A stretch of 64,000 bases of DNA from Cryptosporangium aurantiacum (lineage in GTDB: Bacteria; Actinomycetota; Actinomycetes; Mycobacteriales; Cryptosporangiaceae), in the NCBI RefSeq assembly GCF_900143005.1, contig NZ_FRCS01000022.1, positions 1 through 64,000 of the forward strand, read 5' to 3'. Shown here one piece after another: positions 1-64,000 of this stretch. The stretch's first letter is position 1, and each line of letters begins with the position of its first letter. The notes under the pieces were generated by a model that saw only the letters and a list, made by a program, of their open reading frames with translations, was not told where the DNA came from and searched no databases. Made by a program: the position numbers and the translations under genes.

Positions 1-267
1 CGACCCGACGGCACCACCCTCAACCCACCCTGACACCACGCCTGAACCCGCCGACCACCCGGAACGCCACCGCGCTCCGGGCCATCGGCATGCCCGACGA
101 TGCCGCCGAGCCGCCGAGCCGCTGAGCCGCTGAGCCGCGAGGGCCGCTGAGCCGCTGAGCCGCTGAGCCGCGAGGGCCGCTGAGCCGCTGAGCTGCCGGG
201 TCCGCCGAGCTGCCAGGTCCGCCCTGGACGCCCTGGCGGCGGGTCCTTCGATGCGCGGTGCGATGCC
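1..267. other. Left-edge spacer with short GC-rich repeats
   Basis: No convincing gene is seen here. On the plus strand bases 1-33 could be the last ten codons of a gene cut by the window edge (reading ...RPDGTTLNPP then stop), but this is too short to judge. From about 110 to 200 the DNA is built of 9-bp units close to GCCGCTGAG, interrupted by GCGAGG, typical of slippage-prone low-complexity DNA in high-GC genomes. Confidence 0.4.
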
Positions 268-840
268 ATGGCTCAGCACTGCGATCCGCCAACGGCTGCC
301 CGAGGTGTTCGGTCACTCCGTCTGGCCGAGGTGTCCGGCACCGCGGCGCGCTGGCGGTTCGCGGCCGGCTACGCCCGCGCCGCGCTGCTTCCCCCGGACC
401 GCGCCCTCGTTCCGTCCCGGCTCCTGGCGAGCGCCGGGCTGACCGCGGTCTCCGCGTGCGTCGCCGCGGTGATCTACCTGCAGAACCGCTACCCGGCCGC
501 GGACGCCCACCTCGGGAGTGGGGACGTGCTGTTCCTCGGCGGGCTGCTCCTGCTCACGATTCGGCCGCCCCGGTCGATCACCACCAGTGGGCCGCCCGTG
601 GCGTCGGCGTCGGCTGGCCGCGATCTTGGCTGCCGGAATGATGGCCGCGACCCGGTCCAGGGTGGATGGGGGAGCATTCGACGACGGGATCCTCACGGAC
701 CTGCATCTGCCGCTGATCATCGCGCTATTCCTGAGGGCGGCGGCGGTGCGGGCCGCGACGTCGACGCGGGCGGGGATCGAGACGGCTTTCTGGAGTGTGG
801 TGGTGATGCCAGGGCGGTGGTGATGCCAGTGCGGTGGTGA
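268..840 (+). pseudogene. Frame-broken remnant of a small membrane protein
   Basis: Three consecutive stretches look coding by their G/C-rich third positions, but each sits in a different plus-strand frame. About 316-555 encodes a segment with RLLASAGLTAVSACVAAVIYL and DVLFLGGLLLLT. About 555-620 continues one frame back (DSAAPVDHHQWAARGVGVGW). About 615-825 continues in the third frame (RLAAILAAGMMAAT, LHLPLIIALFLRAAAVRAA). Joined, they would give a protein of about 190 residues with three or four hydrophobic segments. No single start-to-stop reading covers it, so it is either a decayed gene or one with two sequencing indels. The family is not recognised. Confidence 0.35.
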
Positions 841-885
841 CGTCAGTGCGGTGGTGACGTCAGTGCGGTGGTGACGCCAGGGCGG
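801..885. repeat. 17-bp direct tandem repeat, five units
   Basis: Five head-to-tail copies of a 17-bp unit (consensus TGGTGAYGYCAGKGCGG) lie at 801, 818, 835, 852 and 869. Units 3 and 4 are identical; the others differ at one to three positions. The array overlaps the end of the frame-broken membrane ORF and stops about 30 bp before the stop codon of the acetyltransferase gene. There is no spacer, so it is not a CRISPR. Confidence 0.85.
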
Positions 886-917
886 CGCTCGGCGGCGCCG
901 CCCGTCGCGGCTGGGGC

Positions 918-1637
918 TCAGGCGGACGGCGTCCGCACCGCGCTGAACATCGTCCGCTTCCGCAGCACGAACCCGAGCTTCTCGTACAGCGCGATCGCGC
1001 CGGTGTTCGACGCCGCCGCGTGCAGGAACGGCACCTCGCCGCGCGCCCGGATGTTCGCCGCGACCGCTCGCACCAGCCGCCCGGCGAGCCCCTGCCCGCG
1101 GTAGGCCGGGTCCGTGCACACCGCGCTGATCTCGGTGAACCCCGGCGGGTGCAGCCGCTCGCCGGCCATTGCGATCAGCGCACCACGGTCGCGGATGCCC
1201 AGGTACGTGCCGAGCTCGATCGTCCGCTGCTCGAACGGCCCCGGCTTCGTCCGCCGCACCAGGTCGAGCATCTCGGGAACGTCCGCGGCCGTGAGCCGGA
1301 TCGCGTCCGGTTCCGCCGCGGCGTCCACCGTCGCGTCGATCATTTGGACGCCGGGCAGCGCCATCTCGACGGTGAAGCCGGCACCGTCCGGCGGGGTGAC
1401 CTCGATCGCGGCGAGCGGGATCACGTTGTCCGGGCCGACCAGCGCGATCAGATCGTCCCACGCCTCCGGCCCCGGGTCCGGAGCCAGCACACCGAACGGC
1501 GCGACGTCCGGCTGGTACCGCGCGGCCCGGCCGTGGACCCGCGCGAACTCGCGGTGCGGACCGGTCAGCGCGGCCCAGGCGGGGTTGTCGAGCGGGTGGG
1601 ACGCGAGGTCCGGTTCGGTGTCGCGGAGGAGGCTCAC
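918..1637 (-). CDS. GNAT family N-acetyltransferase
   Basis: A 239-residue GCN5-related acetyltransferase expected to move an acetyl group from acetyl-CoA to an amine in the cytoplasm. The acetyl-CoA-binding core is C-terminal: ISAVCTDPAYRGQGLAGRLV (motif A, R-G-Q-G-L-A) followed by HAAASNTGAIALYEKLGF, the usual motif B end. The N-terminal half (DNPAWAALTGPHREFARVHG) is of the type seen in FR47-like acetyltransferases. It starts with GTG at 1637. It lies 106 bp downstream of two LLM monooxygenase genes on the same strand. In Bacillus an N-acetyltransferase, LLM monooxygenases and an M20 deacetylase work together on S-alkylated cysteines, so a role on an amino-acid amine is plausible but unproven. 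Confidence 0.85.
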   Translation of the reverse strand: MSLLRDTEPDLASHPLDNPAWAALTGPHREFARVHGRAARYQPDVAPFGVLAPDPGPEAWDDLIALVGPDNVIPLAAIEVTPPDGAGFTVEMALPGVQMIDATVDAAAEPDAIRLTAADVPEMLDLVRRTKPGPFEQRTIELGTYLGIRDRGALIAMAGERLHPPGFTEISAVCTDPAYRGQGLAGRLVRAVAANIRARGEVPFLHAAASNTGAIALYEKLGFVLRKRTMFSAVRTPSA

Positions 1638-1743
1638 CGGACGACCCTACGCACGCTTCGCGCGCACGACCCGGGCCGGGTGGCGAGCCTCACGACTGCA
1701 GCGAGCCGAGGCCCGGTCGGCCGCGTCCCGGAGCGTGGCGCGG

Positions 1744-3087
1744 TCATGAACGTAGCGGGCCGAGGCCCAGGTGATCCCGCAGCGTCGTGCCCTCGTACTC
1801 GGTGCGGAAGACGCCGCGCTCCTGCAGCAGCGGCACCACCGTGTCGGCGAACTCGTCCAGGCCGCCCGGCGTGATGTGCGGGACGAGGATGAAGCCGTCG
1901 CTGGCGTCGGCTTGCACGAGCGTGTTGATCTGCTCGGCGATCGTCGCGGCCGACCCGATGAAGTTCTGCCGCCCGGTGACCTCGATGACCACCTCGCGCA
2001 GCGAGAGCTTTTTCTCCTCGGCCAGTGCCCGCCACTGCGCCGCCACCGCGACCGGGTCGCGGAACATCCGGACGCTGGCGCGGCCCCGGGAGATGTGGCT
2101 GTCCCCGACGACCGGGTCGACGTCGGGCAGCGGACCATCCGGGTCGTAACCGGACAGGTCACGATTCCAGAGTTGCTCGGCGAACTTGATCGCGGTCTGG
2201 CCGCTCACCTGCTGACGGCGAACCACCGCGGCCTTCTCCTGGGCGTCCGCGTCGGTGTCGCCGAGCACGAACGTCGCGGCGGGCAGCACCTTGAGCTGGT
2301 CGGGCGTCCGGCCGTACTTCGCCAGCCTGCCCTTCACGTCCGCGTAGAACGCCTGCCCGGCCTCGAGCGTGCCGTGCCTGCTGAAGATCGCGTCGGCGGT
2401 GGCCGCGGCGAACTCGCGCCCCTCGTCCGAATCGCCGGCCTGCAGGATCACCGGGCGGCCCTGGGGGGAACGCGGGACGTTGAACCGGCCGTGGATGTCG
2501 AACTGCGAGTCGGTGTGCGCGAACGCACCGGCGTTCGGGTCCGACAGGAAGACACCCGCCTCCCGGTCCGCGACGATCTCGTCGCCGCGCCAGGAGTCGA
2601 ACAGTTCGGTCGCGGTCGCCAGGAACTGCTTCGCGCGGACGTAGCGGTCGGACTCCGGCAGGAACCCGCCGCGGCGGAAGTTCTCGCCGGTGAACGCGTC
2701 CCAGGACGTCACGACGTTCCACCCGGCCCGCCCGGCCGAGAGGTGGTCGAGGCTGGCGAACTGCCGGGCGACCTCGTACGGCTCGTTGAACGTCGAGTTG
2801 ATCGTGCCGGTCAGCCCGAGCCGGTCGGTGACCGCGGCGAGCGCGGCCAGCACCGTGAACGTGTCGGGGCGGCCGACGACGTCCAGGTCGTAGATCTGGC
2901 CGCCCTGCTCCCGGAGGCGGAGGCCCTCGGCGAGGAAGAAGAAGTCGAACTTGGCCCGCTCGGCGGTCCGGGCCAGGTGGACGAACGAGTCGAACTCGAT
3001 GTGGCTGCCGCCGGCCGGGTCGCTCCAGACCGTCGTGTTGTTGACGCCGGGAAAGTGTGCCGCGAGATGGATCTGCTTCTGCGTCAT
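1744..3087 (-). CDS. NtaA/SnaA/DszA-type FMN-dependent monooxygenase
   Basis: A 447-residue LLM-class flavin monooxygenase of the NtaA/SnaA/DszA/YxeK subgroup, which uses FMNH2 from a separate reductase and O2 to cleave C-N or C-S bonds. Subgroup marks are the start KQIHLAAHFPGVNNTTVW, the core AGRAGWNVVTSWD, PRSPQGRPVILQAGDSDEGRE and the end VVPLLQERGVFRTEYEGTTL. The length is normal. The start is ATG 3087, with GGAGG 7 nt upstream and a 4-bp ATGA overlap with the previous LLM gene, so the two are translationally coupled. The exact substrate cannot be read from sequence. The neighbours (second LLM, M20 hydrolase, acetyltransferase) favour an N-acylated sulfur or nitrogen compound. Confidence 0.88.
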   Translation of the reverse strand: MTQKQIHLAAHFPGVNNTTVWSDPAGGSHIEFDSFVHLARTAERAKFDFFFLAEGLRLREQGGQIYDLDVVGRPDTFTVLAALAAVTDRLGLTGTINSTFNEPYEVARQFASLDHLSAGRAGWNVVTSWDAFTGENFRRGGFLPESDRYVRAKQFLATATELFDSWRGDEIVADREAGVFLSDPNAGAFAHTDSQFDIHGRFNVPRSPQGRPVILQAGDSDEGREFAAATADAIFSRHGTLEAGQAFYADVKGRLAKYGRTPDQLKVLPAATFVLGDTDADAQEKAAVVRRQQVSGQTAIKFAEQLWNRDLSGYDPDGPLPDVDPVVGDSHISRGRASVRMFRDPVAVAAQWRALAEEKKLSLREVVIEVTGRQNFIGSAATIAEQINTLVQADASDGFILVPHITPGGLDEFADTVVPLLQERGVFRTEYEGTTLRDHLGLGPLRS

Positions 3088-4313
3088 GCGGTGGCCTCCG
3101 CGTACCGGTTGGCGGGACGGGACAGACCGAGCAGCCCGCGCAGGGTGCCGGCTTCGTAGGAGCGGCGGAACGCGTCCCGCCGCTGCAACTCGGGCACGAG
3201 CCCCCGGGTGATCGCGGTGAGGTCGGCAGGCAGCGCGCCGGGCCGCAGCCGGAAGCCGGAGAGGCCCGCCGCGCGCCACTCCTGCAGCAGGTCGGCGAGC
3301 TCGGACGGGGTGCCGGTGAACACCAGCGCGTCCGAGGTGTAGGCCTCGCCCGCCCGCTCGTCGAGGCGCGCCAGCCGATCGGTCGCGGCGCCCGCGTCGG
3401 AGTCGCTGGAGGAGAGGAATACCACCAGGTCGGCGAAGACGTGCAGGGTCTCGGCCTCGCGTCCGGCCGCGGCCTGCTCGGCGCGGACCTCGGCGAGGAT
3501 CGCGCGGGCGGAGTCGACGTCGTGCGGCGTCACGTAGACGACGTCGGCGCTGCGGGCGGCCAGCCGGTACGGGATCGTGGCGTGCGCCAGCGCGGTCACC
3601 GGCGGCTGGCCCTGCGGCGGCCTCGGTGTGATCGACGGGCCCTTGACGTCGAAGAACCGGCCGCTGAAGTCGATGTAGTGCAGCTTGTCGCGGTCGATGA
3701 ACCGGCCGGTGGCGGCGTCCCGGATCTCGGCGTCGTCCTCCCAGGAGTCCCAGAGCCGGCGCAGCACCTCGACGTAGTCCGCCGCCTCGTCGAACAGGTC
3801 GGTGAACAGCGTGGCGAGCTCCGGGTTGCGGCCCGCGTTCAGCTCCAGGACGTCCTCGTAGCGGAACGGCGGAATCGTGCGGCGTCCGAAGTGTGCCGCC
3901 TCGTGCGCCCGGCCGGAGACCTGCACCCGCACGCCGCCGCGGCCCCGGCTGACGTAGTCCAGCGTCGCGATCGCCTTGGAGAGGTGGAACGGCTCGGTGT
4001 GCGTGACGGTCGCGGTCGGAACCAGCCCGACGTGCCGGGTCAGCGGCGCCACCCGGGCCGCGATCAGCACCGCGTCCAACCGGCCGCGCACCTGGTCGAC
4101 GCGGGTGTCCTGAGCGTCGAAGTCGCTGGTCTGCAGGCCGACTGCGTCCTCGATCGTGACCAGGTCGACGAGCCCGGCCTCCGCCTCGGCGACGAGGTCG
4201 GCCCAGTAGCCGGCGGTGAACAGGTCGGTGGGCCGTGCGTCCGGCTCCCGCCAGGCGGCCGGGTGCCACCCGGCGCCGTCGAGTGCGACCGCGAGATGTA
4301 AGGGTGCAGACAT
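3084..4313 (-). CDS. LLM class flavin-dependent oxidoreductase
   Basis: A 409-residue bacterial luciferase-like monooxygenase of a different branch from its downstream partner. It shows the TIM-barrel pattern of the family: LADLVAEAEAGLVDLVTIED-type N-terminus, VPTATVTHTEPFHLSKAIATL, DYVSRGRGGVRVQVSG, and TPRPPQGQPPVTALAHATIP before the C-terminal half. The start is ATG 4313 with GAGAGG about 7 nt upstream; a reading 45 bp longer exists but lacks such a site. It overlaps the following NtaA-like gene by 4 bp. Paired unequal LLM genes are typical of salvage loci where two flavin oxygenases act on related substrates. No flavin reductase gene is present in the window. Confidence 0.85.
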   Translation of the reverse strand: MSAPLHLAVALDGAGWHPAAWREPDARPTDLFTAGYWADLVAEAEAGLVDLVTIEDAVGLQTSDFDAQDTRVDQVRGRLDAVLIAARVAPLTRHVGLVPTATVTHTEPFHLSKAIATLDYVSRGRGGVRVQVSGRAHEAAHFGRRTIPPFRYEDVLELNAGRNPELATLFTDLFDEAADYVEVLRRLWDSWEDDAEIRDAATGRFIDRDKLHYIDFSGRFFDVKGPSITPRPPQGQPPVTALAHATIPYRLAARSADVVYVTPHDVDSARAILAEVRAEQAAAGREAETLHVFADLVVFLSSSDSDAGAATDRLARLDERAGEAYTSDALVFTGTPSELADLLQEWRAAGLSGFRLRPGALPADLTAITRGLVPELQRRDAFRRSYEAGTLRGLLGLSRPANRYAEATA

Positions 4314-4399
4314 CGGAGCCTCTCGTTGCCGGTCGAGGCCGACGCACGAGTCCCCCACGCCGGCCCCGGGCTTGCGGCTTACGCCCGTTACCGGCCCGA

Positions 4400-4429
4400 A
4401 CGATAGTCGCCGAAACGCGGATCGTCCAA
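4400..4429 (-). promoter_or_regulatory. Candidate promoter for the LLM gene pair
   Basis: On the minus strand TTGGAC (4429-4424) and TATCGT (4405-4400) are separated by 18 bp, 87 bp before the ATG at 4313. Each hexamer matches the vegetative consensus at four of six positions. The 130-bp gap after the MFS stop makes a separate promoter reasonable, but this is a weak pattern match. Confidence 0.3.
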
Positions 4430-4443
4430 TTCCTATCGGCTAA

Positions 4444-5862
4444 CTAGACTTTGGTACTGGCTGTCACGTCGAGCGGCACGTCGACGCGGCGTCGGACGAC
4501 GACCATTCCGGCCGCCGCCAGCGCGGTCGCGGCCGCGGCGAGCAGCCAGACGATGACGTACCCGCTCTCGGCGGGCATGTGAGCGTCCGCGTCGGTGACG
4601 ACGGCTGACAAGACCGCGGCGAACAGAGCGCCTGCCACCGCCCCGCCGAGCGTCTTGACGTTGTTGTAGAGCGCGCCGGTCACCGCCGTGCGCGCATGCG
4701 GACCGGCCTCGACGATCACCGTCGGCATCGCGCCGAGCGCGACACCCGCACCCAGACCGGCGATCAGGTTCGCGACGACGACCTGCCAGACCGCCGTGTG
4801 CAGACCGGCCAGCAGCACGAACCCGGCCGACATCGCGCCGAACGCCGCGACCAGCGTGCCCGGATAGCCGAGCCGGGCGGCCAAGCGGGTGGTCAGCGCG
4901 GAACCGGCCAGCGCGGCCAGCGCCGAGGGCAGCGTCAGCACCGAGATCGAGAACGCGGAGAGGTCGAACCCGTACCCGGCCGTCTCCGGGTCCGCGGCGA
5001 GGAACGGCGACGCGACGGCCTGCGACCCGAAGTAGACAAAACCGAACGCGAACGCGACGCCGAACAGCGGCGCGACCGCGCGGGAGGCCAGCAGCCGCAG
5101 GTCGACCAGCGGCTCGGGAATGCGGAGTTCGATCCGGACGAAGACGGCCAGCGTGGCGACCGCGAGCACGAGCAGGCCCCCGCCGACGGCGAGCGACCCG
5201 TCCTCGGCCAGCGAGAACGCGCCGAGCAACGCGACCATGCCGATCGCCAGCGTTCCGGCGCCTGCCCAGTCCACGCCGCCGGGCGCGCGCCGGGTGCTCT
5301 CCGGGATCCGGAGGAACGAGATCGGTACGCACACGATCGCGGCCAGCGCGGGGAGCCAGAGCACCACCGCGACGTCGTCGACCAGCGCGTGTGCCGCTCC
5401 GGTCACGACGCCGCCGAGCACACCGCCGAGCGTCAGCGCGGCCACCAGACGGGCGATCGCGCGCCGGGCGTCGTCCTGAGGAAGGCGGTCGCGGACCAGG
5501 CCCATCTCCAGCGGCAGCAATGCGGCCAGCGTCCCCTGAAGTGCACGGCCGGCCAGCAGGACCGGTAGCGAGGGTGCGACCGCAACCAGGACCGACCCGA
5601 TCGCGAGAGCGATCAACGACGCCCGCAGCACCCGCCGGTGGCCGTACCGGTCGCCGAGGCGGCCGAGCACCGGGACCGAGACCGCCGCCGCCAGCAACTG
5701 GACGGTCGTGACCCAGGTCAGGTCGGCGTCCGAGACGCCGAGCCGGTCACCCAGGTCCGGGAGTAGCGGCAGGAGAGAGGTCTGCAGGAAGCCGCTGGTC
5801 ACCTCGAACAGGACGAGCAGGCCGACGACGGTCCGCACTGAGGTGCGGGGAGCGTCGGTCAC
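4444..5862 (-). CDS. MFS drug/metabolite transporter (14-TM type)
   Basis: A 472-residue major facilitator of the DHA2-like, 14-helix size class. Visible marks are FLQTSLLPLLPDLGDRLGVSDADLTWVTTVQLLAAAVSVPVLGRLGDRYGHRR-type first helices with the loop GRLGDRYGHRR, and AGRALQGTLAALLPLEMGLVRD in the next segment. The GTG start at 5862 overlaps the M20 hydrolase stop (GTGA), so the two are coupled and probably one operon. It could export a product of, or import the substrate for, the adjacent amidohydrolase; the sequence does not say which. A longer reading into the M20 gene exists but is only the hydrolase read in another frame. Confidence 0.85.
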   Translation of the reverse strand: MTDAPRTSVRTVVGLLVLFEVTSGFLQTSLLPLLPDLGDRLGVSDADLTWVTTVQLLAAAVSVPVLGRLGDRYGHRRVLRASLIALAIGSVLVAVAPSLPVLLAGRALQGTLAALLPLEMGLVRDRLPQDDARRAIARLVAALTLGGVLGGVVTGAAHALVDDVAVVLWLPALAAIVCVPISFLRIPESTRRAPGGVDWAGAGTLAIGMVALLGAFSLAEDGSLAVGGGLLVLAVATLAVFVRIELRIPEPLVDLRLLASRAVAPLFGVAFAFGFVYFGSQAVASPFLAADPETAGYGFDLSAFSISVLTLPSALAALAGSALTTRLAARLGYPGTLVAAFGAMSAGFVLLAGLHTAVWQVVVANLIAGLGAGVALGAMPTVIVEAGPHARTAVTGALYNNVKTLGGAVAGALFAAVLSAVVTDADAHMPAESGYVIVWLLAAAATALAAAGMVVVRRRVDVPLDVTASTKV

Positions 5863-7046
5863 GTCAGGCGCCCGAGCGCGAGGCTCGCCAGCAGCGCGGC
5901 GGCGTCCGGGAGCACCGCGTCGTCGAACACGGCCTGCGCGGAGTGGTTGAGCGGGGCCGTGGCGAAGTCCCGGTCGGTCGGGCAAGCGCCCAGGCCGACG
6001 AACGCGCCGGGCACGTTCTCCAGCACCAGCGAGAAGTCCTCGGAGCCGGGCAGCGGGTTCGGCGGCTGGAACACCCGGCCCGGTCCGAACAGCTCGGTCG
6101 CGGTGCCGACCGCGTACGCGGTCTGGTCGGGGTCGTTCACCGTGGGCGGGTAGAGCGACCGGTGGTCGACCTCGACGTCGACGCCGTGGGCAGCCGCGAT
6201 GCCGCGCACCGTCCGTTCGAGGCCGATCCGGACGCGCTCGCGGGTCGCCGCGGAAAACGACCGGACCGTCGCCTCGAAGACCGCGGTGTCCGGGATGACG
6301 TTCGCCGCCGACCCGGCGTGCAGCGACCCGACCGTGATCACCGCCGGGTCGAAGACGTCGACGGTGCGGGTCACCAGCGTCTGCAGAGCCCCGACCATCG
6401 CGCAGATCGCCGGCACCGGATCCGCCGCCAGGTGCGGCGCCGAGCCGTGCCCGCCGGCGCCGGTGACCGTGACCCGCACGGTGTCGGACGCGGAGAGGAC
6501 CGTGCCCGGACGGGTGGCCACCAGGCCCTGCGGTGCGGCGCCGGAGAACACGTGCAGCGCGAAGGCGGCGGTCACCCGCTCACCCGCGGCGTCCAGGACG
6601 CCTTCGTCGATCATCAGGCCGGCCCCGTTGTGGCCCTCCTCGCCGGGCTGGAACATGAAGACGACGTCGCCGGCCAGGTCCGCGCGGCGCGCCGCGAGCA
6701 GCCGCGCCGCGCCGACGAGCCCGGCGGCGTGCAGGTCGTGACCGCAGGCGTGGGAGACGCCCGGCACGGTCGACGTGTACGGGACGCCGCTCTCTTCACC
6801 GACCGGCAGCGCGTCGAGGTCCGCGCGCAGCAGTACCGCCGGGCCCGGGCGACCACCCCGCAGCACCGCGGTGATCGAGGTCAGCTGGTCGCCGGTGGAC
6901 ACCTCGAGCGGCAGCCCGTCCAGCGCCGCCAGCAGCCGCTCCTGGGTCCGGGGCAGCGACAGGCCGAGCTCGGGGTGACGGTGCAGGTCCCGGCGGAGCG
7001 CGACGAGGTCGTCGCGCAGGTCAGCGGCGTCGGTGAGGAGGGACAT
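5859..7046 (-). CDS. M20 family amidohydrolase (N-acyl amino acid deacylase-like)
   Basis: About 395 residues, the usual length for M20D amidohydrolases (hippurate hydrolase/IAA-amino-acid hydrolase type), which remove an acyl group from an amino acid with a two-metal site. Metal and catalytic motifs are seen in order: RADLDALPVGEESG, SHACGHDLHAAG, FMFQPGEEGHNGAG, HVFSGAAPQG, the lid-domain start VTGAGGHGSAPH, and PGSEDFSLVLENVPG near the end. The start at ATG 7046 gives the natural N-terminus MSLLTDAADLRDDLVALRRD; a GTG at 7076 is possible and neither has a strong ribosome site. It is divergent from an Lrp/AsnC-type regulator 99 bp away, which is the likely controller. Confidence 0.88.
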   Translation of the reverse strand: MSLLTDAADLRDDLVALRRDLHRHPELGLSLPRTQERLLAALDGLPLEVSTGDQLTSITAVLRGGRPGPAVLLRADLDALPVGEESGVPYTSTVPGVSHACGHDLHAAGLVGAARLLAARRADLAGDVVFMFQPGEEGHNGAGLMIDEGVLDAAGERVTAAFALHVFSGAAPQGLVATRPGTVLSASDTVRVTVTGAGGHGSAPHLAADPVPAICAMVGALQTLVTRTVDVFDPAVITVGSLHAGSAANVIPDTAVFEATVRSFSAATRERVRIGLERTVRGIAAAHGVDVEVDHRSLYPPTVNDPDQTAYAVGTATELFGPGRVFQPPNPLPGSEDFSLVLENVPGAFVGLGACPTDRDFATAPLNHSAQAVFDDAVLPDAAALLASLALGRLT

Positions 7047-7145
7047 CGAGCGTTGATCCGATCGAGAGGGCGTCACGGTCGGCTTAGTATCGGGAGCGCG
7101 CCGGATCGTGCCTCGTTTTCGCCAGGATCAATCAGGAAGCCTGAT

Positions 7146-8234
7146 GTGACGCCGGAATCCACCAGCAGCGCCCCGTTGGACGCCGTCGATCTGCAACTGG
7201 TCACCGCACTGCAGACCGCTCCGCGCGCCGACTGGCGCCGGATCGGCCGGGCCATCGGCGTCGACGCCTCGACCGCGGCCCGCCGCTGGGACCGGCTGGT
7301 CGGCTCCGGCCGGGCCTGGCTCAGCTGTTACCCGCTGACGCTCGCGGCCGGGCCGCCGGTCGTCGCGGTGATCGAGCTGGACTGCGCGCCGGGACAGATC
7401 CCCTCGGTGGTCGCCGAGTTGGCGGACGATCCGCACCTGATCACGATGGAGCAGGTCACCGGCGGGCGCGACCTGCTGCTCACCGCGGTCTTCGGGGACC
7501 TGGCCACGCTCGCGCGGTACGCCGGGTTCCGGCTGGGCACGCTGCCGGGCATCGCCGCGACCCGGACCCAGGTCGCCACCGCCGTGCACGTCGAGGGCAG
7601 CCGCTGGCGGTTGGAACGGCTGGACACGTCGGGGCGGGAGGCCCTCGCCCGTCCCAGCGGTTCCGCCGACGCACCGCGGATCGGGCTGGCGGCCGAGGAC
7701 GAGGACCTGGTGCGGGAACTCCAGCGCGACTTCCGGCAGCCGGTGACCCGGCTCGCCGAGCGCACCGGCCTGAGCCCGAGCACGGTCCGGCGGCGGATCG
7801 CCCGCCTGGAGGCGGGTGGCACGCTGGTCTACCGGTGCGAGGTGGCCCGTTCGCTGTCCGGCTGGCCGGTCGGTGTGACGCTCTGGGCGGTGGCGCCGCC
7901 CGGCGAGGTCGCCGACGTGGCCGCGCAGCTGGCCGGGGCGCGGGAGACCCGGCTGTGCGCGTCGCTGTCCGGCGCGGCCAACCTCATGGTGACGATCTGG
8001 CTGCGGTCGATCGGCGACCTCCCGGCGTTCGAGGCGCGCCTCGGCCGCCAGTTTCCCCGGCTGGTCGTCACCGACCGGGCCGTGACGCTCTGGCCGGTGA
8101 AGCTGGGCGGGCACGTGCTCGACGCAGCCGGCAGGCACCTGCGGCTGGTGCCGCTGGCGCTGTGGACCGACCCCGCCGCCGACGCGGCCGAATCCGCGTT
8201 GCTCGGCCGACTCAGGCTTCCGGCGCCCAGATGA
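7146..8234 (+). CDS. Lrp/AsnC family regulator with two tandem HTH units
   Basis: A 362-residue protein carrying two Lrp/AsnC modules instead of the usual single one of about 150 residues. The first HTH is LDAVDLQLVTALQTAPRADW followed by RRIGRAIGVDASTAARRWDRL; the second is EDEDLVRELQRDFRQPVTRLAERTGLSPSTVRRRIARLE. Each is followed by a RAM-like ligand half. This double architecture is common in actinobacteria. The start is GTG 7146 with AGGAAG 8-9 nt upstream; the much longer open frame upstream is antisense to the M20 gene. Being divergent from the M20-MFS genes, it probably regulates them in response to an amino acid. Its 3' end overlaps the convergent copper protein gene by 23 bp. Confidence 0.88.
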   Translation: MTPESTSSAPLDAVDLQLVTALQTAPRADWRRIGRAIGVDASTAARRWDRLVGSGRAWLSCYPLTLAAGPPVVAVIELDCAPGQIPSVVAELADDPHLITMEQVTGGRDLLLTAVFGDLATLARYAGFRLGTLPGIAATRTQVATAVHVEGSRWRLERLDTSGREALARPSGSADAPRIGLAAEDEDLVRELQRDFRQPVTRLAERTGLSPSTVRRRIARLEAGGTLVYRCEVARSLSGWPVGVTLWAVAPPGEVADVAAQLAGARETRLCASLSGAANLMVTIWLRSIGDLPAFEARLGRQFPRLVVTDRAVTLWPVKLGGHVLDAAGRHLRLVPLALWTDPAADAAESALLGRLRLPAPR

Positions 8235-9414
8235 CGACGCCCAGGCACATCTCGTCGCTCGTCCCGTCGCCCCAGACCACGTACCGGGGCTCCAGCGACT
8301 TCAGCGCGGGCAGCGTCCGCCGGAGCGTCGCGTCGTGCGTGCACGTGACCCGGAGCGTGTCGCCCGCCTTCACCGCGACCGGCGGCGTCAGCGGCCGTGC
8401 GCCCTGGTCGTCGAAGTCGTAGCGGGGGACGTCGAGCAGCGTCCGCGCGCCCGGCTTACCGGGGTTGAGCTCGACCCGGATCGACTTGCCGAGCAGGTGC
8501 ATGTGGCCGGCCACCGCGTGGATCGTGCCGGGGTCGCGCACCGTGCGGTCGCAGCGTTGGGTCACCGCGGGCACCGGGGCCCGGCCGTCGTTGCAGAGCG
8601 CGTTGAGGCCTGCGACCGTGGCGCCCGCGTCCGGGCCGAACCGGTGGATGACGTCGAGCACGGCCCGCTCGCGGTCACAGAGGTTGCCGCTCTCGCCGGG
8701 TGCGCAGGCCAGCTCCACCGGTGCGGTCAGCAGCCGGGTCTTCAGCGCGGTGAGCGCCGTCGTCCGGTCGACGAGCCGGAGCCGGATGCCCGACCGGTCG
8801 GTCCCGGCGGGCTCGCCCCCGGTGGCCAGCAGGCTGTAGTGCACCTGCATGACCAGCCTGCTTCCGGCCGCGAGCGGGTAGCCGGTGCCGGGCGTCGTCA
8901 GGTTTTCGCCCCCGCCGGGCGCCCAGGCGGCGACCCACGCGGCTCCGCCGGCGAGCTGGGCGCCCGGGCCGGTGCCGCCGATGCCGGTGCCGCCGAAGCA
9001 GCGCCAGCCCGCGCCCGGCGCCTCGGCGTCCAGCGACTGGGCCTCGGCGACCTGCTCGGGCGGTACCCGGAAGAAAATCGCGTGGTGGACGATCGCCGGA
9101 TTCTGCGGCAGGAACTGGCTCCCGGTCAGGTAGGCCGGTGCGGTCAGCTTCGGGTCGACGAGGAAACAGCGGTACTCGTCGGTTCCGCCGCCGGTGGGTT
9201 GCGGTGTGTAGGGCTCGGCCATCGCGAGCTGCTGGAACCGCTCGCCCGTGCGCAGCGGTGCGGTGGGCGGGGGAGACGTCGTCGCGTGCAGGTGCGTGGC
9301 GGCCGGTGGGGCCGCCTCGGGCGTCGGCTCCGAGCAGGCCACGAGCACACTGCTCGACGCCGCGAGGAGCAGCGCCGCCACGATGCGGGCCAGCCGTCGC
9401 CGGGCCGGTGTCAT
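8212..9414 (-). CDS. Lipoprotein with copper type II ascorbate-dependent monooxygenase (PHM/DBH-like) fold
   Basis: A 400-residue exported lipoprotein: basic start, hydrophobic stretch, lipobox SVLVAC with Cys27. The rest looks like the two-domain copper monooxygenases (peptidylglycine hydroxylase, dopamine hydroxylase). All six copper ligands can be assigned in the right order: the CuH site from His110-His111 (AIVHHAIFF) and His192 (MQVHYS), and the CuM site from His304 and His306 (GHMHLLG) and Met389 (SDEMC). Paired cysteines (for example 276, 288, 358, 390) suit disulphides outside the membrane. Bacterial members are poorly characterised, so the substrate is unknown. The start ATG 9414 is preceded by CTGGGG. 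Confidence 0.8.
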   Translation of the reverse strand: MTPARRRLARIVAALLLAASSSVLVACSEPTPEAAPPAATHLHATTSPPPTAPLRTGERFQQLAMAEPYTPQPTGGGTDEYRCFLVDPKLTAPAYLTGSQFLPQNPAIVHHAIFFRVPPEQVAEAQSLDAEAPGAGWRCFGGTGIGGTGPGAQLAGGAAWVAAWAPGGGENLTTPGTGYPLAAGSRLVMQVHYSLLATGGEPAGTDRSGIRLRLVDRTTALTALKTRLLTAPVELACAPGESGNLCDRERAVLDVIHRFGPDAGATVAGLNALCNDGRAPVPAVTQRCDRTVRDPGTIHAVAGHMHLLGKSIRVELNPGKPGARTLLDVPRYDFDDQGARPLTPPVAVKAGDTLRVTCTHDATLRRTLPALKSLEPRYVVWGDGTSDEMCLGVVIWAPEA

Positions 9415-9537
9415 GCCCCAGGACGGTACTCGCCGGTACCTCGGGGCGGCGGGGTGTTACCGAGATCCGCGCCGGGTATTCCGACGCGCCGGGAAGATCC
9501 GCCCGAGCTGAGCACATCTAGGGTGGAATGAGAGGCG

Positions 9538-9960
9538 ATGAGCGAGACAACCCGATTCACCGAGCGTGGCGTCGAGGAGTTCCTCACCGGCCCAGAGATC
9601 GTCTCGGCCTTCACCTGGGAAAACACGCCGGAGCTCCTGCACGTCGGGCTCTCCGACCTGTACTCGGGGGGCATGCACGGCGGCAAACTGGCGACGGTCT
9701 CCACGGTCTGGCTGCCCGCCAACCGCGCGATGGGCGAGAACATCGCCGAGTTCGAGACGCTCGTCAGCGGCTTGGCCGAGCATCACGACGACCTCTCCCG
9801 GATCGACCGGTGGCGGACCCGTGCCGAGGCGGAGGCCGGTCACGCCTCGGTGGTCGAGGCCGTGAAGAACCGGCTGTCGGCCGCCCACTCCTACACCGAG
9901 ATCCACGTCGTCGAGCGCGACCACAACTACCGCGTCGAACATCCCACCGATCGTGCTTGA
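9538..9960 (+). CDS. Small hypothetical protein, 140 aa
   Basis: A 140-residue acidic soluble protein I do not recognise. It contains TPELLHVGLSDLYSGGMHGGKLATVSTVWLP-type sequence, then a charged helical part (AEFETLVSGLAEHHDDLSRI) and RTRAEAEAGHASVVEAVKNR. Start ATG 9538 has AGAGG 3-8 nt upstream, and TAGGGT at 9519 could be a -10 element, giving a very short leader. It stands alone between a divergent lipoprotein gene and a quinone-oxidoreductase-like gene. Coding-like third positions make it a real gene. Confidence 0.65.
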   Translation: MSETTRFTERGVEEFLTGPEIVSAFTWENTPELLHVGLSDLYSGGMHGGKLATVSTVWLPANRAMGENIAEFETLVSGLAEHHDDLSRIDRWRTRAEAEAGHASVVEAVKNRLSAAHSYTEIHVVERDHNYRVEHPTDRA

Positions 9961-10015
9961 CCTCAAGCGCGGTTGAGATCGGACGCTGTCCTCCCGGCGA
10001 CAAGGGGAGGACGAC

Positions 10016-10987
10016 ATGTGGGTCATTCAGGTGGCGGAGTTCGGCGGACCGGAGGTCCTGACGCCGGTGGAGGTGCCCGACCCGGTTCCCGGGCCGGGCG
10101 AGGCAGTGGTGGACGTCGCGGCGGCCGACGTCCTGTTCGTCGACACCCAGGTGCGGCTCGGGGCGTTCGACTTCGGCGTCCAGTTGCCCTACGTCCCGGG
10201 CGACGGGTACAGCGGGACGGTGTCGGCGGTGGGCGATGGTGTCGACCCGGGCTGGGTCGGACGCCGGGTCGCGGCCTACACCGGCGGTTTCCTCGGCACC
10301 GGCGGCTATCGGGAGCGTGGCCTCGCCCGCGCCGACGAACTGGTGCCGGTGCCGGACGGCGTGTCGTCGGAGGTCGCGGCGGCGCTGCTGCACGACGCGA
10401 TCACCGGGTTGACGCTCACCGACGCGCTGGACGTCCGGCCGGGAGAGTGGGTGCTGATCACCGCAGCCGCCGGCGGGATGGGCGTGCTGCTGCTCCAGCT
10501 GGCCGCCGCAGCGGGCGGGCGCGTCGTCGGGGCCGCCCGGGGTGAAGAGAAGCTCGCGCTGGTCCGGCAGAACGGCGCGGAGCCGGTGGACTACTCATCG
10601 CCCGAATGGGCCGACGCGGCGCGGGCGCTCACCGGTGGCGCCGGGTTCGCCGCGGTGCTCGACGGCGCGGGCGGTGCGGTGGGGGAGACGGCGTTCACGC
10701 TCACCGCCGACGGCGGACGGTTCTCCGGCCACGGTGCCGCGAGCGGCGTGTTCGCCGGCGTTGATCCGGGCGTGGCCGCGGCGCGGGGGGTCAGCGTGTG
10801 CGGGATCGCCGAGGTGCAGTTGACGCAGGAGCGGATGCGGGTGCAGTTGGCTCGTGCGCTGGCCGAGGCTGCCGCCGGGCGGCTGGTGCCTGCGATCGGT
10901 GCGACGTTCCCGCTGGAGAAGGCCTCCGACGCCCACGAGGCCCTGGCCGCCCGCGCGGTACCCGGAAAGGCACTCCTGCTGCCCTGA
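10016..10987 (+). CDS. Zinc-independent quinone oxidoreductase-like MDR protein
   Basis: A 323-residue medium-chain dehydrogenase/reductase of the quinone oxidoreductase branch, using NADPH in the cytoplasm. It has the GroES-like N-terminal part (PGPGEAVVDVAAADVLFVDTQ, LPYVPGDGYSGTVSAVG), then a Rossmann domain with GEWVLITAAAGGMGVLLLQL, AARGEEKLALVRQNGAEPVDY and the C-terminal PLEKASDAHEALAARAVPGKALL. Structural-zinc cysteines are absent. The ribosome site GGGGAGGA lies directly before ATG 10016. A second member of the family lies on the opposite strand after the repeat spacer. Confidence 0.85.
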   Translation: MWVIQVAEFGGPEVLTPVEVPDPVPGPGEAVVDVAAADVLFVDTQVRLGAFDFGVQLPYVPGDGYSGTVSAVGDGVDPGWVGRRVAAYTGGFLGTGGYRERGLARADELVPVPDGVSSEVAAALLHDAITGLTLTDALDVRPGEWVLITAAAGGMGVLLLQLAAAAGGRVVGAARGEEKLALVRQNGAEPVDYSSPEWADAARALTGGAGFAAVLDGAGGAVGETAFTLTADGGRFSGHGAASGVFAGVDPGVAAARGVSVCGIAEVQLTQERMRVQLARALAEAAAGRLVPAIGATFPLEKASDAHEALAARAVPGKALLLP

Positions 10988-10997
10988 CGCCGCGCCC

Positions 10998-11345
10998 GGC
11001 CCCGCGCGACGCGGTCCGGCCCCCGCGCGACGCGGCCCGGCCCTCGCGACGTGGCCCGGCCCCCGCCCGACGCGGTCCGGCCCCGCCCGACGCGGTCCGG
11101 CCCCGCCCGACGCGGTCCGGCCCCCGCCCGACGCGGTCCGGCCCCCGCCCGACGCGGCCCGGCCCTCGCGACGTGGCCCGGCCCCCGCCCGACGCGGTCC
11201 GGCCCCCGCCCGACGCGGTCCGGCCCCCGCCCGACGCGGTCCGGCCCCGCCGGACGCGGTCCGGTCTGGCGGGCCCGGTCTGGCGGGGTCCGGTCTGGCG
11301 GGGCCCGGTCTGGCGGGGCCCGGTCTGGCGGGGCCCGGTCTGGCG
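10998..11345. repeat. Two adjoining GC-rich tandem arrays between convergent genes
   Basis: The whole gap between two convergent oxidoreductase genes is repeats. The first array (about 10998-11263) has roughly 13 units of 19-21 bp with consensus CCCCCGCCCGACGCGGTCCGG; some units carry CTCGCGACGTGGCCCGG, and that variant returns at a distance of about 120 bp, suggesting block duplication. The second array (about 11265-11345) has five to six units of TCTGGCGGGGCCCGG (15 bp). Apparent long frames through it (RRGPAPARRGP...) are repeat artefacts. No gene is supported here. Confidence 0.85.
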
Positions 11346-11380
11346 CGGCGGCTGTCCGGGGGCGGGTGCTGCGGCCGGCG

Positions 11381-12400
11381 TCATGCTGCTGGGACGAGGA
11401 CGACCTTGCCGGTTACCGTGCCCGACTCGGCCAGGCGCAGAGCGTCCGCAGCCTGGGTGAGCGGGACGCGGGCCGCGACCTGCGCGGTGATCGCGCCGTC
11501 GGCCAACAGGCCGAACACCGCAGCGAGGTCCTCGCGGAGGCGGGCCTGGAAGGCCGCGCGGCGCCGACGCCCGGCCCAGATGTTGTAGAACGTCGCGCGG
11601 TGGCCGTTCGGCAGCGCGTTCCACCAGGCCAGCCGCGCGACTAGCCGCAGGACCGGCAGTGAGGAGCTGCCGGGGTCGTTCTTGGTCGCGGCGGTGCCGT
11701 AGGAGACGAGCGTGCCGCCGCGCGCCAAGAGACGGTACGAGTCGACGATGCCGGGGCCGCCGACGTGGTCGAACACCGCGTCGACGCCGTCCGGGGCGAG
11801 TTCGCGGACACGCGCCGGGACGTCCGCGCGGTAGTCGATCGGCTCAGCGCCGAGCGCGCGCACCGCGTCGTGGTTGCGCTGGGACGCGGTGCCCAGCACG
11901 CGGATCCCGGCGTGCCGGGCCAGCTGCACGAGCGTCGAGCCGACACCGCCGTTCGCGCCGTGCACCAGGATCGTCCCGCCGCGGCGGACCTTCGCGATCC
12001 GGTGCAGCATCTGCCAGGCCGTGATGCCGTTGACGACGACGGTCTCCGCGGCGGCCGGGTCGACGCCGGCCGGCACGGGCACGAGGTCCTCCGCCTCGAC
12101 GATCGCGTCACTGGCCCACCCGCCGATCTTGGTCAGCGCGGCGAACCGCCGGCCGATCAGCGTCGGGTCGGCACCGGGCCCGACCGCGGTGACCGTGCCG
12201 ACCAGGTCGTAACCCGGGACGAACGGGAACGCGGGCTGGTCGTAGTACTTGCCGCGGCGCATCTGCTGCTCGGCGAACGAGACGCCGCTGGCCTCGACCG
12301 CGACCCGCGCCTGGCCGGGGCCCGGCTCGGGCAGCGCGCGGGTGCGGACGACGAGGCCTTCGGGCTCGACGATCCCCGGCAGAACGATCTCGGTCAGCAT
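11381..12400 (-). CDS. Quinone oxidoreductase-like MDR protein, likely TetR-regulated
   Basis: A 339-residue medium-chain reductase without catalytic-zinc residues. Marks are PGPGQARVAVEASGVSFAE, FPFVPGYDLVGTVTAVG, the NADPH loop GTILVHGANGGVGSTLVQLA, then ASQRNHDAVRALGAEPIDYR and VDAVFDHVGGPGIVDSYRLL. Start ATG 12400 has GAGAGGAGC upstream. The promoter region holds two near-identical palindromes (see 12424-12466) of the sort bound by TetR-family repressors, so expression is probably induced by an electrophile or drug. No TetR gene is adjacent. Confidence 0.85.
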   Translation of the reverse strand: MLTEIVLPGIVEPEGLVVRTRALPEPGPGQARVAVEASGVSFAEQQMRRGKYYDQPAFPFVPGYDLVGTVTAVGPGADPTLIGRRFAALTKIGGWASDAIVEAEDLVPVPAGVDPAAAETVVVNGITAWQMLHRIAKVRRGGTILVHGANGGVGSTLVQLARHAGIRVLGTASQRNHDAVRALGAEPIDYRADVPARVRELAPDGVDAVFDHVGGPGIVDSYRLLARGGTLVSYGTAATKNDPGSSSLPVLRLVARLAWWNALPNGHRATFYNIWAGRRRRAAFQARLREDLAAVFGLLADGAITAQVAARVPLTQAADALRLAESGTVTGKVVLVPAA

Positions 12401-12423
12401 CGGTTGCTCCTCTCGGTTCGGAA

Positions 12424-12466
12424 GAGTGGTTGACCACTCACTGTTTATAGGAGTGATTGAACACTC
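12424..12466 (-). promoter_or_regulatory. Paired palindromic operators (TetR type) upstream of the reductase gene
   Basis: Two 16-bp inverted repeats, GAGTGGTTGACCACTC (12424-12439) and GAGTGATTGAACACTC (12451-12466), share the form GAGTGnTTGAnCACTC and start 27 bp apart. Between them, on the minus strand, lies TATAAA (12448-12443), a good -10 element for the gene starting at 12400. Operators flanking a -10 box are typical of steric repression by TetR-family dimers. Confidence 0.65.
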
Positions 12467-12495
12467 ACACCGGCGTCCACGTCAACCCGGCCACC

Positions 12496-12559
12496 AGAAA
12501 GATGTCCACCCATCGACCTATCGCCGCTGGTGGAGAGGTCGATAGGTGGCCAACTTTCT
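12496..12559. repeat. Long imperfect hairpin, 24-bp arms
   Basis: Left arm 12496-12519 and right arm 12536-12559 pair at 21 of 24 positions around a 16-nt loop. No T-run follows either arm, so it is not a standard intrinsic terminator. It lies between the divergent promoter region of the reductase gene and the repeat-rich leader of the beta-lactamase-fold gene. Confidence 0.75.
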
Positions 12560-12862
12560 GCGCGTGGCGCCGCGGCCGCGGGCCGCCGGGCGCGGGCCCG
12601 CCCGCGCGGGGTCACGGCGCCCGCGCGGGGTCACGGCGCCCGCGCGGGCGCGCCGCGGGCGGCGCGGCATCTCCCGAGCGAGGCGCGGGCCGTGCGGGAT
12701 CCGGGGTGGTGCGCGGTCGGGGCGGAACCCCCGCGGGCGGCGCGGCATCTCCCCGAGCGGGGGCACGGCATCAGTGAAATTGCCCATTCCCGGGGAAGCG
12801 CGCCCCCGGAAGCGCGCCTTCCGTCGAGGATGGTGGCGGCACCGGGGCCGGGAGGAGACGCG
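12560..12862. other. Extremely GC-rich leader with direct repeats, no gene seen
   Basis: This 300-bp spacer precedes the beta-lactamase-fold gene. It contains a 19-bp unit CCCGCGCGGGGTCACGGCG at 12601 and 12620 with a partial third copy at 12639, and a direct repeat of about 27 bp at 12653 and 12731 (78 bp apart) that includes CCGCGGGCGGCGCGGCATCT. Open frames cross it only because stop codons are rare in such DNA. A promoter could not be located. Confidence 0.55.
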
Positions 12863-14110
12863 ATGACGCAGACCGTGACCGAGGTCGACCCGCGTGAGGT
12901 CGGGCTCGACCCGACGCGCCTGGCGCGGGTCGACCGGCACTTCGCCCGCTACGTCGACGAGGGACGCCTGCCGGGGTGGTCGCTGGTGATCGGCCGCTAC
13001 GGGCGCACCGCCCACGCGAGCACGTACGGCAAGAGGGACGTCGAAGCGGGCACCCCGGTCACCGACGACACGCTGTACCGGATCTACTCGATGACCAAGC
13101 CGATCACCGCGGTCGCGGCGCTGATGCTCTACGAGGAGGGCGCGTTCGAGCTGACCGACCCGGTCGGCAAGTACCTCCCCGCGTTCGAGAACCAGCGGGT
13201 CCTGGTCGGTGGCACCGCCGCGCGCCCGGTGACCGTGCCCGCGATCGAACCGGTCCGGATCTGGCACCTGCTGACCCACACCGCGGGCCTCACCTACGGC
13301 TTCCACCACGTCGACGTCCTGGACGAGATCTACCGGGCCGCCGGCTTCGAATGGGGCACGCCGCGGGGGCTCGACCTGGCCGGTTGTGTCGACGCGTGGG
13401 CCGGTCTGCCGCTGGCGTTCCAGCCCGGCACCGAGTGGAACTACTCGGTCTCCATCGACGTCGTCGGGCGTCTCGTCGAGGTGCTGTCCGGGCAGACGCT
13501 CGACGCGTTCTTCGCCGAGCGGATCTTCGGCCCGCTGAAGATGACCGACACCGCGTTCACGGTCGCGGCGGCCGACGCCGACCGGCTCGCCGCGCTCTAC
13601 GCCCCGACGTCACGCGACGGCGCGAAGATGGTCCGGAACGAGCGGATGGGCCGGGCGATCCTGCGCGAACCGCGTTACCTCGCGGGCGGCGGCGGGCTGG
13701 TGTCCACCCGGAACGACTACCACCGCTTCGCGCAGATGCTGCTCCAGCGCGGCGAGCTGGACGGCGTCCGGCTGCTGGGGGATCGCACGGTGCGGTACAT
13801 GGCCGCGAACCACCTGCCGGGCGGCGTCGACCTGGCCGCGTTCGGCCGGCCGCTGTTCGCCGAGACGACGTACGAGGGCACCGGGTTCGGGCTCGGCGTC
13901 TCGGTGGTGCTCGACCCGGTCGCCGGGCGGACGCTCGGCAGCGCCGGTGAGTTCGGCTGGGGCGGCGCCGCGAGCACGGCGTTCTGGGTGGACCCGGCCG
14001 AGCAGCTGACCGTCGTCTTCCTCACCCAGCTGCTGCCGTCGAACACCTACCCGTTACGCAGCCAGCTGCACCAGCTCGTCTACTCCGCGCTCATCGACCG
14101 GACCCCGTAA
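12863..14110 (+). CDS. Serine beta-lactamase-fold hydrolase/esterase
   Basis: A 415-residue class C beta-lactamase-related protein (penicillin-binding-protein-like/EstB-type esterase), probably cytoplasmic since no signal peptide is seen. The catalytic S-x-x-K is in YRIYSMTKPITAVAALML and the second motif Y-x-x is WNYSVSIDVVGRLVEVLSG. IWHLLTHTAGLTYG and a C-terminal EFGWGGAASTAFWVDP complete the pattern. These proteins hydrolyse esters or lactams; resistance to beta-lactams is not implied. The start ATG 12863 follows GGAGGAGA; the longer open frame upstream is repeat DNA. It converges on the LacI gene with a 20-bp overlap and contains a TTA leucine codon near the end. Confidence 0.88.
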   Translation: MTQTVTEVDPREVGLDPTRLARVDRHFARYVDEGRLPGWSLVIGRYGRTAHASTYGKRDVEAGTPVTDDTLYRIYSMTKPITAVAALMLYEEGAFELTDPVGKYLPAFENQRVLVGGTAARPVTVPAIEPVRIWHLLTHTAGLTYGFHHVDVLDEIYRAAGFEWGTPRGLDLAGCVDAWAGLPLAFQPGTEWNYSVSIDVVGRLVEVLSGQTLDAFFAERIFGPLKMTDTAFTVAAADADRLAALYAPTSRDGAKMVRNERMGRAILREPRYLAGGGGLVSTRNDYHRFAQMLLQRGELDGVRLLGDRTVRYMAANHLPGGVDLAAFGRPLFAETTYEGTGFGLGVSVVLDPVAGRTLGSAGEFGWGGAASTAFWVDPAEQLTVVFLTQLLPSNTYPLRSQLHQLVYSALIDRTP

Positions 14111-15131
14111 CCGGCGCCGTCGACCCGCGCACCACCAGCGACGTCGGCATCAGCACCGAGCGGGCCACCCGGTCCGGATCCTCGATCGTCTCCAGCAGCA
14201 TCCGGGCGGCCTCGGCGCCGACCTCGTAGTGCGGGACGCTCACCGTAGTCAGCGGCGGGCGCATCTTGTCGAGGAACGGCATGTCGTTGAAGCCGACGAC
14301 GCTCACGTCGTCCGGGCACGACAGGCCACGCTCGGCGAAGACGTCGTAGCAGCCCAGCGCGATCAGGTCGTTGCCGGCGACGACCGCGGTGAACCGGCGC
14401 CCAGCCTCCAGCAGCGACCGCAGCGCGCGTGCCCCGTCGGCCTCCGCCCAGTGCTCGCACTCCACGACCAGCGTCGGGTCGTACTCCAGCCCGCGGTCGG
14501 TGACCGCGTGCCGGAACGCCCGGGCGCGCGCCACCCCGGTCGACGTCGACTGCGGCCCGGCGAGGTGGGCGATGCGGCGGTGCCCGAGGTCGGCCAGGTG
14601 CCCGACCGCCGACGCGACGCCGGCCGCGTCGTCGCCGGTGATCGACGGAGCCTCGATGCCTCCGACCCGCCGGTTGACCAGCACGACGCGGACGCCGTGC
14701 GCGTGCAACTCGGTCAGCAGCGGGTGGTCCAGGAGTGCGGTGGCCACGATCAGGCCCTCCACCTGCCGGGAACGCAGCGACTCCACCTGCGCGCGCTCGC
14801 GGTCGGCGTCGTTGTCCGTGTTGACGATCCAGGCGTTGTACCCGGCCGGGAGCAGGACGCTCTCCGCGCCCCGGACGATCGGCGGGAACAGCGGGTTGGT
14901 GAGGTCGGGAATGACCAGGCCGACCGTGAACGAGCGGGCGGTCTTCAGGCTGCGCGCGATCGGGTTCGGCTGGTAGCCGAGCGACTCCGCGGCCCGGATG
15001 ACCTTCCGGACGGTGTCGGCGTTGACGAGCGGACGGGTCTGCGGGTTGAGCGCCCGGGACGCGGTCGTCGCGTGGACGCCGGCCAGCGCCGCGACGTCCC
15101 GCAGCGTCGGCGCCGCTCGGAGTTTCTTCAT
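14091..15131 (-). CDS. LacI family transcriptional regulator
   Basis: A 346-residue LacI/GalR regulator. The N-terminal HTH and hinge are PTLRDVAALAGVHATTASRALN and SLGYQPNPIARSLKTARSFTVGLVIPDL; the periplasmic-binding-like core follows (FPPIVRGAESVLLPAGYNAWI, VVAGNDLIALGCYDVFAERG, VVGFNDMPFLDKMRPPLTTV). It is the last gene of a three-gene minus-strand operon and overlaps the MFS stop by 4 bp. Two operator-like sites with a central CG lie about 2 kb upstream in the divergent promoter region at 17.17-17.29 kb, so it probably represses both arms of the 14-25 kb locus. Confidence 0.9.
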   Translation of the reverse strand: MKKLRAAPTLRDVAALAGVHATTASRALNPQTRPLVNADTVRKVIRAAESLGYQPNPIARSLKTARSFTVGLVIPDLTNPLFPPIVRGAESVLLPAGYNAWIVNTDNDADRERAQVESLRSRQVEGLIVATALLDHPLLTELHAHGVRVVLVNRRVGGIEAPSITGDDAAGVASAVGHLADLGHRRIAHLAGPQSTSTGVARARAFRHAVTDRGLEYDPTLVVECEHWAEADGARALRSLLEAGRRFTAVVAGNDLIALGCYDVFAERGLSCPDDVSVVGFNDMPFLDKMRPPLTTVSVPHYEVGAEAARMLLETIEDPDRVARSVLMPTSLVVRGSTAPVTGSGR

Positions 15132-16303
15132 GCCGCTGCCCCCTCGCGGTCGTCGTCCGCTTCCGCGCGCCAGCGCGCGCGACCCACTGCCGCCGCGACG
15201 CCCAGCGGCACGGTCAGCACCGCCGCCACCGCGAACACCGCGCCGAACCGCCCGTCCTCGGCCGGACCGGCGGCCAGCGCCGCCGCGATCGCGCTGCCGA
15301 GGAACAGCGCCGCCGCGAACAGTGACACGACCGTGGCGCGCGCCGACGGCAACACCTCGGTCGCCCAGGTCTGCATCGTCGAGTGCAACCACGCCCACCC
15401 CATGCCCAGCAGGAACGCGGTGACGACGGCCACTGCGGGCACCTGGGTGACCGCGATCAGCACACACCCGGCCAGCGCACCGGCGGCGCCCGCCGCGGGC
15501 AGCTGCCAGCGGCCGGTTCGTCCGGACAGCACCCCGGCCAGCCGGGCGAACACCAGCACCGCGACACCGTAGACACCGGTGACCGCCCCGGCCACCCCGG
15601 CGCCGACGCCGGTGGCCTCGACCGCCGCGGGCAGCAGCGTCAGGACGCCGAGCAGCACGACGCCGTCGCCGAACGCGAGCAGCAGGACGAGCCAGGTCGC
15701 GCGGGAGCGGCCGACGTCCCGGACCGCGGTGCGGAAACGCTGGGAGCGGCGGCTCACCCCGGGCGGTGGTAAGTGGCGCAACGCCGCGACCAGCACGACC
15801 GCCAGGAGACCGGTGACGACGAACGTCACCCGCCAGCTCACCGCCTGCGCGACGACGCCGGCGAACGCGGCACCCAGCGCGGTGCCCACCGCGCTGCCCG
15901 ACATGAAGTTCGTGATCTCCCGCTGGCGGTCGGCCGTGGGCACCGTGTCGCCGAGGTACACCAGCCCGGCCGGGATCGCCGCGCTGAAACACGCACCGGC
16001 CAGCCCGCGGGCGGCGGCCAGCGCGACCGGTCCGCCGACCAGCGCCGAGGCGCCGGTGGCCACGCTCGCGACGAGCAGCGCCGCGCGCATCGTCCGAATG
16101 AGACCGACGCGGTCGGAGACGACGCCCCAGACCGGCTGCATCAGCCCGTACGCGAGGAAGTACACGCTCGCGGCCTGCACCACCTGGGTGAGCGGGACGT
16201 CGAGGTCGCGGGCGATCGCGACCAGCATCGGCGGCATCGCGAACCGGTCGAGGGTGCTGACCAGCGCGGTCCCCTGGAGTAACCGGCCGGCCCGACGACT
16301 CAC
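15128..16303 (-). CDS. MFS transporter (12-TM)
   Basis: A 391-residue major facilitator. Visible segments include LDRFAMPPMLVAIARDLDVP, VYFLAYGLMQPVWGVVSDRVG (helix 2 and the cytoplasmic loop motif), ARGLAGACFSAAIPAGLVYLGDTV, then a charged central loop and a second six-helix half ending near a polar tail. It starts with GTG 16303, which overlaps the stop of the upstream gene (GTGA), and ends in an ATGA overlap with the LacI gene. The apparent 724-residue frame joining it to upstream sequence is the neighbouring gene read in another frame. Substrate unknown; the operon suggests it moves a compound related to that imported by the divergent ABC system. Confidence 0.85.
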   Translation of the reverse strand: MSRRAGRLLQGTALVSTLDRFAMPPMLVAIARDLDVPLTQVVQAASVYFLAYGLMQPVWGVVSDRVGLIRTMRAALLVASVATGASALVGGPVALAAARGLAGACFSAAIPAGLVYLGDTVPTADRQREITNFMSGSAVGTALGAAFAGVVAQAVSWRVTFVVTGLLAVVLVAALRHLPPPGVSRRSQRFRTAVRDVGRSRATWLVLLLAFGDGVVLLGVLTLLPAAVEATGVGAGVAGAVTGVYGVAVLVFARLAGVLSGRTGRWQLPAAGAAGALAGCVLIAVTQVPAVAVVTAFLLGMGWAWLHSTMQTWATEVLPSARATVVSLFAAALFLGSAIAAALAAGPAEDGRFGAVFAVAAVLTVPLGVAAAVGRARWRAEADDDREGAAA

Positions 16304-17154
16304 GCGCGCACGACCAGTCCGGAGCCGGGCGCCAGCGCGTCGGTCAGATCTGCGCCCGGCCGGAACCGCTCCCGGAGCCGGACGACCGTCTCCAGGGACG
16401 CCGGGGACACCGACCCGCCGGGCACCAGCCCTTCGGCGGGGTCGCGGAGCAACCCGAGATAGGCGGGGGCGAGCGACGGCCCGACGATCGTGGCCGCTTC
16501 CGCGGTGACGACGTCGTCGAGTTCGCCGGCGAGGATGCGTGCGGTGGTCACTCGAAGAGCGTGCGCCAACCCCGCGACCGCGTCGGACACCGGCCCCACG
16601 GTCGCGAGCACGGTGCCCAGGTACGGCCCGCACACCGACGACACCCGGGCCAGCGCGACGCACCCCTCCTCGGTGGCTCGCAGGTCGCTCCCGGCGTTGA
16701 GCATCGTGGCCGCGCACTCCCCGCGGAGCAGCGCGGACAGCCGCCGCGGCGTCGACCCCAGTGCCACGACCCGGTAGCCGGAAATCCCCAGCGAGTCCAG
16801 CAGCGCGTACGCCGCGAACGCGAATCCCGAGTCCGGGACGTCGACGCCGAGGACGTCCAGCGGCACACCCCGCCGCGCGTACAGCGCCAGGCCGAGGCCA
16901 CCGTCCACCGCCGACACGATCCGGACGTCGGCCGTCGTCCCGAGCGGGTTGTCCGGCACGTACCGGTACGCGAGCGCGTTGTCGGGGCTGGTCAGCGCGG
17001 CGTCCAGCGTCCCGTCCAGAAGCGACCGGAACTGCGCGGGCGACGAGGCCACCGGCACCTCGTCCACCGCGAAGGAACCGAGCACCCCGACGACACGGGC
17101 CACCCGCAGCAGGACGGAGGGGCTGAAAGCCCCGACAGCCACCGAGGTGCGCAC
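16300..17154 (-). CDS. Periplasmic-binding-protein-like protein without signal peptide
   Basis: A 284-residue protein resembling the NMT1/THI5-like or SsuA-like solute-binding fold: VASSPAQFRSLLDGTLDAALTSPDNALAY, VRIVSAVDGGLGLALYARRGV, GISGYRVVALGSTPRRLSALLRGECAATML and LEELVP-like C-terminal parts. The start chosen is GTG 17154; a reading extended to 17274 adds a Cys- and basic-rich stretch that lies over the operators and does not look like a signal peptide. It therefore appears cytoplasmic, which is unusual for this fold and suggests an enzyme or ligand sensor. It is the first gene of the operon with the MFS and LacI genes. Confidence 0.65.
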   Translation of the reverse strand: MRTSVAVGAFSPSVLLRVARVVGVLGSFAVDEVPVASSPAQFRSLLDGTLDAALTSPDNALAYRYVPDNPLGTTADVRIVSAVDGGLGLALYARRGVPLDVLGVDVPDSGFAFAAYALLDSLGISGYRVVALGSTPRRLSALLRGECAATMLNAGSDLRATEEGCVALARVSSVCGPYLGTVLATVGPVSDAVAGLAHALRVTTARILAGELDDVVTAEAATIVGPSLAPAYLGLLRDPAEGLVPGGSVSPASLETVVRLRERFRPGADLTDALAPGSGLVVRA

Positions 17155-17169
17155 GAATCCGCACCATAG

Positions 17170-17189
17170 TTGCACTCGATTGCAGTGCG
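17170..17189. promoter_or_regulatory. LacI-type operator 1
   Basis: TTGCACTCGATTGCAG starting at 17170 is an imperfect palindrome with a central CG, as in LacI-family operators. The 14-mer TCGATTGCAGTGCG (17176-17189) recurs exactly 99 bp away at 17275-17288. The site lies 16 bp upstream of the GTG start of the minus-strand operon, well placed to block it. Confidence 0.6.
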
Positions 17190-17232
17190 CCAGCCCCGCA
17201 TAACAAGCGCGTTTCAGCCAGTGAAGTGATCC

Positions 17233-17262
17233 TTGACACAGTGGAGAAACGATCGGGATGAT
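17233..17262 (+). promoter_or_regulatory. Candidate promoter of the branched-chain-type ABC operon
   Basis: A perfect TTGACA (17233-17238) is followed after 18 bp by GATGAT (17257-17262, four of six to TATAAT). The expected transcription start would fall at about 17270, directly at the second LacI-type operator. Confidence 0.55.
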
Positions 17263-17270
17263 CCGGCGCA

Positions 17271-17288
17271 GCAATCGATTGCAGTGCG
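17271..17288. promoter_or_regulatory. LacI-type operator 2
   Basis: GCAATCGATTGC (17271-17282) is a perfect 12-bp palindrome with central CG, the hallmark of LacI-family sites, and continues into the 14-mer shared with operator 1. It lies just downstream of the candidate -10 element, a classic repressor position. Confidence 0.65.
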
Positions 17289-17313
17289 GCGATCGCCCTC
17301 ACGAGGAGGACTC

Positions 17314-18528
17314 ATGTCCCCGAGAATCCGTGCAACGGTCGCGGCCATCGCCGCCCTCGCTCTGCTCGCCGCCTGCGGCGACCGCCCCTCGGAGCGGGCC
17401 GCCGACAGCGACGACCCGATCGTCATCGGCATCTCGTTACCGCTGACCGGCGACTTCTCCCAGCCGGGTACCGAAGCCAAGCGCGGCTACGAGGTCTGGC
17501 AGAAGCAGATCAACGAACAGGGCGGTCTGCTCGACCGCGAGGTGCGGCTCAAGATCGTCGACGACGCGAGCAACCAGGACACGGTCGTCGCCGACTACAC
17601 CAAGCTCATCACGCAGGACAAAGTGGACCTGCTGCTCGGCACGTTCTCCTCGCTGCTCAACTACCCGGCGTCCGCGGTCGCGGAGAAGAACGGGATGGTG
17701 TTCGTCGAACCGGCGGGTGGCGCGCCGAACATGTTCAGCCGTGGTTTCGAGTATCTGTTCTTCGCCCAGCCGGCCACCGCACCCCATCAGGCCGACGTGT
17801 TCGTCGACTGGATGAAGACGCTGCCCGCGGCGCAGCGGCCGAAGACCGCCGCGTACCCGTCGCAGGACGACCCGTTCGCGGCACCGGTGATCGAGTCGAT
17901 GCAGAAGCAGCTCGAAGCGCTGGGGGTCCGGACTGTCTACAGCGAGATCTACCCCGCGGACACCACGAACCTCCAGCCGATCGCCAGCCAGCTGGCCGCG
18001 AAGAAGCCCGACCTGATCGCGCAGGGGGCGGTGTTCGAGGACGGCGTCGGGCTCGTCCGGGCGCTCAAGCAGCTCAACTACTCGCCGAAGATCCTGTTCC
18101 AGACCTCCGCGCCGAGCAACTCGTCGCAGTACAGCGACGGTGTCGGCGTCGCGAACACCGAGGGCGTCTTCTACACGGTGAGCTGGAACGAGAAGGCCAC
18201 GACGCCGCTCAACAAAGAGTTCACCGCCGACTACAAGGCGGCCTACAACGCCTCACCGGCCGAGGACGCGGCCGACGCGTTCGCCGCCGCGCAGGTGCTC
18301 CAGAAAGCCGTCGAGGAGGTCGGCAAGATCGACCAGGACGCGATCAAGGACTGGCTGCACGCCAACGAGGTGCAGACGATCCTCGGGCCGCTGAGCTGGA
18401 AGGCCACCGGCGAACCGAACGGCAAGTTCCTGCTCGCCCAGTGGCAGTCCGGGCAGGTCGAGGTCGTCGCGCCCGCCGACGTCGCCACGACGACGACGAT
18501 CGTCAACCCCAAGCCGGGCTGGCGATGA
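17314..18528 (+). CDS. Branched-chain amino acid-type ABC transporter substrate-binding lipoprotein
   Basis: A 404-residue extracellular lipoprotein (signal ending LALLAAC, Cys21) of the LivK/Peripla_BP_6 family. Typical sequence follows: IVIGISLPLTGDFSQPGTEAKRGYEVW, INEQGGLLDREVRLKIVDDASNQ, LLLGTFSSLLNYPASAVAEK. These proteins bind amino acids, amides or aromatic acids and deliver them to LivHMGF-type importers. ATG 17314 is preceded by GAGGAGGA. It is the first gene of a seven-gene run with overlapping ends and sits under LacI-type operators. It carries a TTA codon (17437-17439). Confidence 0.9.
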   Translation: MSPRIRATVAAIAALALLAACGDRPSERAADSDDPIVIGISLPLTGDFSQPGTEAKRGYEVWQKQINEQGGLLDREVRLKIVDDASNQDTVVADYTKLITQDKVDLLLGTFSSLLNYPASAVAEKNGMVFVEPAGGAPNMFSRGFEYLFFAQPATAPHQADVFVDWMKTLPAAQRPKTAAYPSQDDPFAAPVIESMQKQLEALGVRTVYSEIYPADTTNLQPIASQLAAKKPDLIAQGAVFEDGVGLVRALKQLNYSPKILFQTSAPSNSSQYSDGVGVANTEGVFYTVSWNEKATTPLNKEFTADYKAAYNASPAEDAADAFAAAQVLQKAVEEVGKIDQDAIKDWLHANEVQTILGPLSWKATGEPNGKFLLAQWQSGQVEVVAPADVATTTTIVNPKPGWR

Positions 18529-19403
18529 ACCAGCTGATCCAAGCGTTGACGCTCGGGCTGCTCATCGGCGGCGTCTACGCGCTGATGGCGTCCGGCCTGA
18601 CGCTGGTCTTCGGCGTGCTGAAGATCATCAACATCGCCCAGGGCGCGTTCCTGATCCTGGTCGCGATGCTCACCTGGTGGCTCTGGCGGGTGACCGGCAT
18701 CGACCCGATCCTCGCGTCGGTGCTCACCACACCGCTGATGTTCGGCGTCGGCTGGGTGCTCTACCGGCTGGTCGTGTCCCGGATCTCCGGGCAGTCACCG
18801 TCGATGTCGGTGCTGCTGACGTTCGGCATCGCGCTGGTCGTCGAGGGCGTGCTCAACGTCGTCGCGGGCAACCGTTTCCGGAGCGCGACACCGTCCTACT
18901 TCGAGGAGTCGTTCCGGATCGGCGGGGTGTCGCTCCCGAAGTCCCAGGTGTACGGCTTCCTCGCGGCGGTCGCCGTGCTCGCGGCGCTCTACGTCGTGCT
19001 GACCCGCACCTGGGCGGGACGAGCCATCCGCGCCACCGCACAAAACCCCTCGGGTGCCGCGCTGGTCGGCGTCAGCGCGGTCTCGACCGCGGCGCTGGCG
19101 TTCGCGCTGGGCAGCGCGACCACCGGCGTCGGCGGGTCGATCCTCTCCGTGCTCTACCCGTTCTACCCGGCGTCCCACTACGACTGGATCTCCCGGCTGC
19201 TCGGCATCGTCGTCCTCGGTGGGCTGGGCAGTCTGCCGGGCGCGCTGGTGGGTGCGCTGATCCTCGGGATGGCCGAGACCCTGACCGCCACCTACGGGTC
19301 GCTGCGCTGGTCGACGCTGGTGTTCTACCTGGTCATCATGGTCGTGCTGCTGTTCCGCTCGCAGGGCCTGTTCGGGACCCGGTTGCGTGAGGATGCGGTA
19401 TGA
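18525..19403 (+). CDS. livH: Branched-chain-type ABC transporter permease (LivH-like)
   Basis: A 292-residue inner-membrane permease with about eight hydrophobic segments: QALTLGLLIGGVYALMASGLTLVFGVLKIINIAQGAF-type start, then TWAGRAIRATAQNPSGAALVGV (the conserved cytoplasmic loop contacting the ATPase) and LGIVVLGGLGSLPGALVGALILG near the end. The ATGA overlap with the binding-protein gene and another with the next gene show strict coupling. It forms the pore with the permease half of the following fusion protein. Confidence 0.9.
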   Translation: MNQLIQALTLGLLIGGVYALMASGLTLVFGVLKIINIAQGAFLILVAMLTWWLWRVTGIDPILASVLTTPLMFGVGWVLYRLVVSRISGQSPSMSVLLTFGIALVVEGVLNVVAGNRFRSATPSYFEESFRIGGVSLPKSQVYGFLAAVAVLAALYVVLTRTWAGRAIRATAQNPSGAALVGVSAVSTAALAFALGSATTGVGGSILSVLYPFYPASHYDWISRLLGIVVLGGLGSLPGALVGALILGMAETLTATYGSLRWSTLVFYLVIMVVLLFRSQGLFGTRLREDAV

Positions 19404-21208
19404 AGAGGTCCCACCTCATCGCTGGTGTCGTCCTCGCAGGACTGGTCCTCTACCCGGTCGTCAACCCGTGGCAGCCCTACCCGCAGGGCGTGCTGCTCAC
19501 CGCGTTCCTGCTGGCGATCCAGGCGTCGAGCTGGAACATCATCTCCGGATACGCGGGTTACACGTCGCTGGGCCACAGCCTGTTCCTCGGGCTCGGTGCG
19601 TACACCGCCGCGATCCTCGCGCTGCACCTGGGCGTGAACCCGCTGTGGGTGGCGCCGCTCGGTGGGGTGGTCGCGGTGGTCGTCGCGCTGGCGATCGGGC
19701 TGGTCGTCCTGCGGACCCGCGGCCACGCGTTCGTCATCATCACGATCGCGATGCTGCTCGCTGCCCAGATCCTGGCCGCGAACGCCCGTGGACTGACCAA
19801 AGGCTCCGACGGCATCACGCTGGAGCTGCCGTTCTGGGACCGCGACTACCAGAACATCCCGTTCTACTACGTGTTTCTGCTGCTGCTCGTGCTGACCGTG
19901 CTGTTCAGCGCCTGGATCCGCCGCACGAAGTTCGGCACCGGCCTGGTCGCGATCCGGGAGGACGAGGGCAAAGCCGCCTCGATCGGCGTCAACACGACCC
20001 GCTTCAAGGTCGTGGCGTTCGTCGCGAGCTCGTTCTTCATCGGCGTCGCCGGTGGCGTCTACGCGTACTACCTCACGTTCCTCAACCCGGTCGGCGCGTT
20101 CGCGATCCTGGGCAGCGTCGTGATCGTGCTGGCCGCGCTGGTGGGTGGCCGCGGCACGCTCTACGGCCCGGTGGTCGGCGGCTTCCTGGTCGCGTTCCTC
20201 AGCGAGGCGGCGACCGTCTACGGCGGCAGCGCGTCGGCGCGCGTGCTGCTGTTCGGTGGTGCGCTGGTGCTCGTCGTCCTGTTCCTGCCCGCGGGCCTGC
20301 TGCCTACGGCGCAGGCCTGGTGGCGCAAACGCCACCCGTCGGTCGTCGAGTTCACCGACCAAACGGGTGCCCTCTCATTCAGATCGACGCCGTCCGGCGC
20401 ACCACCGCCGGACAGTGATTCCGGGGTGCTGTTGGACATCCGGGGAGTGACCAAACGCTTCGGCGGGCTGGTGGCGGTCAACGGCGTCGACCTGACCGTC
20501 CGCCGGGGCTCGGTGACCGGCCTGATCGGCCCGAACGGCTCCGGCAAAACGACGCTGTTCAACCTGGTCACCGGCGGCATGGCGCCCGACCGGGGTTCGG
20601 TGTGGTTCGACGGCAGGCGCATCGACCGGTTGCCGCCGTGGCGGCGAGGCCACCTCGGGCTCGGCCGGACCTACCAGGTCACCCGGCTGTTCAAGGACAT
20701 GACCGTGCGGGAGAACGTGGTGGCGCCGCTGCCCGACGGTCGCTGGCGGACGATGTTCGCCGACGCGATCAGCGGCTCCGAGGCCGCTCGCGCGCGGGAG
20801 CTGCTGGACTTGGTGGGGCTCGGGCGGTTCGCCGACGAGCGGGCCGGGTCGCTCTCCTACGGCCAGCAGAAACTCGTCGAGCTGGCGCAGGTACTGATGC
20901 TCGAGCCGTCGCTGATCCTGCTGGACGAACCGGCCGGCGGGGTGAACCCGACCATGCTGGGCCGGCTCGTCGAGGTGATCGGCGAGGTGAACCGGCGCGG
21001 CGTGACGTTCCTCGTCGTCGAGCACAACATCCCGCTGGTCACCGAGGTGTGCGATCACGCGGTCGTGCTCCACCGCGGCTCGGTGATCGCGTCCGGGCCG
21101 CCGGAGGTGCTCCGGCGCGATCCGGCCGTGCTCGACGCGTACCTGGGCGACGACGCGTCCCCGGCCGACGGGGCGTCCGGCGGGCAAGCCCGTGAGGAGG
21201 TGCGCTGA
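19400..21208 (+). CDS. Fused ABC permease-ATPase (LivM-LivG fusion)
   Basis: A 602-residue protein joining two subunits that are separate in E. coli. Residues 1-305 are a LivM-like permease (SSWNIISGYAGYTSLGHSLFLG, the RTKFGTGLVAIREDEGKAASIGV loop, LVGGRGTLYGPVVGGFLV). A 40-residue linker leads to a LivG-like ATPase: Walker A GPNGSGKT (377-384), ABC signature LSYGQQKLVELAQVL, Walker B LILLDEP and the switch LVVEHNIPLV. Both halves look complete. Such fusions are known in actinobacteria and proteobacteria. It pairs with LivH and LivF in the membrane complex. Confidence 0.9.
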   Translation: MKRSHLIAGVVLAGLVLYPVVNPWQPYPQGVLLTAFLLAIQASSWNIISGYAGYTSLGHSLFLGLGAYTAAILALHLGVNPLWVAPLGGVVAVVVALAIGLVVLRTRGHAFVIITIAMLLAAQILAANARGLTKGSDGITLELPFWDRDYQNIPFYYVFLLLLVLTVLFSAWIRRTKFGTGLVAIREDEGKAASIGVNTTRFKVVAFVASSFFIGVAGGVYAYYLTFLNPVGAFAILGSVVIVLAALVGGRGTLYGPVVGGFLVAFLSEAATVYGGSASARVLLFGGALVLVVLFLPAGLLPTAQAWWRKRHPSVVEFTDQTGALSFRSTPSGAPPPDSDSGVLLDIRGVTKRFGGLVAVNGVDLTVRRGSVTGLIGPNGSGKTTLFNLVTGGMAPDRGSVWFDGRRIDRLPPWRRGHLGLGRTYQVTRLFKDMTVRENVVAPLPDGRWRTMFADAISGSEAARARELLDLVGLGRFADERAGSLSYGQQKLVELAQVLMLEPSLILLDEPAGGVNPTMLGRLVEVIGEVNRRGVTFLVVEHNIPLVTEVCDHAVVLHRGSVIASGPPEVLRRDPAVLDAYLGDDASPADGASGGQAREEVR

Positions 21209-21209
21209 C

Positions 21210-21968
21210 GTGTTGACGCTGTCCGGGGTGGTCGCGGGATACGGCGGGGGAGACGTCCTGCAGGGCGTCGACCTGCACTGCGCCGCGCAGACCGTGACGT
21301 GCATCGTCGGACCCAACGGTGCCGGGAAGTCGACGGTGCTGCGGGTGATCAGCGGGCTGCTGCGTCCCCGGCGTGGCGAGGTCACGATGGGCGGGCAGCG
21401 CACCGACCGGCTCGCGCCGGACGAGATCCTCCGCCGGGGCATCACCCAGGTACCGCAGTCGCACGCGCTGTTCCCCGGCCTCTCGGTGCGGGAGAACGTG
21501 CTGATGGGCGGATACCTCCTGCGACGCGACCGGCGGCTGCTCGCCGAGCGGTATGCGCAGGTCGTGGAACGGATTCCGCTGGTCGCCGAGCGGTCGGGGG
21601 AACACGCGGGCAACCTGTCCGGTGGACAGCGTCGGATGGTGGAGATCGCCCGCTGCCTGATGCTCGAACCGAAACTCGTGCTGCTCGACGAACCGTCGCT
21701 CGGACTCGACCCGCGCAGCCTCGCCGAGGTCTCGCGGGTGATCTCGGACCTGCACGAGGCAGGGGTGACCGTGCTGCTGGTCGAGCAGAACGTGCGGCTG
21801 GGGCTCGGGCTGGCGACGCACGGGGTCGTGATGGAGGGCGGGGTCGTCCGGCTGACCGGGTCAGCGGCGGAGGTCCGCGACCACCCGGAGATCGCCGAAC
21901 TCTACCTCGGTGGGCGGCCCCTCCAGAACGACGCTGACAGGCGAGCGCGAGGCCTTGAGTATGGGTAA
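21210..21968 (+). CDS. livF: Branched-chain-type ABC transporter ATP-binding protein (LivF-like)
   Basis: A 252-residue ATPase, the second nucleotide-binding subunit of the importer. Walker A is GPNGAGKST, the signature LSGGQRRMVEIARCL, Walker B LVLLDEPSLGLD, and the H-loop region shows VLLVEQN instead of a His-containing end, as is usual in LivF (Gln/Asn variants occur). The start GTG 21210 has GAGGAGG about 7 nt upstream; a GTG at 21192 is less likely. The last 13 codons form the left arm of a long hairpin, and the TAA stop is in the loop. Confidence 0.88.
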   Translation: MLTLSGVVAGYGGGDVLQGVDLHCAAQTVTCIVGPNGAGKSTVLRVISGLLRPRRGEVTMGGQRTDRLAPDEILRRGITQVPQSHALFPGLSVRENVLMGGYLLRRDRRLLAERYAQVVERIPLVAERSGEHAGNLSGGQRRMVEIARCLMLEPKLVLLDEPSLGLDPRSLAEVSRVISDLHEAGVTVLLVEQNVRLGLGLATHGVVMEGGVVRLTGSAAEVRDHPEIAELYLGGRPLQNDADRRARGLEYG

Positions 21969-22001
21969 TACGAGGCGGCCTCGCGCTCGTCTGTCAGCGT
22001 C
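21930..22001. repeat. Long near-perfect hairpin straddling the livF stop codon
   Basis: Arms 21930-21954 and 21977-22001 pair at 24 of 25 positions around a 22-nt loop that contains the livF stop (21966-21968) and an ATG (21961). No T-run follows. It could slow or stop transcription into the hydrolase gene, protect the upstream message, or hide translation initiation from the loop ATG. Confidence 0.8.
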
Positions 22002-22059
22002 GCCCTGGACGGGCTCCCGGTCCGGAGACGCGGCTACCGCCGCGCAGCCGGATGATCGG

Positions 22060-23139
22060 GTGGTGTCGGCGATTGCGCACTGGGGGCCGCGGTTCGTTGC
22101 CAACGGGGTGACCGCTCCGGACTTCGCGCGGATCACCGACGGGCTGACGCGGTGGGACGACTGGTGTGCGGCGTGGTCCGCGGTGGCCGCCGAACACGAG
22201 GCGCTCGGGCGGTCGGCGCTGAGTGCCCGGTCGGCGGGGGAGCACTTCGCCCGCGCGGCGGTCTACTACCACTTCGCGAAGTTCGTGTTCACCGACGACC
22301 CGGCACAGGCCCGGGAAGCGCATCGCCACGCCGTCGAGTGTCTGAACACCGCACTCCCGCTGCTGACCCCACCGGGCCGCCGGATCTCGATCCCGTTCGA
22401 GGGGACCGCGCTAGCCGGGGTTCTTCGGGTCCCGGCGCCCGGCGCACCGTGTGTGATCCTGCTGTCCGGACTGGACTCCGCGAAGGAGGAGCTCCGCGCC
22501 ACCGAGGACACGCTGCTCGTCCGGGGCCTGGCCACGTTCACGGTCGACGGTCCGGGCCAGGGTGAGGCCGAGTACGCGCTGCCCATCCGTGGCGACTGGT
22601 CCGCGCCAGGGCTCGCGATCGCCGACGCGCTGGCGCACGTCCCGGACGTGAACACCGCACTCCTGGGCGTCTGGGGCGTGAGCCTCGGCGGGTACTACGC
22701 ACCCCGCGTCGCCGCCGCGCTCGGCGACCGCGTCCGGGCCTGCGTCGCGCTCGCCGGGCCCTACGACTTCGGCGAGTGCTGGGACGGGCTGCCGCCGCTG
22801 ACCAGGGAGACGTTCCGCGTCCGCTCGTGGACGTCGTCCGACGCCGAGGCCCGGGCCGTCGCCGACACGTTGACGCTCGCGGGTCAGACCTCGCGGATCA
22901 CCGCGCCGCTGCTCGTGGTCTTCGGGCGCCAGGACCGGCTGATCCCCTGGCAGCACGCTCAGCGCCTGGTGGACGAGGTGCCCGGTGCCGAGCTGCTGAT
23001 GCTCGAGGACGGCAACCACGGCTGCGCGAACCGCACGCCCTGGCACCGCCCGTACACCGCGGACTGGCTGGCCGCACGACTGAATGCTTTACGACCGACC
23101 GCTGCGGACGGCGTTCACTGGAGGCAGACGCATGAGTGA
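22060..23139 (+). CDS. Alpha/beta hydrolase (2,6-dihydroxypseudooxynicotine hydrolase/FrsA-like)
   Basis: About 359 residues with a helical N-terminal cap (VSAIAHWGPRFVANGVTAPDF, GEHFARAAVYYHFAKFVF) and a C-terminal alpha/beta hydrolase core. The oxyanion region is VILLSGLDSAKEEL, the nucleophile Ser lies in GVWGVSLGGYYAPR, the acid in VFGRQDRLIPW and the His in EDGNHGCAN. Members hydrolyse C-C or amide-like bonds, for example in pyridine and nicotine degradation. I place the start at GTG 22060 because the family begins near this point; ATG 21961, in the hairpin loop, would add 33 unconserved residues. The end overlaps the next gene by 8 bp. Confidence 0.75.
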   Translation: MVSAIAHWGPRFVANGVTAPDFARITDGLTRWDDWCAAWSAVAAEHEALGRSALSARSAGEHFARAAVYYHFAKFVFTDDPAQAREAHRHAVECLNTALPLLTPPGRRISIPFEGTALAGVLRVPAPGAPCVILLSGLDSAKEELRATEDTLLVRGLATFTVDGPGQGEAEYALPIRGDWSAPGLAIADALAHVPDVNTALLGVWGVSLGGYYAPRVAAALGDRVRACVALAGPYDFGECWDGLPPLTRETFRVRSWTSSDAEARAVADTLTLAGQTSRITAPLLVVFGRQDRLIPWQHAQRLVDEVPGAELLMLEDGNHGCANRTPWHRPYTADWLAARLNALRPTAADGVHWRQTHE

Positions 23140-24097
23140 GAGCGTGGGTTGGATCGGGGCCGGCCGGATGGGTGCGGCGATGGCCTCTCGGCTCGGACGG
23201 TCCGGGGTCGACGTCCACATTTGGAACCGGACCCGTTCCAAGGCGGAAGCTCTCACGGGCGCCGGATGCACGGTGGCGGACACGATCGCGGCGCTGCGCG
23301 ACCGCGACGTCGTGTTCACGATGGTCTCCACACCGGCCGACCTCCAGGAGGTACTGGCCGAGCTGCTGGCGGGTGACTCCGTGCCGGGCGCGGTCGTCGA
23401 CTGCTCGACGGTCTCCACCGACTCGTCGGCGGCGGCGCGGGCGGCCTGCGCGGACCGGGGTGTGGACTTCCTCGCGGCGCCGGTGAGCGGCAACGGTCGC
23501 GTCGCCGACGCCGGCGGGCTGAGCCTGGTGGTCTCCGGACCGGCCGGGGTCTTCTCCCGGTGGGAGCCGCTGCTCGGGTTATTGGGGAAGTCCGTGACGT
23601 ACGTCGGGGAGGGTGACTCGGCGCGGCTGGTGAAGATCTGCCACAACCTGATGCTCGGTGTCGTGACGCAGTGCCTGGCCGAGATCACCGTGCTCGCCGA
23701 GAAGGGCGGGGTGTCCCGCGCCGCGTTCCTGGAATTCTTGAACAGCAGCGTGATGGGCTCGGTGTTCACCCGGTACAAGTCGCCGGCGTTCGTGCACCTC
23801 GACTACGCGCCGACGTTCACGCCGGTGCTGCTGCGCAAGGACTTTGACCTGGGGCTCGCGGCGGCGCACTCGCTCGACGTCCCGATGCCGGTCGCCGCGC
23901 TCACCGCGCAATTGGTCCAGGCAGCGGTCAGCAGCGGACGGGTCACCGAGGACTTCGCGATCCTGCTCGACCTGCAGGCCGCGGCGGCGGGGCTGGCGCT
24001 GACGCCGGAAGACGTGCCCGTGGACGACGGGTTGGGGTCCCCGGGTCTCGGGCCGCGGAGCGGGGCGGCCGTGGGCGACGCGGCGGGTGCGTCGTGA
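23132..24097 (+). CDS. 3-hydroxyisobutyrate dehydrogenase-family NAD(P)-dependent oxidoreductase
   Basis: A 321-residue beta-hydroxyacid dehydrogenase. The Rossmann loop is VGWIGAGRMGAAMASRL, the substrate loop is LAAPVSGNGRVADAGGLSLVVSG, and the catalytic Lys is in ARLVKICHNLMLGVV. The C-terminal all-helical domain is complete (FTPVLLRKDFDLGLAAAHSL). It oxidises a 3-hydroxy acid or reduces the matching semialdehyde. ATG 23132 has GGAGG upstream and overlaps the hydrolase end. The position after an importer and hydrolase suggests a catabolic step. There is one TTA codon at 23579. Confidence 0.85.
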   Translation: MSESVGWIGAGRMGAAMASRLGRSGVDVHIWNRTRSKAEALTGAGCTVADTIAALRDRDVVFTMVSTPADLQEVLAELLAGDSVPGAVVDCSTVSTDSSAAARAACADRGVDFLAAPVSGNGRVADAGGLSLVVSGPAGVFSRWEPLLGLLGKSVTYVGEGDSARLVKICHNLMLGVVTQCLAEITVLAEKGGVSRAAFLEFLNSSVMGSVFTRYKSPAFVHLDYAPTFTPVLLRKDFDLGLAAAHSLDVPMPVAALTAQLVQAAVSSGRVTEDFAILLDLQAAAAGLALTPEDVPVDDGLGSPGLGPRSGAAVGDAAGAS

Positions 24098-25329
24098 GGC
24101 CGCTCGCGGCGCCGGGGCACATGGCGGTCGACTATGAGCAGCGCCTCGACGTCGACCGGCTCCGGCGGTACCGGTTGGAGCGGGCTCGTGCGGCGCTGGA
24201 CTCCAGCGAGTGCGGGGCGTTCCTGCTGTTCGACTTCTACAACATCCGGTACACCACGCAGACCTGGATCGGTGGTGCGCTCGGCGACAAAATGACCCGG
24301 TACGCGCTGCTCACCCGTAACTCCGGCCCGACGCTCTGGGATTTCGGCTCGGCCGCGCGTCATCATCGTCTGTACGCGCCGTGGTTGGCGGAGGCGGACT
24401 GCCGCGCGGGCATGCTCGGGTTGCGCGGCGCGATAGCGCCGAGCGCGGGCCTGATGGCCGCGGCGGTGCGAGAGATCCGCGGCCTGCTCGAGGACGCGGG
24501 GGTGGCGGACGCTCCGGTCGGCGTCGACATCGTCGAACCGCCGTTCCTGTTCGAGATGCAGCGCCAGGGGCTGCGGGTGCTCGACGCGCAGCAGCTGATG
24601 CTCGACGCGCGCCAGCTCAAGTCGCCGGACGAGATCCTGCTGCTCACCCAGGCGGCGGCGATGGTCGACGGGGTGTACCAGGATGTGCTGGAGGCGTTGA
24701 AGCCGGGCGTCCGGGAGAACGAGATCGTGGCGCTGGTCAACCAGCGCCTGTATGCACTGGGGTCCGATCAGGTCGAAGCGGTGAACGCCGTCTCGGGGGA
24801 GCGCTGCAACCCGCATCCGCACAACTTCTCCGACCGGCTGATCCGCCCCGGTGACCAGGCGTTCTTCGACATCATCCACTCGTTCAACGGGTACCGGACC
24901 TGCTATTACCGGACGTTCAGCGTCGGCAGCGCCACCCGGAGCCAGCGGGACGCCTACCGGCGGGCCCGCGAGTGGATGGACGCGGCGATCCACGCGGTGA
25001 AGCCCGGCGTCGGCACCGACGAGATCGCCGCGCTGTGGCCGGCGGCGACCGAGTTCGGCTTCGAGGACGAGATGGCGGCGTTCGGCCTCCAGTTCGGGCA
25101 CGGGCTCGGGCTGGGGCTGCACGAGCGGCCGATCATCTCGCGGCTGAACAGCATGACCGAGCCGGTGGAGCTGCAGGCGGGCATGGTGTTCGCGCTGGAG
25201 ACGTACTGCCCGGCGTCGGACGGGTTCTCGGCGGCCCGGATCGAGGAAGAGGTCGTGGTGACGCCGGAGGGAGCCCGGGTGCTGACGCTCTTCCCCGCAG
25301 AGGACCTGGTCGTCGCGAACCCGTACTAG
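24094..25329 (+). CDS. M24 (Xaa-Pro peptidase/creatinase) family protein with an altered metal ligand
   Basis: A 411-residue pita-bread-fold protein: an N-terminal creatinase-like domain (FDFYNIRYTTQTWIG) and a C-terminal M24 domain. Metal ligands expected are Asp-Asp-His-Glu-Glu. I see Asp259 (AFFDIIHSF), His336 (FGHGLGLGLHERP), Glu369 (FALETYCP) and Glu384/385 (RIEEEVVV). The second Asp, 11 residues after the first, is replaced by Cys270 (GYRTCYYRTF instead of the usual SDxTRTF). It may therefore bind one metal or a different one, and act as a non-peptidase hydrolase or lyase, as creatinase and DddP do. GTG 24094 overlaps the previous stop. It is the last gene of the LacI-controlled operon. 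Confidence 0.82.
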   Translation: MRPLAAPGHMAVDYEQRLDVDRLRRYRLERARAALDSSECGAFLLFDFYNIRYTTQTWIGGALGDKMTRYALLTRNSGPTLWDFGSAARHHRLYAPWLAEADCRAGMLGLRGAIAPSAGLMAAAVREIRGLLEDAGVADAPVGVDIVEPPFLFEMQRQGLRVLDAQQLMLDARQLKSPDEILLLTQAAAMVDGVYQDVLEALKPGVRENEIVALVNQRLYALGSDQVEAVNAVSGERCNPHPHNFSDRLIRPGDQAFFDIIHSFNGYRTCYYRTFSVGSATRSQRDAYRRAREWMDAAIHAVKPGVGTDEIAALWPAATEFGFEDEMAAFGLQFGHGLGLGLHERPIISRLNSMTEPVELQAGMVFALETYCPASDGFSAARIEEEVVVTPEGARVLTLFPAEDLVVANPY

Positions 25330-25345
25330 GGCCGCGACGGACACG

Positions 25346-25397
25346 GTAAGTGGGCGCGTTCAGGCGACCTATGGCCCGCCCGACTGCGCCCACTTAC
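25346..25397. terminator. Hairpin between convergent genes
   Basis: GTAAGTGGGCGC (25346-25357) pairs perfectly with GCGCCCACTTAC (25386-25397) across a 28-nt loop. It lies between the M24 stop at 25329 and the stop of the convergent oxidoreductase gene at 25412. No T-tract follows, so factor-assisted or bidirectional termination is more likely than a classical intrinsic terminator. Confidence 0.55.
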
Positions 25398-25411
25398 GCG
25401 GAGGCGACGCT

Positions 25412-26191
25412 CTAGCCGTTGACCTCGTCGCGCCAGGTGAGCCACTCGCGCAGCTCGCGGTAGTCGTAGTCGGGCCCGTTGGCCTCGATCGTGAACAGCG
25501 TGACACCCAAGTCCAGCAGCGTCTGACCGGTCTCCGCGGGCTTGCCGCTCACCCCGGCGGAAATCTCGATCTCGGCCGGGTCGCGCCCGACGTCGGCGCA
25601 GTGCCTGCGCAGGACGCCGATCTTGTGCTCGACCTTCTCGGGGTCGCCGAACGTGTGCCAGATGTCGGCGTGCTTGGCGACCAGCCGCAGCGTCTTCTTC
25701 TCGCCACCGCCGCCGATCAGCACCGGGATGTCCCTGGTCGGCTCCGGGTTCAGCTTTCCCAGCCGCGATTCGATGCGCGGAAGGGCCTCGGCGAGGTCGT
25801 CGAGGCGGCCGCCGGCGGTGCCGAACTCGTAGCCGTACTCCTGATAGTCCTTCTCGAACCAGCCGGAGCCGATGCCGAGGATGAGCCGGCCGTCGCTGAT
25901 GTGGTCGACGGTGCGCGCCATGTCGGCCAGGAGTTCGGGGTTGCGGTAGCTGTTGCAGGTGACCAGGGCGCCGATCTCGACCCGGGAGGTCTGCTCGGCC
26001 CAGGCGGCGAGCATCGTCCAGCACTCGAAGTGCTTGCCGTCGGGGTCCCCGTAGAGCGGGTAGAAGTGATCCCAGTTGAACAGGATATCGACGCCGATGT
26101 CCTCGGCTTCGGCAGCCGCACGGCGGATGGACTGGTAGTCGGCGTGCTGGGGCTGGAGTTGCAGCCCGACGCGTACTGGCCTGGAGCTCAT
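25412..26191 (-). CDS. LLM class F420-dependent oxidoreductase
   Basis: A 259-residue luciferase-like oxidoreductase of the short actinobacterial F420-type group. Marks are VGLQLQPQHADYQSIRRAAAEAE, DILFNWDHFYPLYGDPDG, IGALVTCNSYRNPELLADMARTVDHIS, DGRLILGIGSGWFEKDYQEYGYEF and IPVLIGGGGEKKTLRLVAKHADIW. These bind the deazaflavin F420 and reduce or oxidise small organic substrates. The gene is single, convergent to the M24 gene and divergent from a hypothetical gene. Cofactor assignment is by family likeness only. Confidence 0.85.
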   Translation of the reverse strand: MSSRPVRVGLQLQPQHADYQSIRRAAAEAEDIGVDILFNWDHFYPLYGDPDGKHFECWTMLAAWAEQTSRVEIGALVTCNSYRNPELLADMARTVDHISDGRLILGIGSGWFEKDYQEYGYEFGTAGGRLDDLAEALPRIESRLGKLNPEPTRDIPVLIGGGGEKKTLRLVAKHADIWHTFGDPEKVEHKIGVLRRHCADVGRDPAEIEISAGVSGKPAETGQTLLDLGVTLFTIEANGPDYDYRELREWLTWRDEVNG

Positions 26192-26282
26192 GCCGAAAGC
26201 CTAGTTGCGCTGCAGCTCCCGGCCTCGAAAGGCGCGTGCTGACCGTGGTCCGGGCGCGCCGACAGCGGCATACTCACCAAGC

Positions 26283-26888
26283 ATGCGCGTGGGGATCGCC
26301 CATCACTTCGGGTGGGCCGTCGCGGTCACGGCGTCGGCCGACCACCGGGTCGTCGACCGGAGGCGGCTCGTGCTGGTCGAGCCCGGGACGCCTGCGGCGC
26401 CCATCCACAGCGACGGTAAGGGCCTGGACGACGCCGCGGCGGCGGAGCTGGTGGCCCGGGTGCGGGCGTCGGCGGGCCGGGCCACGGCGGCGTCGCTGGA
26501 CGAGTTGGCGGCTGCCGTGCCCGACCCGATCGTGTCGATGTCGCTCCGCGCCTGGCCGCTCGATTTTCCGGACGACATCGCGATCCAGCGACGGGTGCCG
26601 TACGAGGCCCGCGCCGACTCCGTCATGTACCGGCAGATCCTCGCCGAGGCCGCCCGTGCCCGGAACTGGGACGTTCACCTCTTCGAGGCCAAGGACGTGG
26701 AGAGTCGCGCAGCCGGAATCCTCGGAGAGCGCGCCACCGACGTCCTGCACGGTCCGCGGACGACGCTCGGGCCGCCCTGGACGAAGGATCACCGTACGGC
26801 GCTGGCGGCCACGATCGTGGCCGCGGAAGCAAGGAGGAACTTCAGGCTTGAGCGAACCCCCGACGACGCCCGCACCGAACGCCGGTAG
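26283..26888 (+). CDS. Conserved-looking hypothetical protein, 201 aa
   Basis: A 201-residue soluble protein without a domain I can name. The N-terminus [20 protein letters not shown], the middle [35 protein letters not shown] and the C-terminal [21 protein letters not shown] look like a folded cytoplasmic protein with an alternating helix pattern. Start ATG 26283 was chosen because coding-like sequence begins there. It is followed after 11 bp by the DUF4352-like gene, with which it may be co-transcribed. Confidence 0.65.
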
Positions 26889-26899
26889 CGTCGCTGCAC

Positions 26900-27760
26900 A
26901 TGACGTACCCACCCGATCCGCAGCAGCCCTACGGCGCCGGGCCGCAGCAGCCCTACGGGGCACCGCCGCCCAACCTGCCGCCGCCCCCCTCCTCGTACGG
27001 TGATCAGCCCTCGTACGGGCAGCCCCAGTACGGACAGCCCGCGCCGGGCGATCCCCAGTACGGGCAGCCCCAGTTCAACCAGCCTCCCTACGGCCAGCCC
27101 GCATACGGGCAGCCCCCGTACGGGCAGCCTCCGCACGGCCAGCCCCCGTACGGCCAGCCGCCGAAGAAGTCCTCCGGCGGCAAGATCGCGCTGTTCGTGA
27201 TCGGCGGCGTCGTCGCGTTATGCCTGGTCTTCGGCATCATCGGTGCGGTCGCGTACAACATGCGCGACACCGACTCCGGGTCGAGCAGCGACAGCCCCAG
27301 CTATTCCGCGCCTCTCGGCGGAAGCGACGCGCCCACCCCCGGCAGCACCCAGCAGGGGTCGGACGGCGCGCTGAACAAGCCGGTCCGCGACGGTGACGCT
27401 GAGTTCGTCGTGAAGTCCGTGAAGTGCGGTGTGACCTCCGTGGGCCAGTACACCCAGTACAAGCCGAAGGGCCAGTTCTGCCTGGTGGACGCCACGGTGA
27501 AGAACCTCGGCAGCTCACCGCTCGGTCTGACGGTGGCGTCGGCGAACGAGGCGTTCACGAAGTCCGGCGAGAAGTACGACCTGGACATCACCGGGTCGGT
27601 CGCCGCGAACGAGGACACCTCGAAGTTCCTGTCCGACGTCGCGCCGGGCTCCAGCACCGAGGTGACCTGGGCGTGGGACATCCCGGCGGGACAGACGATC
27701 ACGAAGCTGACGCTCTACGAGTCGTTCGGGAGCGACGGCGTCTCCGTCACGGTGTCCTGA
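26900..27760 (+). CDS. Membrane-anchored DUF4352-like protein with PYGQP repeats
   Basis: A 286-residue protein in three parts. Residues 1-90 are a disordered Pro/Gln/Tyr/Gly tail with about ten PYGQP-type repeats. Residues 94-120 form one hydrophobic helix ([20 protein letters not shown]). The outside part has a Ser-rich linker and an immunoglobulin-like domain ([45 protein letters not shown]), as in DUF4352/telokin-like proteins. The topology would be tail in, domain out. Such proteins are common in actinobacteria and of unknown role. It converges with the carboxylesterase gene with a 14-bp overlap. Confidence 0.82.
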
Positions 27761-29276
27761 TTTTGTTCCAGAGCGCGCATCGGTGGTCGGCGGCGTAGGC
27801 GGCGTCGTCGATCAGCCCGCTCTGCCCGTCGGCCCGGAGCGCGAGCAGACGGCGCTTCGGCCCGTACGGTAGCCACGGGTCACCGCCGCGGATGAACGCG
27901 CCCCAGCGCCGGGTCATCTCGGCGGCCAGCCGACGTTCGGCGGCGTCGAAGGTCGGGGCGATCGGCGTGCCGTTGTCGAAACTCGGCCACAGGTAGGCCA
28001 GTTCGGCGGCGTGCCCGGCGCCCCACACGTACCCGGGGATCGGCCAGAGCCCCGGCCCGGTCCGGTGCGCGAACTCGTACCCGTACACCCGTGTCCAGCG
28101 AGCGAAGTCGGTCCACGACCCGCGCGTCCCGCAGCCGCCGATCCTCGTGAGCAGCCCGGAGTCGGTGAAGATCGCGCCGACCAGGTAGGCCGGGGTGAAC
28201 GGGTCGGCGTCGGCGGGCCAGGGGTAGTGGGCCAGCACCGCGTCGGCGCCGGTCGCGAACCGGCCCCGGACCCACGCGACGTACTGCGCCTGCGACCAGC
28301 CGATCATCTCCAGCGCGAACGTGCGGCCCTCGTCGCGGTTCGCCCCGAGCACCAGCGGGACCCGGGCAAAACGTCCGGCCCGCACCGCGTCGGCCGGCGC
28401 GACCGGCAGCGTGGGTGTCCCGGCGACGAGCCGCGGCTCGAACTCGGCGCCGGCGTCCAGCAGCGCTGCGGTGGAGCGTCCCCGCAGGCAGGACGCCGTG
28501 TCGCAACCGAGGTTCCGGGCGAACGCGGTGGCCGCGCTCATGGCGTCCGACTGAGAAATGCTGGTGCACGAGCCGGACTGGATCATCGCGCGGGCGAACA
28601 GCCCGCGTGACGCGGGCGCCGTCAGGTGCCCGCAGACCGACCAGCCACCGGCCGACGAACCGCCGACCGTCACCGACGCCGGCGAGCCGCCGAAGGCGGC
28701 GATGTTGCGGTGGACCCAGCGCAGCGCGGCCTGCTGGTCCTGGAAGCCGTGGTTGCCGCTGTCGGCGCCCAGCGACGGGTGCCGGAGGAACCCGAGGACG
28801 CCCAGGCGGTAGTTGAACGTGACGCCGATGACGCCGGTGCGGCGGACGAACGTCGCCATGTCCATCTGGGCGGAAGTGCCGTTGGCCAGCCCGCCGCCGT
28901 GGATGAACACGTAGACCGGCAGCCGGTCGCCGGGCTTGGTGCCGGCCGGCCGCTGGACGTTGACGAACAGGCAGTCCTCGGACTCCGTCCGGGGGCCGTT
29001 GGTGCTCGCCAGTGCCGCGCAGCGGTCGCCGAACGTGTCGGCGTCGCGGACGCCCGCCCAGCGCGGCGCGGGCCTCGGTGGTCGCCAGCGGAGCGGTCCG
29101 ACCGGCGCGGCGGCGTACGGGATGCCGAGGAAGCTGTCGACGCCGTGCTCCCGGACGCCCTCCACGGGGCCGCTCTCGGTCCGGGCGGTGGGCCCGGACG
29201 GCGTGCCGCTGAGCGTGGTAACCGCGAGCACGGCGGCCAGCAGGGTGGCGACCCACCTCATCGGACGGTGAGCCAT
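27747..29276 (-). CDS. Secreted type B carboxylesterase
   Basis: A 509-residue carboxylesterase/lipase of the COesterase family with a signal peptide ([24 protein letters not shown]). Family motifs: [40 protein letters not shown] (oxyanion hole), the nucleophile Ser in [13 protein letters not shown], and a Glu region [13 protein letters not shown]; the C-terminal His is expected near [13 protein letters not shown]. It hydrolyses esters outside the cell. ATG 29276 has GGGGGA upstream; a longer reading to 29312 is less likely because it would precede the signal peptide with charged residues. Confidence 0.87.
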
Positions 29277-29383
29277 GGGGATCCCCCGTGGTTCGAAAAC
29301 TCTTCGTAACAATGTGGACTCTGAGGGTAGGGCCGGTGGTATACGCCGTCAATGCTCTGATCTGATCGAGAAAAGGAGGGAAT

Positions 29384-29773
29384 GTGGCTACTCCGGAGGA
29401 GCTCTACCAGCGCTACGTCTACGCGGGTGCGATGACGCGGGACGCCGAAGCGGTCGCCGCGCTGTTCACCGACGACGGCGTCTACGAGGCGCCGCTCGTC
29501 CCACCCGGCCATCCGTTCCCGCGACGCCTGGCCGGCCGGGACGAGATCCGCCGTGGCCTGAGCGAGTACTACCGTCGTCCGCAGCCGACCACCGGGCCCG
29601 TCGACGTCGAGCGCACCCGGTACGTGCTGCACCGGCCGGAGCCCGGCGTGCTCATCGCGGAGGTCGACACCGTGCTGGTGGACCACGATCCGATCTCGCT
29701 CGTGCAGATCTTCCGCGTCCGCGACGGGCTGGTGGCGTCGCTGCGGGACTACTTCGATCCGGCCGTCGTGTGA
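29384..29773 (+). CDS. SnoaL-like/NTF2-fold protein
   Basis: A 129-residue protein with the cone-shaped SnoaL/NTF2 fold pattern: EELYQRYVYAGAMTRDAEAVAALFTDDGVYEAP, GRDEIRRGLSEYYRR and SLVQIFRVRDGLVASLRDYFDP. Members are small cyclases, isomerases or ligand-binding proteins; nothing here identifies which. It starts with GTG 29384 after AAAGGAGGG, a strong ribosome site. It converges on the crotonase gene with only 3 bp between stops. Confidence 0.82.
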   Translation: MATPEELYQRYVYAGAMTRDAEAVAALFTDDGVYEAPLVPPGHPFPRRLAGRDEIRRGLSEYYRRPQPTTGPVDVERTRYVLHRPEPGVLIAEVDTVLVDHDPISLVQIFRVRDGLVASLRDYFDPAVV

Positions 29774-29776
29774 GTG

Positions 29777-30532
29777 TCAGCGCCCGGCGGTCACCGACTC
29801 CATGTACCGCCGGAGGCGCCCGCCCTCGACGCCCGCCACCCAGAGATCACGCACGCGCGCGTCGTGCAGCGGCCGGTATCGGTCGATCCGCTCCTGGACC
29901 GGCAGCCGCAGCTGCTGCTTCGTCAACCCGAACGTGTCGGGCGGAATCGACGCCAGCCGTCGCGCGGTGGCGAGCGCGGTGTCCCGCAGCGTGTCGGCGG
30001 GCACGAGCCGGTCGACGAACCCGGCGGCGAACGCGCCCGGCGGATCGACGGTGTTCCCGGTGACGATCGCCGCGCGGGCCGACTGCTCGCCGATCGCGAA
30101 CCGGACGATCTCCAGCGCGACGGGCGGGAACGGCACACCGGCGACGAGTTCGGTCACCCCGATGCGTGCTCCGGACTCCACGGCCAACCGCTGGTCCGCC
30201 GCGCAGGCGAGGACGGCGCCGCCGGCGATCGCGTGGCCGTTGAGCGCCGCCACCACGGGTTTGTCCAGCGTGAAGACGGACAGGAACGCGTCGCTGAGCG
30301 CCGGCAGGAAAGCGTCCACATAGGCAGCGCCACCGTCGACGACCCGCCACAGGTCGACGCCGGCCGAGAAGCACGAACCGGTGCCGGTCAGGACCACCGC
30401 CCGGGACGCGGAGCGGGTCAGGCGATCGAAGACCGCGGTGATCTCCCGCAGCAACTCGACGTCGAGCGCGTTGACCTTCCCGTGGGCCAGGCGTACGACG
30501 GTGACGCCGTCGACGTCCTCCTGCTCGATCAT
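29777..30532 (-). CDS. Enoyl-CoA hydratase/isomerase family protein
   Basis: A 251-residue crotonase-fold protein acting on acyl-CoA thioesters. Oxyanion-hole segments are CFSAGVDLWRVV and NGHAIAGGAVLACAADQRLA, and a catalytic Glu is likely in GVTELVAGVPFPPVALEIV. Whether it hydrates, isomerises or does something else cannot be told. It starts 10 bp after the stop of the ECF41 sigma factor gene, so the two form a likely operon. This is unlike typical ECF41 loci, which carry a carboxymuconolactone decarboxylase, oxidoreductase or epimerase. Confidence 0.85.
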   Translation of the reverse strand: MIEQEDVDGVTVVRLAHGKVNALDVELLREITAVFDRLTRSASRAVVLTGTGSCFSAGVDLWRVVDGGAAYVDAFLPALSDAFLSVFTLDKPVVAALNGHAIAGGAVLACAADQRLAVESGARIGVTELVAGVPFPPVALEIVRFAIGEQSARAAIVTGNTVDPPGAFAAGFVDRLVPADTLRDTALATARRLASIPPDTFGLTKQQLRLPVQERIDRYRPLHDARVRDLWVAGVEGGRLRRYMESVTAGR

Positions 30533-30542
30533 CGGTGCCTCC

Positions 30543-31436
30543 TCAGCGGCTCACGGTGGTCTCCCGTACCACCCGTGACAGCTTCTCGGGATTGCGCACG
30601 TAGTAGAACCCGGTGATCAGGCCGTCGTCGATCCGCAGCGCGACGACGCCGTCGATCTCGCCGCCGATCCGGACGAGCAGCGCCGGGCCACCGTTGACCT
30701 GGACGGGTTCGGCAGTAGGGGCGGTGTCGAGCTTCGCGAAGCCGCCGGTGAACAGGCGGACCACCTTGTCCGCCCCCACGACCGGCCGCAGCACGGTCTG
30801 CTTCACCCCGCCACCGTCGCCGATCACGACGACGTCCGGCGCGAGCAGGTCGAGCAGGCTCTGCACGTCGCCGGTCTCCAGGGTGTGCCGGAGCGCGTCG
30901 AGCGCGTCCCGGGTCTGCTGCGGAGACGCGGGTACGCGCGGTCGGCGCGCGGCGACGTGGGCTCGTGCCCGGTGGGCGATCTGCCGGACCGCGGCCGGAC
31001 TCTTGTCGACGGATTCCGCGATCTCGCCGTATCCGAAGTCGAACACCTCGCGGAGGACGAAGACCGCCCGCTCGGTCGGCGTGAGCGTCTCCATGACCAG
31101 CAGCATCGCCATCGAGACGCTCTCGGCGAGCTCGACGTCCTCGGCCAGGTCGGGAGAGGTGAGCAATGGTTCGGGCAGCCAGGCTCCGACGTAGGTCTCC
31201 TTGCGCCTGCCCAGCGTGCGGATCCGGTTGAGCGCCTGACGCGACGTGATCCGGACCAGGTAGGCGCGGTGGTCCCGCACCGTGTCCAGGTCGACCGTCG
31301 TCCACCGCAGCCAGGTCTCCTGCAGGACGTCCTCCGCGTCGGCGGCCGAGCCGAGCATCTCGTAGGCAACCGTGAAGAGCAGGTTGCGGTGGGTGACGAA
31401 CGCCTCGGTCGCGGCGTCCGGTTGACCGTGGTCCAT
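30543..31436 (-). CDS. sigJ: ECF41-type RNA polymerase sigma factor (SigJ-like)
   Basis: A 297-residue ECF sigma factor with the fused C-terminal SnoaL-like domain that defines ECF41. Region 2 is HRNLLFTVAYEMLGSAADAEDVLQETWLRW; region 4 is LTPTERAVFVLREVFDFGYGEIAESVDKSPAAVRQIAHRAR. The C-terminal domain carries GDGGGVKQT and, near the end, YYVRNPEKLSRV, which correspond to the conserved DGGGK- and NPDKL-like motifs of the group. The fused domain modulates activity in place of an anti-sigma factor. A TGTCACA box upstream suggests it drives its own gene. Confidence 0.9.
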   Translation of the reverse strand: MDHGQPDAATEAFVTHRNLLFTVAYEMLGSAADAEDVLQETWLRWTTVDLDTVRDHRAYLVRITSRQALNRIRTLGRRKETYVGAWLPEPLLTSPDLAEDVELAESVSMAMLLVMETLTPTERAVFVLREVFDFGYGEIAESVDKSPAAVRQIAHRARAHVAARRPRVPASPQQTRDALDALRHTLETGDVQSLLDLLAPDVVVIGDGGGVKQTVLRPVVGADKVVRLFTGGFAKLDTAPTAEPVQVNGGPALLVRIGGEIDGVVALRIDDGLITGFYYVRNPEKLSRVVRETTVSR

Positions 31437-31478
31437 GCCCAGCTCCCGCCTGTCGCTCTCGACCGTGCCACAGCACGA

Positions 31479-31505
31479 GACACCGGCGCGGCGCCGGGTG
31501 TGACA
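31479..31505 (-). promoter_or_regulatory. Candidate ECF41 autoregulatory promoter
   Basis: On the minus strand TGTCACA (31505-31499) is followed after 16 bp by TGTC (31482-31479), 43 bp before the sigJ start. From memory, ECF41 promoters carry TGTCACA at -35 and CGTC at -10, so the first box is exact and the second matches three of four bases. Confidence 0.5.
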
Positions 31506-31560
31506 GCGCCGTGGTCGCGCCTGGCTGGACCGGCGCGGGGGCCGGTGAGCGGCCGGGCGG

Positions 31561-32736
31561 TCAGCCGTTGGCGGTCGTGCGATCGCAGGTGACGACGGCG
31601 CCGCGCAGCTCGTAGCTCATCAGCGCGTCCGACCAGCTCATCCGGGGCGTCTGCACGAGCCGGAGCCCCGGGACCCGGAACAACCGGTCCAGGAACACCC
31701 GGGTCTCGTTGAGCGCGACCTGCGCACCGGGGCACCGGTGGCTGCCGTCGCCGAAGCTCAGGTACGCGCTGGTGTGGTTGACCGCCCCCGCGCGGTCGGC
31801 GTCGAGCGTGAACGGGCACGCGCCGACCGCGGCAGCGTCCACGTTGGCGTCCCGGATGCTCAGCGCGAGCAGTTCGCCCTCGTGCGCCGACCCGGACGGC
31901 AGCGCGGCGTCGGCCGTCGCACGCCGGTGCAGCATGGCGGCGACCGGCTCCAGCCGGAGGATCTCGATCAGGATCGCGAGCTGGCCCTGCTCGTCGGCGG
32001 CGAGGAAGCGGGCGCGCAGCTCGTCCTTCTCGAACAGGTGCCAGGCGGCCATCACGATGAACTCGCGGGTCGTGACCATGCCGGCGACGGCGTAGGTCAT
32101 GCATTCGATCAGGATCGCCTTGTTCGGGTAGTTCTCGTCGATCAGGTGCGAGATGACGTCCTCGCGGCGCTGCGCACGCCGGGTGCGGATGGCGGGGAGC
32201 ACGTCACGCCGGTAGAAACGCAGGCCGTTCACCGCGGTCACGAGCTGGACGAGCGCGCGGATCGGTAAGGCCCGGTGGTGGTAGCGGGTGGCGAAGAGCG
32301 TCCCTTGGATGCGCCGCGCCATCGCTTTTTGGTTGCTGTCGGTCAGGCCGACGATGTCCGCGGCGACGGTGACCGCCAGCTCGAAACTGATCGTGTCGAG
32401 CCGTCCTCCGCCGGCCGCCCGCAGGCCGGTGAGCAGCTCGTCGGTGGTCCGCTCCATCACCGCCCGGTACCGCGTCGCGATCGCCTTCGGTGTGAAGAAC
32501 CGCGCGATCGCGGTGCGCTTCTGCCGGTGTGCCTCCCCGTCCAGGAAGAACACCGACGCGAACTCCGGGTCGACGGCCGGGGCGTCCTTCGCGCCGGCAC
32601 CGGCCTGCCGCATGCCGGTGCTGCGCAGGACCTCCCGGGCGGGCGTGAAGCCGGAGATCACGCGCGCCCCCGGCGCCGGCCGTACCCGCTCCGCCGCGAG
32701 CGCAGCGGACTTCCGATCGTCCCCGGACACGTCCAT
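31561..32736 (-). CDS. Cytochrome P450
   Basis: A 391-residue soluble bacterial P450 that hydroxylates or couples an organic substrate with electrons from a ferredoxin. All core motifs are present: I-helix AGMVTT (218-223), E-x-x-R in EILR (258-261), and the heme loop FGDGSHRCPG with Cys335. The early part FFLDGEAHRQKRTAIARFFTPKAI is the C-helix heme-propionate region. ATG 32736 follows GAGGGGGG. There is no ferredoxin gene beside it. It is divergent from a solute-binding lipoprotein and lies upstream of sigJ on the same strand; I see no pathway link. Confidence 0.9.
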   Translation of the reverse strand: MDVSGDDRKSAALAAERVRPAPGARVISGFTPAREVLRSTGMRQAGAGAKDAPAVDPEFASVFFLDGEAHRQKRTAIARFFTPKAIATRYRAVMERTTDELLTGLRAAGGGRLDTISFELAVTVAADIVGLTDSNQKAMARRIQGTLFATRYHHRALPIRALVQLVTAVNGLRFYRRDVLPAIRTRRAQRREDVISHLIDENYPNKAILIECMTYAVAGMVTTREFIVMAAWHLFEKDELRARFLAADEQGQLAILIEILRLEPVAAMLHRRATADAALPSGSAHEGELLALSIRDANVDAAAVGACPFTLDADRAGAVNHTSAYLSFGDGSHRCPGAQVALNETRVFLDRLFRVPGLRLVQTPRMSWSDALMSYELRGAVVTCDRTTANG

Positions 32737-32910
32737 GGCGGCCCCCTCAGGACGGGGCGCCCGATGTTTGCGAGCGCCCACTCTCTTGTGGTGTCAAAAG
32801 TATGCCATCGCAGTCGACGCTTTCCGGCAAATGCTGTGACCTGTGTTCTTGCTGTGCATTCGTCGCGCTAGGGTGACCGGGCTCAAATCCACCGAGGTAC
32901 GGGGAGTCCG

Positions 32911-33804
32911 GTGAGACACCGCCTGATCGTGGCCGTTCCGCTTGTCTTATCCCTCGCGTTGGCCGGGTGTTCGTCCAGTGACGAGCCGAAAGGCCCCACC
33001 CTCTCGCCGAGCCGGAGCAGCGGCGGGCCGTCGGTGGCACCCTCGCCCACCGCGGCGATGGAGAAGGTGCCGACCGGCGTGACCGTTCCGCTCGTCCGCA
33101 AGGGTCAGCTGACCGTCTGCCAGTGGGGTGGCGGGGTCCCCTACCTGGCAACGGCGGCGGCGACCGGCGGTACGAAGGCCGAAGGTTTCGACGTCGAGTT
33201 GTTGACGCTCGTGGGGCAGCGGCTCGGCGTGCAGCCGGTGATCGTCGAGGTCGACCGGACCGACATCCTCGCCGCGCAGGCGCTCGGCCGGAAGTTCTGC
33301 GACCTGACCGCGGGCCAGTTCTTCGCGCTGCCCGAGGGCGACCCCGAGGAACTCCCGGTCGACTACACCGAGCCGTACTTCCGCCGGGCGATCACGATCC
33401 TGACGGCGGACAAGAGCCTCACCACGCTGGAGTCGCTCCGGGGCAAGCGGGTGGCCGTCGAATCGAGCAGCCTCCTGCCGGACGAGGTCCAGGCCGCGGG
33501 CGTGCAGACCACCGAGTTGGACGAGGCGGCCATCGGCGCGGCGATCAACGCCGGACAGTTCGACGCGGCGCTCATCGACAGCGGGCTGGCCGCGCACCTG
33601 CAGCACGAGGACAAGACCGGCTCGCTGATCGTCGCCGGGCAGTTCGGCGACCCGGGCGACGTCGTGTTCGCGGTCGCGGAGGGCAACACGGTCCTGCGGG
33701 AACAGGTGAACGCGGCGCTCGTCGACGCCGGACGCAACGGGCACTTCCGGTACGCCTACAGCCAGTGGTTCGCCGGAGAACCGGCGTTGGTTCCCGGCTC
33801 CTAG
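32911..33804 (+). CDS. Solute-binding lipoprotein (polar amino acid ABC type, SBP family 3)
   Basis: A 297-residue lipoprotein (VLSLALAGC, Cys20) with a Ser/Pro linker and a family 3 solute-binding domain: KAEGFDVELLTLVGQRLGVQPVIVEVD, DYTEPYFRRAITILTADKS, LRGKRVAVESSSLLPDEVQ, AAINAGQFDAALIDSGLAAHL. These bind polar amino acids for ABC uptake, but no permease or ATPase gene is next to it, so it is an orphan. It starts with GTG 32911; TAGGGT at 32869-32874 is a possible -10 element. A TTA codon lies in the signal peptide. Confidence 0.85.
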   Translation: MRHRLIVAVPLVLSLALAGCSSSDEPKGPTLSPSRSSGGPSVAPSPTAAMEKVPTGVTVPLVRKGQLTVCQWGGGVPYLATAAATGGTKAEGFDVELLTLVGQRLGVQPVIVEVDRTDILAAQALGRKFCDLTAGQFFALPEGDPEELPVDYTEPYFRRAITILTADKSLTTLESLRGKRVAVESSSLLPDEVQAAGVQTTELDEAAIGAAINAGQFDAALIDSGLAAHLQHEDKTGSLIVAGQFGDPGDVVFAVAEGNTVLREQVNAALVDAGRNGHFRYAYSQWFAGEPALVPGS

Positions 33805-33832
33805 CGCGCCTCGGCGGCGTCGCAGGCTTCGG

Positions 33833-34552
33833 TCAGTGGCCCATGCCTGCGCCGCCGTCGACCGGCAACACGGCGCCGGTGATGTACGCCGCAGCCGGCG
33901 ACGCGAGGAAACACACCGCGGCGGCCACCTCCTCCGGGGTGGCCATCCGGCCCATCGGCACCCCACCGATCAGGGCGGCGCGTTGCCGCTCGTCCAGCGT
34001 GTGTGTCATTCCGGTGCTGACCGGGCCGGGCGCGACGACGTTCGCCGTGATGCCGAGCGGTGCCAGCTCCCGCGCGATCGACCGGCTCAACCCGACCAGA
34101 CCAGCCTTTGACGCCGCGTAGTTCGCCTGACCGACCGACCCCGACAACCCCGCAGCCGACGACACGAACACGATCCGTCCGCGCCGGGCCCGGATCATCC
34201 GCCGGCTGGCTCGGCGCGCCACCCGATACGCACCGGCCAGGTTGACGTCCACCACCTCGGTGAACGCCTCGTCGGTCAGGCGGGCCAGCAACGCGTCGCG
34301 GATGATGCCGGCGTTCGCGACCAGGATCTCCACCGGGCCCAACGCATCCTCGACCTCGGCGAACGCGGCGTCCACCGACGCCGGGTCGGTGACGTCGCAG
34401 CGGACGCCGCGCAGGCCGTCGTCCGCCTTACCGCTGCGGGAGGCGACCGCGACGCGGTCGCCGCGGTCGCGCAGCGCAGCCGCGCAGGCGGCCCCGATTC
34501 CCGAGCCGCCGCCGGTCACCAAAGCGACGGTTCCCTCTGTCCGCTCGTCCAT
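33833..34552 (-). CDS. SDR family oxidoreductase (3-oxoacyl-ACP reductase FabG-like)
   Basis: A 239-residue classical short-chain dehydrogenase. NADP loop VALVTGGGSGIGAACAAAL, structural VANAG, and the catalytic Ser-Tyr-Lys in FVSSAAGLSGSVGQANYAASKAGLVG. C-terminal PGPVSTGMTHTL and ITGAVLPVDGGAGMGH are FabG-like. It would reduce 3-oxoacyl thioesters or related ketones. It is a single gene, convergent with the lipoprotein and divergent from the metallo-hydrolase operon. The apparent 537-residue frame beginning upstream is antisense to the hydrolase gene. Confidence 0.87.
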   Translation of the reverse strand: MDERTEGTVALVTGGGSGIGAACAAALRDRGDRVAVASRSGKADDGLRGVRCDVTDPASVDAAFAEVEDALGPVEILVANAGIIRDALLARLTDEAFTEVVDVNLAGAYRVARRASRRMIRARRGRIVFVSSAAGLSGSVGQANYAASKAGLVGLSRSIARELAPLGITANVVAPGPVSTGMTHTLDERQRAALIGGVPMGRMATPEEVAAAVCFLASPAAAYITGAVLPVDGGAGMGH

Positions 34553-34651
34553 GCCGGTGACGGTAGGCGCCGCGGCACGTCGTTCCGGCCTATCGCCGAC
34601 GTCGTTTTTCGTCGTTGTCGCGCCGTTCGGGGCTCTGGTTTCGTTCCCGGC

Positions 34652-35581
34652 ATGACGCTGGACGCGGGCCGGGGCACCGAGTACCAGACGCGTTCCGGAG
34701 TGGTGCGCGTCGCGACCGACGGGCACGATGCCGGGCCGGAGACACTCGTGCTCGAGGTGCTGGGGCGCCGCGCGGGGATGCCCGGCGCCGGGGAGCCGAG
34801 CTCGGGCTATCTGGTGCACGTCGGTGCGGCCACGCTGCTCTTCGACTGCGGGCCGGGCACCGCCGGTGCGCTGCGCGGCGCGCTGGGCGGTCGCGCTCCG
34901 GACGCGGTGTTCGTCACGCACCTCCACATGGACCACTGCTACGACCTGGTCCCGATCGCCAAATCGCTGCTGGCGCCGCTGGTGACCTATCCCCGGAACG
35001 GCCAGGCCGGTGGGCTGACCCGCCCCGTCCGCGCCACCCCCTGCTATCTGCCGCCGGGGGCGCCCGAAGTGTTCCGCACGCTCCAGAGCCTGTTCCCGGT
35101 GCACACGTCGCCGCCGCTGGACCGCGCATTCGACCTGGTCTTCGACGCCGTCGAGGTCGAGCCCGGGACGCGGTATCAGGTCGCGGGCTGCGAAGTCACC
35201 GCGGTGGCGATGCGCCACGCCGTTCCCGCCTGCGGGTTCCGGCTGACCTCCGGCGCGGGCAGCTTCGCCTATACCGGGGACACCGGGTGGACCGATGCGC
35301 TCCTGGACCTCGCCGCCGGCGTCGACGTGCTGCTCTGCGAAGCGACGCTGCGCGAGCCGGACACCGGCCCGCACGGACACCTGTCGGCAACCGAGGCCGG
35401 GCGGCTCGCCGCGCTCGCCGGCGTCGGCGTGCTCGTTCTCACCCATGTCCAGGACACCGACGACGCCGCGACGGCGCAGCTGCGGAGCGACGCGTCGTCG
35501 TGCTTCGACGGACCGATCGCCCTAGCCGAACCACGGACCACGTTCACGTTCTACGGCACAGACAGGACAGCACAGCCATGA
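34652..35581 (+). CDS. Metallo-beta-lactamase-fold hydrolase
   Basis: A 309-residue MBL-fold enzyme of the ribonuclease Z/phosphodiesterase-like side. Metal motif HxHxDH is in FVTHLHMDHCYDLVPIAK, a later His is in VAMRHAVPACGFRL, the bridging Asp in FAYTGDTGWTDALLDL, and a His in GPHGHLSATEAGRL. Probable substrates are phosphodiesters or lactones. Its stop overlaps the start of the sugar-type ABC binding protein (ATGA), so it leads the transporter operon and may release the transported sugar or polyol from a precursor. Confidence 0.85.
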   Translation: MTLDAGRGTEYQTRSGVVRVATDGHDAGPETLVLEVLGRRAGMPGAGEPSSGYLVHVGAATLLFDCGPGTAGALRGALGGRAPDAVFVTHLHMDHCYDLVPIAKSLLAPLVTYPRNGQAGGLTRPVRATPCYLPPGAPEVFRTLQSLFPVHTSPPLDRAFDLVFDAVEVEPGTRYQVAGCEVTAVAMRHAVPACGFRLTSGAGSFAYTGDTGWTDALLDLAAGVDVLLCEATLREPDTGPHGHLSATEAGRLAALAGVGVLVLTHVQDTDDAATAQLRSDASSCFDGPIALAEPRTTFTFYGTDRTAQP

Positions 35582-36897
35582 CCCTCTTGGATGGCAGACG
35601 TCGCCGGCACCGGCTCGGCGCAGCGCTGACCGTGCTCACGCTCCTCTGCGTCGCCGCCTGCGACGCCGCGGAGTCCGACGAGGCCACCGACGCACCGGTG
35701 ACGATCCGGTTCGCGTCCTACAACTACGGGACACCCGACCTCGGCGGGCAGGGCGTCCAAGAATTGATCGACCTGTTCGAGAAGGAACACCCGAACATCA
35801 CGATCAAACCGGAGGGCGGGACCTCGAAGGAGCTCTACACCCGGGTCCAGGCCCAGGCCGCGGCTGGCGACCCACCCGACATCGCCCAGATCGGCTGGAG
35901 CAAGCTGGCGTCGGCGGCCGACAACCTGCCGATCGTGCCGATCGACGATCTCGCGTCAGCCGACGAGGTCAAGACCGTGACGTCGCAGCTGCTGCCCGGC
36001 GCGATCGAGGCAGGCAACGTCGACGACAAGCTGGTCGCGATGCCGTTCGCGATGTCGACACCGACGCTCTTCGTGAACGCGAAGCTGTTCCGGGCCGCCG
36101 GGCTGGACCCGGCCAAGCCGCCGCAGACCTGGGAGGAAGTGAAGGCCGCGGCGCTGACGATCCGGAGCAAGACCCAGCAGCAGGGCGTGTACCTCTCGGC
36201 CGCGAACGCCGCGAAGTCCGACTTCCTCACCCAGTCGCTGATCAACAGCAACGGTGGCGCGCTGCTGTCGGAGTCCGGGGATGTCCAGCTGGACAGCCCG
36301 CAGGCGGTCGGTGCGCTGAGCATGCTCGGCGACCTCACCGCGTCCGGCGCGCAGCCCGCGATCGCCGACGACGACGCTATCTCCCTGTTCAAGGCCGGCA
36401 AACTCGGCATGTACGTGACGAGCACTGCGCTGATGGCGAGCTTCACCAAGGCCGCCGACGGGTCGTTCGAGCTGCGCACCGCGGGACTGCCCCGGTTCGG
36501 GGACCAGCCGGCCCGGCCCACGTACTCCGGTGCGGGTCTGGTCGTGCTGTCCAAGGACAAGGCCGAGCAGGCCGCCGCGTGGGAGTTCCTCACGTTCCTG
36601 ACCAGCCGGATTGCGTTCGGGATCATCACCGAGAAGATCGGGTACCTGCCGCTGCGCACCGACTCCGCCGCGGACCCGGCGCTGGCCAAGCGACTGGCTC
36701 AGCAGCCGTCGATCCAGCCGGCGATGACCCAGCTGGCCGACGTGACGCCGTACCAGTCGATGCCCGGCCGCCGCAGTGACCAGGCGCGGCAGATCCTGCA
36801 GGACAGCGCGGTCGCGCCGATCATGCTCGACCGGGCCGATCCACCCAGCACTCTGGCGAAGGTCGACCAGCGGATCACCGAGCTGCTGGCCTCGTGA
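35578..36897 (+). CDS. Carbohydrate ABC transporter substrate-binding lipoprotein
   Basis: A 439-residue family 1 extracellular solute-binding lipoprotein (TLLCVAAC, Cys28). Typical parts are VTIRFASYNYGTPDLGGQGVQ, LFEKEHPNITIKPEGGTSKELYTRVQAQAAAGDPPDIAQIG, KLVAMPFAMSTPTLFVNAKLF and LTFLTSRIAFGIITEKIGYLPLR. These deliver oligosaccharides, polyols or glycerophosphate-type ligands to MalFG/UgpAE-like permeases. Start ATG 35578 overlaps the hydrolase stop. The frame also runs open upstream through the hydrolase gene, which is a shadow. Confidence 0.9.
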   Translation: MTLLDGRRRRHRLGAALTVLTLLCVAACDAAESDEATDAPVTIRFASYNYGTPDLGGQGVQELIDLFEKEHPNITIKPEGGTSKELYTRVQAQAAAGDPPDIAQIGWSKLASAADNLPIVPIDDLASADEVKTVTSQLLPGAIEAGNVDDKLVAMPFAMSTPTLFVNAKLFRAAGLDPAKPPQTWEEVKAAALTIRSKTQQQGVYLSAANAAKSDFLTQSLINSNGGALLSESGDVQLDSPQAVGALSMLGDLTASGAQPAIADDDAISLFKAGKLGMYVTSTALMASFTKAADGSFELRTAGLPRFGDQPARPTYSGAGLVVLSKDKAEQAAAWEFLTFLTSRIAFGIITEKIGYLPLRTDSAADPALAKRLAQQPSIQPAMTQLADVTPYQSMPGRRSDQARQILQDSAVAPIMLDRADPPSTLAKVDQRITELLAS

Positions 36898-37838
36898 CGC
36901 TGGAGAAGACCGAGCCTCGGCTCGCGCCGCCGGTCGGGGGTTCCGACCGGCGGCGCGAGCGGCGCCCGCACCGGCAGACCCACTGGCTCTACCTGACGCC
37001 GGGCCTCGCGCTGCTCGCGGCCTGGGTCTACCTGCCGGTCGTCCTCACGCTGGCACTGAGCGTTCTGGACTGGCACCTGATCCGCGGCGAGGGAACGTTC
37101 GTGGGTACCGACAACTTCCGGCGGCTGTTCGCGGATCCCGAGTTCCGCTCGGCGAGCCTCCGCACCGTCGCGTACGCCGTCGCGCTGTTGCCGTTCGCCA
37201 CGGTCGCGCCGTTCGCGATGGCGGTGCTGCTCTGGAAGCACGACGGTCCGGCCGCCCGGGTCTACCGGGCGCTGCTGTTCCTGCCGGTCGTCCTGGCGCC
37301 GGTCGCCACCGCGGTGTCCTGGCGGTTCCTGCTCGACCCGCTGCAGGGACTGGCCAACGCCGCGCTCGATGTCGTCGCGATACCGCCGGTCAACTGGCTC
37401 GGCGAGGGCGGGTCGGCGTTCGGGGTGATCGTCGTGCTCACCGGGACGAAGATCTTCGCACTCAACACGTTGCTCTACCTCGCCGGTCTGGCCGGGATCG
37501 ACCGGCGTCTGCTGGAGGCCGCCCGGGTGGACGGCGCGACCGAGTGGGACGTGACCCGCCGGCTCGTCGTGCCGCTGCTCGGGCGCACGACCGCCCTGGT
37601 CACGTTCCTCTGCCTGGTGCTCGCCGGGCAGTGGGCCTTCGTGAACGTCGCGGTGCTCACCCAGGGCGGGCCGAGCGGTGCGACCGACAACGTGTACTAC
37701 CACCTCTACGACTACGCGTTCGACTACTTCGACACCGGGCTGGCCGCCGCGGCCGCGGTGCTCCTCGTCGTGGTGTTCGTCCCGATCAGCCTGGCGTACC
37801 AGCGCGCCGGGCGACGAACTCCGGGGGGCGCCGGATGA
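36894..37838 (+). CDS. Sugar ABC transporter permease (MalF/UgpA-like)
   Basis: A 314-residue inner-membrane permease with six predicted helices; a basic N-terminal tail precedes LYLTPGLALLAAWVYLPVVLTLALS. FVGTDNFRRLFADPEF is the usual extracytoplasmic segment. The EAA loop that docks on the ATPase reads LLEAARVDGATEWDVTRRLVVPLL. GTG 36894 overlaps the binding-protein stop by 4 bp, and the end overlaps the next permease by 4 bp. Confidence 0.9.
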   Translation: MTLEKTEPRLAPPVGGSDRRRERRPHRQTHWLYLTPGLALLAAWVYLPVVLTLALSVLDWHLIRGEGTFVGTDNFRRLFADPEFRSASLRTVAYAVALLPFATVAPFAMAVLLWKHDGPAARVYRALLFLPVVLAPVATAVSWRFLLDPLQGLANAALDVVAIPPVNWLGEGGSAFGVIVVLTGTKIFALNTLLYLAGLAGIDRRLLEAARVDGATEWDVTRRLVVPLLGRTTALVTFLCLVLAGQWAFVNVAVLTQGGPSGATDNVYYHLYDYAFDYFDTGLAAAAAVLLVVVFVPISLAYQRAGRRTPGGAG

Positions 37839-38649
37839 CGCCGGGACGCGGAGGGTCGATCGGCACCCACCTCCTCGCGGTTGTGGTGGTGGCGTTCCTC
37901 GCGTTCCCGGTGTTCTGGGCACTGGTCGCGTCGTTCAAGCCGCCGAACGAGCTCTACACGCTGGCGCCGGTGGCCGACCACCCGACGCTGGAGAACTATC
38001 GGATCGCGCTGACCGACCTGCCGCTGGCCCGGCTGCTGCTGAACACGGCCGTGATGGCGTTGGCCGTGACGGCGATCCAGGTCGCGGTCAGCGTGCTGGC
38101 CGCCTACGGGTTCACCGTGTTCCGGTTCCGCGGCCGTTCGGTGCTCTACCTCGCGGTGATCGCGACGATCCTGGTACCGCAGCAGGCGCTGATCATTCCG
38201 AACTACCTGCTGGCGGCCCGGCTGGGGTGGCTGAACAGCTACCTGGGCCTCGTCGTGCCGCTCAGCGCCGTGTGCGGCTTCGGGATCCTGTTGCTGCGCC
38301 AGCACGTCGAAGCGGTGCCGCCGAGCCTGCTGGAGGCGGCCCGTCTCGACGGCGCGTACCACCGGGAGATCCTTCTGAGCGTCGTGCTGCCGTCGGTGCG
38401 CCCCGCGATCAGCGCGTTGTCGGTGCTGGTGTTCATCAGCACCTGGAACGAGTACCTCTGGCCGCTGCTGATCGCGCCGTCGGCGGAGCAGAGCACGGTG
38501 CAAGTCGGGCTGGCACTGTTCCAGACCCAGGAGGGATCGGCGTACGGGCCGATGATGGCCGCGGCCACGCTGGCCACGCTGCCGGTCCTGCTCGTCTACC
38601 TGTTCAACCAGCGCCGGGTCACCGACGCGTTCCTCCAGGCGGGAATCCG

Positions 38650-38653
<4 letters not shown>
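37835..38653 (+). CDS. Sugar ABC transporter permease (MalG/UgpE-like)
   Basis: A 272-residue partner permease with six helices. FPVFWALVASFKPPNELYTLAPV is the characteristic MalG-type start, and the EAA loop is LLEAARLDGAYHREILLSVVLP. STWNEYLWPLLI lies in the fifth helix as in CUT1 transporters. ATGA overlaps on both sides show it is made stoichiometrically with the first permease and the ATPase. Confidence 0.9.
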
Positions 38654-39801
<1,148 letters not shown>

Positions 39802-39805
39802 GCCG

Positions 39806-40585
39806 TCACCGGACCGGGGCGCTGACCCCCAGGTGCCTGGCGACCGTCTCGACCACCGTCGGATCCGCCAGGATCCGGCGGTGCCGCAGGCCGTTGGTGA
39901 CGATCAACCGGGCGTCCGTCCACTGCCGCGCCAGCGCGATCGTCGAATCCACCGGGATCTCCCGGTCCTCGGTGTCGTGGCAGAGCAGGGTCGGCCCGTC
40001 CGGGCACGGACGCCGGTCGATGTCCAGGTCGGCGATCGGGACGCCGCTGAGCCGGTGCTGGACCCGGTCCAGGAAGTCCGCGCGCACCGGGCCCTCGAAG
40101 CCGAAGTAGCCGGCGATCTCGGCGAGGCGATCGGTGAGCGAGACCAGCGGTGAGATGAGCGCGATCCGGCCGACGGTCAGGCCGTGCCGTAGCGCGTGGA
40201 ACGTGGCCGTCGAACCGAACGAGTGCGTCACGACCGCCTCGAACGGCGCGTGGCCGGGCAGCGCTTCGAGCAGTACCTCGCCGTGCCGGACCGGGCTGTA
40301 CTCGGCGTCCGGCGAGCGTCCGTGGCCCGGCGCGTCCACCGCGACCGCGCGTCGTCCACTCGCGACGAGGACGCCGATCAAGCCGGCGAACTGGGTGCTC
40401 CGCCCCTCCCACCCGTGCACGAGCAGCACCGCGGGGCCCTCGTCGCCCCACGTCGACACGACGGCGCCGGACGGCAGCGTGTGCGGGACGGCCGCGGCAC
40501 CGGCGGGCTCCTCCCACGGTTCGGCGGGCATCCGGCGCGGCGCGAAAATCATCTGCGCGGCTGCTTCGGCGGTCATTTCCACCAC
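39806..40585 (-). CDS. Alpha/beta hydrolase
   Basis: About 259 residues of the alpha/beta hydrolase fold. Oxyanion region VLLVHGWEGRSTQFAGLIGVL, DAPGHGRSPDAEYSP after strand 4, nucleophile Ser in VVTHSFGSTATFHAL (HSFGS rather than GxSxG), acid near CHDTEDREIPV and His near LRHRRILADP. GTG 40585 has AGGAG six bases upstream; the longer frame to 40717 crosses the AT-richer promoter region. It is divergent from the halogenase-like gene and could be the cluster's thioesterase/hydrolase, but this is only positional inference. Confidence 0.8.
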   Translation of the reverse strand: MVEMTAEAAAQMIFAPRRMPAEPWEEPAGAAAVPHTLPSGAVVSTWGDEGPAVLLVHGWEGRSTQFAGLIGVLVASGRRAVAVDAPGHGRSPDAEYSPVRHGEVLLEALPGHAPFEAVVTHSFGSTATFHALRHGLTVGRIALISPLVSLTDRLAEIAGYFGFEGPVRADFLDRVQHRLSGVPIADLDIDRRPCPDGPTLLCHDTEDREIPVDSTIALARQWTDARLIVTNGLRHRRILADPTVVETVARHLGVSAPVR

Positions 40586-40690
40586 GGCAGGCTCCTGTTC
40601 GACTGGAATTCGACGGAATGCTTCGGCGGGATTCGAGACGGCTCGGGATCGAACCGTCCAGCACGCTAGTTCCGCCGCGCGCGGAGTGCT

Positions 40691-40701
40691 CCTATCGCCG
40701 T
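40691..40701. promoter_or_regulatory. CCTATCGCCGT motif in the cluster's left divergent promoter
   Basis: This 11-mer, 89 bp before the halogenase-like start, recurs exactly at 50145-50155 upstream of the second biosynthetic operon. Its first ten bases also occur at 12517 and 34589, again between genes. It may be a binding site or promoter element; the sequence alone does not decide. Confidence 0.3.
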
Positions 40702-40789
40702 GAAGGTGATTGCTCATTGGCTCGGTCCGGCCCGGCGGACATGCTTGGCGCCGGAAAGCGGATCTTTCGCGGTCGCGAAGGGAAGTGCG

Positions 40790-42109
40790 ATGAACATCGT
40801 GGGGCAGGCGCCGGAATACGAGGCGATCGTGATCGGAGGCGGACCGGCGGGATCGTCGTGCGCTCTCCGACTCGCCCGAGCCGGAAAGCGGGTGTTAGTG
40901 CTCGAACGGCGCGCTTTTCCGCGCTTTCATATCGGCGAATCCATGCTTCCGTACACCGCCGGAATTCTCGATCAGCTCGGACTGCTGGAGCTATTCCCGC
41001 CGGACGACTACCCGACGAAGTGGGGCGCCGAGTTCTGCGGGGCCGACGGCGCGTTCCGGCGGGTCGACTTCACCTCCCAGGGCGGCGGGCGCCGGGAAGC
41101 GGCGTTCCAGTGCGAACGAGCCGCGTTCGACGACGTCCTGCTGCGCGAAGCCGGCAAGGCGGGCGCCGTCATCCAGGAAGAGGCCAGGGTCACCGGCGTG
41201 CTGACCGAGGGCGACCGCATCGTCGGCGTCGAGTACGAGCGGAACGGCGTGACCCAGCAGGTGCGCGCCCGGTTCGTCGTCGACACCAGCGGGCGCGCCG
41301 GGATCATCTCCCATCAGCACTTCGGACACCGCAGGCCGAACACGCGCCTGCAACTGGTCGCGTACTACAAGCACTACACCGGGGTGGACGAGGCGACGAA
41401 CCCCGGCGTCGAGGGGGACATCCAGGTCGGCAACCACGCCGACGGCTGGCTGTGGGCGATCCCGATCCGCAAGGACGTGCTGAGCGTCGGCGCGGTGACC
41501 CCGGCTGCGACGCTGCGCGGACGCACCCCCGAGGACGTCTTCACCGAGCACGTCTCCCGTGTCGACCGGATCAACGTGCGGCTGGCGGGCGCCACCGCGT
41601 CCGCACCGGTTCGCGGCGAGTCCGACTACTGCTACTACACGAACACCGTCGTCGGGAACGGCTGGTTCCTGGCCGGCGACGCCGGGTGCTTCATCGACCC
41701 GGTGTTCTCGGCCGGTGTCTACCTCGGCGTGGTCAGCGGCACCCGGGCCGGTGAGGCGGTCACCCGGATCCTGGACGGGGCCGACGAGCAGGAGACCGCG
41801 ACCGCCTACGAGAACTTCTACAAGACCGGGTACGACTGCTACACCCGCCTCATCTACGCGTTCTACGAGTCGAACTTCAACTTCATCGCCTACGTCCGGA
41901 ACCTCGCACAGCAGTCGGTGAACATCGAGGGACGGTGGATCGCCCGGCTGCTCAGCGGAGACTTCTGGAGCGAGCTCAACCCGGTCGGCGCCCACCTGCG
42001 GTCGGTCCGGTCCTACGACACCTTCGACGACTTCCCGGTGGCCTACGGCTGTCCCGTCTACCCCGAGCAGGACGCCCGGGAGAAGCACGAGCTGCTGGCC
42101 AATGCTTGA
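40790..42109 (+). CDS. Flavin-dependent halogenase-like FAD oxidoreductase
   Basis: A 439-residue FAD protein. GxGxxG is VIGGGPAGSSCALRLARAGKRVLVLERR, then FPRFHIGESMLPYTAGIL, as in phenol/carrier-bound-substrate halogenases and related reductases. Two marks favour a halogenase: Lys77 in YPTKWGAEF at the place of the hypohalous-acid-binding Lys, and W-x-W-x-I-P at 220-225 (GWLWAIPI), which limits monooxygenase chemistry. A second FAD motif is GDAGCFIDPVFSAGV. ATG 40790 has AGGGAAG upstream; longer starts enter the promoter. Codon 36 is a TTA, and the first 200 bases have weaker G/C third positions than neighbours. Overlaps the next gene by 8 bp. A geranylgeranyl-reductase-like role is the alternative. 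Confidence 0.78.
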   Translation: MNIVGQAPEYEAIVIGGGPAGSSCALRLARAGKRVLVLERRAFPRFHIGESMLPYTAGILDQLGLLELFPPDDYPTKWGAEFCGADGAFRRVDFTSQGGGRREAAFQCERAAFDDVLLREAGKAGAVIQEEARVTGVLTEGDRIVGVEYERNGVTQQVRARFVVDTSGRAGIISHQHFGHRRPNTRLQLVAYYKHYTGVDEATNPGVEGDIQVGNHADGWLWAIPIRKDVLSVGAVTPAATLRGRTPEDVFTEHVSRVDRINVRLAGATASAPVRGESDYCYYTNTVVGNGWFLAGDAGCFIDPVFSAGVYLGVVSGTRAGEAVTRILDGADEQETATAYENFYKTGYDCYTRLIYAFYESNFNFIAYVRNLAQQSVNIEGRWIARLLSGDFWSELNPVGAHLRSVRSYDTFDDFPVAYGCPVYPEQDAREKHELLANA

Positions 42110-43442
42110 GACAACGGTGCCGCAGGTGTCCGAGCCGGACGTCCGAACGCGGCTGGACTACCTCGTCGCGGCGTTCACCACCCAGGTCGGCAGAGACCTC
42201 GAGCACTGGCCTGCCGAGACGCTGGCCGAGTACACGGCGGCGGCGTTGGAGCTGTCCGTCCGGCACGCGAACCGCTCGGCGTTCTACGCCGAGCGGTTGG
42301 GCGACCGGACGGTCCCCACGTCGATCGCGGAGTTCCAGCGTCTCCCGTTCACGTACCCGGCCGAGATCAAGGGCCGCTTGCGGGACCTGCTGGCCTGTTC
42401 CTGGGACGAACTGGCGCAGGTCAACCTCAGCTCCGGCACCACCGCCGGGCCGACCACGTACGTCGGCTACACCGCCGCGGACCTGCGCGGTGACGGCGCT
42501 CGATATGCGCCGGCCGGGCTGTTCGCGTTCGACCCCAGCGACCTGGTGGCGGTGGCGCTGCCCTACGACATGGCCACCGTCGGCCTGAGCATCCACCGGG
42601 ACGTGCAACGCCAGGGCGCCGTGGTCCTGCCGGCTGGCAAGGGCGGCAGCTACGGCCCACCGGAGCGGCTCGTGCAGGCGATCGCGGAACTCGGCGTCAC
42701 CACGCTGTTCAGCACGCCCAGCTTCGCCTGGTACCTCGCGGAGCTGTTCGAGCAGGTGTTCCCGGGCGCGGGCAAGCCGATCGCACACCTGCGCCTCGGC
42801 GGAGAGGGCGCAGCCCCGACCATGCTTACCCGGCTGGGCCTACGCTGGGGTGCGACCGTCCGCCAGTGGTACGGCAGCACGGAGATCGGCGTCATCGCCT
42901 ACTCGTGCGAGCAGGGCACCTACCACGTCGCCGCCGCGAACTGCTTCCTGGAGATCGTCGACGCGGACGGCGGGCCCGTGCCGGACGGGACGATCGGCGC
43001 CGTCGTGACCACCACGCTCGGACGCGGCGGCACCCCGCTGATCCGGTACCACTCCGGTGATCGGGCCGTGCTGCTCGCCGAGCCCTGCGGCTGCGGGCGC
43101 ACGCTGCCCGCGCTGCGGATGTTCGGCCGGGCGACCGACCAGCTGCCCGGCCGGGACGGCGGCGTCTCGCCGTACGTCGTCGAGGAGACGCTGCTGCGCG
43201 CGGTCGCCGACGCGGAACCGTGGTACCACGTCGAGCTGACCGACACCGGGACCACGCTGGTCGCCGAGTGGCCCGCCGCGGCGCCCGCGACCGAGCAGGC
43301 AGCGGCGACGAGCGCGATCGTCCAGCAGGTCGCCGTCGCCGGTCTGGACCTCGACGGCGTCCGGTGGGCCGAGCCGGGGACGCTCGACCGGCCGCGGACG
43401 AAGATGCGCCGGGTCCGCGACGAACGGACCGGTCCGCGATGA
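42102..43442 (+). CDS. PaaK-like AMP-forming ligase
   Basis: A 446-residue adenylating enzyme close to phenylacetate-CoA ligases. Motifs are FAEFQRLPF-type entry (SIAEFQRLPFTYPAEIKG), the P-loop NLSSGTTAGPTTYVGYT, GGEGAAPTML, WYGSTEIGVIAYSC (adenylate-binding) and PLIRYHSGDRAVLL. The C-terminal small domain ends in RPRTKMRRV, with a possible catalytic Lys. It activates an aromatic or aryl-acyl acid as adenylate for transfer to CoA or the cluster's carrier protein. ATG 42102 lies inside the halogenase gene end; the stop overlaps the LLM start by 4 bp. Confidence 0.83.
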   Translation: MLETTVPQVSEPDVRTRLDYLVAAFTTQVGRDLEHWPAETLAEYTAAALELSVRHANRSAFYAERLGDRTVPTSIAEFQRLPFTYPAEIKGRLRDLLACSWDELAQVNLSSGTTAGPTTYVGYTAADLRGDGARYAPAGLFAFDPSDLVAVALPYDMATVGLSIHRDVQRQGAVVLPAGKGGSYGPPERLVQAIAELGVTTLFSTPSFAWYLAELFEQVFPGAGKPIAHLRLGGEGAAPTMLTRLGLRWGATVRQWYGSTEIGVIAYSCEQGTYHVAAANCFLEIVDADGGPVPDGTIGAVVTTTLGRGGTPLIRYHSGDRAVLLAEPCGCGRTLPALRMFGRATDQLPGRDGGVSPYVVEETLLRAVADAEPWYHVELTDTGTTLVAEWPAAAPATEQAAATSAIVQQVAVAGLDLDGVRWAEPGTLDRPRTKMRRVRDERTGPR

Positions 43443-44446
43443 GCGTCCGGATCGGAGCGAAGCTGGCGAACTTCGGCCCGGACGCGACCGCGCTCGCCGA
43501 GGCCGCGGTCGGGCTGGAAGCCGCCGGGGTCGACTCGCTGTGGCTGTCCGACCGGATCGTCACCGTGGATCCGCTCGCGTCGACGTACCCGTTCACCGCC
43601 GACGGACGCGTGCCCTGGACCGACCGGACGCCGTTCGTCGACGTGCTGATCGGCATGGCCGTCGCGGCGGCACACACCCGGCGGGTGGAGATCGGGACCG
43701 GCGTGCTGGTCGCGCCGCTCCGCCACCCGGTGATCCTGGCGAAGCAACTGGCCAGCATCGACGTGCTGTCCGGCGGGCGGGTCGTGGCCGGTATCGGCTC
43801 CGGGTGGATGGCCGAGGAGTTCGACCTGCTCGGGGTCGCGTACGCGGAGCGCGCGAGCCGCACCGACGAGGCCGTCGACGTGCTGCGGGCCTGCTGGAGC
43901 GGTGACGTGCCGCCGCTCGACGGGCCGCACCATCGCCTCCCGGAGGGCGTGTCCTGCTATCCGGCGCCGGCGCGCCGGATCCCGCTGCTGGCCGGCGGGA
44001 TGAGCCCGGCGGCCTTGCGCCGCGCCGGCCGGTTGGACGGCTGGTTCGGCTACGTGATCGTCGACGACCTGGACGTCTCGGTGGTCGAGGCGGCACTGCG
44101 GACGGTCCGGTCCGCGGACGGCACGGGCGGGGGCGGCGCGGACGGGGACGGCGCGGACGGGGGCGGCACGGGCGGGGGCGGCACGGGCGGGGACCGCCGC
44201 GACGTCCTCCGCGTCGTCGGCTCGCCCGCGGCGACGGCGGACGCGCTCCCGGCGCTCGTCCGGGCCGGGGTGACCGAAGTCGTCACCGACCTGGACTGGC
44301 GGCGCCCGGAGCAGGCCGCGGCCGACGTCGCGATGCTGCGCGCGGCGGCCGACGCCGCCATGGCCGGGCGCCCGACCCCAGCGCCGGCCGGGCAGCAACC
44401 GACCCCAGCGCCGGCCGGGCTACCGACCTCGGCGGTGGCTCGATGA
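43439..44446 (+). CDS. LLM class flavin-dependent oxidoreductase with Gly-rich insert
   Basis: A 335-residue luciferase-like oxidoreductase. Core motifs: LAEAAVGLEAAGVDSLWLSDR, VEIGTGVLVAPLRHPVILAKQLASIDVLSGGRVVAGIGSGW-type barrel segments, and RIPLLAGGMSPAALRRAGRLDGWF. Residues around 225-250 are a Gly/Asp/Thr low-complexity insert coded by a repeat at about 44119-44192, and the C-terminus ends in a Pro/Ala repeat (TPAPAGQQPTPAPAGLPT). Both look like slippage expansions. Within the cluster it would be a flavin or F420 oxidoreductase acting on the growing product. It overlaps genes on both sides by 4 bp. Confidence 0.82.
   Translation: MSVRIGAKLANFGPDATALAEAAVGLEAAGVDSLWLSDRIVTVDPLASTYPFTADGRVPWTDRTPFVDVLIGMAVAAAHTRRVEIGTGVLVAPLRHPVILAKQLASIDVLSGGRVVAGIGSGWMAEEFDLLGVAYAERASRTDEAVDVLRACWSGDVPPLDGPHHRLPEGVSCYPAPARRIPLLAGGMSPAALRRAGRLDGWFGYVIVDDLDVSVVEAALRTVRSADGTGGGGADGDGADGGGTGGGGTGGDRRDVLRVVGSPAATADALPALVRAGVTEVVTDLDWRRPEQAAADVAMLRAAADAAMAGRPTPAPAGQQPTPAPAGLPTSAVAR
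44119..44192 (+). repeat. In-frame Gly-coding repeat inside the LLM gene
   Basis: Degenerate units close to GGCACGGGCGGG and GGCGCGGACGGG alternate here. They keep the reading frame, coding Gly/Asp/Thr. Such repeats can change length by slippage without breaking the gene. Confidence 0.6.
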
Positions 44447-45192
44447 CCGACTTCAAGGGACTGACCGCCGTCGTCACCGGCGGCGGGACCGGCATCGGCC
44501 GGGCAACCGCACTGCTGCTCGCCGAGCAGGGAGCGAACGTCCTGGTCGCCGGCCGTCGCAAGGAGCCGCTGGCCGCGCTGGCCGACCTGCGCATCGGCAT
44601 TCACACCGAGGTCGCCGACGTCACCGACGGCCGCGCCGCCGAGCGGGTCGTGGCGGCCGCGCTCGACCGATGGGACCGGATCGACGTGCTGGTCAACAAC
44701 GCCGGCGCGTTCGTCTCGGCGCCGCTGGCGAGCGTGACCGGAGCCCAGATCGACCAGCTGTTCCGCGCGAACGTCCTCGGGCCGACGCTGATGGCACGGG
44801 CCGCGCTGCCCGCGCTGGTCGTGCGGGGAGGCGCGATCGTCAACGTCAGCAGCACGTACGCGCAGAAAGCCGCGCCGAGGGCAGGCCACTACGCGGCGGC
44901 CAAGGCTGCGCTGGAGAGCCTGACCCGCAGCTGGGCGCTGGAACTGGCCCCGCAACGGATCCGGGTGAACGCGGTGGCTCCCGGACCGACCGAAACCGGT
45001 CTGCTGGCCGCGTCCGGCGTGCCCGCCGAGATGATCGAGACGATCAAGCAGCGGGAGATCGCGTCGATCCCGCTGGGCCGCCGCGGCGAGCCGGCGGACG
45101 TCGCGCACTGGATCGCCGCGCTCTGCGCTCCGGCTGCCGGATGGATGACCGGTCAGGTCGTCGGGGTCGACGGTGGTCTGAGTGTCCGCTGA
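44443..45192 (+). CDS. SDR family ketoreductase-type oxidoreductase (cluster copy 1)
   Basis: A 249-residue classical SDR. Cofactor loop AVVTGGGTGIGRATALLLAEQG, structural VLVNNAG, catalytic Ser-Tyr-Lys in VSSTYAQKAAPRAGHYAAAKAALESLTRSW, and end MTGQVVGVDGGLSVR. It probably reduces a beta-keto thioester. It shares the block ESLTRSWxxELAP...RVNAVAPGPTETGxLAASG with the SDR at 50244, showing that the two are recent paralogs. Starts with ATG overlapping the LLM stop and ends inside the next gene (11-bp overlap). Confidence 0.87.
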   Translation: MTDFKGLTAVVTGGGTGIGRATALLLAEQGANVLVAGRRKEPLAALADLRIGIHTEVADVTDGRAAERVVAAALDRWDRIDVLVNNAGAFVSAPLASVTGAQIDQLFRANVLGPTLMARAALPALVVRGGAIVNVSSTYAQKAAPRAGHYAAAKAALESLTRSWALELAPQRIRVNAVAPGPTETGLLAASGVPAEMIETIKQREIASIPLGRRGEPADVAHWIAALCAPAAGWMTGQVVGVDGGLSVR

Positions 45193-45706
45193 GGCCACCG
45201 GCCGGGCGTTCGGTGCCGCAACCGCCGACGGCGGTTCGCCCGCCCGGCGGCCGGGTGGTGTCGAGCGCCTGCTCGACCGTGCCGAGATCGCGGACCGGAT
45301 CGCCGACCTGGCGCTCGGTCTCGACCTGCTCGACGTCGTCCGGTACCGGCGGTGCTTCGCCGACGTCGTCCGGGTGCGCAACCCGCACTTCCGCGGCGGC
45401 GCGGAGTTTCGCGACGTCGCAGGCGACGAGTGGGCGGAGTCGGTGTGCGCGACGCAGGCCCGGTTCACCACGCGCGTCCACGTGCTGACCAACCCGTCGG
45501 TGGCGTTCGTCGGGACGGAGGCCGACGTCGTCCTCACCCAGCAGGCGACGTTCGGCGTCGGCGAGGCGTTCTACCGGGTGGCGGGTCCGCTGCGCCTGGG
45601 CCTGGCGCGGTTGCCGGCCTGGCGGATCACCCGGCTGGATTTTGAGGTCCGGGTCGTGGAGGGAGACCGGGCGCTGTTCGAGCGGGCGTGGGGGGCCGAC
45701 CGGTGA
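45182..45706 (+). CDS. NTF2/SnoaL-fold protein, possible dehydratase
   Basis: A 174-residue protein with the SnoaL_4/ring-hydroxylase-beta-like cone fold: VERLLDRAEIADRIADLALGLDLLDVVRYRRCFADVV, RFTTRVHVLTNPSVAFVGTEADVVLTQQATF. The first 25 residues are Ala/Gly-rich and likely disordered. The fold includes scytalone dehydratase, polyketide cyclases and limonene epoxide hydrolase. No alpha subunit of a ring-hydroxylating dioxygenase is nearby, so a structural partner role is unlikely. As the cluster lacks a hot-dog dehydratase, this protein is the best candidate for dehydration; that is inference. GTG 45182 overlaps the SDR. Confidence 0.72.
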   Translation: MSAEATGRAFGAATADGGSPARRPGGVERLLDRAEIADRIADLALGLDLLDVVRYRRCFADVVRVRNPHFRGGAEFRDVAGDEWAESVCATQARFTTRVHVLTNPSVAFVGTEADVVLTQQATFGVGEAFYRVAGPLRLGLARLPAWRITRLDFEVRVVEGDRALFERAWGADR

Positions 45707-47253
45707 GGCGGGGGAGCGAGAGGCGGGGGAGCGACCTGCGCGCGTTCGACCGGTCCGGGATACACCGCGGGCCGGACGGCGTCGCCCGGTACAGCGTCTC
45801 CCGGCACGGCGAACGGCCCGAGTCGCTGATCCACGCGCTCCGGGCGACCGTCGACCGCGAGCCGGGCACCGAGGCCATCGTCGAGGTCGACGGGCCGCGG
45901 TGGACCTACCGACAGCTCTGGGACCGGGCCGCCGCCGTGGCGGCCGGCCTCCGGGACGACGGCGTCCGTGCCGGTGAGCGCGTGCTGGTCGCGCTGCCCA
46001 GCGGCGCCGACTGGTGCGCCGCCTTCTACGGCGTGCTGCTCGCCGGCGCGGTCGCCGTACCGGTCAACCCGCGGTCGACCGGCCCGGAGATCGCCCACGT
46101 GCGCGACGACGCCGGTGCCGTTCGCGTTCTGGAAGCCGGTCGCTTGCCGGCCGGCCGCAGCGGGCCGGACGAACCGGCGCCGGGCGCGAACGATGTCGCG
46201 GCGATCTTCTACACGAGCGGAACCACCGGTCGTCCGAAAGGGGCGGTCACCACGCACGCCAACTTCCTGGCCAACACCGAGACCGCCCGCCGGGTGCTCG
46301 GCATCGACCAGGCCCCGGTGTGGCGAAGCCTGGTCTCGGTGCCGCTGCACCACGTCACCGGCTGCAACAGCCAGCTTCTTCCGGCCTGCGAGGTCGGGGG
46401 GACGACGGTCGTGCTGCCCCGCTTCGACGTGGCCCGGTTCCTGCGGACGGTCGAGGACGAGCGGATCACCGCGCTGATGTCGGTGCCGTCGGTCTATCAG
46501 CTCGCGCTGGCGGCACGAGCGATCGACCGCACGGACACCTCGGCCGTGCGCTCGATCACCTACGGCGGCGCCCCGATGCCGCCGGACGTCGTCACCGGCC
46601 TGCGGACCGCGTTCCCGAAGGCCCGGCTGGGCAGCGGCTACGGTCTCACCGAGACCGCCTCGTTCACCGCGTACCTCCCGCACGAGCAGGTACTGACGGC
46701 CGCGGCGGACGTCGTCGGCTTCCCCGTTCCGGTGGTCGACCTCGCGCTCTCCGACCCGGCTCCGGACGGGGTCGGAGAGCTCCTGGTACGCGGGCCGAAC
46801 GTGGTGCGTGGGTACTGGAACAACCCGGACGCGACCGCCCGGACGTTCGGCGACGGCTGGCTACGCACCGGTGACCTGGCGCGGATCGACGAGGACGGCG
46901 CCGTCCACCTCGTCGACCGGGCGAAGGACATGATCGTCCGAGGCGGGGAGAACGTGTACTCCGCCGAGGTGGAGCGGGTCTTCTCCGGCCACCCGGACGT
47001 CGTCGAGGTCGCGGTCGTGGCGGTGCCGGATCGGCTGGCCGGTGAACGGGTCGCGGCCGCCGTCGTGCTGCGCCCCGGGGACGAGGCGCCGCCGCTGCGT
47101 CCGATCTGGCGTTTCGTCCGCGAGCACCTGGCCCGGTACAAGGTGCCCGACCTGGTGGCGGTGTGGCGGGGGCCGCTGCCCCGGAACCCCGGCGGCAAGG
47201 TCGACAAGGCAGCGGTACGTGCGACCGCCGGATGGCGGGTGGCACCCCGGTGA
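45703..47253 (+). CDS. Class I acyl-CoA/acyl-ACP synthetase (AMP-binding)
   Basis: A 516-residue ANL-superfamily ligase. Core motifs in order: IFYTSGTTGRPKGAVTTHANF (P-loop), RLGSGYGLTETASF, WLRTGDLARIDEDGAVHLVDRAKDMIVRGGENVYSAEVE (hinge Asp and A8 loop) and PRNPGGKVDKAAV with the catalytic Lys. Length is normal. It activates a free acid, for example a cinnamate-like or fatty starter, onto CoA or carrier protein. The cluster thus has two adenylating enzymes of different subfamilies. GTG 45703 overlaps the previous stop by 4 bp; the first 20 residues are Arg-rich. Confidence 0.86.
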   Translation: MRRGSERRGSDLRAFDRSGIHRGPDGVARYSVSRHGERPESLIHALRATVDREPGTEAIVEVDGPRWTYRQLWDRAAAVAAGLRDDGVRAGERVLVALPSGADWCAAFYGVLLAGAVAVPVNPRSTGPEIAHVRDDAGAVRVLEAGRLPAGRSGPDEPAPGANDVAAIFYTSGTTGRPKGAVTTHANFLANTETARRVLGIDQAPVWRSLVSVPLHHVTGCNSQLLPACEVGGTTVVLPRFDVARFLRTVEDERITALMSVPSVYQLALAARAIDRTDTSAVRSITYGGAPMPPDVVTGLRTAFPKARLGSGYGLTETASFTAYLPHEQVLTAAADVVGFPVPVVDLALSDPAPDGVGELLVRGPNVVRGYWNNPDATARTFGDGWLRTGDLARIDEDGAVHLVDRAKDMIVRGGENVYSAEVERVFSGHPDVVEVAVVAVPDRLAGERVAAAVVLRPGDEAPPLRPIWRFVREHLARYKVPDLVAVWRGPLPRNPGGKVDKAAVRATAGWRVAPR

Positions 47254-47302
47254 AGCCGAGACCGGTCCGCCGGACCCTGATCCGATCGACGGGAGAGACG
47301 TC

Positions 47303-48145
47303 ATGAGCGGGCTGCTCGACGGCAAGCGCATCCTCGTCACCGGCGTGCTGACGGACGCGTCGATCGCGTTCCACGTCGCCGCGCTGGCGCAGCGGGAGGG
47401 CGCCCAGGTGGTGCTGACCGGATACGGGCGGATGTCGCTGGTGGAACGGGTGGCCCGCCGGCTGCCGGTGACGCCGCCCGTCGTCGAGCTGGACGTCACC
47501 GACCCGGCGCAGCTCGACGGGCTGGCCGACCGGGTGCGCACGCACTGCGACGGGCTCGACGGCGTGGTGCACGCGATCGGGTTCGCGCCGCTGCCCGCGC
47601 TCGGCGGGAACTTCCTGGCCACGCCGTGGGCGGATGCCGCTACCGCGTTCCAGGTGTCCGCGTACTCGCTGCAGGCGCTCAGCGTGGCGACGTTGCCGCT
47701 GTTCGACCGGGACGGCGGCGCGATCGTCGGGCTGGACTTCGACGCACGGGTCGCCTGGCCGGGATACGACTGGATGGGCGTCGCGAAGGCCGGCCTGGAG
47801 TCCTGCGCCCGGTACCTGGCCGCCTACCTGGGTCCGCGCGGGATCCGGGTCAACCTGGTGGCGGCCGGCCCGTTGCGGACCAAGGCCGCGACCAGCCTGT
47901 CGACGTTCGCCGAGTTCTCCGACGTCTGGCCGCGGAGAGCGCCGCTCGGCTGGTCGGTGGACGACCCGAGTGCGGCGGCGCGCGCCTGCGTGTTGTTCCT
48001 CTCCGACTGGCTCCCGGCGACGACCGGCGAGATCCTGCACGTCGACGGCGGCGCGCATGCGGTCGGAAGCTTCCCGGCGGGGACCGGAGCGCCTACGGAG
48101 GCGTCGCGGCCAGCCGTTCGCTCACCAGTTCCTGGACGACGGTGA
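47303..48145 (+). CDS. InhA-like enoyl-ACP reductase (specialised paralog)
   Basis: A 280-residue SDR of the FabI/InhA type that reduces trans-2-enoyl thioesters with NADH. It aligns closely with mycobacterial InhA: LVTGVLTDASIAFHVAALAQ, GVVHAIGFAPLP, GLDFDARVAWPGYDWMGVAK, VNLVAAGPLRTKA, LSDWLPATTGEILHVDGGAHAVG. Catalytic Tyr155 and Lys162 (InhA Y158, K165) and Phe146 (F149) are kept. Two differences stand out: Ala91 replaces InhA Ser94, and the substrate-binding loop after RTKAATSLS is about 10 residues shorter, suggesting a short or bulky substrate. ATG 47303 has GGGAGAGA upstream; the tail overlaps the convergent LysR gene by 53 bp and carries an extra C-terminal extension. Confidence 0.87.
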   Translation: MSGLLDGKRILVTGVLTDASIAFHVAALAQREGAQVVLTGYGRMSLVERVARRLPVTPPVVELDVTDPAQLDGLADRVRTHCDGLDGVVHAIGFAPLPALGGNFLATPWADAATAFQVSAYSLQALSVATLPLFDRDGGAIVGLDFDARVAWPGYDWMGVAKAGLESCARYLAAYLGPRGIRVNLVAAGPLRTKAATSLSTFAEFSDVWPRRAPLGWSVDDPSAAARACVLFLSDWLPATTGEILHVDGGAHAVGSFPAGTGAPTEASRPAVRSPVPGRR

Positions 48146-48989
48146 GGAGGCCGGAGTCGTCGGACGCCCGCCAGACCATCCGGAGCTCCTCGGAGACCGG
48201 CGGGTCGAGCAGCGGCAACCGGACGACGCCGGGGTCGCTGAACTCATCGGCGCGGGAACGGCTCACCAGCGCGACGCCGTGGCCCGCGGCGACCAGCACC
48301 GGGATCGCGCTGGCGTGCTCGATCTCGTACACCGGCTCGGACGGCGTCTCGTCCCGGCGGGCCAGCCGGGTGATCCGGTCGTACAGCACCGGGTTGAGGT
48401 CGCGCCGGAACAGCACCAGCGGCTCGGCGGACAGGTCGTCGAGGCGCACCCGGCCTCGAGCCGCCAGCGGGTGGGCGTCGGGGAGCAGCACGACGAACGG
48501 CTCCCGCAGCAGCACACGGGACCCGAAGGCCGGATCGGTGATGCCGCCGAGAACGAACCCGACGTGCAGCCGGTGCCGGCGGAGCGCCTCCATCTGCTCC
48601 GCCGTCCACAACTGATGCAGCACCGGCGTCACGCCGGGATACCGCTCGCGGAGCCGGCCGAGCAGCGTCGGCAGAACCCGGCGGGCTGCGGTGGCCACAA
48701 AGCCGACCGACAGCCTGCCCAACTCGCCGCGGGCGGCCCGGCGGGCGGTCTCGGCGGCCTCGTCAGCCTGCTGCAGCGTGCGGCGTGCCTCCTCGACGAA
48801 CACCTCGCCGGCCGTCGTCAGCCGGATCTTGTTGCTGCTGACCTCCAGCAGCCGGACGCCCAGCTGCCGCTCCAACCGCCGGATCTGCTGGCTGAAGGCG
48901 GGCTGGGTGATGTGCATCAGCGCCGCCGCCCGGCCGAGGTGCAGCTCCTCGGCGGCGACGAGGAAGTACCTCAGCTGGCGCAGTTCCAT
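48093..48989 (-). CDS. LysR family regulator (cluster regulator 1)
   Basis: A 298-residue LysR-type regulator. The HTH is MELRQLRYFLVAAEELHLGRAAALMHITQPAFSQQIRRLERQLG; the effector-binding part includes LSVGFVATAARRVLPTLLGRL and VLRREPF-like VLLREPFVVLLPDAHPLA. This arrangement is close to BenM/CatM-type regulators that bind small aromatic or muconate-like acids. It is the second of two tandem LysR genes (14 bp apart) lying back to back with the second biosynthetic operon, so it probably controls the cluster. Confidence 0.88.
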   Translation of the reverse strand: MELRQLRYFLVAAEELHLGRAAALMHITQPAFSQQIRRLERQLGVRLLEVSSNKIRLTTAGEVFVEEARRTLQQADEAAETARRAARGELGRLSVGFVATAARRVLPTLLGRLRERYPGVTPVLHQLWTAEQMEALRRHRLHVGFVLGGITDPAFGSRVLLREPFVVLLPDAHPLAARGRVRLDDLSAEPLVLFRRDLNPVLYDRITRLARRDETPSEPVYEIEHASAIPVLVAAGHGVALVSRSRADEFSDPGVVRLPLLDPPVSEELRMVWRASDDSGLLTVVQELVSERLAATPP

Positions 48990-49003
48990 CGTGTCCGCAT
49001 TCC

Positions 49004-49918
49004 TCAGGCCGCATCTCGCCGGTCGGTGACCGCGTCGACCGCGTCGATCATGGTGTCGAGCAGGCCCGAACCGGCCTCGGAACGCCAGACCATCACCACG
49101 TCGACGGTCACGCCCTCGCCGGCCAGGCCGCGCGTGACGACGCCCGGGGAGGACGACCGGGCCGCGCGCGCCGCCGACGCCAGCGCGACCGCGTGACCGG
49201 CGGCGACCATCACCGGGATCGCGCTCGGGTGGGAGACCGCGTGCCGGATGTCGGGGTTCGCGCCGACGTTCCGCGCGGTCCGGTGGACCTGGTTGTGCAC
49301 GGCCGGGCTCAGCTCCCGATCGAAGAACACCTGCGGCTCGCGGGCGAGCGCGGACATCGAGACCAGGCTGCCCTCGGCGAGCCGGTGCCCGGCAGGGAGC
49401 AGCGCGACCAGCGGCTCGCGCAGGACGACCCGGGTGCGCAAGCCGGTGTCGCGGACCGGCCCGAACACGAACCCGAGGTCGAGGTCGCCGGTGAGCACCG
49501 CGTCGACCTGCTGCGCGGTCCACAGGTCGTGCAGGACGACGTCCGCCTCCGGGTAGCGACGCCAGAACGCCCGGAGCGCGCGGGGGAGCAGGCGGGTGGC
49601 GGCCGGGCAGTTGAACCCGATGTGGAGCGGCCGGGCACTGCCCCGGCAGGCGTCGCGCCGGTCCGAGTGCTGGGCGGCCTGCTCCGCTTTGCGCGCCTGC
49701 CGAATCACCCGCTGCGCTTTCACCAGCAGGACCTCACCGGCTTCGGTGAGTTGTACGTGATGCGAATTGCGATCGAAGAGGCGGACGCCGAGATCGGCTT
49801 CCAGCCGCTGGATCTGCTGGGTGAGCGAGGGCTGCGTGATGTGCATCGACCGGGCGGCTCTGCCGAAGTGCAGCTCCTGCGCGGTCGTTATGAAGTACTG
49901 CAGCTGACGCAGTTCCAC
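49004..49918 (-). CDS. LysR family regulator (cluster regulator 2)
   Basis: A 304-residue LysR-type regulator, clearly paralogous to its neighbour: MELRQLQYFITTAQELHFGRAARSMHITQPSLTQQIQRLEADLG, then LHIGFNCPAATRLLPRALRAF, VLREPLVALLPAGHRLA and HPSAIPVMVAAGHAVALAS. A short Arg/Asp-rich insert (HSDRRDACRGSAR) follows the wing helix region. It reads away from the SDR-KS-FAD-MIO-ACP operon across a 325-bp regulatory gap, the usual LysR geometry. The first residue is followed directly by the HTH, fixing ATG 49918. Confidence 0.88.
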   Translation of the reverse strand: MELRQLQYFITTAQELHFGRAARSMHITQPSLTQQIQRLEADLGVRLFDRNSHHVQLTEAGEVLLVKAQRVIRQARKAEQAAQHSDRRDACRGSARPLHIGFNCPAATRLLPRALRAFWRRYPEADVVLHDLWTAQQVDAVLTGDLDLGFVFGPVRDTGLRTRVVLREPLVALLPAGHRLAEGSLVSMSALAREPQVFFDRELSPAVHNQVHRTARNVGANPDIRHAVSHPSAIPVMVAAGHAVALASAARAARSSSPGVVTRGLAGEGVTVDVVMVWRSEAGSGLLDTMIDAVDAVTDRRDAA

Positions 49919-50243
49919 GGAAAGTCCTCCCAGTCGATGGAAGGGTGCGGCCGGCCCAACGCTGCGCCTGCCCCGAGGCTATCCACTCCGGTCAGCCGGA
50001 GGAACGTATGCGGAGTAGATAGAACACGTTCCGTCTGCTGAACAACAGTCGAACTCCGGAAATGACCGGCCACGGCAACCAACGCGGCATGAAATGTGGG
50101 TATCCATTGTGGTCGCCGGATTGCGGGCGGCGAATTCTGCACAGCCTATCGCCGTCCACGGAACTGAATATTGCTGCGGGCAGATTCTCTGCGTTGAGTA
50201 ATTCGCAGCTAATCGCTTACCGACCCTCGCGAAGGGCTCTGCC
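49919..50243. promoter_or_regulatory. Divergent regulatory region of the biosynthetic cluster, AT-richer
   Basis: This 325-bp gap is visibly lower in GC than its surroundings and has no gene. It holds a 12-bp inverted repeat, CTATCCACTCCG (49979-49990) and CGGAGTAGATAG (50011-50022), matching at 11 of 12 positions with a 20-bp spacer, then GAAC-N2-GTTC (50022-50031). It also holds the motif CCTATCGCCGT at 50145-50155. The inverted repeat, with its T...A ends and position beside a LysR gene, is a reasonable LysR operator candidate. Confidence 0.5.
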
Positions 50244-51044
50244 GTGACCCTCCAGGATCCGAGACCGACGGTCGTCGTGACCGGTGCCGCCGCAGGTATC
50301 GGTCGCACCGTGGCCGAAGCGTTCGCCGGGACCGAAGCGCCCGGGGGGACCGCGGCGACCGTGTTCGCGATCGACCGGAACGCAGCGGGGCTGGACTCGC
50401 TGGCCGCCGCGTCGCCCACGGTGGTGCCGGTGTGCGCGGACCTGACCGACCCGCCGTTCCCCGCCCGGATGGCGGGGCTCGTCGCCGACGCCGGTGGGCG
50501 CGTGGACGTGCTCGCACACGTCGCGGGCCGCTACCGGGCCGGGACGCTCAGCGGCGAGGGCGAGGGCGAGGGCGAGGGCGAGGGCGAGAGCGGGGGTGCG
50601 GCCGCGCTCGCGGAGTTGTTCGCCGTGCACGTCACCGCTCCGAGCCTGCTCACTCAGGCTCTGCTCCCGGCGCTGGAGCGGGCGGCAGGCGCGGTCGTCA
50701 TGGTCTCCAGCACGTTCGGTCATCGAGCATCCCGGACCGCGCACGGTTACGCGGCGACGAAGGCGGCGGTCGAGTCGCTGACCCGGTCCTGGGCGATCGA
50801 ACTCGCACCCCGCGGTATCCGGGTCAACGCGGTCGCGCCCGGGCCCACCGAGACCGGGATCCTCGCCGCCTCCGGGATGGACCGGGACGCGGTCACCGCG
50901 CAGCGGGCCGCCGAGCGCGAGCGGGTCCCGCTGCGCCGGCTCGGCAGGCCGGACGAGATCGCCGGGTGGATCGTCGCGCTGGCCCGGCCGGGTTGGACGA
51001 CCGGACAGGTGGTTTCCGTGGATGGAGGACTCAGCCATGCGTGA
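50244..51044 (+). CDS. SDR family ketoreductase-type oxidoreductase (cluster copy 2)
   Basis: A 266-residue SDR, paralog of the one at 44443. Cofactor loop VVVTGAAAGIGRTVAEAFAG, catalytic region VMVSSTFGHRASRTAHGYAATKAAVESLTRSW with Tyr-x-x-x-Lys, and the end TTGQVVSVDGGLSHA. The usual NNAG after strand 4 reads AHVAG. After it, SGEGEGEGEGEGES is an in-frame Gly-Glu run from a hexanucleotide repeat, located in a surface loop. Starts with GTG 50244 and overlaps the KS gene by 8 bp. Likely the ketoreductase partner of the adjacent ketosynthase. Confidence 0.87.
   Translation: MTLQDPRPTVVVTGAAAGIGRTVAEAFAGTEAPGGTAATVFAIDRNAAGLDSLAAASPTVVPVCADLTDPPFPARMAGLVADAGGRVDVLAHVAGRYRAGTLSGEGEGEGEGEGESGGAAALAELFAVHVTAPSLLTQALLPALERAAGAVVMVSSTFGHRASRTAHGYAATKAAVESLTRSWAIELAPRGIRVNAVAPGPTETGILAASGMDRDAVTAQRAAERERVPLRRLGRPDEIAGWIVALARPGWTTGQVVSVDGGLSHA
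50555..50590 (+). repeat. Hexanucleotide repeat (CGAGGG)n in an SDR gene
   Basis: Five perfect CGAGGG units (50555-50584) and one altered unit code for a Gly-Glu run. Because the unit is six bases, length changes keep the frame. Confidence 0.85.
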
Positions 51045-52317
51045 GCAAGTCGTGGTCACCGGTCTGGGTGCGGTGTCGCCCTACGGGGTCGGCGTTCCCC
51101 GGCTGATCGCCGGCCTGTACGCCGGGGAGCCGACGGCGACCAAGGTGACCCGCTTCGACGCCGACGCGCATCCGGCCCGGATCGCCTGCGAGGTGCCGAA
51201 CTTCGTACCCGGTGAGTGGCTACCGCGAAAGCTGGTCAGCCAACTCGACCCGTTCGCCCAGTACGGCGTCGTCGCCGCCGAGGAAGCGCTGACCCAGGCC
51301 GGGCTGCTCGCCCCGCGCGACGCGGCCGGCCAGCCATCGGCTGCCCTGCCGTTGGCCGACGGGATCGACGCCGACCGCGTCGCGACGCTGATCACGTCGA
51401 GTGCCGGCGGCATCTCCGAGATGCTGACCCAGCACGCCCGGCTGCTCACCGGCGGGCCGCGCCGCGTCCGCCCGTTCTTCGCGATCGCGATGCCGATCAA
51501 CCTGGTGTCCGGGCAGGTAGCGATCCGGCACGGGCTGCGCGGGCCGTCGTTCTCGGTGGTGTCGGCCTGCGCGAGCGCGACCGACTCGATCGGCGTCGGA
51601 CTGGACCTGATCCGGGCAGGCCGGGCCGATGTCGTGGTGGCGGGCGGGGCCGAGGCGACGATCAACCCGCTCACGATGGCGGCCTTCGGCATCGTGGGCG
51701 CGCTGAGCAAGCGCAACGACGACCCGGCCGCCGCGAGCCGACCGTTCGACCGGGACCGCGACGGCTTCGTGATGGGCGAGGGCGCCGGCGTCGTGGTGTT
51801 CGAGCGGGCCGCGCACGCGGCCGCCCGGGGCGCGGTCCCGCTGGCCGAACTGGCCGGCTACGGGATCAGCAACGACGCCTACCACCCGAGCGGACCGCAC
51901 CCCGACGCCGACGGAGCGATCCGCGCGCTGCGCCTGGCGCTGGCCGACGCCGACCTCGCGCCGTCCGACGTCGACCACGTCAACGCACACGGCACGTCGA
52001 CGCCGGCCAACGACCGCACCGAAGCGATGGCCGTTCGCGCCGTCCTTGGTCCGCACGCCGACCGCACGTCGGTGACCAGCACCAAGTCGGCGGTCGGCCA
52101 TCTGCTCGGCGCGGCCGGAGCGGTGGAGTCGATTGCCACGATCGAGGCCGTACGCCGCCAGGAGATCGCGCCCACGCTCAACCTCGACCACCAGGACCCG
52201 GACTGCCCGCTCGACGTGGTCCACGGCGGGCCGCGGGCGACCGCAGTACGGGTGGCGTGCAGCAACTCGTTCGGTTTCGGCGGCCACAACGGCGTCCTGG
52301 TCTACCGGGGGCTCTGA
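51037..52317 (+). CDS. Beta-ketoacyl-ACP synthase (FabF/KS-alpha-like)
   Basis: A 426-residue condensing enzyme with a full catalytic set: Cys178 in VVSACASATDSIG, His319 in NAHGTSTPAND, Lys350 and His355 in TKSAVGHLLGAAG, and the C-terminal SNSFGFGGHNGVLV. It would extend a carrier-bound acyl chain by decarboxylative condensation with malonyl-ACP. No chain-length factor, second KS or acyltransferase is seen, so it works more like FabF than a minimal type II PKS. ATG 51037 has GGAGGA upstream; ATG 51022 is an alternative. The TGATG junction couples it to the next gene. Confidence 0.9.
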   Translation: MREQVVVTGLGAVSPYGVGVPRLIAGLYAGEPTATKVTRFDADAHPARIACEVPNFVPGEWLPRKLVSQLDPFAQYGVVAAEEALTQAGLLAPRDAAGQPSAALPLADGIDADRVATLITSSAGGISEMLTQHARLLTGGPRRVRPFFAIAMPINLVSGQVAIRHGLRGPSFSVVSACASATDSIGVGLDLIRAGRADVVVAGGAEATINPLTMAAFGIVGALSKRNDDPAAASRPFDRDRDGFVMGEGAGVVVFERAAHAAARGAVPLAELAGYGISNDAYHPSGPHPDADGAIRALRLALADADLAPSDVDHVNAHGTSTPANDRTEAMAVRAVLGPHADRTSVTSTKSAVGHLLGAAGAVESIATIEAVRRQEIAPTLNLDHQDPDCPLDVVHGGPRATAVRVACSNSFGFGGHNGVLVYRGL

Positions 52318-53441
52318 TGGGCACCACCGATTGCATCGTGGTCGGCGCCGGTCCGACCGGGCTGATGACCGCGCTGTTGCTGGGCCGCTCCGGGCACAGC
52401 GTCCTGGTACTGGAGCGGCAGCCGACGCCGCTCCCGCCGCCCGGCGGCGTCGTGCTGCAGCCGGCGACGCTCGGCCTGTTCGACCAGTTCGGGACGTTGC
52501 CGATGCTGGAGGCGGTCGGCTCGCGGATCGCGGGTGTCGACGAGATCACCGGCGGCGGCGTCACCTACGCGCCGGACTACGCGGACCTGCCGGACGTCGC
52601 GGTGCCCTACGCGCTCACTGTCCCGCTCCGCGTGTTGCGAGACGTCCTCGGCGGGATGGTGGCGGCGCAGGACGGCGTCCGCGTGGAGTTCGGCGCGGAG
52701 GTGACCGCCATCGACCAGGACGCGGCCGGGTGCGTCGTCCACAGCGGGACGGCCCGCCGGACCCGCTACGTCATCGGGGCTGACGGCAAGTACTCCACGG
52801 TCCGGACGGTCGCCGGATTCGTGGCGGACGTCCGGCCGCTGCCCCGGCGCCAGTTGATCCTTCGCGCTCCGCGTCCGGACGGGTGGCCCGACCGGATCCG
52901 CAGCCACCGGGGCGACCGTCCGTTCGTGGTGATTCCCAGCACCCCGGAGACGATCCACGTGTTCGGCGACGTCGTGGCGGCCGAGCCGGCGGCGGCGCTC
53001 GAGGAACTGTGCCGCGCGGTCGCGCCGACCGCGCCGGAGCTGAGCCGGCTGCTCCGGTCGTCGGCCGACCCGGTCGCCCTGATCCGGCATCACCTGGTCA
53101 CGGTGGAGCGCTGGGTCCGCGACCGCGTGGCGCTGCTCGGCGACTCGGCGCACAGCGTCCACCCCTACGGAGGGCAGGGCATCAACCTCGGGTTGCAGGA
53201 CGCCGTCCTGCTCTGCCGCGCCCTCGACCGCTGCCTGGATCCCGAGCGCCCCGACCCGGCGGCGCCGGCCGAGTACGAGGCGCTCCGGCGCCCGTTCGTC
53301 GAGACGTTCCAGCGCTACCAAGAGACGTTGCTCAGCACCGAGCCGGGCGATTCGCCGCTGTATCGCACGGCCTTCGCCGAGCTGGCGCTCGGCCAGCCGG
53401 AACTCCGCCCGTTGCTGCGCGCAGCGACGGCACCCGGATAG
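52317..53441 (+). CDS. FAD-dependent aromatic monooxygenase (PHBH fold)
   Basis: A 374-residue class A flavoprotein monooxygenase. GxGxxG: CIVVGAGPTGLMTALLLGRSGHSVLVLER; DG motif: YVIGADGKYSTVR; GD motif: VALLGDSAHSVHPYGGQGINLGLQDAVLLCRAL. These enzymes hydroxylate phenols or related rings, or quinone-type substrates, using NAD(P)H and O2. The N-terminal substrate region (PPPGGVVLQPATLGLFDQFG) is typical. It begins on the last base of the KS stop. In the cluster it could hydroxylate the ring made from the MIO enzyme's product. Confidence 0.87.
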   Translation: MGTTDCIVVGAGPTGLMTALLLGRSGHSVLVLERQPTPLPPPGGVVLQPATLGLFDQFGTLPMLEAVGSRIAGVDEITGGGVTYAPDYADLPDVAVPYALTVPLRVLRDVLGGMVAAQDGVRVEFGAEVTAIDQDAAGCVVHSGTARRTRYVIGADGKYSTVRTVAGFVADVRPLPRRQLILRAPRPDGWPDRIRSHRGDRPFVVIPSTPETIHVFGDVVAAEPAAALEELCRAVAPTAPELSRLLRSSADPVALIRHHLVTVERWVRDRVALLGDSAHSVHPYGGQGINLGLQDAVLLCRALDRCLDPERPDPAAPAEYEALRRPFVETFQRYQETLLSTEPGDSPLYRTAFAELALGQPELRPLLRAATAPG

Positions 53442-53456
53442 TCCACAGGAGGAAGA

Positions 53457-55085
53457 GTGCAGCACCAGAGGAATGCCCTGGTCATCGACGGCCGGACGCT
53501 CCGGGTCGACGACGTGGTCGACGTCGCGTCCGGCGGCGCGGACGTCCGGCTCGCCGGCTCGGCCGCGGTCCGGATCGAGCAGTCGCGAGAGCTCAAGCAG
53601 ACGCTGATCGACAGCGGGCAGCCGATCTACGGCGTCACCACCGGATTCGGCGACAGCGTCACCCGGCAGATCAGCTCCGCGAAGACCGCGGAGCTGCAGC
53701 GGAACCTGGTGCGGTACCACCTGAACGGGACCGGGCCGATCGCCGCGGCGGACGTGGTGCGCGCGACGATGCTCATCCGAGCGAACTGCCTGGCGCGGGG
53801 CGCGTCCGGAATCCGCGTCGCGGTGATCGACGGCCTGCTGGCGCTGGTCAACCACGACGCGTTGCCGCTGATCCCGGAACGCGGCTCGGTCGGCGCGAGC
53901 GGTGACCTCGTTCCGCTCTGTTACGTCGCCTCGGCCGTGTTCGGGGAAGGGCGGGTGACGTACCGGAATGAGACACGTCCGGCGACCGACGTGTGGACCG
54001 AGATCGGCCTGCCGCCCGTCGTCCCCGAGGCGAAGGACGGGTTGGCGCTGATCAACGGGACGTCGTTCTCCGCCGCGTTCGCGGTGCTGGCGCTGGCCGA
54101 GGCGGAGCGGCTGGTCCGTCTCGCCGAGTTGTGCACGGCGATGGCGTCGGAGGCGTTGCTCGGCAACAGCGGGCACTTCGCGCCGTTCATCCACGCGCAG
54201 AAGCCGCACCCGGGCCAGCAGGCGAGCGCGGCGGCCGTGCGCGAGCTGCTCGCCGACTCCGGGCTCGCGCTCGACCACGGCCGGGTCGTCGGCCTCACCG
54301 ACCGGATCGGCGAGCGCGGCTACCTGAAGCAGGAGCGGTCGATTCAGGACCGGTACTCGGTGCGGTGTGCGCCGCACGTGATCGGCATGGTCCGCGACAC
54401 CGCGGCCTGGGTGCGGCAGTGGGTCGAGATCGAGATCAACTCCACCAACGACAACCCGCTGTTCGACGCCGGCGACGGCATCGTGCACAGCGGCGGCAAC
54501 TTTTACGGCGGCCATCTCGTCCAGGCGATGGACGCGCTGAAAGTCGGCGTCGCGAACCTCGCTGACCTGCTCGACCGCCAGCTCGAGCTGGTCGTCGACG
54601 AGAAGTTCAACAACGGGCTGACGCCGAACCTGGTGCCCCGGTTCGCCGCGGGTGACTGGCGCGCGGGCCTGCACCACGGTTTCAAGGGTATGCAGATCGC
54701 CTGCTCCGCGATCGCCGCCGAGGCGCTCAAGGGCACGATGCCCGCCAGCGTGTTCTCCCGGTCCACCGAGGCGCACAACCAGGACAAGGTCAGCATGGCG
54801 CCGATCGCCGGACGTGATGCCCGCGCTGTCGCCGCGCTGGTCGAGGAGGTCGTCGCGATCCACCTGCTCGCGATGTGCCAGGCGCTGGACCTGCGGGGTG
54901 TCGAGAACGCGGCGCCGCTCACCCGGGGCATCCACGCGCTGATCCGCTCTCGGGTGCCGGAGCTCACCGACGACCGCGCGATGGACGGCGACATCGCGGT
55001 CGTGCTCCACCTCGTGCGCAGCGGAGCGCTCGTCGCCGAACTCGACCGGCTGCGAGGCCGGGGCCAGGCGATTCCGGTCGGCTGA
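53457..55085 (+). CDS. MIO-type aromatic amino acid ammonia-lyase/aminomutase
   Basis: A 542-residue enzyme of the HAL/PAL/TAL/TAM family. The MIO cofactor forms from Ala147-Ser148-Gly149 (RGSVGASGDLVPL). Other active-site parts are Tyr58 (IYGVTTGFGD), NGTS (200-203), Tyr300 and Arg303 (DRYSVRCAPHVIG), NFYGGH and HNQDKVSM. The selectivity pair in LVRYHLNGTG is Tyr87-His88; His88 and Tyr58 match the positions of His93 and Tyr63 of the tyrosine aminomutase SgcC4 as I recall them, with a constant offset of five. Tyrosine lyases usually have His-Leu, phenylalanine lyases Phe-Leu and histidine lyases Ser-His there. It gives an aryl-acrylic acid or a beta-amino acid. GTG 53457 follows AGGAGGAA. Confidence 0.88.
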   Translation: MQHQRNALVIDGRTLRVDDVVDVASGGADVRLAGSAAVRIEQSRELKQTLIDSGQPIYGVTTGFGDSVTRQISSAKTAELQRNLVRYHLNGTGPIAAADVVRATMLIRANCLARGASGIRVAVIDGLLALVNHDALPLIPERGSVGASGDLVPLCYVASAVFGEGRVTYRNETRPATDVWTEIGLPPVVPEAKDGLALINGTSFSAAFAVLALAEAERLVRLAELCTAMASEALLGNSGHFAPFIHAQKPHPGQQASAAAVRELLADSGLALDHGRVVGLTDRIGERGYLKQERSIQDRYSVRCAPHVIGMVRDTAAWVRQWVEIEINSTNDNPLFDAGDGIVHSGGNFYGGHLVQAMDALKVGVANLADLLDRQLELVVDEKFNNGLTPNLVPRFAAGDWRAGLHHGFKGMQIACSAIAAEALKGTMPASVFSRSTEAHNQDKVSMAPIAGRDARAVAALVEEVVAIHLLAMCQALDLRGVENAAPLTRGIHALIRSRVPELTDDRAMDGDIAVVLHLVRSGALVAELDRLRGRGQAIPVG

Positions 55086-55095
55086 AGGAGGACAC

Positions 55096-55344
55096 ATGGA
55101 GACGCAGAGCACATTCGACGCGTTCGTTGCGATTCTCGACGATGTGGCCGGCCTCGATCCGGCCTCGGTGCGGGCCGACGACGCCTTCGGTGACGACCTC
55201 GACGTCGACTCGCTCACGATGGTGGAGGTGCTGATGTCGGTCGAGGACCGGTTCGGAGTGACGGTTTCGGAGGACACCGTCCGGAGCCTTCACACGGTGG
55301 GGGACATGGTGGCGCACCTCGAGAAAGCGGTGCTTCCGTCGTGA
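55096..55344 (+). CDS. Acyl carrier protein
   Basis: An 82-residue free-standing carrier protein. The phosphopantetheine attachment Ser39 is in the classic DDLDVDSLTMVEVLMSVED; helix III follows in VSEDTVRSLHTVGDMVAHLEKA. It is acidic and of normal size. It would carry intermediates for the ketosynthase, ketoreductases, enoyl reductase and perhaps the halogenase. It lies 10 bp after the MIO gene and overlaps the esterase start by 4 bp. No phosphopantetheinyl transferase is in the window. A peptidyl-carrier role is also possible. Confidence 0.92.
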   Translation: METQSTFDAFVAILDDVAGLDPASVRADDAFGDDLDVDSLTMVEVLMSVEDRFGVTVSEDTVRSLHTVGDMVAHLEKAVLPS

Positions 55345-56696
55345 GCAGTCGGCCGCCGGGCGCCGCGATCGTCGCGGAGCCGCCGGCGGGGCCGGTACGC
55401 GGCCGGGTGCGGTCCGGTGTCGCGGTGTTCCGGGCCATCCCGTACGCCGCGCCGCCGACCGGGAACCTGCGGTTCCGCGCTCCGCAGCCGCCGAGCGTCT
55501 GGACGGACGTGCGCGACGCGACGCACCCCGGCCCGGCGGCGCCGCAGGGCGAGTCGATGCTCGTCGGGCTGCTCGGACCAGATCCCGCCCCGCAGAGCGA
55601 GGCCGGCTGCCTGACGCTGAACGTGTACCGCCCCGAGGGCGCGGCGAGCCTGCCGGTGCTGGTGTGGTTGCACGGCGGTGGCTTCCGCACCGGGCGCGCC
55701 GGTGGTCCGCGGCAGGACGCCCACGCGCTGGCCCGGCGCGGCCCGATGGTGGTCGTGACGCTGAACTACCGGCTGGGTCCGCTCGGGAGCCTCTACACCC
55801 CCGGCCTGGCCGGGGACGGCTCGGCCGAGGACCGGGGCGAGGCGAACGTCGCGCTGCTCGACCAGGCCGCGGCGTTGCGCTGGGTCGCGGCGAACATCGC
55901 GGCGTTCGGGGGCGACCCGGATCGGCTCACGGTGGGCGGCCACTCCGCCGGTGCGCTGTCGGCGGTGGCGCTCGCCTGTGCCCCGCCGAGCGGCGTCCGC
56001 ATTCGTCGTTTGATCCTGCAGAGCGCCCCGCTGGAGGACCTGGCTACGCCGGCCGAAGCGACGACGTACGCGAAAGCGTTCGTCGCCAGGCTCGGGATCG
56101 ACGGCGACGAGCTGGGCCGGCTCCGCGCGCTGCCGGCCGAGGCGCTGGTCGACGCGGCCGCGGCGCTGCCGGAGCGGTTCCGGACCGCGTCGCTGGTGGT
56201 GGCCGGCGCCGCCGGACTGCCGCATCCGCCGCACGACCCGGCCGCGCGGCTGCCGACCGGCCTGGAACTACTGGCCGGGACCGTCCGCGACGAAGCCGCC
56301 GCGTTCCTGCCGCCGGGAGCCCCGGCCGAACACCGTGCGGCGGTGACCGAGGGCCTGTTCACCGCGCCGCTGGACCAGCTGTGCGAGCGGATCGGCGCCG
56401 AGGGAGGGACGTCCTACCGGTACCGGTTCGACTGGTGCCCGCCGACCGTCCCCGGTGGATACCCCGCCGGTCATGGCGTGGACACGCCGTTCCTCCTCGG
56501 GGACGCGGCGGCCTGGTCGGCGGCGCCGATGCTCGCCGGTGTGCCGGCGGCGGACGTGGAGGCGCTCCGAGCGGCGATCGGCGACGCGGTAGCGCGGTTC
56601 GTCTGCGTCGGCCACCCGGGCGGCGGCTGGTGTCCGTGGACTCCCGGGGACGCAGCCGTCCACCGCGTCGACCTGACCGCCAGCCCGGTGGTGTGA
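55341..56696 (+). CDS. Carboxylesterase family protein
   Basis: A 451-residue type B esterase without a signal peptide. RAIPYAAPPTGNLRFRAP and EAGCLTLNVYRPEG are family landmarks; the oxyanion hole is LVWLHGGGFRTGRAG and the nucleophile Ser is in LTVGGHSAGALSAVAL. The acid region is LLAGTVRDEAAAFLP and a His is expected in PAGHGVDTPFLLG. Unlike the secreted esterase at 27.7 kb it should be cytoplasmic, and may release or trim the cluster product. It has GTG overlapping the ACP stop and a 4-bp overlap with the antiporter gene. Confidence 0.86.
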   Translation: MSSRPPGAAIVAEPPAGPVRGRVRSGVAVFRAIPYAAPPTGNLRFRAPQPPSVWTDVRDATHPGPAAPQGESMLVGLLGPDPAPQSEAGCLTLNVYRPEGAASLPVLVWLHGGGFRTGRAGGPRQDAHALARRGPMVVVTLNYRLGPLGSLYTPGLAGDGSAEDRGEANVALLDQAAALRWVAANIAAFGGDPDRLTVGGHSAGALSAVALACAPPSGVRIRRLILQSAPLEDLATPAEATTYAKAFVARLGIDGDELGRLRALPAEALVDAAAALPERFRTASLVVAGAAGLPHPPHDPAARLPTGLELLAGTVRDEAAAFLPPGAPAEHRAAVTEGLFTAPLDQLCERIGAEGGTSYRYRFDWCPPTVPGGYPAGHGVDTPFLLGDAAAWSAAPMLAGVPAADVEALRAAIGDAVARFVCVGHPGGGWCPWTPGDAAVHRVDLTASPVV

Positions 56697-57952
56697 GCGG
56701 CGTGCATCCCCCGGACACCAAGGTCCAGATCCTCCTGGCGGTCGGCGTCATCCTGGTCGTGGCCTGGCTGGTCGGCCGACTCGTCCGGACCGTCGGTCAG
56801 CCGCGTGTCCTCGGCGAGATCATCGCCGGTGTGGTGCTGGGCCCCAGCGTGCTGGGGCTGATGCTGCCCTCGGTCGCCGACTACCTGTTTCCCGCCCCGG
56901 TCGTCGCCGCCCTCGGCATCCTCGCCCAGGTCGGGCTCGTTCTGTTCATGTTCCTCGTCGGGCTGGAACTGGATCTCGCGCCGCTGCGCGGGCAAGGCTC
57001 CCGGCTCGCGGCGGTGAGCGGGGCGTCGATCGTGGTGCCGCTCGTGCTGGCGCTGGTGCTCGCCGTCGCGCTGTATCCGCACTACGGTGCCGACGCCGAC
57101 CGGCTCGCGTTCTGCCTGTTCTTCGGTGCGGCGATGGCGATCACCGCGTTCCCGGTGCTGGCCCGGCTCCTCCGTGAGTCCGGGCTCGCCGGCACTCGGG
57201 TGGGTGCGCTCAGCCTGATGTCGGCCGCGGTGAACGACGTCGCGGCCTGGTGCCTGGTGGCCGTCGTCATCGCGCTCGGGCGCAGCGACGGCCCGGCCGA
57301 GGTGCTCCGGAGCTTCGGGCTGGCCGCGGTCTATCTGGCCGTGATGCTCGCGGTGGTGCGTCCGCTGCTGGCCAGGCTGCCGAGCGTGCCGATCTGGCTC
57401 GTGCTGGTGGTTGCCGTGTTCAGCGCCTGGTTCGCCGATCAGGCGGGTGTCCACGTGATCTTCGGTGGGTTCCTGGCCGGCGTCGTGATGCCGCGACGAC
57501 CGGAATGGCGGCAAACCGTCCACGAACGGCTGGACGTCGTCGTCTCGCACCTGCTGCTGCCGGTGTTCTTCGTCGTCGTGGGCCTGTCCACCCACGTCGA
57601 CCAGCTCCGGACCGCCGCCGACTGGGCGGTCGTCGTGCTGGTCATCGCGGTCGCCACCGTGGGCAAGCTGGGCGGTTCGCTGGTCGCGGCACGGCTGGTC
57701 GGGGAGCGGTGGCCGGACGCCGCGCGGCTGGGCGTGCTGATGAACACCCGCGGGCTGACCGAGATCGTGGTGCTCGCGGTCGGCCTGCAACTCGGGCTGA
57801 TCACCAACACCGTCTTCACGATCATGGTGCTGATGGCACTGTGTACGACGCTGATGGCCGCGCCGCTGCTGCGGGCGATCGACCGGGCCTCCCCCCGTGA
57901 GCGGTCCGATCCGGCGGAGCCCCGCCCGCTCGATCCGGTGCACGCGAGCTGA
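56693..57952 (+). CDS. CPA2-type cation/proton antiporter
   Basis: A 419-residue membrane protein with about 12-13 helices, Kef/NapA-like: GQPRVLGEIIAGVVLGPSVLGLMLP at the start, GLVLFMFLVGLELDLAPLR, AMAITAFPVLARLLRESGLAGTRVGALSLMSAAVNDVAAWC (unwound helices with the conserved ND), and LGVLMNTRGLTEIVVLAVGLQLGLI. No cytoplasmic RCK domain follows, only a polar tail. It exchanges Na+ or K+ for H+. Antiporters of this type occur in many antibiotic clusters and could serve export or resistance. GTG 56693 overlaps the esterase stop; GTG 56702 is an alternative. Confidence 0.85.
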   Translation: MSGVHPPDTKVQILLAVGVILVVAWLVGRLVRTVGQPRVLGEIIAGVVLGPSVLGLMLPSVADYLFPAPVVAALGILAQVGLVLFMFLVGLELDLAPLRGQGSRLAAVSGASIVVPLVLALVLAVALYPHYGADADRLAFCLFFGAAMAITAFPVLARLLRESGLAGTRVGALSLMSAAVNDVAAWCLVAVVIALGRSDGPAEVLRSFGLAAVYLAVMLAVVRPLLARLPSVPIWLVLVVAVFSAWFADQAGVHVIFGGFLAGVVMPRRPEWRQTVHERLDVVVSHLLLPVFFVVVGLSTHVDQLRTAADWAVVVLVIAVATVGKLGGSLVAARLVGERWPDAARLGVLMNTRGLTEIVVLAVGLQLGLITNTVFTIMVLMALCTTLMAAPLLRAIDRASPRERSDPAEPRPLDPVHAS

Positions 57953-57954
57953 CC

Positions 57955-57993
57955 GGAAACCGGGCCGTAAGCCGCGCTTACCGCCCGGTTTCC
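57955..57993. terminator. Strong bidirectional hairpin
   Basis: Arms 57955-57972 and 57976-57993 pair over 17 of 18 positions (one C-C mismatch) with a 3-nt loop. The hairpin exactly fills the 43-bp gap between the convergent stops of the antiporter and molybdoenzyme genes. T-runs are lacking, as is common for actinobacterial terminators. Confidence 0.75.
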
Positions 57994-57995
57994 CG

Positions 57996-60161
57996 TCACT
58001 CGGCGGGCGGCATCGCCTCGATCGCACGCACCACCGCCTCGCGGGTGAGCGGAAGATCGCGGACACGGACGCCGACCGCGGCGGCGACCGCGTTCGCGAT
58101 CGCCGCCGCCGTCGGGCCCTGGGCCGCCTCGCCCGCACCGACCGACGGTTCGTCGGGGCTCCCGACCAGCGTCACGTCCACCCTGGGCGTTTCGGAGAAC
58201 CGCAGGATCGGATAGTCGTCCCAGGTCACGCTCGTGATCCGGCGCCGGTCGAAGCGGACGCGTTCGGAGAGCGTCCAGCTGGTGGCCTGGGTCGCGCCAC
58301 CCTCGATCTGGTTCCGGACGCCGTCGGGGTTCACGACCCGGCCGACGTCGACCGCGATCCGCAGCGACCGCACCCGGACGTCGTCCACGGCCTCGACCTC
58401 GGCGAGCACGGCGCAGTACGCGCCACGGCCCTTGTACCGGGCGTATCCGAGGCCGCGGCCGACGCCCTCGGGCAGCGGGGCGCCCCAGCCCTCGGCGGCC
58501 GCCGCGAGCACCCGGCGGCCGCGGGGGTCGCTCAGGTGGTCCAACCGGAACGCCAGCGGGTCGGCGCCCGCCAGTGCGGCGGCCTCGTCCAGGAACGACT
58601 CGATCGCGTAGACGTTGAGGAACGCGCCCAGCGATCGCAGTGCCGAGCTCCGGATCGGCGTCCGCAGCAGGCGGTGCCCGACGATCCGGCGGAGCCCGAC
58701 GTCGTAGCCGGGCACCGCGTTGCGCAGCGACCCGTGACCGGCACGCGCAGGCGGGTCGACCGCCGCCGCCAGCGGCCCGGTGGTCGCCCCCGGCCCTGCG
58801 GTGGTGCCCGGCCCTGCGGTGGAGACGTGTTCGGTGGCGAGGAAGCCGGGGATGCCGGCGTAGCCGGGCCGGGCGGTGTGGCCCTGGCTGTAGACGTCGT
58901 ACGACCAGGACGTGAGTCGCCCGCTGGTGTTCAGCGTGGCAGCGACGTCCGCGGTCATCGCCGAACCGAACGGTGCCCAGGCCAGCTCGTCCGCCCGGCT
59001 CCACTGCACCGACACCGGCCGGCCGGGCACCGACCGCGCGAGCAGCACCGCGTCGAACGCGACGTCGTCGGCGCCGTTGTGGCCGTAACAACCGGCCCCC
59101 TCGACGTGCTCGACCGTCACCCGGGCGGGGTCGAGGCCCAGCGCGGCCGCGATCGCGTTCCGCAGTGGATGGACGCCCTGGGTGTGACTCCAGACGTGCA
59201 GCGTGCCGGACGTCCCCCACCGCGCCACCGCACAACTCGGGGCGATCGACGCGTGCGCGAGAAACGGACGGCTGTAGGTCGCCCGCAGCGACAGCGCGCC
59301 CCCCGGCCCCGGACGGCCCGCCCGCCGCGGTCCGGCGCCCGCCGACACGGTGCCCGCCGACACGGTGCCCGCCGACACGGTGCCCGCCGCCGCGGCGTCC
59401 AGCGGCTCGGCGTCCGACGGCTCGTCGTACAGGACTGTGACGTCGTGCGGGCCCGCGCGCAGGTATGCGTCCAGATCGTTCTCGTCGGGAAGCGTGTCGT
59501 GCTCGCGCCAGCGAGCCGACGCGCGGAGCCGTTCCGCGGCCCGCGCCACCGCGGCTTCGTCCGGCCCGACCACGCCGAGGAACGAGCCGTCCCGCACGAC
59601 ACCCGGCCCGGCCTCGGCCGACCGCAACTCCGCACCCGGCGACGGCGGCCGCACGACCCGGCCGAACAGTTGTCCCGGCAGCCGCAGGTCGTGCACGAAG
59701 CGAGAGCGACCCGCGACCTTGTCCGGTAGGTCGAGCCGGGGGACGTTCGTGCCGGTCAACGGCCCCGGCACCATCAGCGGCGCCGAGCGGTCGACCGGCA
59801 CCCGCAGATCGACCAGCGAAGCGAGCGCGGCGTAGGTCGTGTCGACACCCGGCCCGGTGATCCGTCCCTTCTCGACGTGCGTGCCACCGGCCGCGCGCAG
59901 GAACAGTTCCCGGGCGTTGGCCGCGGCCAGCCGCACCGCCGCTCCGGAGTCGGCGACCGACATGCTGCCCGCGGTGAACCCCTCGTCGGGGCCGTCGGTG
60001 GACGCCGGCCGCATCCGGACCTGCGCGAGGTCGACGCCCAGTTCGTCGGCGGCGAGCTGGGCCAGCGCGGTGACGATGCCCTGCCCGAGCTCGACCTTGC
60101 CGACCCGGACGTCGATCGCGCCGTCATCGTGCACGGTGATCCACTGCGCGACCTCACTCAT
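57996..60161 (-). CDS. Molybdopterin-binding subunit of an aldehyde oxidase/IorB-like hydroxylase
   Basis: A 721-residue large subunit of the xanthine-oxidase family. It has the reordered fold of isoquinoline 1-oxidoreductase-type subunits: KVELGQGIVTALAQLAADELGV near the N-terminus, VPRLDLPDKVAGRSRFVHDL, HVWSHTQGVHPLRNAIAAAL, VEGAGCYGHNGADDVAFDA, RTPIRSSALRSLGAFLN, and GAGEAAQGPTAAAIANAV carrying the catalytic Glu. It binds Mo-MCD and hydroxylates an aldehyde or N-heterocycle. Residues near 265-280 hold a GTVSA x3 repeat coded by a 15-bp tandem repeat, and a second Thr/Ala/Gly/Pro run lies near 455. It starts 8 bp before the iron-sulfur gene ends. Confidence 0.87.
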   Translation of the reverse strand: MSEVAQWITVHDDGAIDVRVGKVELGQGIVTALAQLAADELGVDLAQVRMRPASTDGPDEGFTAGSMSVADSGAAVRLAAANARELFLRAAGGTHVEKGRITGPGVDTTYAALASLVDLRVPVDRSAPLMVPGPLTGTNVPRLDLPDKVAGRSRFVHDLRLPGQLFGRVVRPPSPGAELRSAEAGPGVVRDGSFLGVVGPDEAAVARAAERLRASARWREHDTLPDENDLDAYLRAGPHDVTVLYDEPSDAEPLDAAAAGTVSAGTVSAGTVSAGAGPRRAGRPGPGGALSLRATYSRPFLAHASIAPSCAVARWGTSGTLHVWSHTQGVHPLRNAIAAALGLDPARVTVEHVEGAGCYGHNGADDVAFDAVLLARSVPGRPVSVQWSRADELAWAPFGSAMTADVAATLNTSGRLTSWSYDVYSQGHTARPGYAGIPGFLATEHVSTAGPGTTAGPGATTGPLAAAVDPPARAGHGSLRNAVPGYDVGLRRIVGHRLLRTPIRSSALRSLGAFLNVYAIESFLDEAAALAGADPLAFRLDHLSDPRGRRVLAAAAEGWGAPLPEGVGRGLGYARYKGRGAYCAVLAEVEAVDDVRVRSLRIAVDVGRVVNPDGVRNQIEGGATQATSWTLSERVRFDRRRITSVTWDDYPILRFSETPRVDVTLVGSPDEPSVGAGEAAQGPTAAAIANAVAAAVGVRVRDLPLTREAVVRAIEAMPPAE
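59341..59385 (-). repeat. 15-bp tandem repeat in the molybdoenzyme gene
   Basis: Three perfect copies of GCCGACACGGTGCCC coding (minus strand) for a Gly-Thr-Val-Ser-Ala repeat in a surface loop. Confidence 0.9.
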
Positions 60162-60615
60162 CGGCCGCCGCCACGATCGCCGCGACGATCCGGCGGTGGG
60201 CGCCGCAGCGGCAGAGGTTCCGGTCGAGCGCGTCGGCCACCGTCACCTCGTCGGGCGCCGGATCCCGGTCCAGCAGCGCAGCGGCGCTGACCAGGATGCC
60301 GGAGAGGCAGTAGCCGCACTGACCGGCCTGGGTGCGGAGGACGGCCCGTTGCACGGCGTGCAGCGAGGAGCCGTCGGCGAGCCCCTCGACGGTGGTGACT
60401 CGACGGGCGGCGGCCGACGAGATCGGGGTGTCGCACGACGGCACGACCGCGTCGTCGATCCGCACGAAACACGCCCCGCACAGGCCGACGCCGCAGCCGA
60501 ACCGGGTGCCCACCAGGCCCAGCGAGTTCCGCAGGACGTACAGCAGCGGCGTGTCCGGCTCAGTGGTGACCTGCCGCTCGACCCCGTTCACCGTCAGCGC
60601 GAACACCTCAGCCAT
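60154..60615 (-). CDS. [2Fe-2S] subunit of the molybdenum hydroxylase (IorA/CoxS-like)
   Basis: A 153-residue ferredoxin-type subunit with the two cluster sites of the family: Cys41, 46, 49 and 61 (RFGCGVGLCGACFVRIDDAVVPSC) for the plant-type cluster, and Cys100, 103, 135 and 137 (QCGYCLSG, NLCRCGAHRRI) for the helical one. It passes electrons from the molybdenum centre. No FAD subunit gene lies here, so an external acceptor such as a cytochrome is likely. It overlaps both neighbours by 8 bp. Confidence 0.92.
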   Translation of the reverse strand: MAEVFALTVNGVERQVTTEPDTPLLYVLRNSLGLVGTRFGCGVGLCGACFVRIDDAVVPSCDTPISSAAARRVTTVEGLADGSSLHAVQRAVLRTQAGQCGYCLSGILVSAAALLDRDPAPDEVTVADALDRNLCRCGAHRRIVAAIVAAADE

Positions 60616-61258
60616 CGAACACCTCGGGATGTTTCCCGAGCTCGACGCGCGTCCGGCGGATGTGCCCGCTCAGGTACCGCTCGGCGTCCACGGTGTCGCG
60701 GCGGTCGATCGCGTCGAGCAACAGCCGGTGCTCGGCGTTGATCACCCACCGGCGGCTCGGCCCGGACAGCCGCACGAACGCGCGCCGGTAGTGCTGGGTG
60801 GAGTTCCACAGCCGCGTCACCATGCCGGTGAGCTGGTCGAACGGGCAGCCCTGGTAGGTCAGCAGGTGGAACTCCCGGTCCAGCTCGATGAACCGGGAGA
60901 CGTCGGGGTCCGCCTCGATCGCGGTCTGGATCCCGTCCAGCCGGGCGAGGTCGTCGGACGAGAGGTGCGGGATGCTCTCCGCGATCGCCAGCGGCTCGAG
61001 GCGCTCCCGCATCCGGTAGAGGACGTCGACCTCGTGGGCATCGCGGCGCGGCACCCGGGCGCCCTTGTTGGTCTCGTGGTCGAGCAGTCCCTCGGCGGCC
61101 AGCATGCGCAGCGCCTCCCGGACCGGCAGGCGGCTCGCTCCCAGCCGCCGGGCGACGTCCTCCTGGCGGATGCGTTCACCGGGACCGATGTCGCCGCCGA
61201 GGATCGCGGCACGCAGATGGTCGGCAACGCGGTGACTAGTGGGTTCCACGAGCGTCAT
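60608..61258 (-). CDS. GntR family regulator, FadR/FCD subfamily
   Basis: A 216-residue regulator. The winged HTH is SHRVADHLRAAILGGDIGPGERIRQEDVARRLGASRLPVREALRMLAAEGLL; the FCD ligand domain follows (LYRMRERLEPLAIAESIPHL, DREFHLLTYQGC, RRWVINAEHRLLLDAIDRRD) with the usual Asp and His metal ligands. These respond to small organic acids. It is inside the operon between the VOC and molybdoenzyme genes, overlapping both, and probably controls this operon and the divergent 2-oxoacid dehydrogenase. Confidence 0.9.
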   Translation of the reverse strand: MTLVEPTSHRVADHLRAAILGGDIGPGERIRQEDVARRLGASRLPVREALRMLAAEGLLDHETNKGARVPRRDAHEVDVLYRMRERLEPLAIAESIPHLSSDDLARLDGIQTAIEADPDVSRFIELDREFHLLTYQGCPFDQLTGMVTRLWNSTQHYRRAFVRLSGPSRRWVINAEHRLLLDAIDRRDTVDAERYLSGHIRRTRVELGKHPEVFDG

Positions 61259-61737
61259 GATCGGTCGAACGCCTTGCCGTGCGGGTACGAGACCAGCTCG
61301 AACTGCATGCCCCAGGGCGCGAGGAAGTAGACCCACCGCTGGCCCTCGTGCGGACCGCGGCTCGCGGTCGGCTCGCCGAGCACCCGGACCCGGCGCTCGC
61401 GGAGGTACGCGACCGCCGCGTCCAGATCGTCGACGTACAGCGCCACGTGGTGCCCGCCGACGTCGCTGTTTCTCGGCGGCTCCCGACGCTGATCGGGCGC
61501 GGTGTACGCGAACACCTCGAAGATCGCCTGCCCACCGCAGCGGAAGAACCGGTTCTCCGGGATCGTCGCGCGCGGATCCACGTTCAGGTGCTCGGCCATC
61601 CAGCCGTCGTCGGCGGCGAACGGACCGAGCGAGTACAGGTACTCGCAGCCGAGGACGTCGACCAGGAACGTCGTTGCCTCGTCCAGGTCGGGCACCGTGA
61701 ATCCGATGTGGTCCAGTCGCTGCAGTCCCGGCAACAT
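61255..61737 (-). CDS. VOC superfamily protein (glyoxalase/extradiol dioxygenase-like)
   Basis: A 160-residue protein with two beta-alpha-beta-beta-beta modules. Likely metal ligands are His10 (RLDHIGFTVPD), a His in GGHHVALYVDDLDAAV and a Glu in MQFELVSYPHG, the His-His-Glu set of glyoxalase-type members. NVDPRATIPENRFFRCGGQAIFEVFAY is the middle part. Reactions range from lactoylglutathione-type isomerisation to ring cleavage; none can be assigned. It is the first gene of the minus-strand operon and overlaps the GntR gene by 4 bp. Confidence 0.85.
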   Translation of the reverse strand: MLPGLQRLDHIGFTVPDLDEATTFLVDVLGCEYLYSLGPFAADDGWMAEHLNVDPRATIPENRFFRCGGQAIFEVFAYTAPDQRREPPRNSDVGGHHVALYVDDLDAAVAYLRERRVRVLGEPTASRGPHEGQRWVYFLAPWGMQFELVSYPHGKAFDRS

Positions 61738-61797
61738 GGATCCAGGTTAGGCGCCTTTCGGCGCCTGCGACCGGTGATCGCCCGATGATGGATCCAT
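61736..61797. promoter_or_regulatory. Divergent promoter with two ATGGATCCA sites
   Basis: ATGGATCCA occurs at 61736-61744, overlapping the VOC start codon, and at 61788-61797 as the perfect palindrome ATGGATCCAT. A small hairpin AGGCGCC-TTTC-GGCGCCT lies between. Paired palindromes between a GntR-containing operon and a divergent gene are plausible GntR operators. Confidence 0.45.
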
Positions 61798-61841
61798 TCT
61801 TGTGGGACGCTGAGAGCCTCGCCACCGCCGGGGAGGACGCT

Positions 61842-63986
61842 ATGCCAACGCACCGGCCGCTCGAACCGGCCCCGCCGTGGGTCGAGCTGACCACCACCGA
61901 CGACGACTGGGACCGCGCCGATCCGCACCTGCTCACGACGATGCTCAACCAGCTGGTGCTGATCCGGACGTTCGAGGAGTACGTGCTCGAACTGGCCGCC
62001 GACGGCCTGGTGCACGGCCCGGCGCACTCCAGCATCGGCCAGGAGGGCGGCGCGGTCGGCTCGGTGCTCGCGCTGTCCGACGGGGACACCGTGAACGGCT
62101 CGCACCGTGGCCACCATCAGTTCCTCGCGAAGGCGCTGCATCACGTCGTCCCCAAGGGCTTGGATCTTGTGGAGGCGGTCACCGACGACGTACGCACGCT
62201 GGTCTTACGGACCCTCGCCGAGATCTGCGGTCTGGACCGTGGCTTCGGCCACGGCCGGGGCGGATCCATGCACCTGCAGTGGAAGCAGGCCGGTGCGATG
62301 GGGACCAACGCGATCGTCGGCGGCGGGGTCCCGCTGGCCGCCGGCTACGCGTGGGCGCACCGGCAGGCCGGTACCGACGCGGTGTCGGTGACGTACTTCG
62401 GCGACGGGGCGGCCAACATCGGTTCGACGCTGGAGACGCTCAACCTGGCCGCGGCCTGGCGGCTGCCGCTCTGCTTCTTCGTGGAGAACAACCAGTACGC
62501 GGTATCGACGTCGGTGCGCGAGGCCACCGGCGAACCGCGGCTGTCCGCGCGCGGCCCCGGGTTCGGCATCGCGGCCTGGCGGGTCGACGGAATGGATCCG
62601 CTCGCGGTGCACCTGGCGATGACCGAGGCGGTCGCACGGATGCGCGCCGGAGACGGGCCGACGCTCGTCGAAGCGGACACCTACCGCTTCTTCCATCAGA
62701 ACGGGCCGTTCCCGGGCAGCGCGTTCCGCTACCGGACGAAGGAGGAAGAGGCCGCGTGGCGGGCCCGCGATCCGGTCGACCGGGTGACCGGCCACGTTCT
62801 GCGGCGCGGGTTGCTGACCGCCGACCAGGTCGCGGCGGTGCGGGACGCGGCGGCCGAGTTGCTGGCGTCGGCCGGGGAGGTACTGCTGGAGCCCACGGCC
62901 GACGGACGCCGGATCCGTCCCGCGGAGTGGCCCGATCCAGCGTTCGTCGACGTCGGGATCCGTGGTGACCTGCGGGAGCTCAACGACGCGCCGGAGTTCG
63001 CCGGGGAACTGACCGAGATGACGTTCATCGACGCGGTGTCCGGCGTGCTGGGCCGCCGGATGGCCATCGATCCGCGGGTGGTCGTGCTGGGGGAGGACGT
63101 CCACCGGCTGAACGGCGGGACGAACGGCGCCACCCGCGGGCTCGCCGACGCGTTTCCCGGGCGAGTGCTCGGGACGCCGATCAGCGAGAACGCGTTCACC
63201 GGGCTGGGCGGTGGTATCGCGCTGGACGGTCGGTTCCTGCCGGTCGTCGAGTTCATGTACGCGGACTTCATGTGGGTCGCGGCCGACCAGCTGTTCAACC
63301 AGATCGGGAAGGCACGGCACATGTTCGGCGGCGACGGCTCGGTGCCGTTTGTGCTGCGCAGCAAGGTCGCGATGGGGACGGGATACGGGTCGCAGCATTC
63401 GATGGACCCGGCCGGGATCTTCGCGACCGCGCCCGGCTGGCGGATCGTCGCCCCGTCCACGCCGTTCGACTACGTCGGGCTGATGAACACCGCGCTGCGC
63501 TGCGAGGATCCGGTGCTGGTGCTGGAGCACGTCGACCTGTACCCGTCGACCGGGCCGGGGCCGGTGACGGACTTCGACTACTGCTTACCGGTGGGGCGGG
63601 CGGCCGTGCGGCGGGCGGGATCCGCGGTGACCGTGCTCACGTACCTGGGGATGGTGGGCGTCGTCCTGAGTGGCGTCGGCGCGGTCGACGCGGAAGTGAT
63701 CGACCTGCGGTGGCTCGATCGGGCGTCGCTGGACTGGGACACGATCGGGGCGAGCGTCCGGAAGACGAACCGGGTGGTGATCGCCGAGCAGGGGCCGCCG
63801 GGGACGTCGTACGGCGGGTGGCTGGCCGACGAGATCCAGCGACGGTACTTCGATTGGCTGGACGCTCCGGTCGAGCGGATCACCGGCCGGGAGGCGTCGC
63901 CGAGCATCAGTGCGGTGCTGGAGCGGGCCGCGTTGCCGTCGCCGTCGGACGTCGCCGCCGTGCTGGCCGCTCTGGTGGACGGCTGA
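61842..63986 (+). CDS. 2-oxoacid dehydrogenase E1, alpha and beta subunits fused
   Basis: A 714-residue thiamine-diphosphate enzyme joining both E1 subunits. Residues 1-340 are E1-alpha: HSSIGQEGGAVGSVLAL, FGHGRGGSMHLQW, MGTNAIVGGGVPLAAGYAWA and the ThDP motif from FGDGAANIG to VENNQYAVST. Residues 390-714 are E1-beta: MTFIDAVSGVLGRRMAIDPRVVVLGEDV, TPISENAFTGLGGGIAL, EFMYADFMWVAADQL, SMDPAGIFATAPGWRIVAPSTPFD. It decarboxylates a 2-oxoacid (branched-chain or acetoin type) and acylates a lipoyl E2, likely coded next. ATG 61842 follows GGGAGGA. Two TTA codons are present. Confidence 0.9.
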   Translation: MPTHRPLEPAPPWVELTTTDDDWDRADPHLLTTMLNQLVLIRTFEEYVLELAADGLVHGPAHSSIGQEGGAVGSVLALSDGDTVNGSHRGHHQFLAKALHHVVPKGLDLVEAVTDDVRTLVLRTLAEICGLDRGFGHGRGGSMHLQWKQAGAMGTNAIVGGGVPLAAGYAWAHRQAGTDAVSVTYFGDGAANIGSTLETLNLAAAWRLPLCFFVENNQYAVSTSVREATGEPRLSARGPGFGIAAWRVDGMDPLAVHLAMTEAVARMRAGDGPTLVEADTYRFFHQNGPFPGSAFRYRTKEEEAAWRARDPVDRVTGHVLRRGLLTADQVAAVRDAAAELLASAGEVLLEPTADGRRIRPAEWPDPAFVDVGIRGDLRELNDAPEFAGELTEMTFIDAVSGVLGRRMAIDPRVVVLGEDVHRLNGGTNGATRGLADAFPGRVLGTPISENAFTGLGGGIALDGRFLPVVEFMYADFMWVAADQLFNQIGKARHMFGGDGSVPFVLRSKVAMGTGYGSQHSMDPAGIFATAPGWRIVAPSTPFDYVGLMNTALRCEDPVLVLEHVDLYPSTGPGPVTDFDYCLPVGRAAVRRAGSAVTVLTYLGMVGVVLSGVGAVDAEVIDLRWLDRASLDWDTIGASVRKTNRVVIAEQGPPGTSYGGWLADEIQRRYFDWLDAPVERITGREASPSISAVLERAALPSPSDVAAVLAALVDG

Positions 63987-63987
63987 G

Positions 63988-64000
63988 ATGGCCCGACTGC
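63988..64000 (+). CDS. Start of a downstream gene cut by the window edge
   Basis: ATG at 63988, two bases after the E1 stop, reads Met-Ala-Arg-Leu before the window ends. The position fits an E2 dihydrolipoamide acyltransferase gene in the same operon, but four codons cannot prove it. Confidence 0.3.

Follow-up and report, generated by a model that had tools for sequence, protein, structure and literature searches.

A seventeen-gene cluster of Cryptosporangium aurantiacum that pairs a BagA/FevV-like ammonia-lyase with a halogenase and discrete FAS-like enzymes

Positions 39806-57952 of the window (the whole 64 kb stretch of DNA analysed) hold 17 tightly packed genes. Their content and key catalytic motifs are established, as is a gene order kept in two genera, and the block is supported as one dedicated, conserved biosynthetic unit. 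Its product is estimated, with even chances either way, to be a p-coumarate-primed, halogenated and reductively processed aryl-acyl metabolite assembled via discrete FAS-like enzymes.

Layout and conservation of the cluster

Two operons of seven genes each flank a tandem pair of LysR regulators, and a hydrolase gene is divergent from the first operon (Table 1). Each enzyme listed in an earlier note, made from the letters of the sequence, was recovered in its place by Pfam/NCBIfam along with both LysR genes; the alpha/beta hydrolase, the first ORF, had been absent from that list as a separate entry. The starts and stops, described there as mostly overlapping, overlap by 1-23 bases at nine of the 12 within-operon junctions with the starts as assigned here. 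The start of the hydrolase may lie further inside than the ORF start, and by sequence inspection the frame of LysR regulator 1 opens at an ATG inside its ORF, at 48989.

Table 1. Genes of the cluster and copies of the shared 11-base element
Feature	Position	Strand	Evidence or location
Alpha/beta hydrolase	39806..40717	-	Pfam Abhydrolase_6 8.5e-10
CCTATCGCCGT, 11-base element	40691..40701	+	99 bases before the chosen halogenase ATG
Flavin-dependent halogenase, CndH/Bmp2/CmlS/PltA type	40790..42109	+	Pfam Trp_halogenase
PaaK-like adenylating enzyme	42102..43442	+	AMP-binding
LLM-class F420-type oxidoreductase	43439..44446	+	TIGR03619 187 bits, above cut-off 166.9
SDR 1, candidate FabG-like ketoreductase	44443..45192	+	adh_short_C2 2e-60; YAAAK motif
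NTF2-fold SnoaL-like protein, dehydratase candidate	45182..45706	+	SnoaL_4 7.6e-7
FadD-like acyl-CoA/ACP ligase	45688..47253	+	AMP-binding 6.1e-79
InhA/FabI-type enoyl reductase	47303..48145	+	NF005908
LysR regulator 1	48093..48989	-	LysR_substrate + HTH_1 in ORF 48093-49523
LysR regulator 2	49004..49918	-	LysR_substrate + HTH_1 (Pfam)
CCTATCGCCGT, second copy	50145..50155	+	99 bases before SDR 2
SDR 2	50244..51044	+	adh_short_C2 6.9e-41; YAATK motif
FabF-type ketosynthase (KS)	51022..52317	+	TIGR03150
Single-component FAD aromatic monooxygenase	52317..53441	+	FAD_binding_3 1.6e-38
MIO ammonia-lyase, BagA/FevV-type	53457..55085	+	Lyase_aromatic 1.8e-167
FAS-type acyl carrier protein (ACP)	55096..55344	+	PP-binding 6.7e-12
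Carboxylesterase	55341..56696	+	COesterase 1e-72; GHSAG
CPA2-family cation/proton antiporter	56693..57952	+	Na_H_Exchanger 2.1e-51

The gene-order comparison that had been proposed as a test indicates that these enzymes are not unrelated neighbours. Pseudonocardia sp. CNS-139 carries all 17 genes as well, with order and orientation unchanged and identities of about 60-86%. For example, the halogenase shares 77%, LysR regulator 1 79% and the antiporter 72%, and the alpha/beta hydrolase shares 65% over residues 40-299. In CNS-139 an additional gene, for a DAHP synthase, separates the FadD-like ligase from the InhA gene. Its paaK, acs, lysR2, sdr2, KS, FMO and MIO genes are each split over frames; decay of the cluster was rejected as the cause, and the splits are read as assembly errors, since this draft breaks up rpoB and gyrA as well. 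For the xdhA/xdhC genes downstream in the window, the 4.5 kb following the CNS-139 antiporter gave no counterpart at E <= 1e-5, which supports a predicted right edge of the cluster after the antiporter. On the left-edge side, the CNS-139 contig stops about 115 bases past the hydrolase.

Each operon is preceded by one copy of CCTATCGCCGT, which occurs twice in the 64 kb window versus 0.05 expected, and CNS-139 has CCTATCG at the matching place before both operons. Some 11-mer is also common to 506 of 4000 random draws of same-size window pairs, and the window shows no enrichment of the element's 7-base core, which matches 8 times against 7.3 expected. The evidence for CCTATCGCCGT as a putative promoter element is thus modest.

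Entry enzyme, halogenase and ligases

The MIO protein has the MIO-forming motif ASGD at residue 147 and also NLVRYH. The His at its selectivity position does not alone distinguish Tyr from His lyases. In profile searches it scores 760.8 bits with the BagA/FevV model NF041222, 459.7 with HAL and 372.7 with the tyrosine aminomutase model TIGR03832. The first value is under the curated cut-off of 1000 bits, as are those of the eight relatives scanned (717-882 bits; taken from 80 retained of 102 confirmed loci, gathered via exact peptide patterns). The last fails the tyrosine 2,3-aminomutase test at its cut-off of 501 bits. As a control, the HutH of the same genome gave the reversed order (HAL 690.9, BagA 263.2 bits). 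This HutH reaches 388 bits with the aminomutase model, more than the MIO protein does, and the aminomutase score of the latter therefore looks like background.

These scores bear on the C-1027 parallel drawn in the earlier note, by which the MIO enzyme would act as an aminomutase to build a beta-tyrosine unit. The C-1027 unit is made with an MIO enzyme, a halogenase, a carrier and a flavin hydroxylase, which co-occur here too, and tyrosine aminomutase entries lead the PDB sequence matches of the MIO protein. However, none of the 39 PDB matches is named BagA/FevV, so that the PDB ranking is uninformative on this family; the lyase model outscores the aminomutase model by 760 to 372 bits, the carrier is FAS-type and the hydroxylase is a single-component FAD_binding_3 protein. 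The beta-tyrosine reading was rejected on the model scores and the HutH control, and we regard it as very unlikely. The MIO enzyme resembles a BagA/FevV tyrosine ammonia-lyase (TAL) rather than an aminomutase, and this closer likeness makes p-coumarate, formed from tyrosine, the likely entry compound.

The halogenase carries WLWAIP at 250 (WxWxIP signature) and YPTKWG at 104 (lysine signature); we take WxWxIP and the catalytic Lys in YPTKWG to be the signatures of flavin-dependent halogenases. Both motifs align by eye in four PDB alignments (3e1t, 8zop, 5bul, 3i3l), and nine of the ten best PDB matches are halogenases or ChlB4. With 195 bits against a cut-off of 900 in the CmlS model NF033113, the protein falls outside CmlS proper. 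Among the tailoring and transport genes, the flavin monooxygenase has rifampin-monooxygenase-like top PDB matches, and the antiporter scores 136 bits with TIGR00932, under the cut-off of 238.

The FadD-like ligase scores 390 bits with NF004837 (cut-off 476). The PaaK-like enzyme matches the NCBIfam models for the DVU1553-family ligase (153 bits), PaaK (141 bits) and BagE/FevW (100 bits), all under cut-off, and its nearest solved structures in the PDB are AjiA1 and PaaK-like ligases. Bagremycin synthetase and AjiA1/NatL2-type ligases form ester or amide links. The aryl unit and the FAS-made chain could be separate parts. In that case a (dihydro)coumarate carrying halogen would come from TAL and halogenase and a short, modified acyl chain from the FAS-like set; the PaaK-like enzyme would then link an activated acid to a second unit through an ester or amide bond. 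In favour of this arrangement are the nearest solved relatives (AjiA1 and a further PaaK-like ligase), the match to BagE/FevW and the presence of two adenylating enzymes from different subfamilies. Yet the BagE/FevW score is far under its cut-off of 800, a single carrier protein is encoded and a second precursor pathway was not recognised in the block, which leaves it doubtful.

Chain-forming enzymes and the proposed pathway

The ketosynthase clears TIGR03150 (FabF) with 504.6 bits (cut-off 493.75) and has complete catalytic residues (Cys, HGT, KSAVGH). The enoyl reductase scores 397 bits with NF005908 (FabI/InhA; cut-off 299) and 315 with the narrower InhA model NF040631, under its 430. The ACP contains the DSL serine and scores 76 bits with NF002147, under the cut-off of 84. 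The cluster KS and InhA are copies separate from the housekeeping ones. The KS is 44% identical to the FabF-like copy of its own genome and lies in the tree outside a 17-row apparent housekeeping FabF clade containing that copy; likewise, the cluster InhA is a second genome copy, 63% identical to the other one at C1:855521.

Target duplication is known in clusters for FAS inhibitors, and the KS and InhA homologues might be mainly insensitive copies that shield the producer from an inhibitor of fatty acid synthesis, the product being a smaller halogenated phenylpropanoid. In line with this, InhA proteins elsewhere are close to the cluster copy: among the 16 relatives searched, the best match is 51% in one and 58-68% in the other 15. 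The cluster InhA pair has no firm place in its tree, where 10 of the 17 inner branches are open. The position of the KS outside the clade of its own-genome copy, at the identity given above, nevertheless makes it unlikely as a self-resistance copy; the InhA copy may be one. ACP, SDRs and ligases are encoded alongside, and two simultaneous targets would be required; self-resistance is therefore improbable as the main role.

Neither an acyltransferase nor a chain-length factor nor a modular synthase was recognised by Pfam/NCBIfam among the 17 cluster genes, in agreement with the discrete FAS-like set described earlier. A hot-dog dehydratase, a malonyl transferase and a thioesterase likewise went unrecognised in profile searches of the same genes, which also gave no second ketoacyl-synt match of the kind expected for a KS/chain-length-factor pair of the ava/cma type. 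The NTF2-fold protein found no match in a PDB sequence search. Its AF2 model (pLDDT 70) resembles dehydratase-type folds, among others, with a putative scytalone dehydratase and LinA among the Foldseek matches.

The substrates, activities, step order, number of extensions and product that we infer for a p-coumarate-primed route would be as follows. Deamination of tyrosine by the MIO enzyme would yield p-coumarate. This aryl acid would be loaded onto the ACP by the PaaK-like ligase, the FadD-like ligase or both, and the halogenase would act on the carrier-bound phenol. The InhA-like reductase would saturate enoyl-ACP intermediates. The FabF-type KS would add one or more malonyl units, with malonyl transfer borrowed from primary metabolism, and the two SDRs and the NTF2-fold protein would carry out keto reduction and dehydration. 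Tailoring of the ring or chain may fall to the flavin monooxygenase and LLM oxidoreductase, and release or trimming of the product to the esterase or the alpha/beta hydrolase, while the antiporter may aid export or tolerance. An extended and fully reduced chain, as first suggested, is plausible. In its most specific form, a minimal synthase for aryl fatty acids, lacking a chain-length factor, would reduce and repeatedly extend a TAL-derived halogenated p-coumaroyl starter on a single ACP, using one iterative FabF-type KS, an NTF2-fold dehydratase and an InhA-type reductase, to give halogenated omega-(hydroxyphenyl)alkanoates; this is put forward tentatively, as possible rather than probable. 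We know of no described bacterial pathway for such compounds. If true, the cluster would represent a FAS-like route starting from a halogenated phenylpropanoid, distinct from aryl-polyene and ava-type systems, in which the possible NTF2-fold dehydratase supplies the missing step. Taken together, the two genomes provide a 17-gene unit for heterologous expression.

Related systems and distribution

A literature search, with most subscription journals outside its coverage, found no counterpart cluster, consistent with the earlier statement that none with this content had been described. The nearest parallels share parts of it. In the bagremycin/ferroverdin clusters, TAL, bagremycin synthetase (BagE/FevW) and DAHP synthase are side by side (PMC6692506, section 7). 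This grouping, together with the DAHP synthase of the CNS-139 version, fits shikimate/tyrosine supply. The likeness extends to BagA/FevV tyrosine ammonia-lyase, the adenylating synthetase and FAD-dependent oxygenases, whereas 3,4-AHBA synthase and a UbiD-type decarboxylase were not recognised in this cluster, to which the halogenase, KS, enoyl reductase, ACP and SDRs belong.

The ava/cma clusters (avenalumic/p-coumaric acid, highly reducing type II PKS) load an aryl acid on a discrete carrier and extend it with free-standing KS and reductase, as proposed here; LysR and an FMN-dependent oxidoreductase are further features of cma. They differ in having a KS/chain-length-factor pair and two ACPs, against one KS and one ACP recognised here, and nitrite-forming genes with a diazotase. 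No nitrite-forming pair was recognised in this cluster; a diazotase alone may be present, since such an enzyme might look like an adenylating one. Extra in this cluster are the enoyl reductase, TAL and halogenase. In flexirubin and aryl polyene systems, too, TAL and a ligase provide 4-hydroxycinnamoyl as the starter for FAS-like enzymes, but the products there are polyenes and several KS, dehydratases and thioesterases take part, unlike the one KS plus enoyl reductase seen here. The C-1027 system, alike in its MIO enzyme, halogenase, carrier and flavin hydroxylase, differs in MIO subfamily, carrier type and hydroxylase type, and an enediyne PKS was not recognised among the 17 genes.

The cluster looks like a rare pathway with one close relative, in another genus. 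The distribution searches scored part of the candidates per genome (4, 5 or mostly 26), so that absence is not proof. With the thresholds applied, the searches did not pick up the MIO gene in three congeners, and they found the halogenase in one of 62 Pseudonocardia genomes, CNS-139 itself (mostly 26 candidates scored per genome).

On contig C380 of another genome (G004), a KS lies near an InhA gene. This contig, covered over its leading 18.5 kb out of 24.6 kb, was rejected as a variant cluster: it has two KS-like ORFs, its SDR-InhA pair looks housekeeping, and no ORF called in that part matches TAL or halogenase.

Halogenase homologues of 47-51% identity occur in three other genomes out of 394 (4 first-look candidates scored per genome). 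Two of the three loci, about 20 kb each, have no called ORF matching the MIO protein, and the third (L097) was viewed as a 4 kb locus. At L098, one of the two loci of about 20 kb, the halogenase follows directly on an antiporter (37%), and the locus also has a FadD-like ligase (31%).

Content and conservation of the cluster

Codon-position GC and family scans place 17 genes in the cluster, which lies in a window (G000:C22:1-64000) taken from an assembly of 9.58 Mb in 44 contigs. Nine of the 12 junctions within its two operons overlap, by 1-23 bases with the start choices made here. The cluster is flanked upstream by an ABC transporter with a sugar-type binding protein and downstream by molybdenum hydroxylase (xdh) genes. 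Also upstream, in a region beyond the contig of Pseudonocardia sp. CNS-139, lie genes for a P450 and for a sigma factor whose C-terminal part is SnoaL-like. The reading frame of SDR 2 includes a low-complexity stretch, GEGEGEGEGEG.

Features of the cluster and of related loci (window positions unless a locus is named)
Feature	Location	Strand	Remarks
Cluster	39806-57952		17 genes
Alpha/beta hydrolase	left end of cluster	-	divergent
Operon 1			halogenase, PaaK-like ligase, LLM oxidoreductase, SDR 1, NTF2-fold protein, FadD-like ligase, InhA-like reductase
Two LysR genes	between operons 1 and 2	-	
Operon 2			SDR 2, ketosynthase, FAD monooxygenase, MIO enzyme, ACP, carboxylesterase, CPA2 antiporter
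CCTATCGCCGT, copy 1	99 bases before chosen halogenase ATG		
CCTATCGCCGT, copy 2	99 bases before SDR 2		
Low-complexity stretch	50541-50600		in SDR 2
P450 gene	31561-32781		
Sigma factor	30543-31436		
DAHP synthase ORF	L092:7431-8111		CNS-139
BagA-like MIO gene and halogenase homologue	L007:10001-12943		adjoining or near; other actinomycete
BagA-like MIO gene and halogenase homologue	L012:6831-11624		adjoining or near; other actinomycete
BagA-like MIO gene and halogenase homologue	L029:10001-12924		adjoining or near; other actinomycete
Third MIO-family protein	L003 (G000:C3:683739-685091)		own genome
Second InhA copy	C1:855521		own genome
Halogenase homologue and antiporter	L098:4780-10245		G138

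The cluster is real and conserved. When 84,980 species genomes were scanned with the MIO protein, 102 loci were confirmed, and among the 80 that were kept CNS-139 alone exceeded 67% identity (84%). The full set of 17 genes is present on the CNS-139 contig, with order and orientation unchanged. The contig stops at the left edge of the cluster, so that flanks are compared on the right side only, where 4.5 kb of sequence past the cluster gave no match to the xdh genes. The CNS-139 version alone has an additional ORF, which encodes a DAHP synthase (PF00793, 4.2e-59) and separates the gene of the FadD-like ligase from that of InhA. Several cluster genes of CNS-139 are broken across frames; these splits are read as assembly errors, since rpoB and gyrA, outside the cluster in the same draft, are likewise split.

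The MIO enzyme and the halogenase

The MIO enzyme scored 760.8 bits with NF041222, the NCBIfam model of bagremycin/ferroverdin tyrosine ammonia-lyase (cut-off 1000), 459.7 with the histidine ammonia-lyase (HAL) model and 372.7 with the tyrosine aminomutase model (cut-off 501). The HutH of the same genome, taken as a control, showed the reverse pattern (HAL 690.9, BagA 263.2, aminomutase 387.5 bits). The scan took in ten proteins, namely eight chosen from the 80 MIO loci, for all of which BagA was the best model (717 to 882 bits), and two further MIO proteins of the own genome. One of the latter, about 12 kb from HutH, reached 256 bits, far below the HAL cut-off of 539. NCBIfam names the family BagA/FevW; BagA/FevV is used here because the tyrosine ammonia-lyase (TAL) gene is fevV in PMC6692506. 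In the MIO tree (82 rows, one of the 82 fetched loci having none) the window and CNS-139, the latter as a partial piece, pair at 100/100 within a 14-row clade (100/97), and the MIO-forming motif was found. Together with the trans-coumaric acid that a BagA-type TAL yields in bagremycin biosynthesis (PMC6692506), these scores, tree and motif point to p-coumarate as the predicted product. However, the top PDB sequence matches are tyrosine aminomutase entries, which counts against this assignment.

Nine of the ten best PDB matches of the halogenase are described as halogenases or as CmlS, PltA, ChlB4 or radH, and the tenth, 3nix, as a flavoprotein/dehydrogenase; we take 3e1t to be CndH and 5bva/5bul to be Bmp2. 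WxWxIP and the lysine position are kept. Several of the matched enzymes act on carrier-bound phenols or pyrroles. Halogenase homologues (49-55% identical) were found near BagA-like MIO genes in three of the 80 MIO loci (L007, L012 and L029). A type I PKS is also present in L012, while L029 has an AMP ligase and an anthranilate-synthase-like enzyme. CNS-139 provides a fourth such locus (L083), its halogenase being sited just past the stretch first fetched. Five rows of the MIO tree bear the halogenase label, two of them the window/CNS-139 pair; the label needs three changes, a value reached by 1 of 500 shuffles, and hence the TAL-halogenase pairing may be recurrent in actinomycetes. In another genome (L098) a halogenase homologue (51%) directly follows an antiporter (37%), with an alpha/beta hydrolase and a FadD-like ligase nearby and no match to the MIO protein within the 20 kb opened.

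The FAS-like set and a shared upstream element

The ketosynthase exceeds the FabF cut-off, has the Cys, HGT and Lys/His motifs in place and is 44% identical to a FabF-like copy on contig C8 of its own genome. It falls outside a 17-row clade (100/100), taken as housekeeping, that holds the C8 copy and the rows of most relatives; with the CNS-139 copy, a single partial piece, it shares a stem of 0.81. The InhA-like enzyme exceeds the FabI cut-off and has matches in 17 of 17 genomes searched, own included. A second own-genome copy (63%) groups with those of congeners. The cluster copies of the window and CNS-139 form a pair of their own (100/100), and deeper branches are mostly without resolution. 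No acyltransferase, second ketosynthase or obvious dehydratase was recognised in the cluster. The NTF2-fold protein is a dehydratase candidate, as its model (built from two sequences, with a pLDDT of 70 that is low over the first 30 residues) matches a putative scytalone dehydratase and LinA; these are two of the 321 PDB chains matched at E ≤ 0.001, a breadth that is no proof of function, and the top match is a protein of unstated function.

The two copies of CCTATCGCCGT in the window (0.05 expected) may mark a site linked to the LysR regulators or a promoter core that is shared. CNS-139 has CCTATCG at both corresponding places, 98 bases before a halogenase ATG in one case, the SDR 2 start being unsure there. 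Against a regulatory element, however, the window shows no enrichment of SCTATCG (8 matches vs 7.3 expected), its three matches in L092 of CNS-139 were equalled in 16 of 200 shuffles, and some common 11-mer also turned up in 506 of 4000 window pairs drawn at random. L093 has no SCTATCG match.

Known systems and distribution

The cluster brings familiar parts together in an unusual way. As far as the available text of the sources describes them, the TAL, adenylating synthetase and DAHP synthase of bag/fev (PMC6692506) resemble the cluster in its CNS-139 version, and ava/cma (PMC10777205) and flexirubin (PMC3992019) resemble it in discrete extension from an aryl primer. The halogenase, single ketosynthase and enoyl reductase occur together in the cluster, but not in these three systems as so described. 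For cispentacin, PMC10698177 describes a discrete single-extension system. A literature search for a counterpart found no description, and the cluster is an orphan; the route proposed for it, in which discrete FAS-like enzymes would extend and reduce a halogenated aryl-acyl unit derived from p-coumarate, is sensible but unproven.

The cluster is apparently rare. The MIO enzyme was found at E ≤ 1e-120 in one of five family genomes, the window's own. With part of the candidates scored per genome, the halogenase was found in one of 62 genomes of the genus of CNS-139, CNS-139 itself (E ≤ 1e-100), and in 4 of 394 class genomes including its own, the other three at 47-51% (E ≤ 1e-110); the ketosynthase in 1 of 397 order genomes (E ≤ 1e-115) and the FAD monooxygenase in 1 of 396 phylum genomes (E ≤ 1e-70), its own in both cases, under the same partial scoring. 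Its occurrence in two genera but, in these searches, in none of the congeners points to possible horizontal transfer of the cluster.
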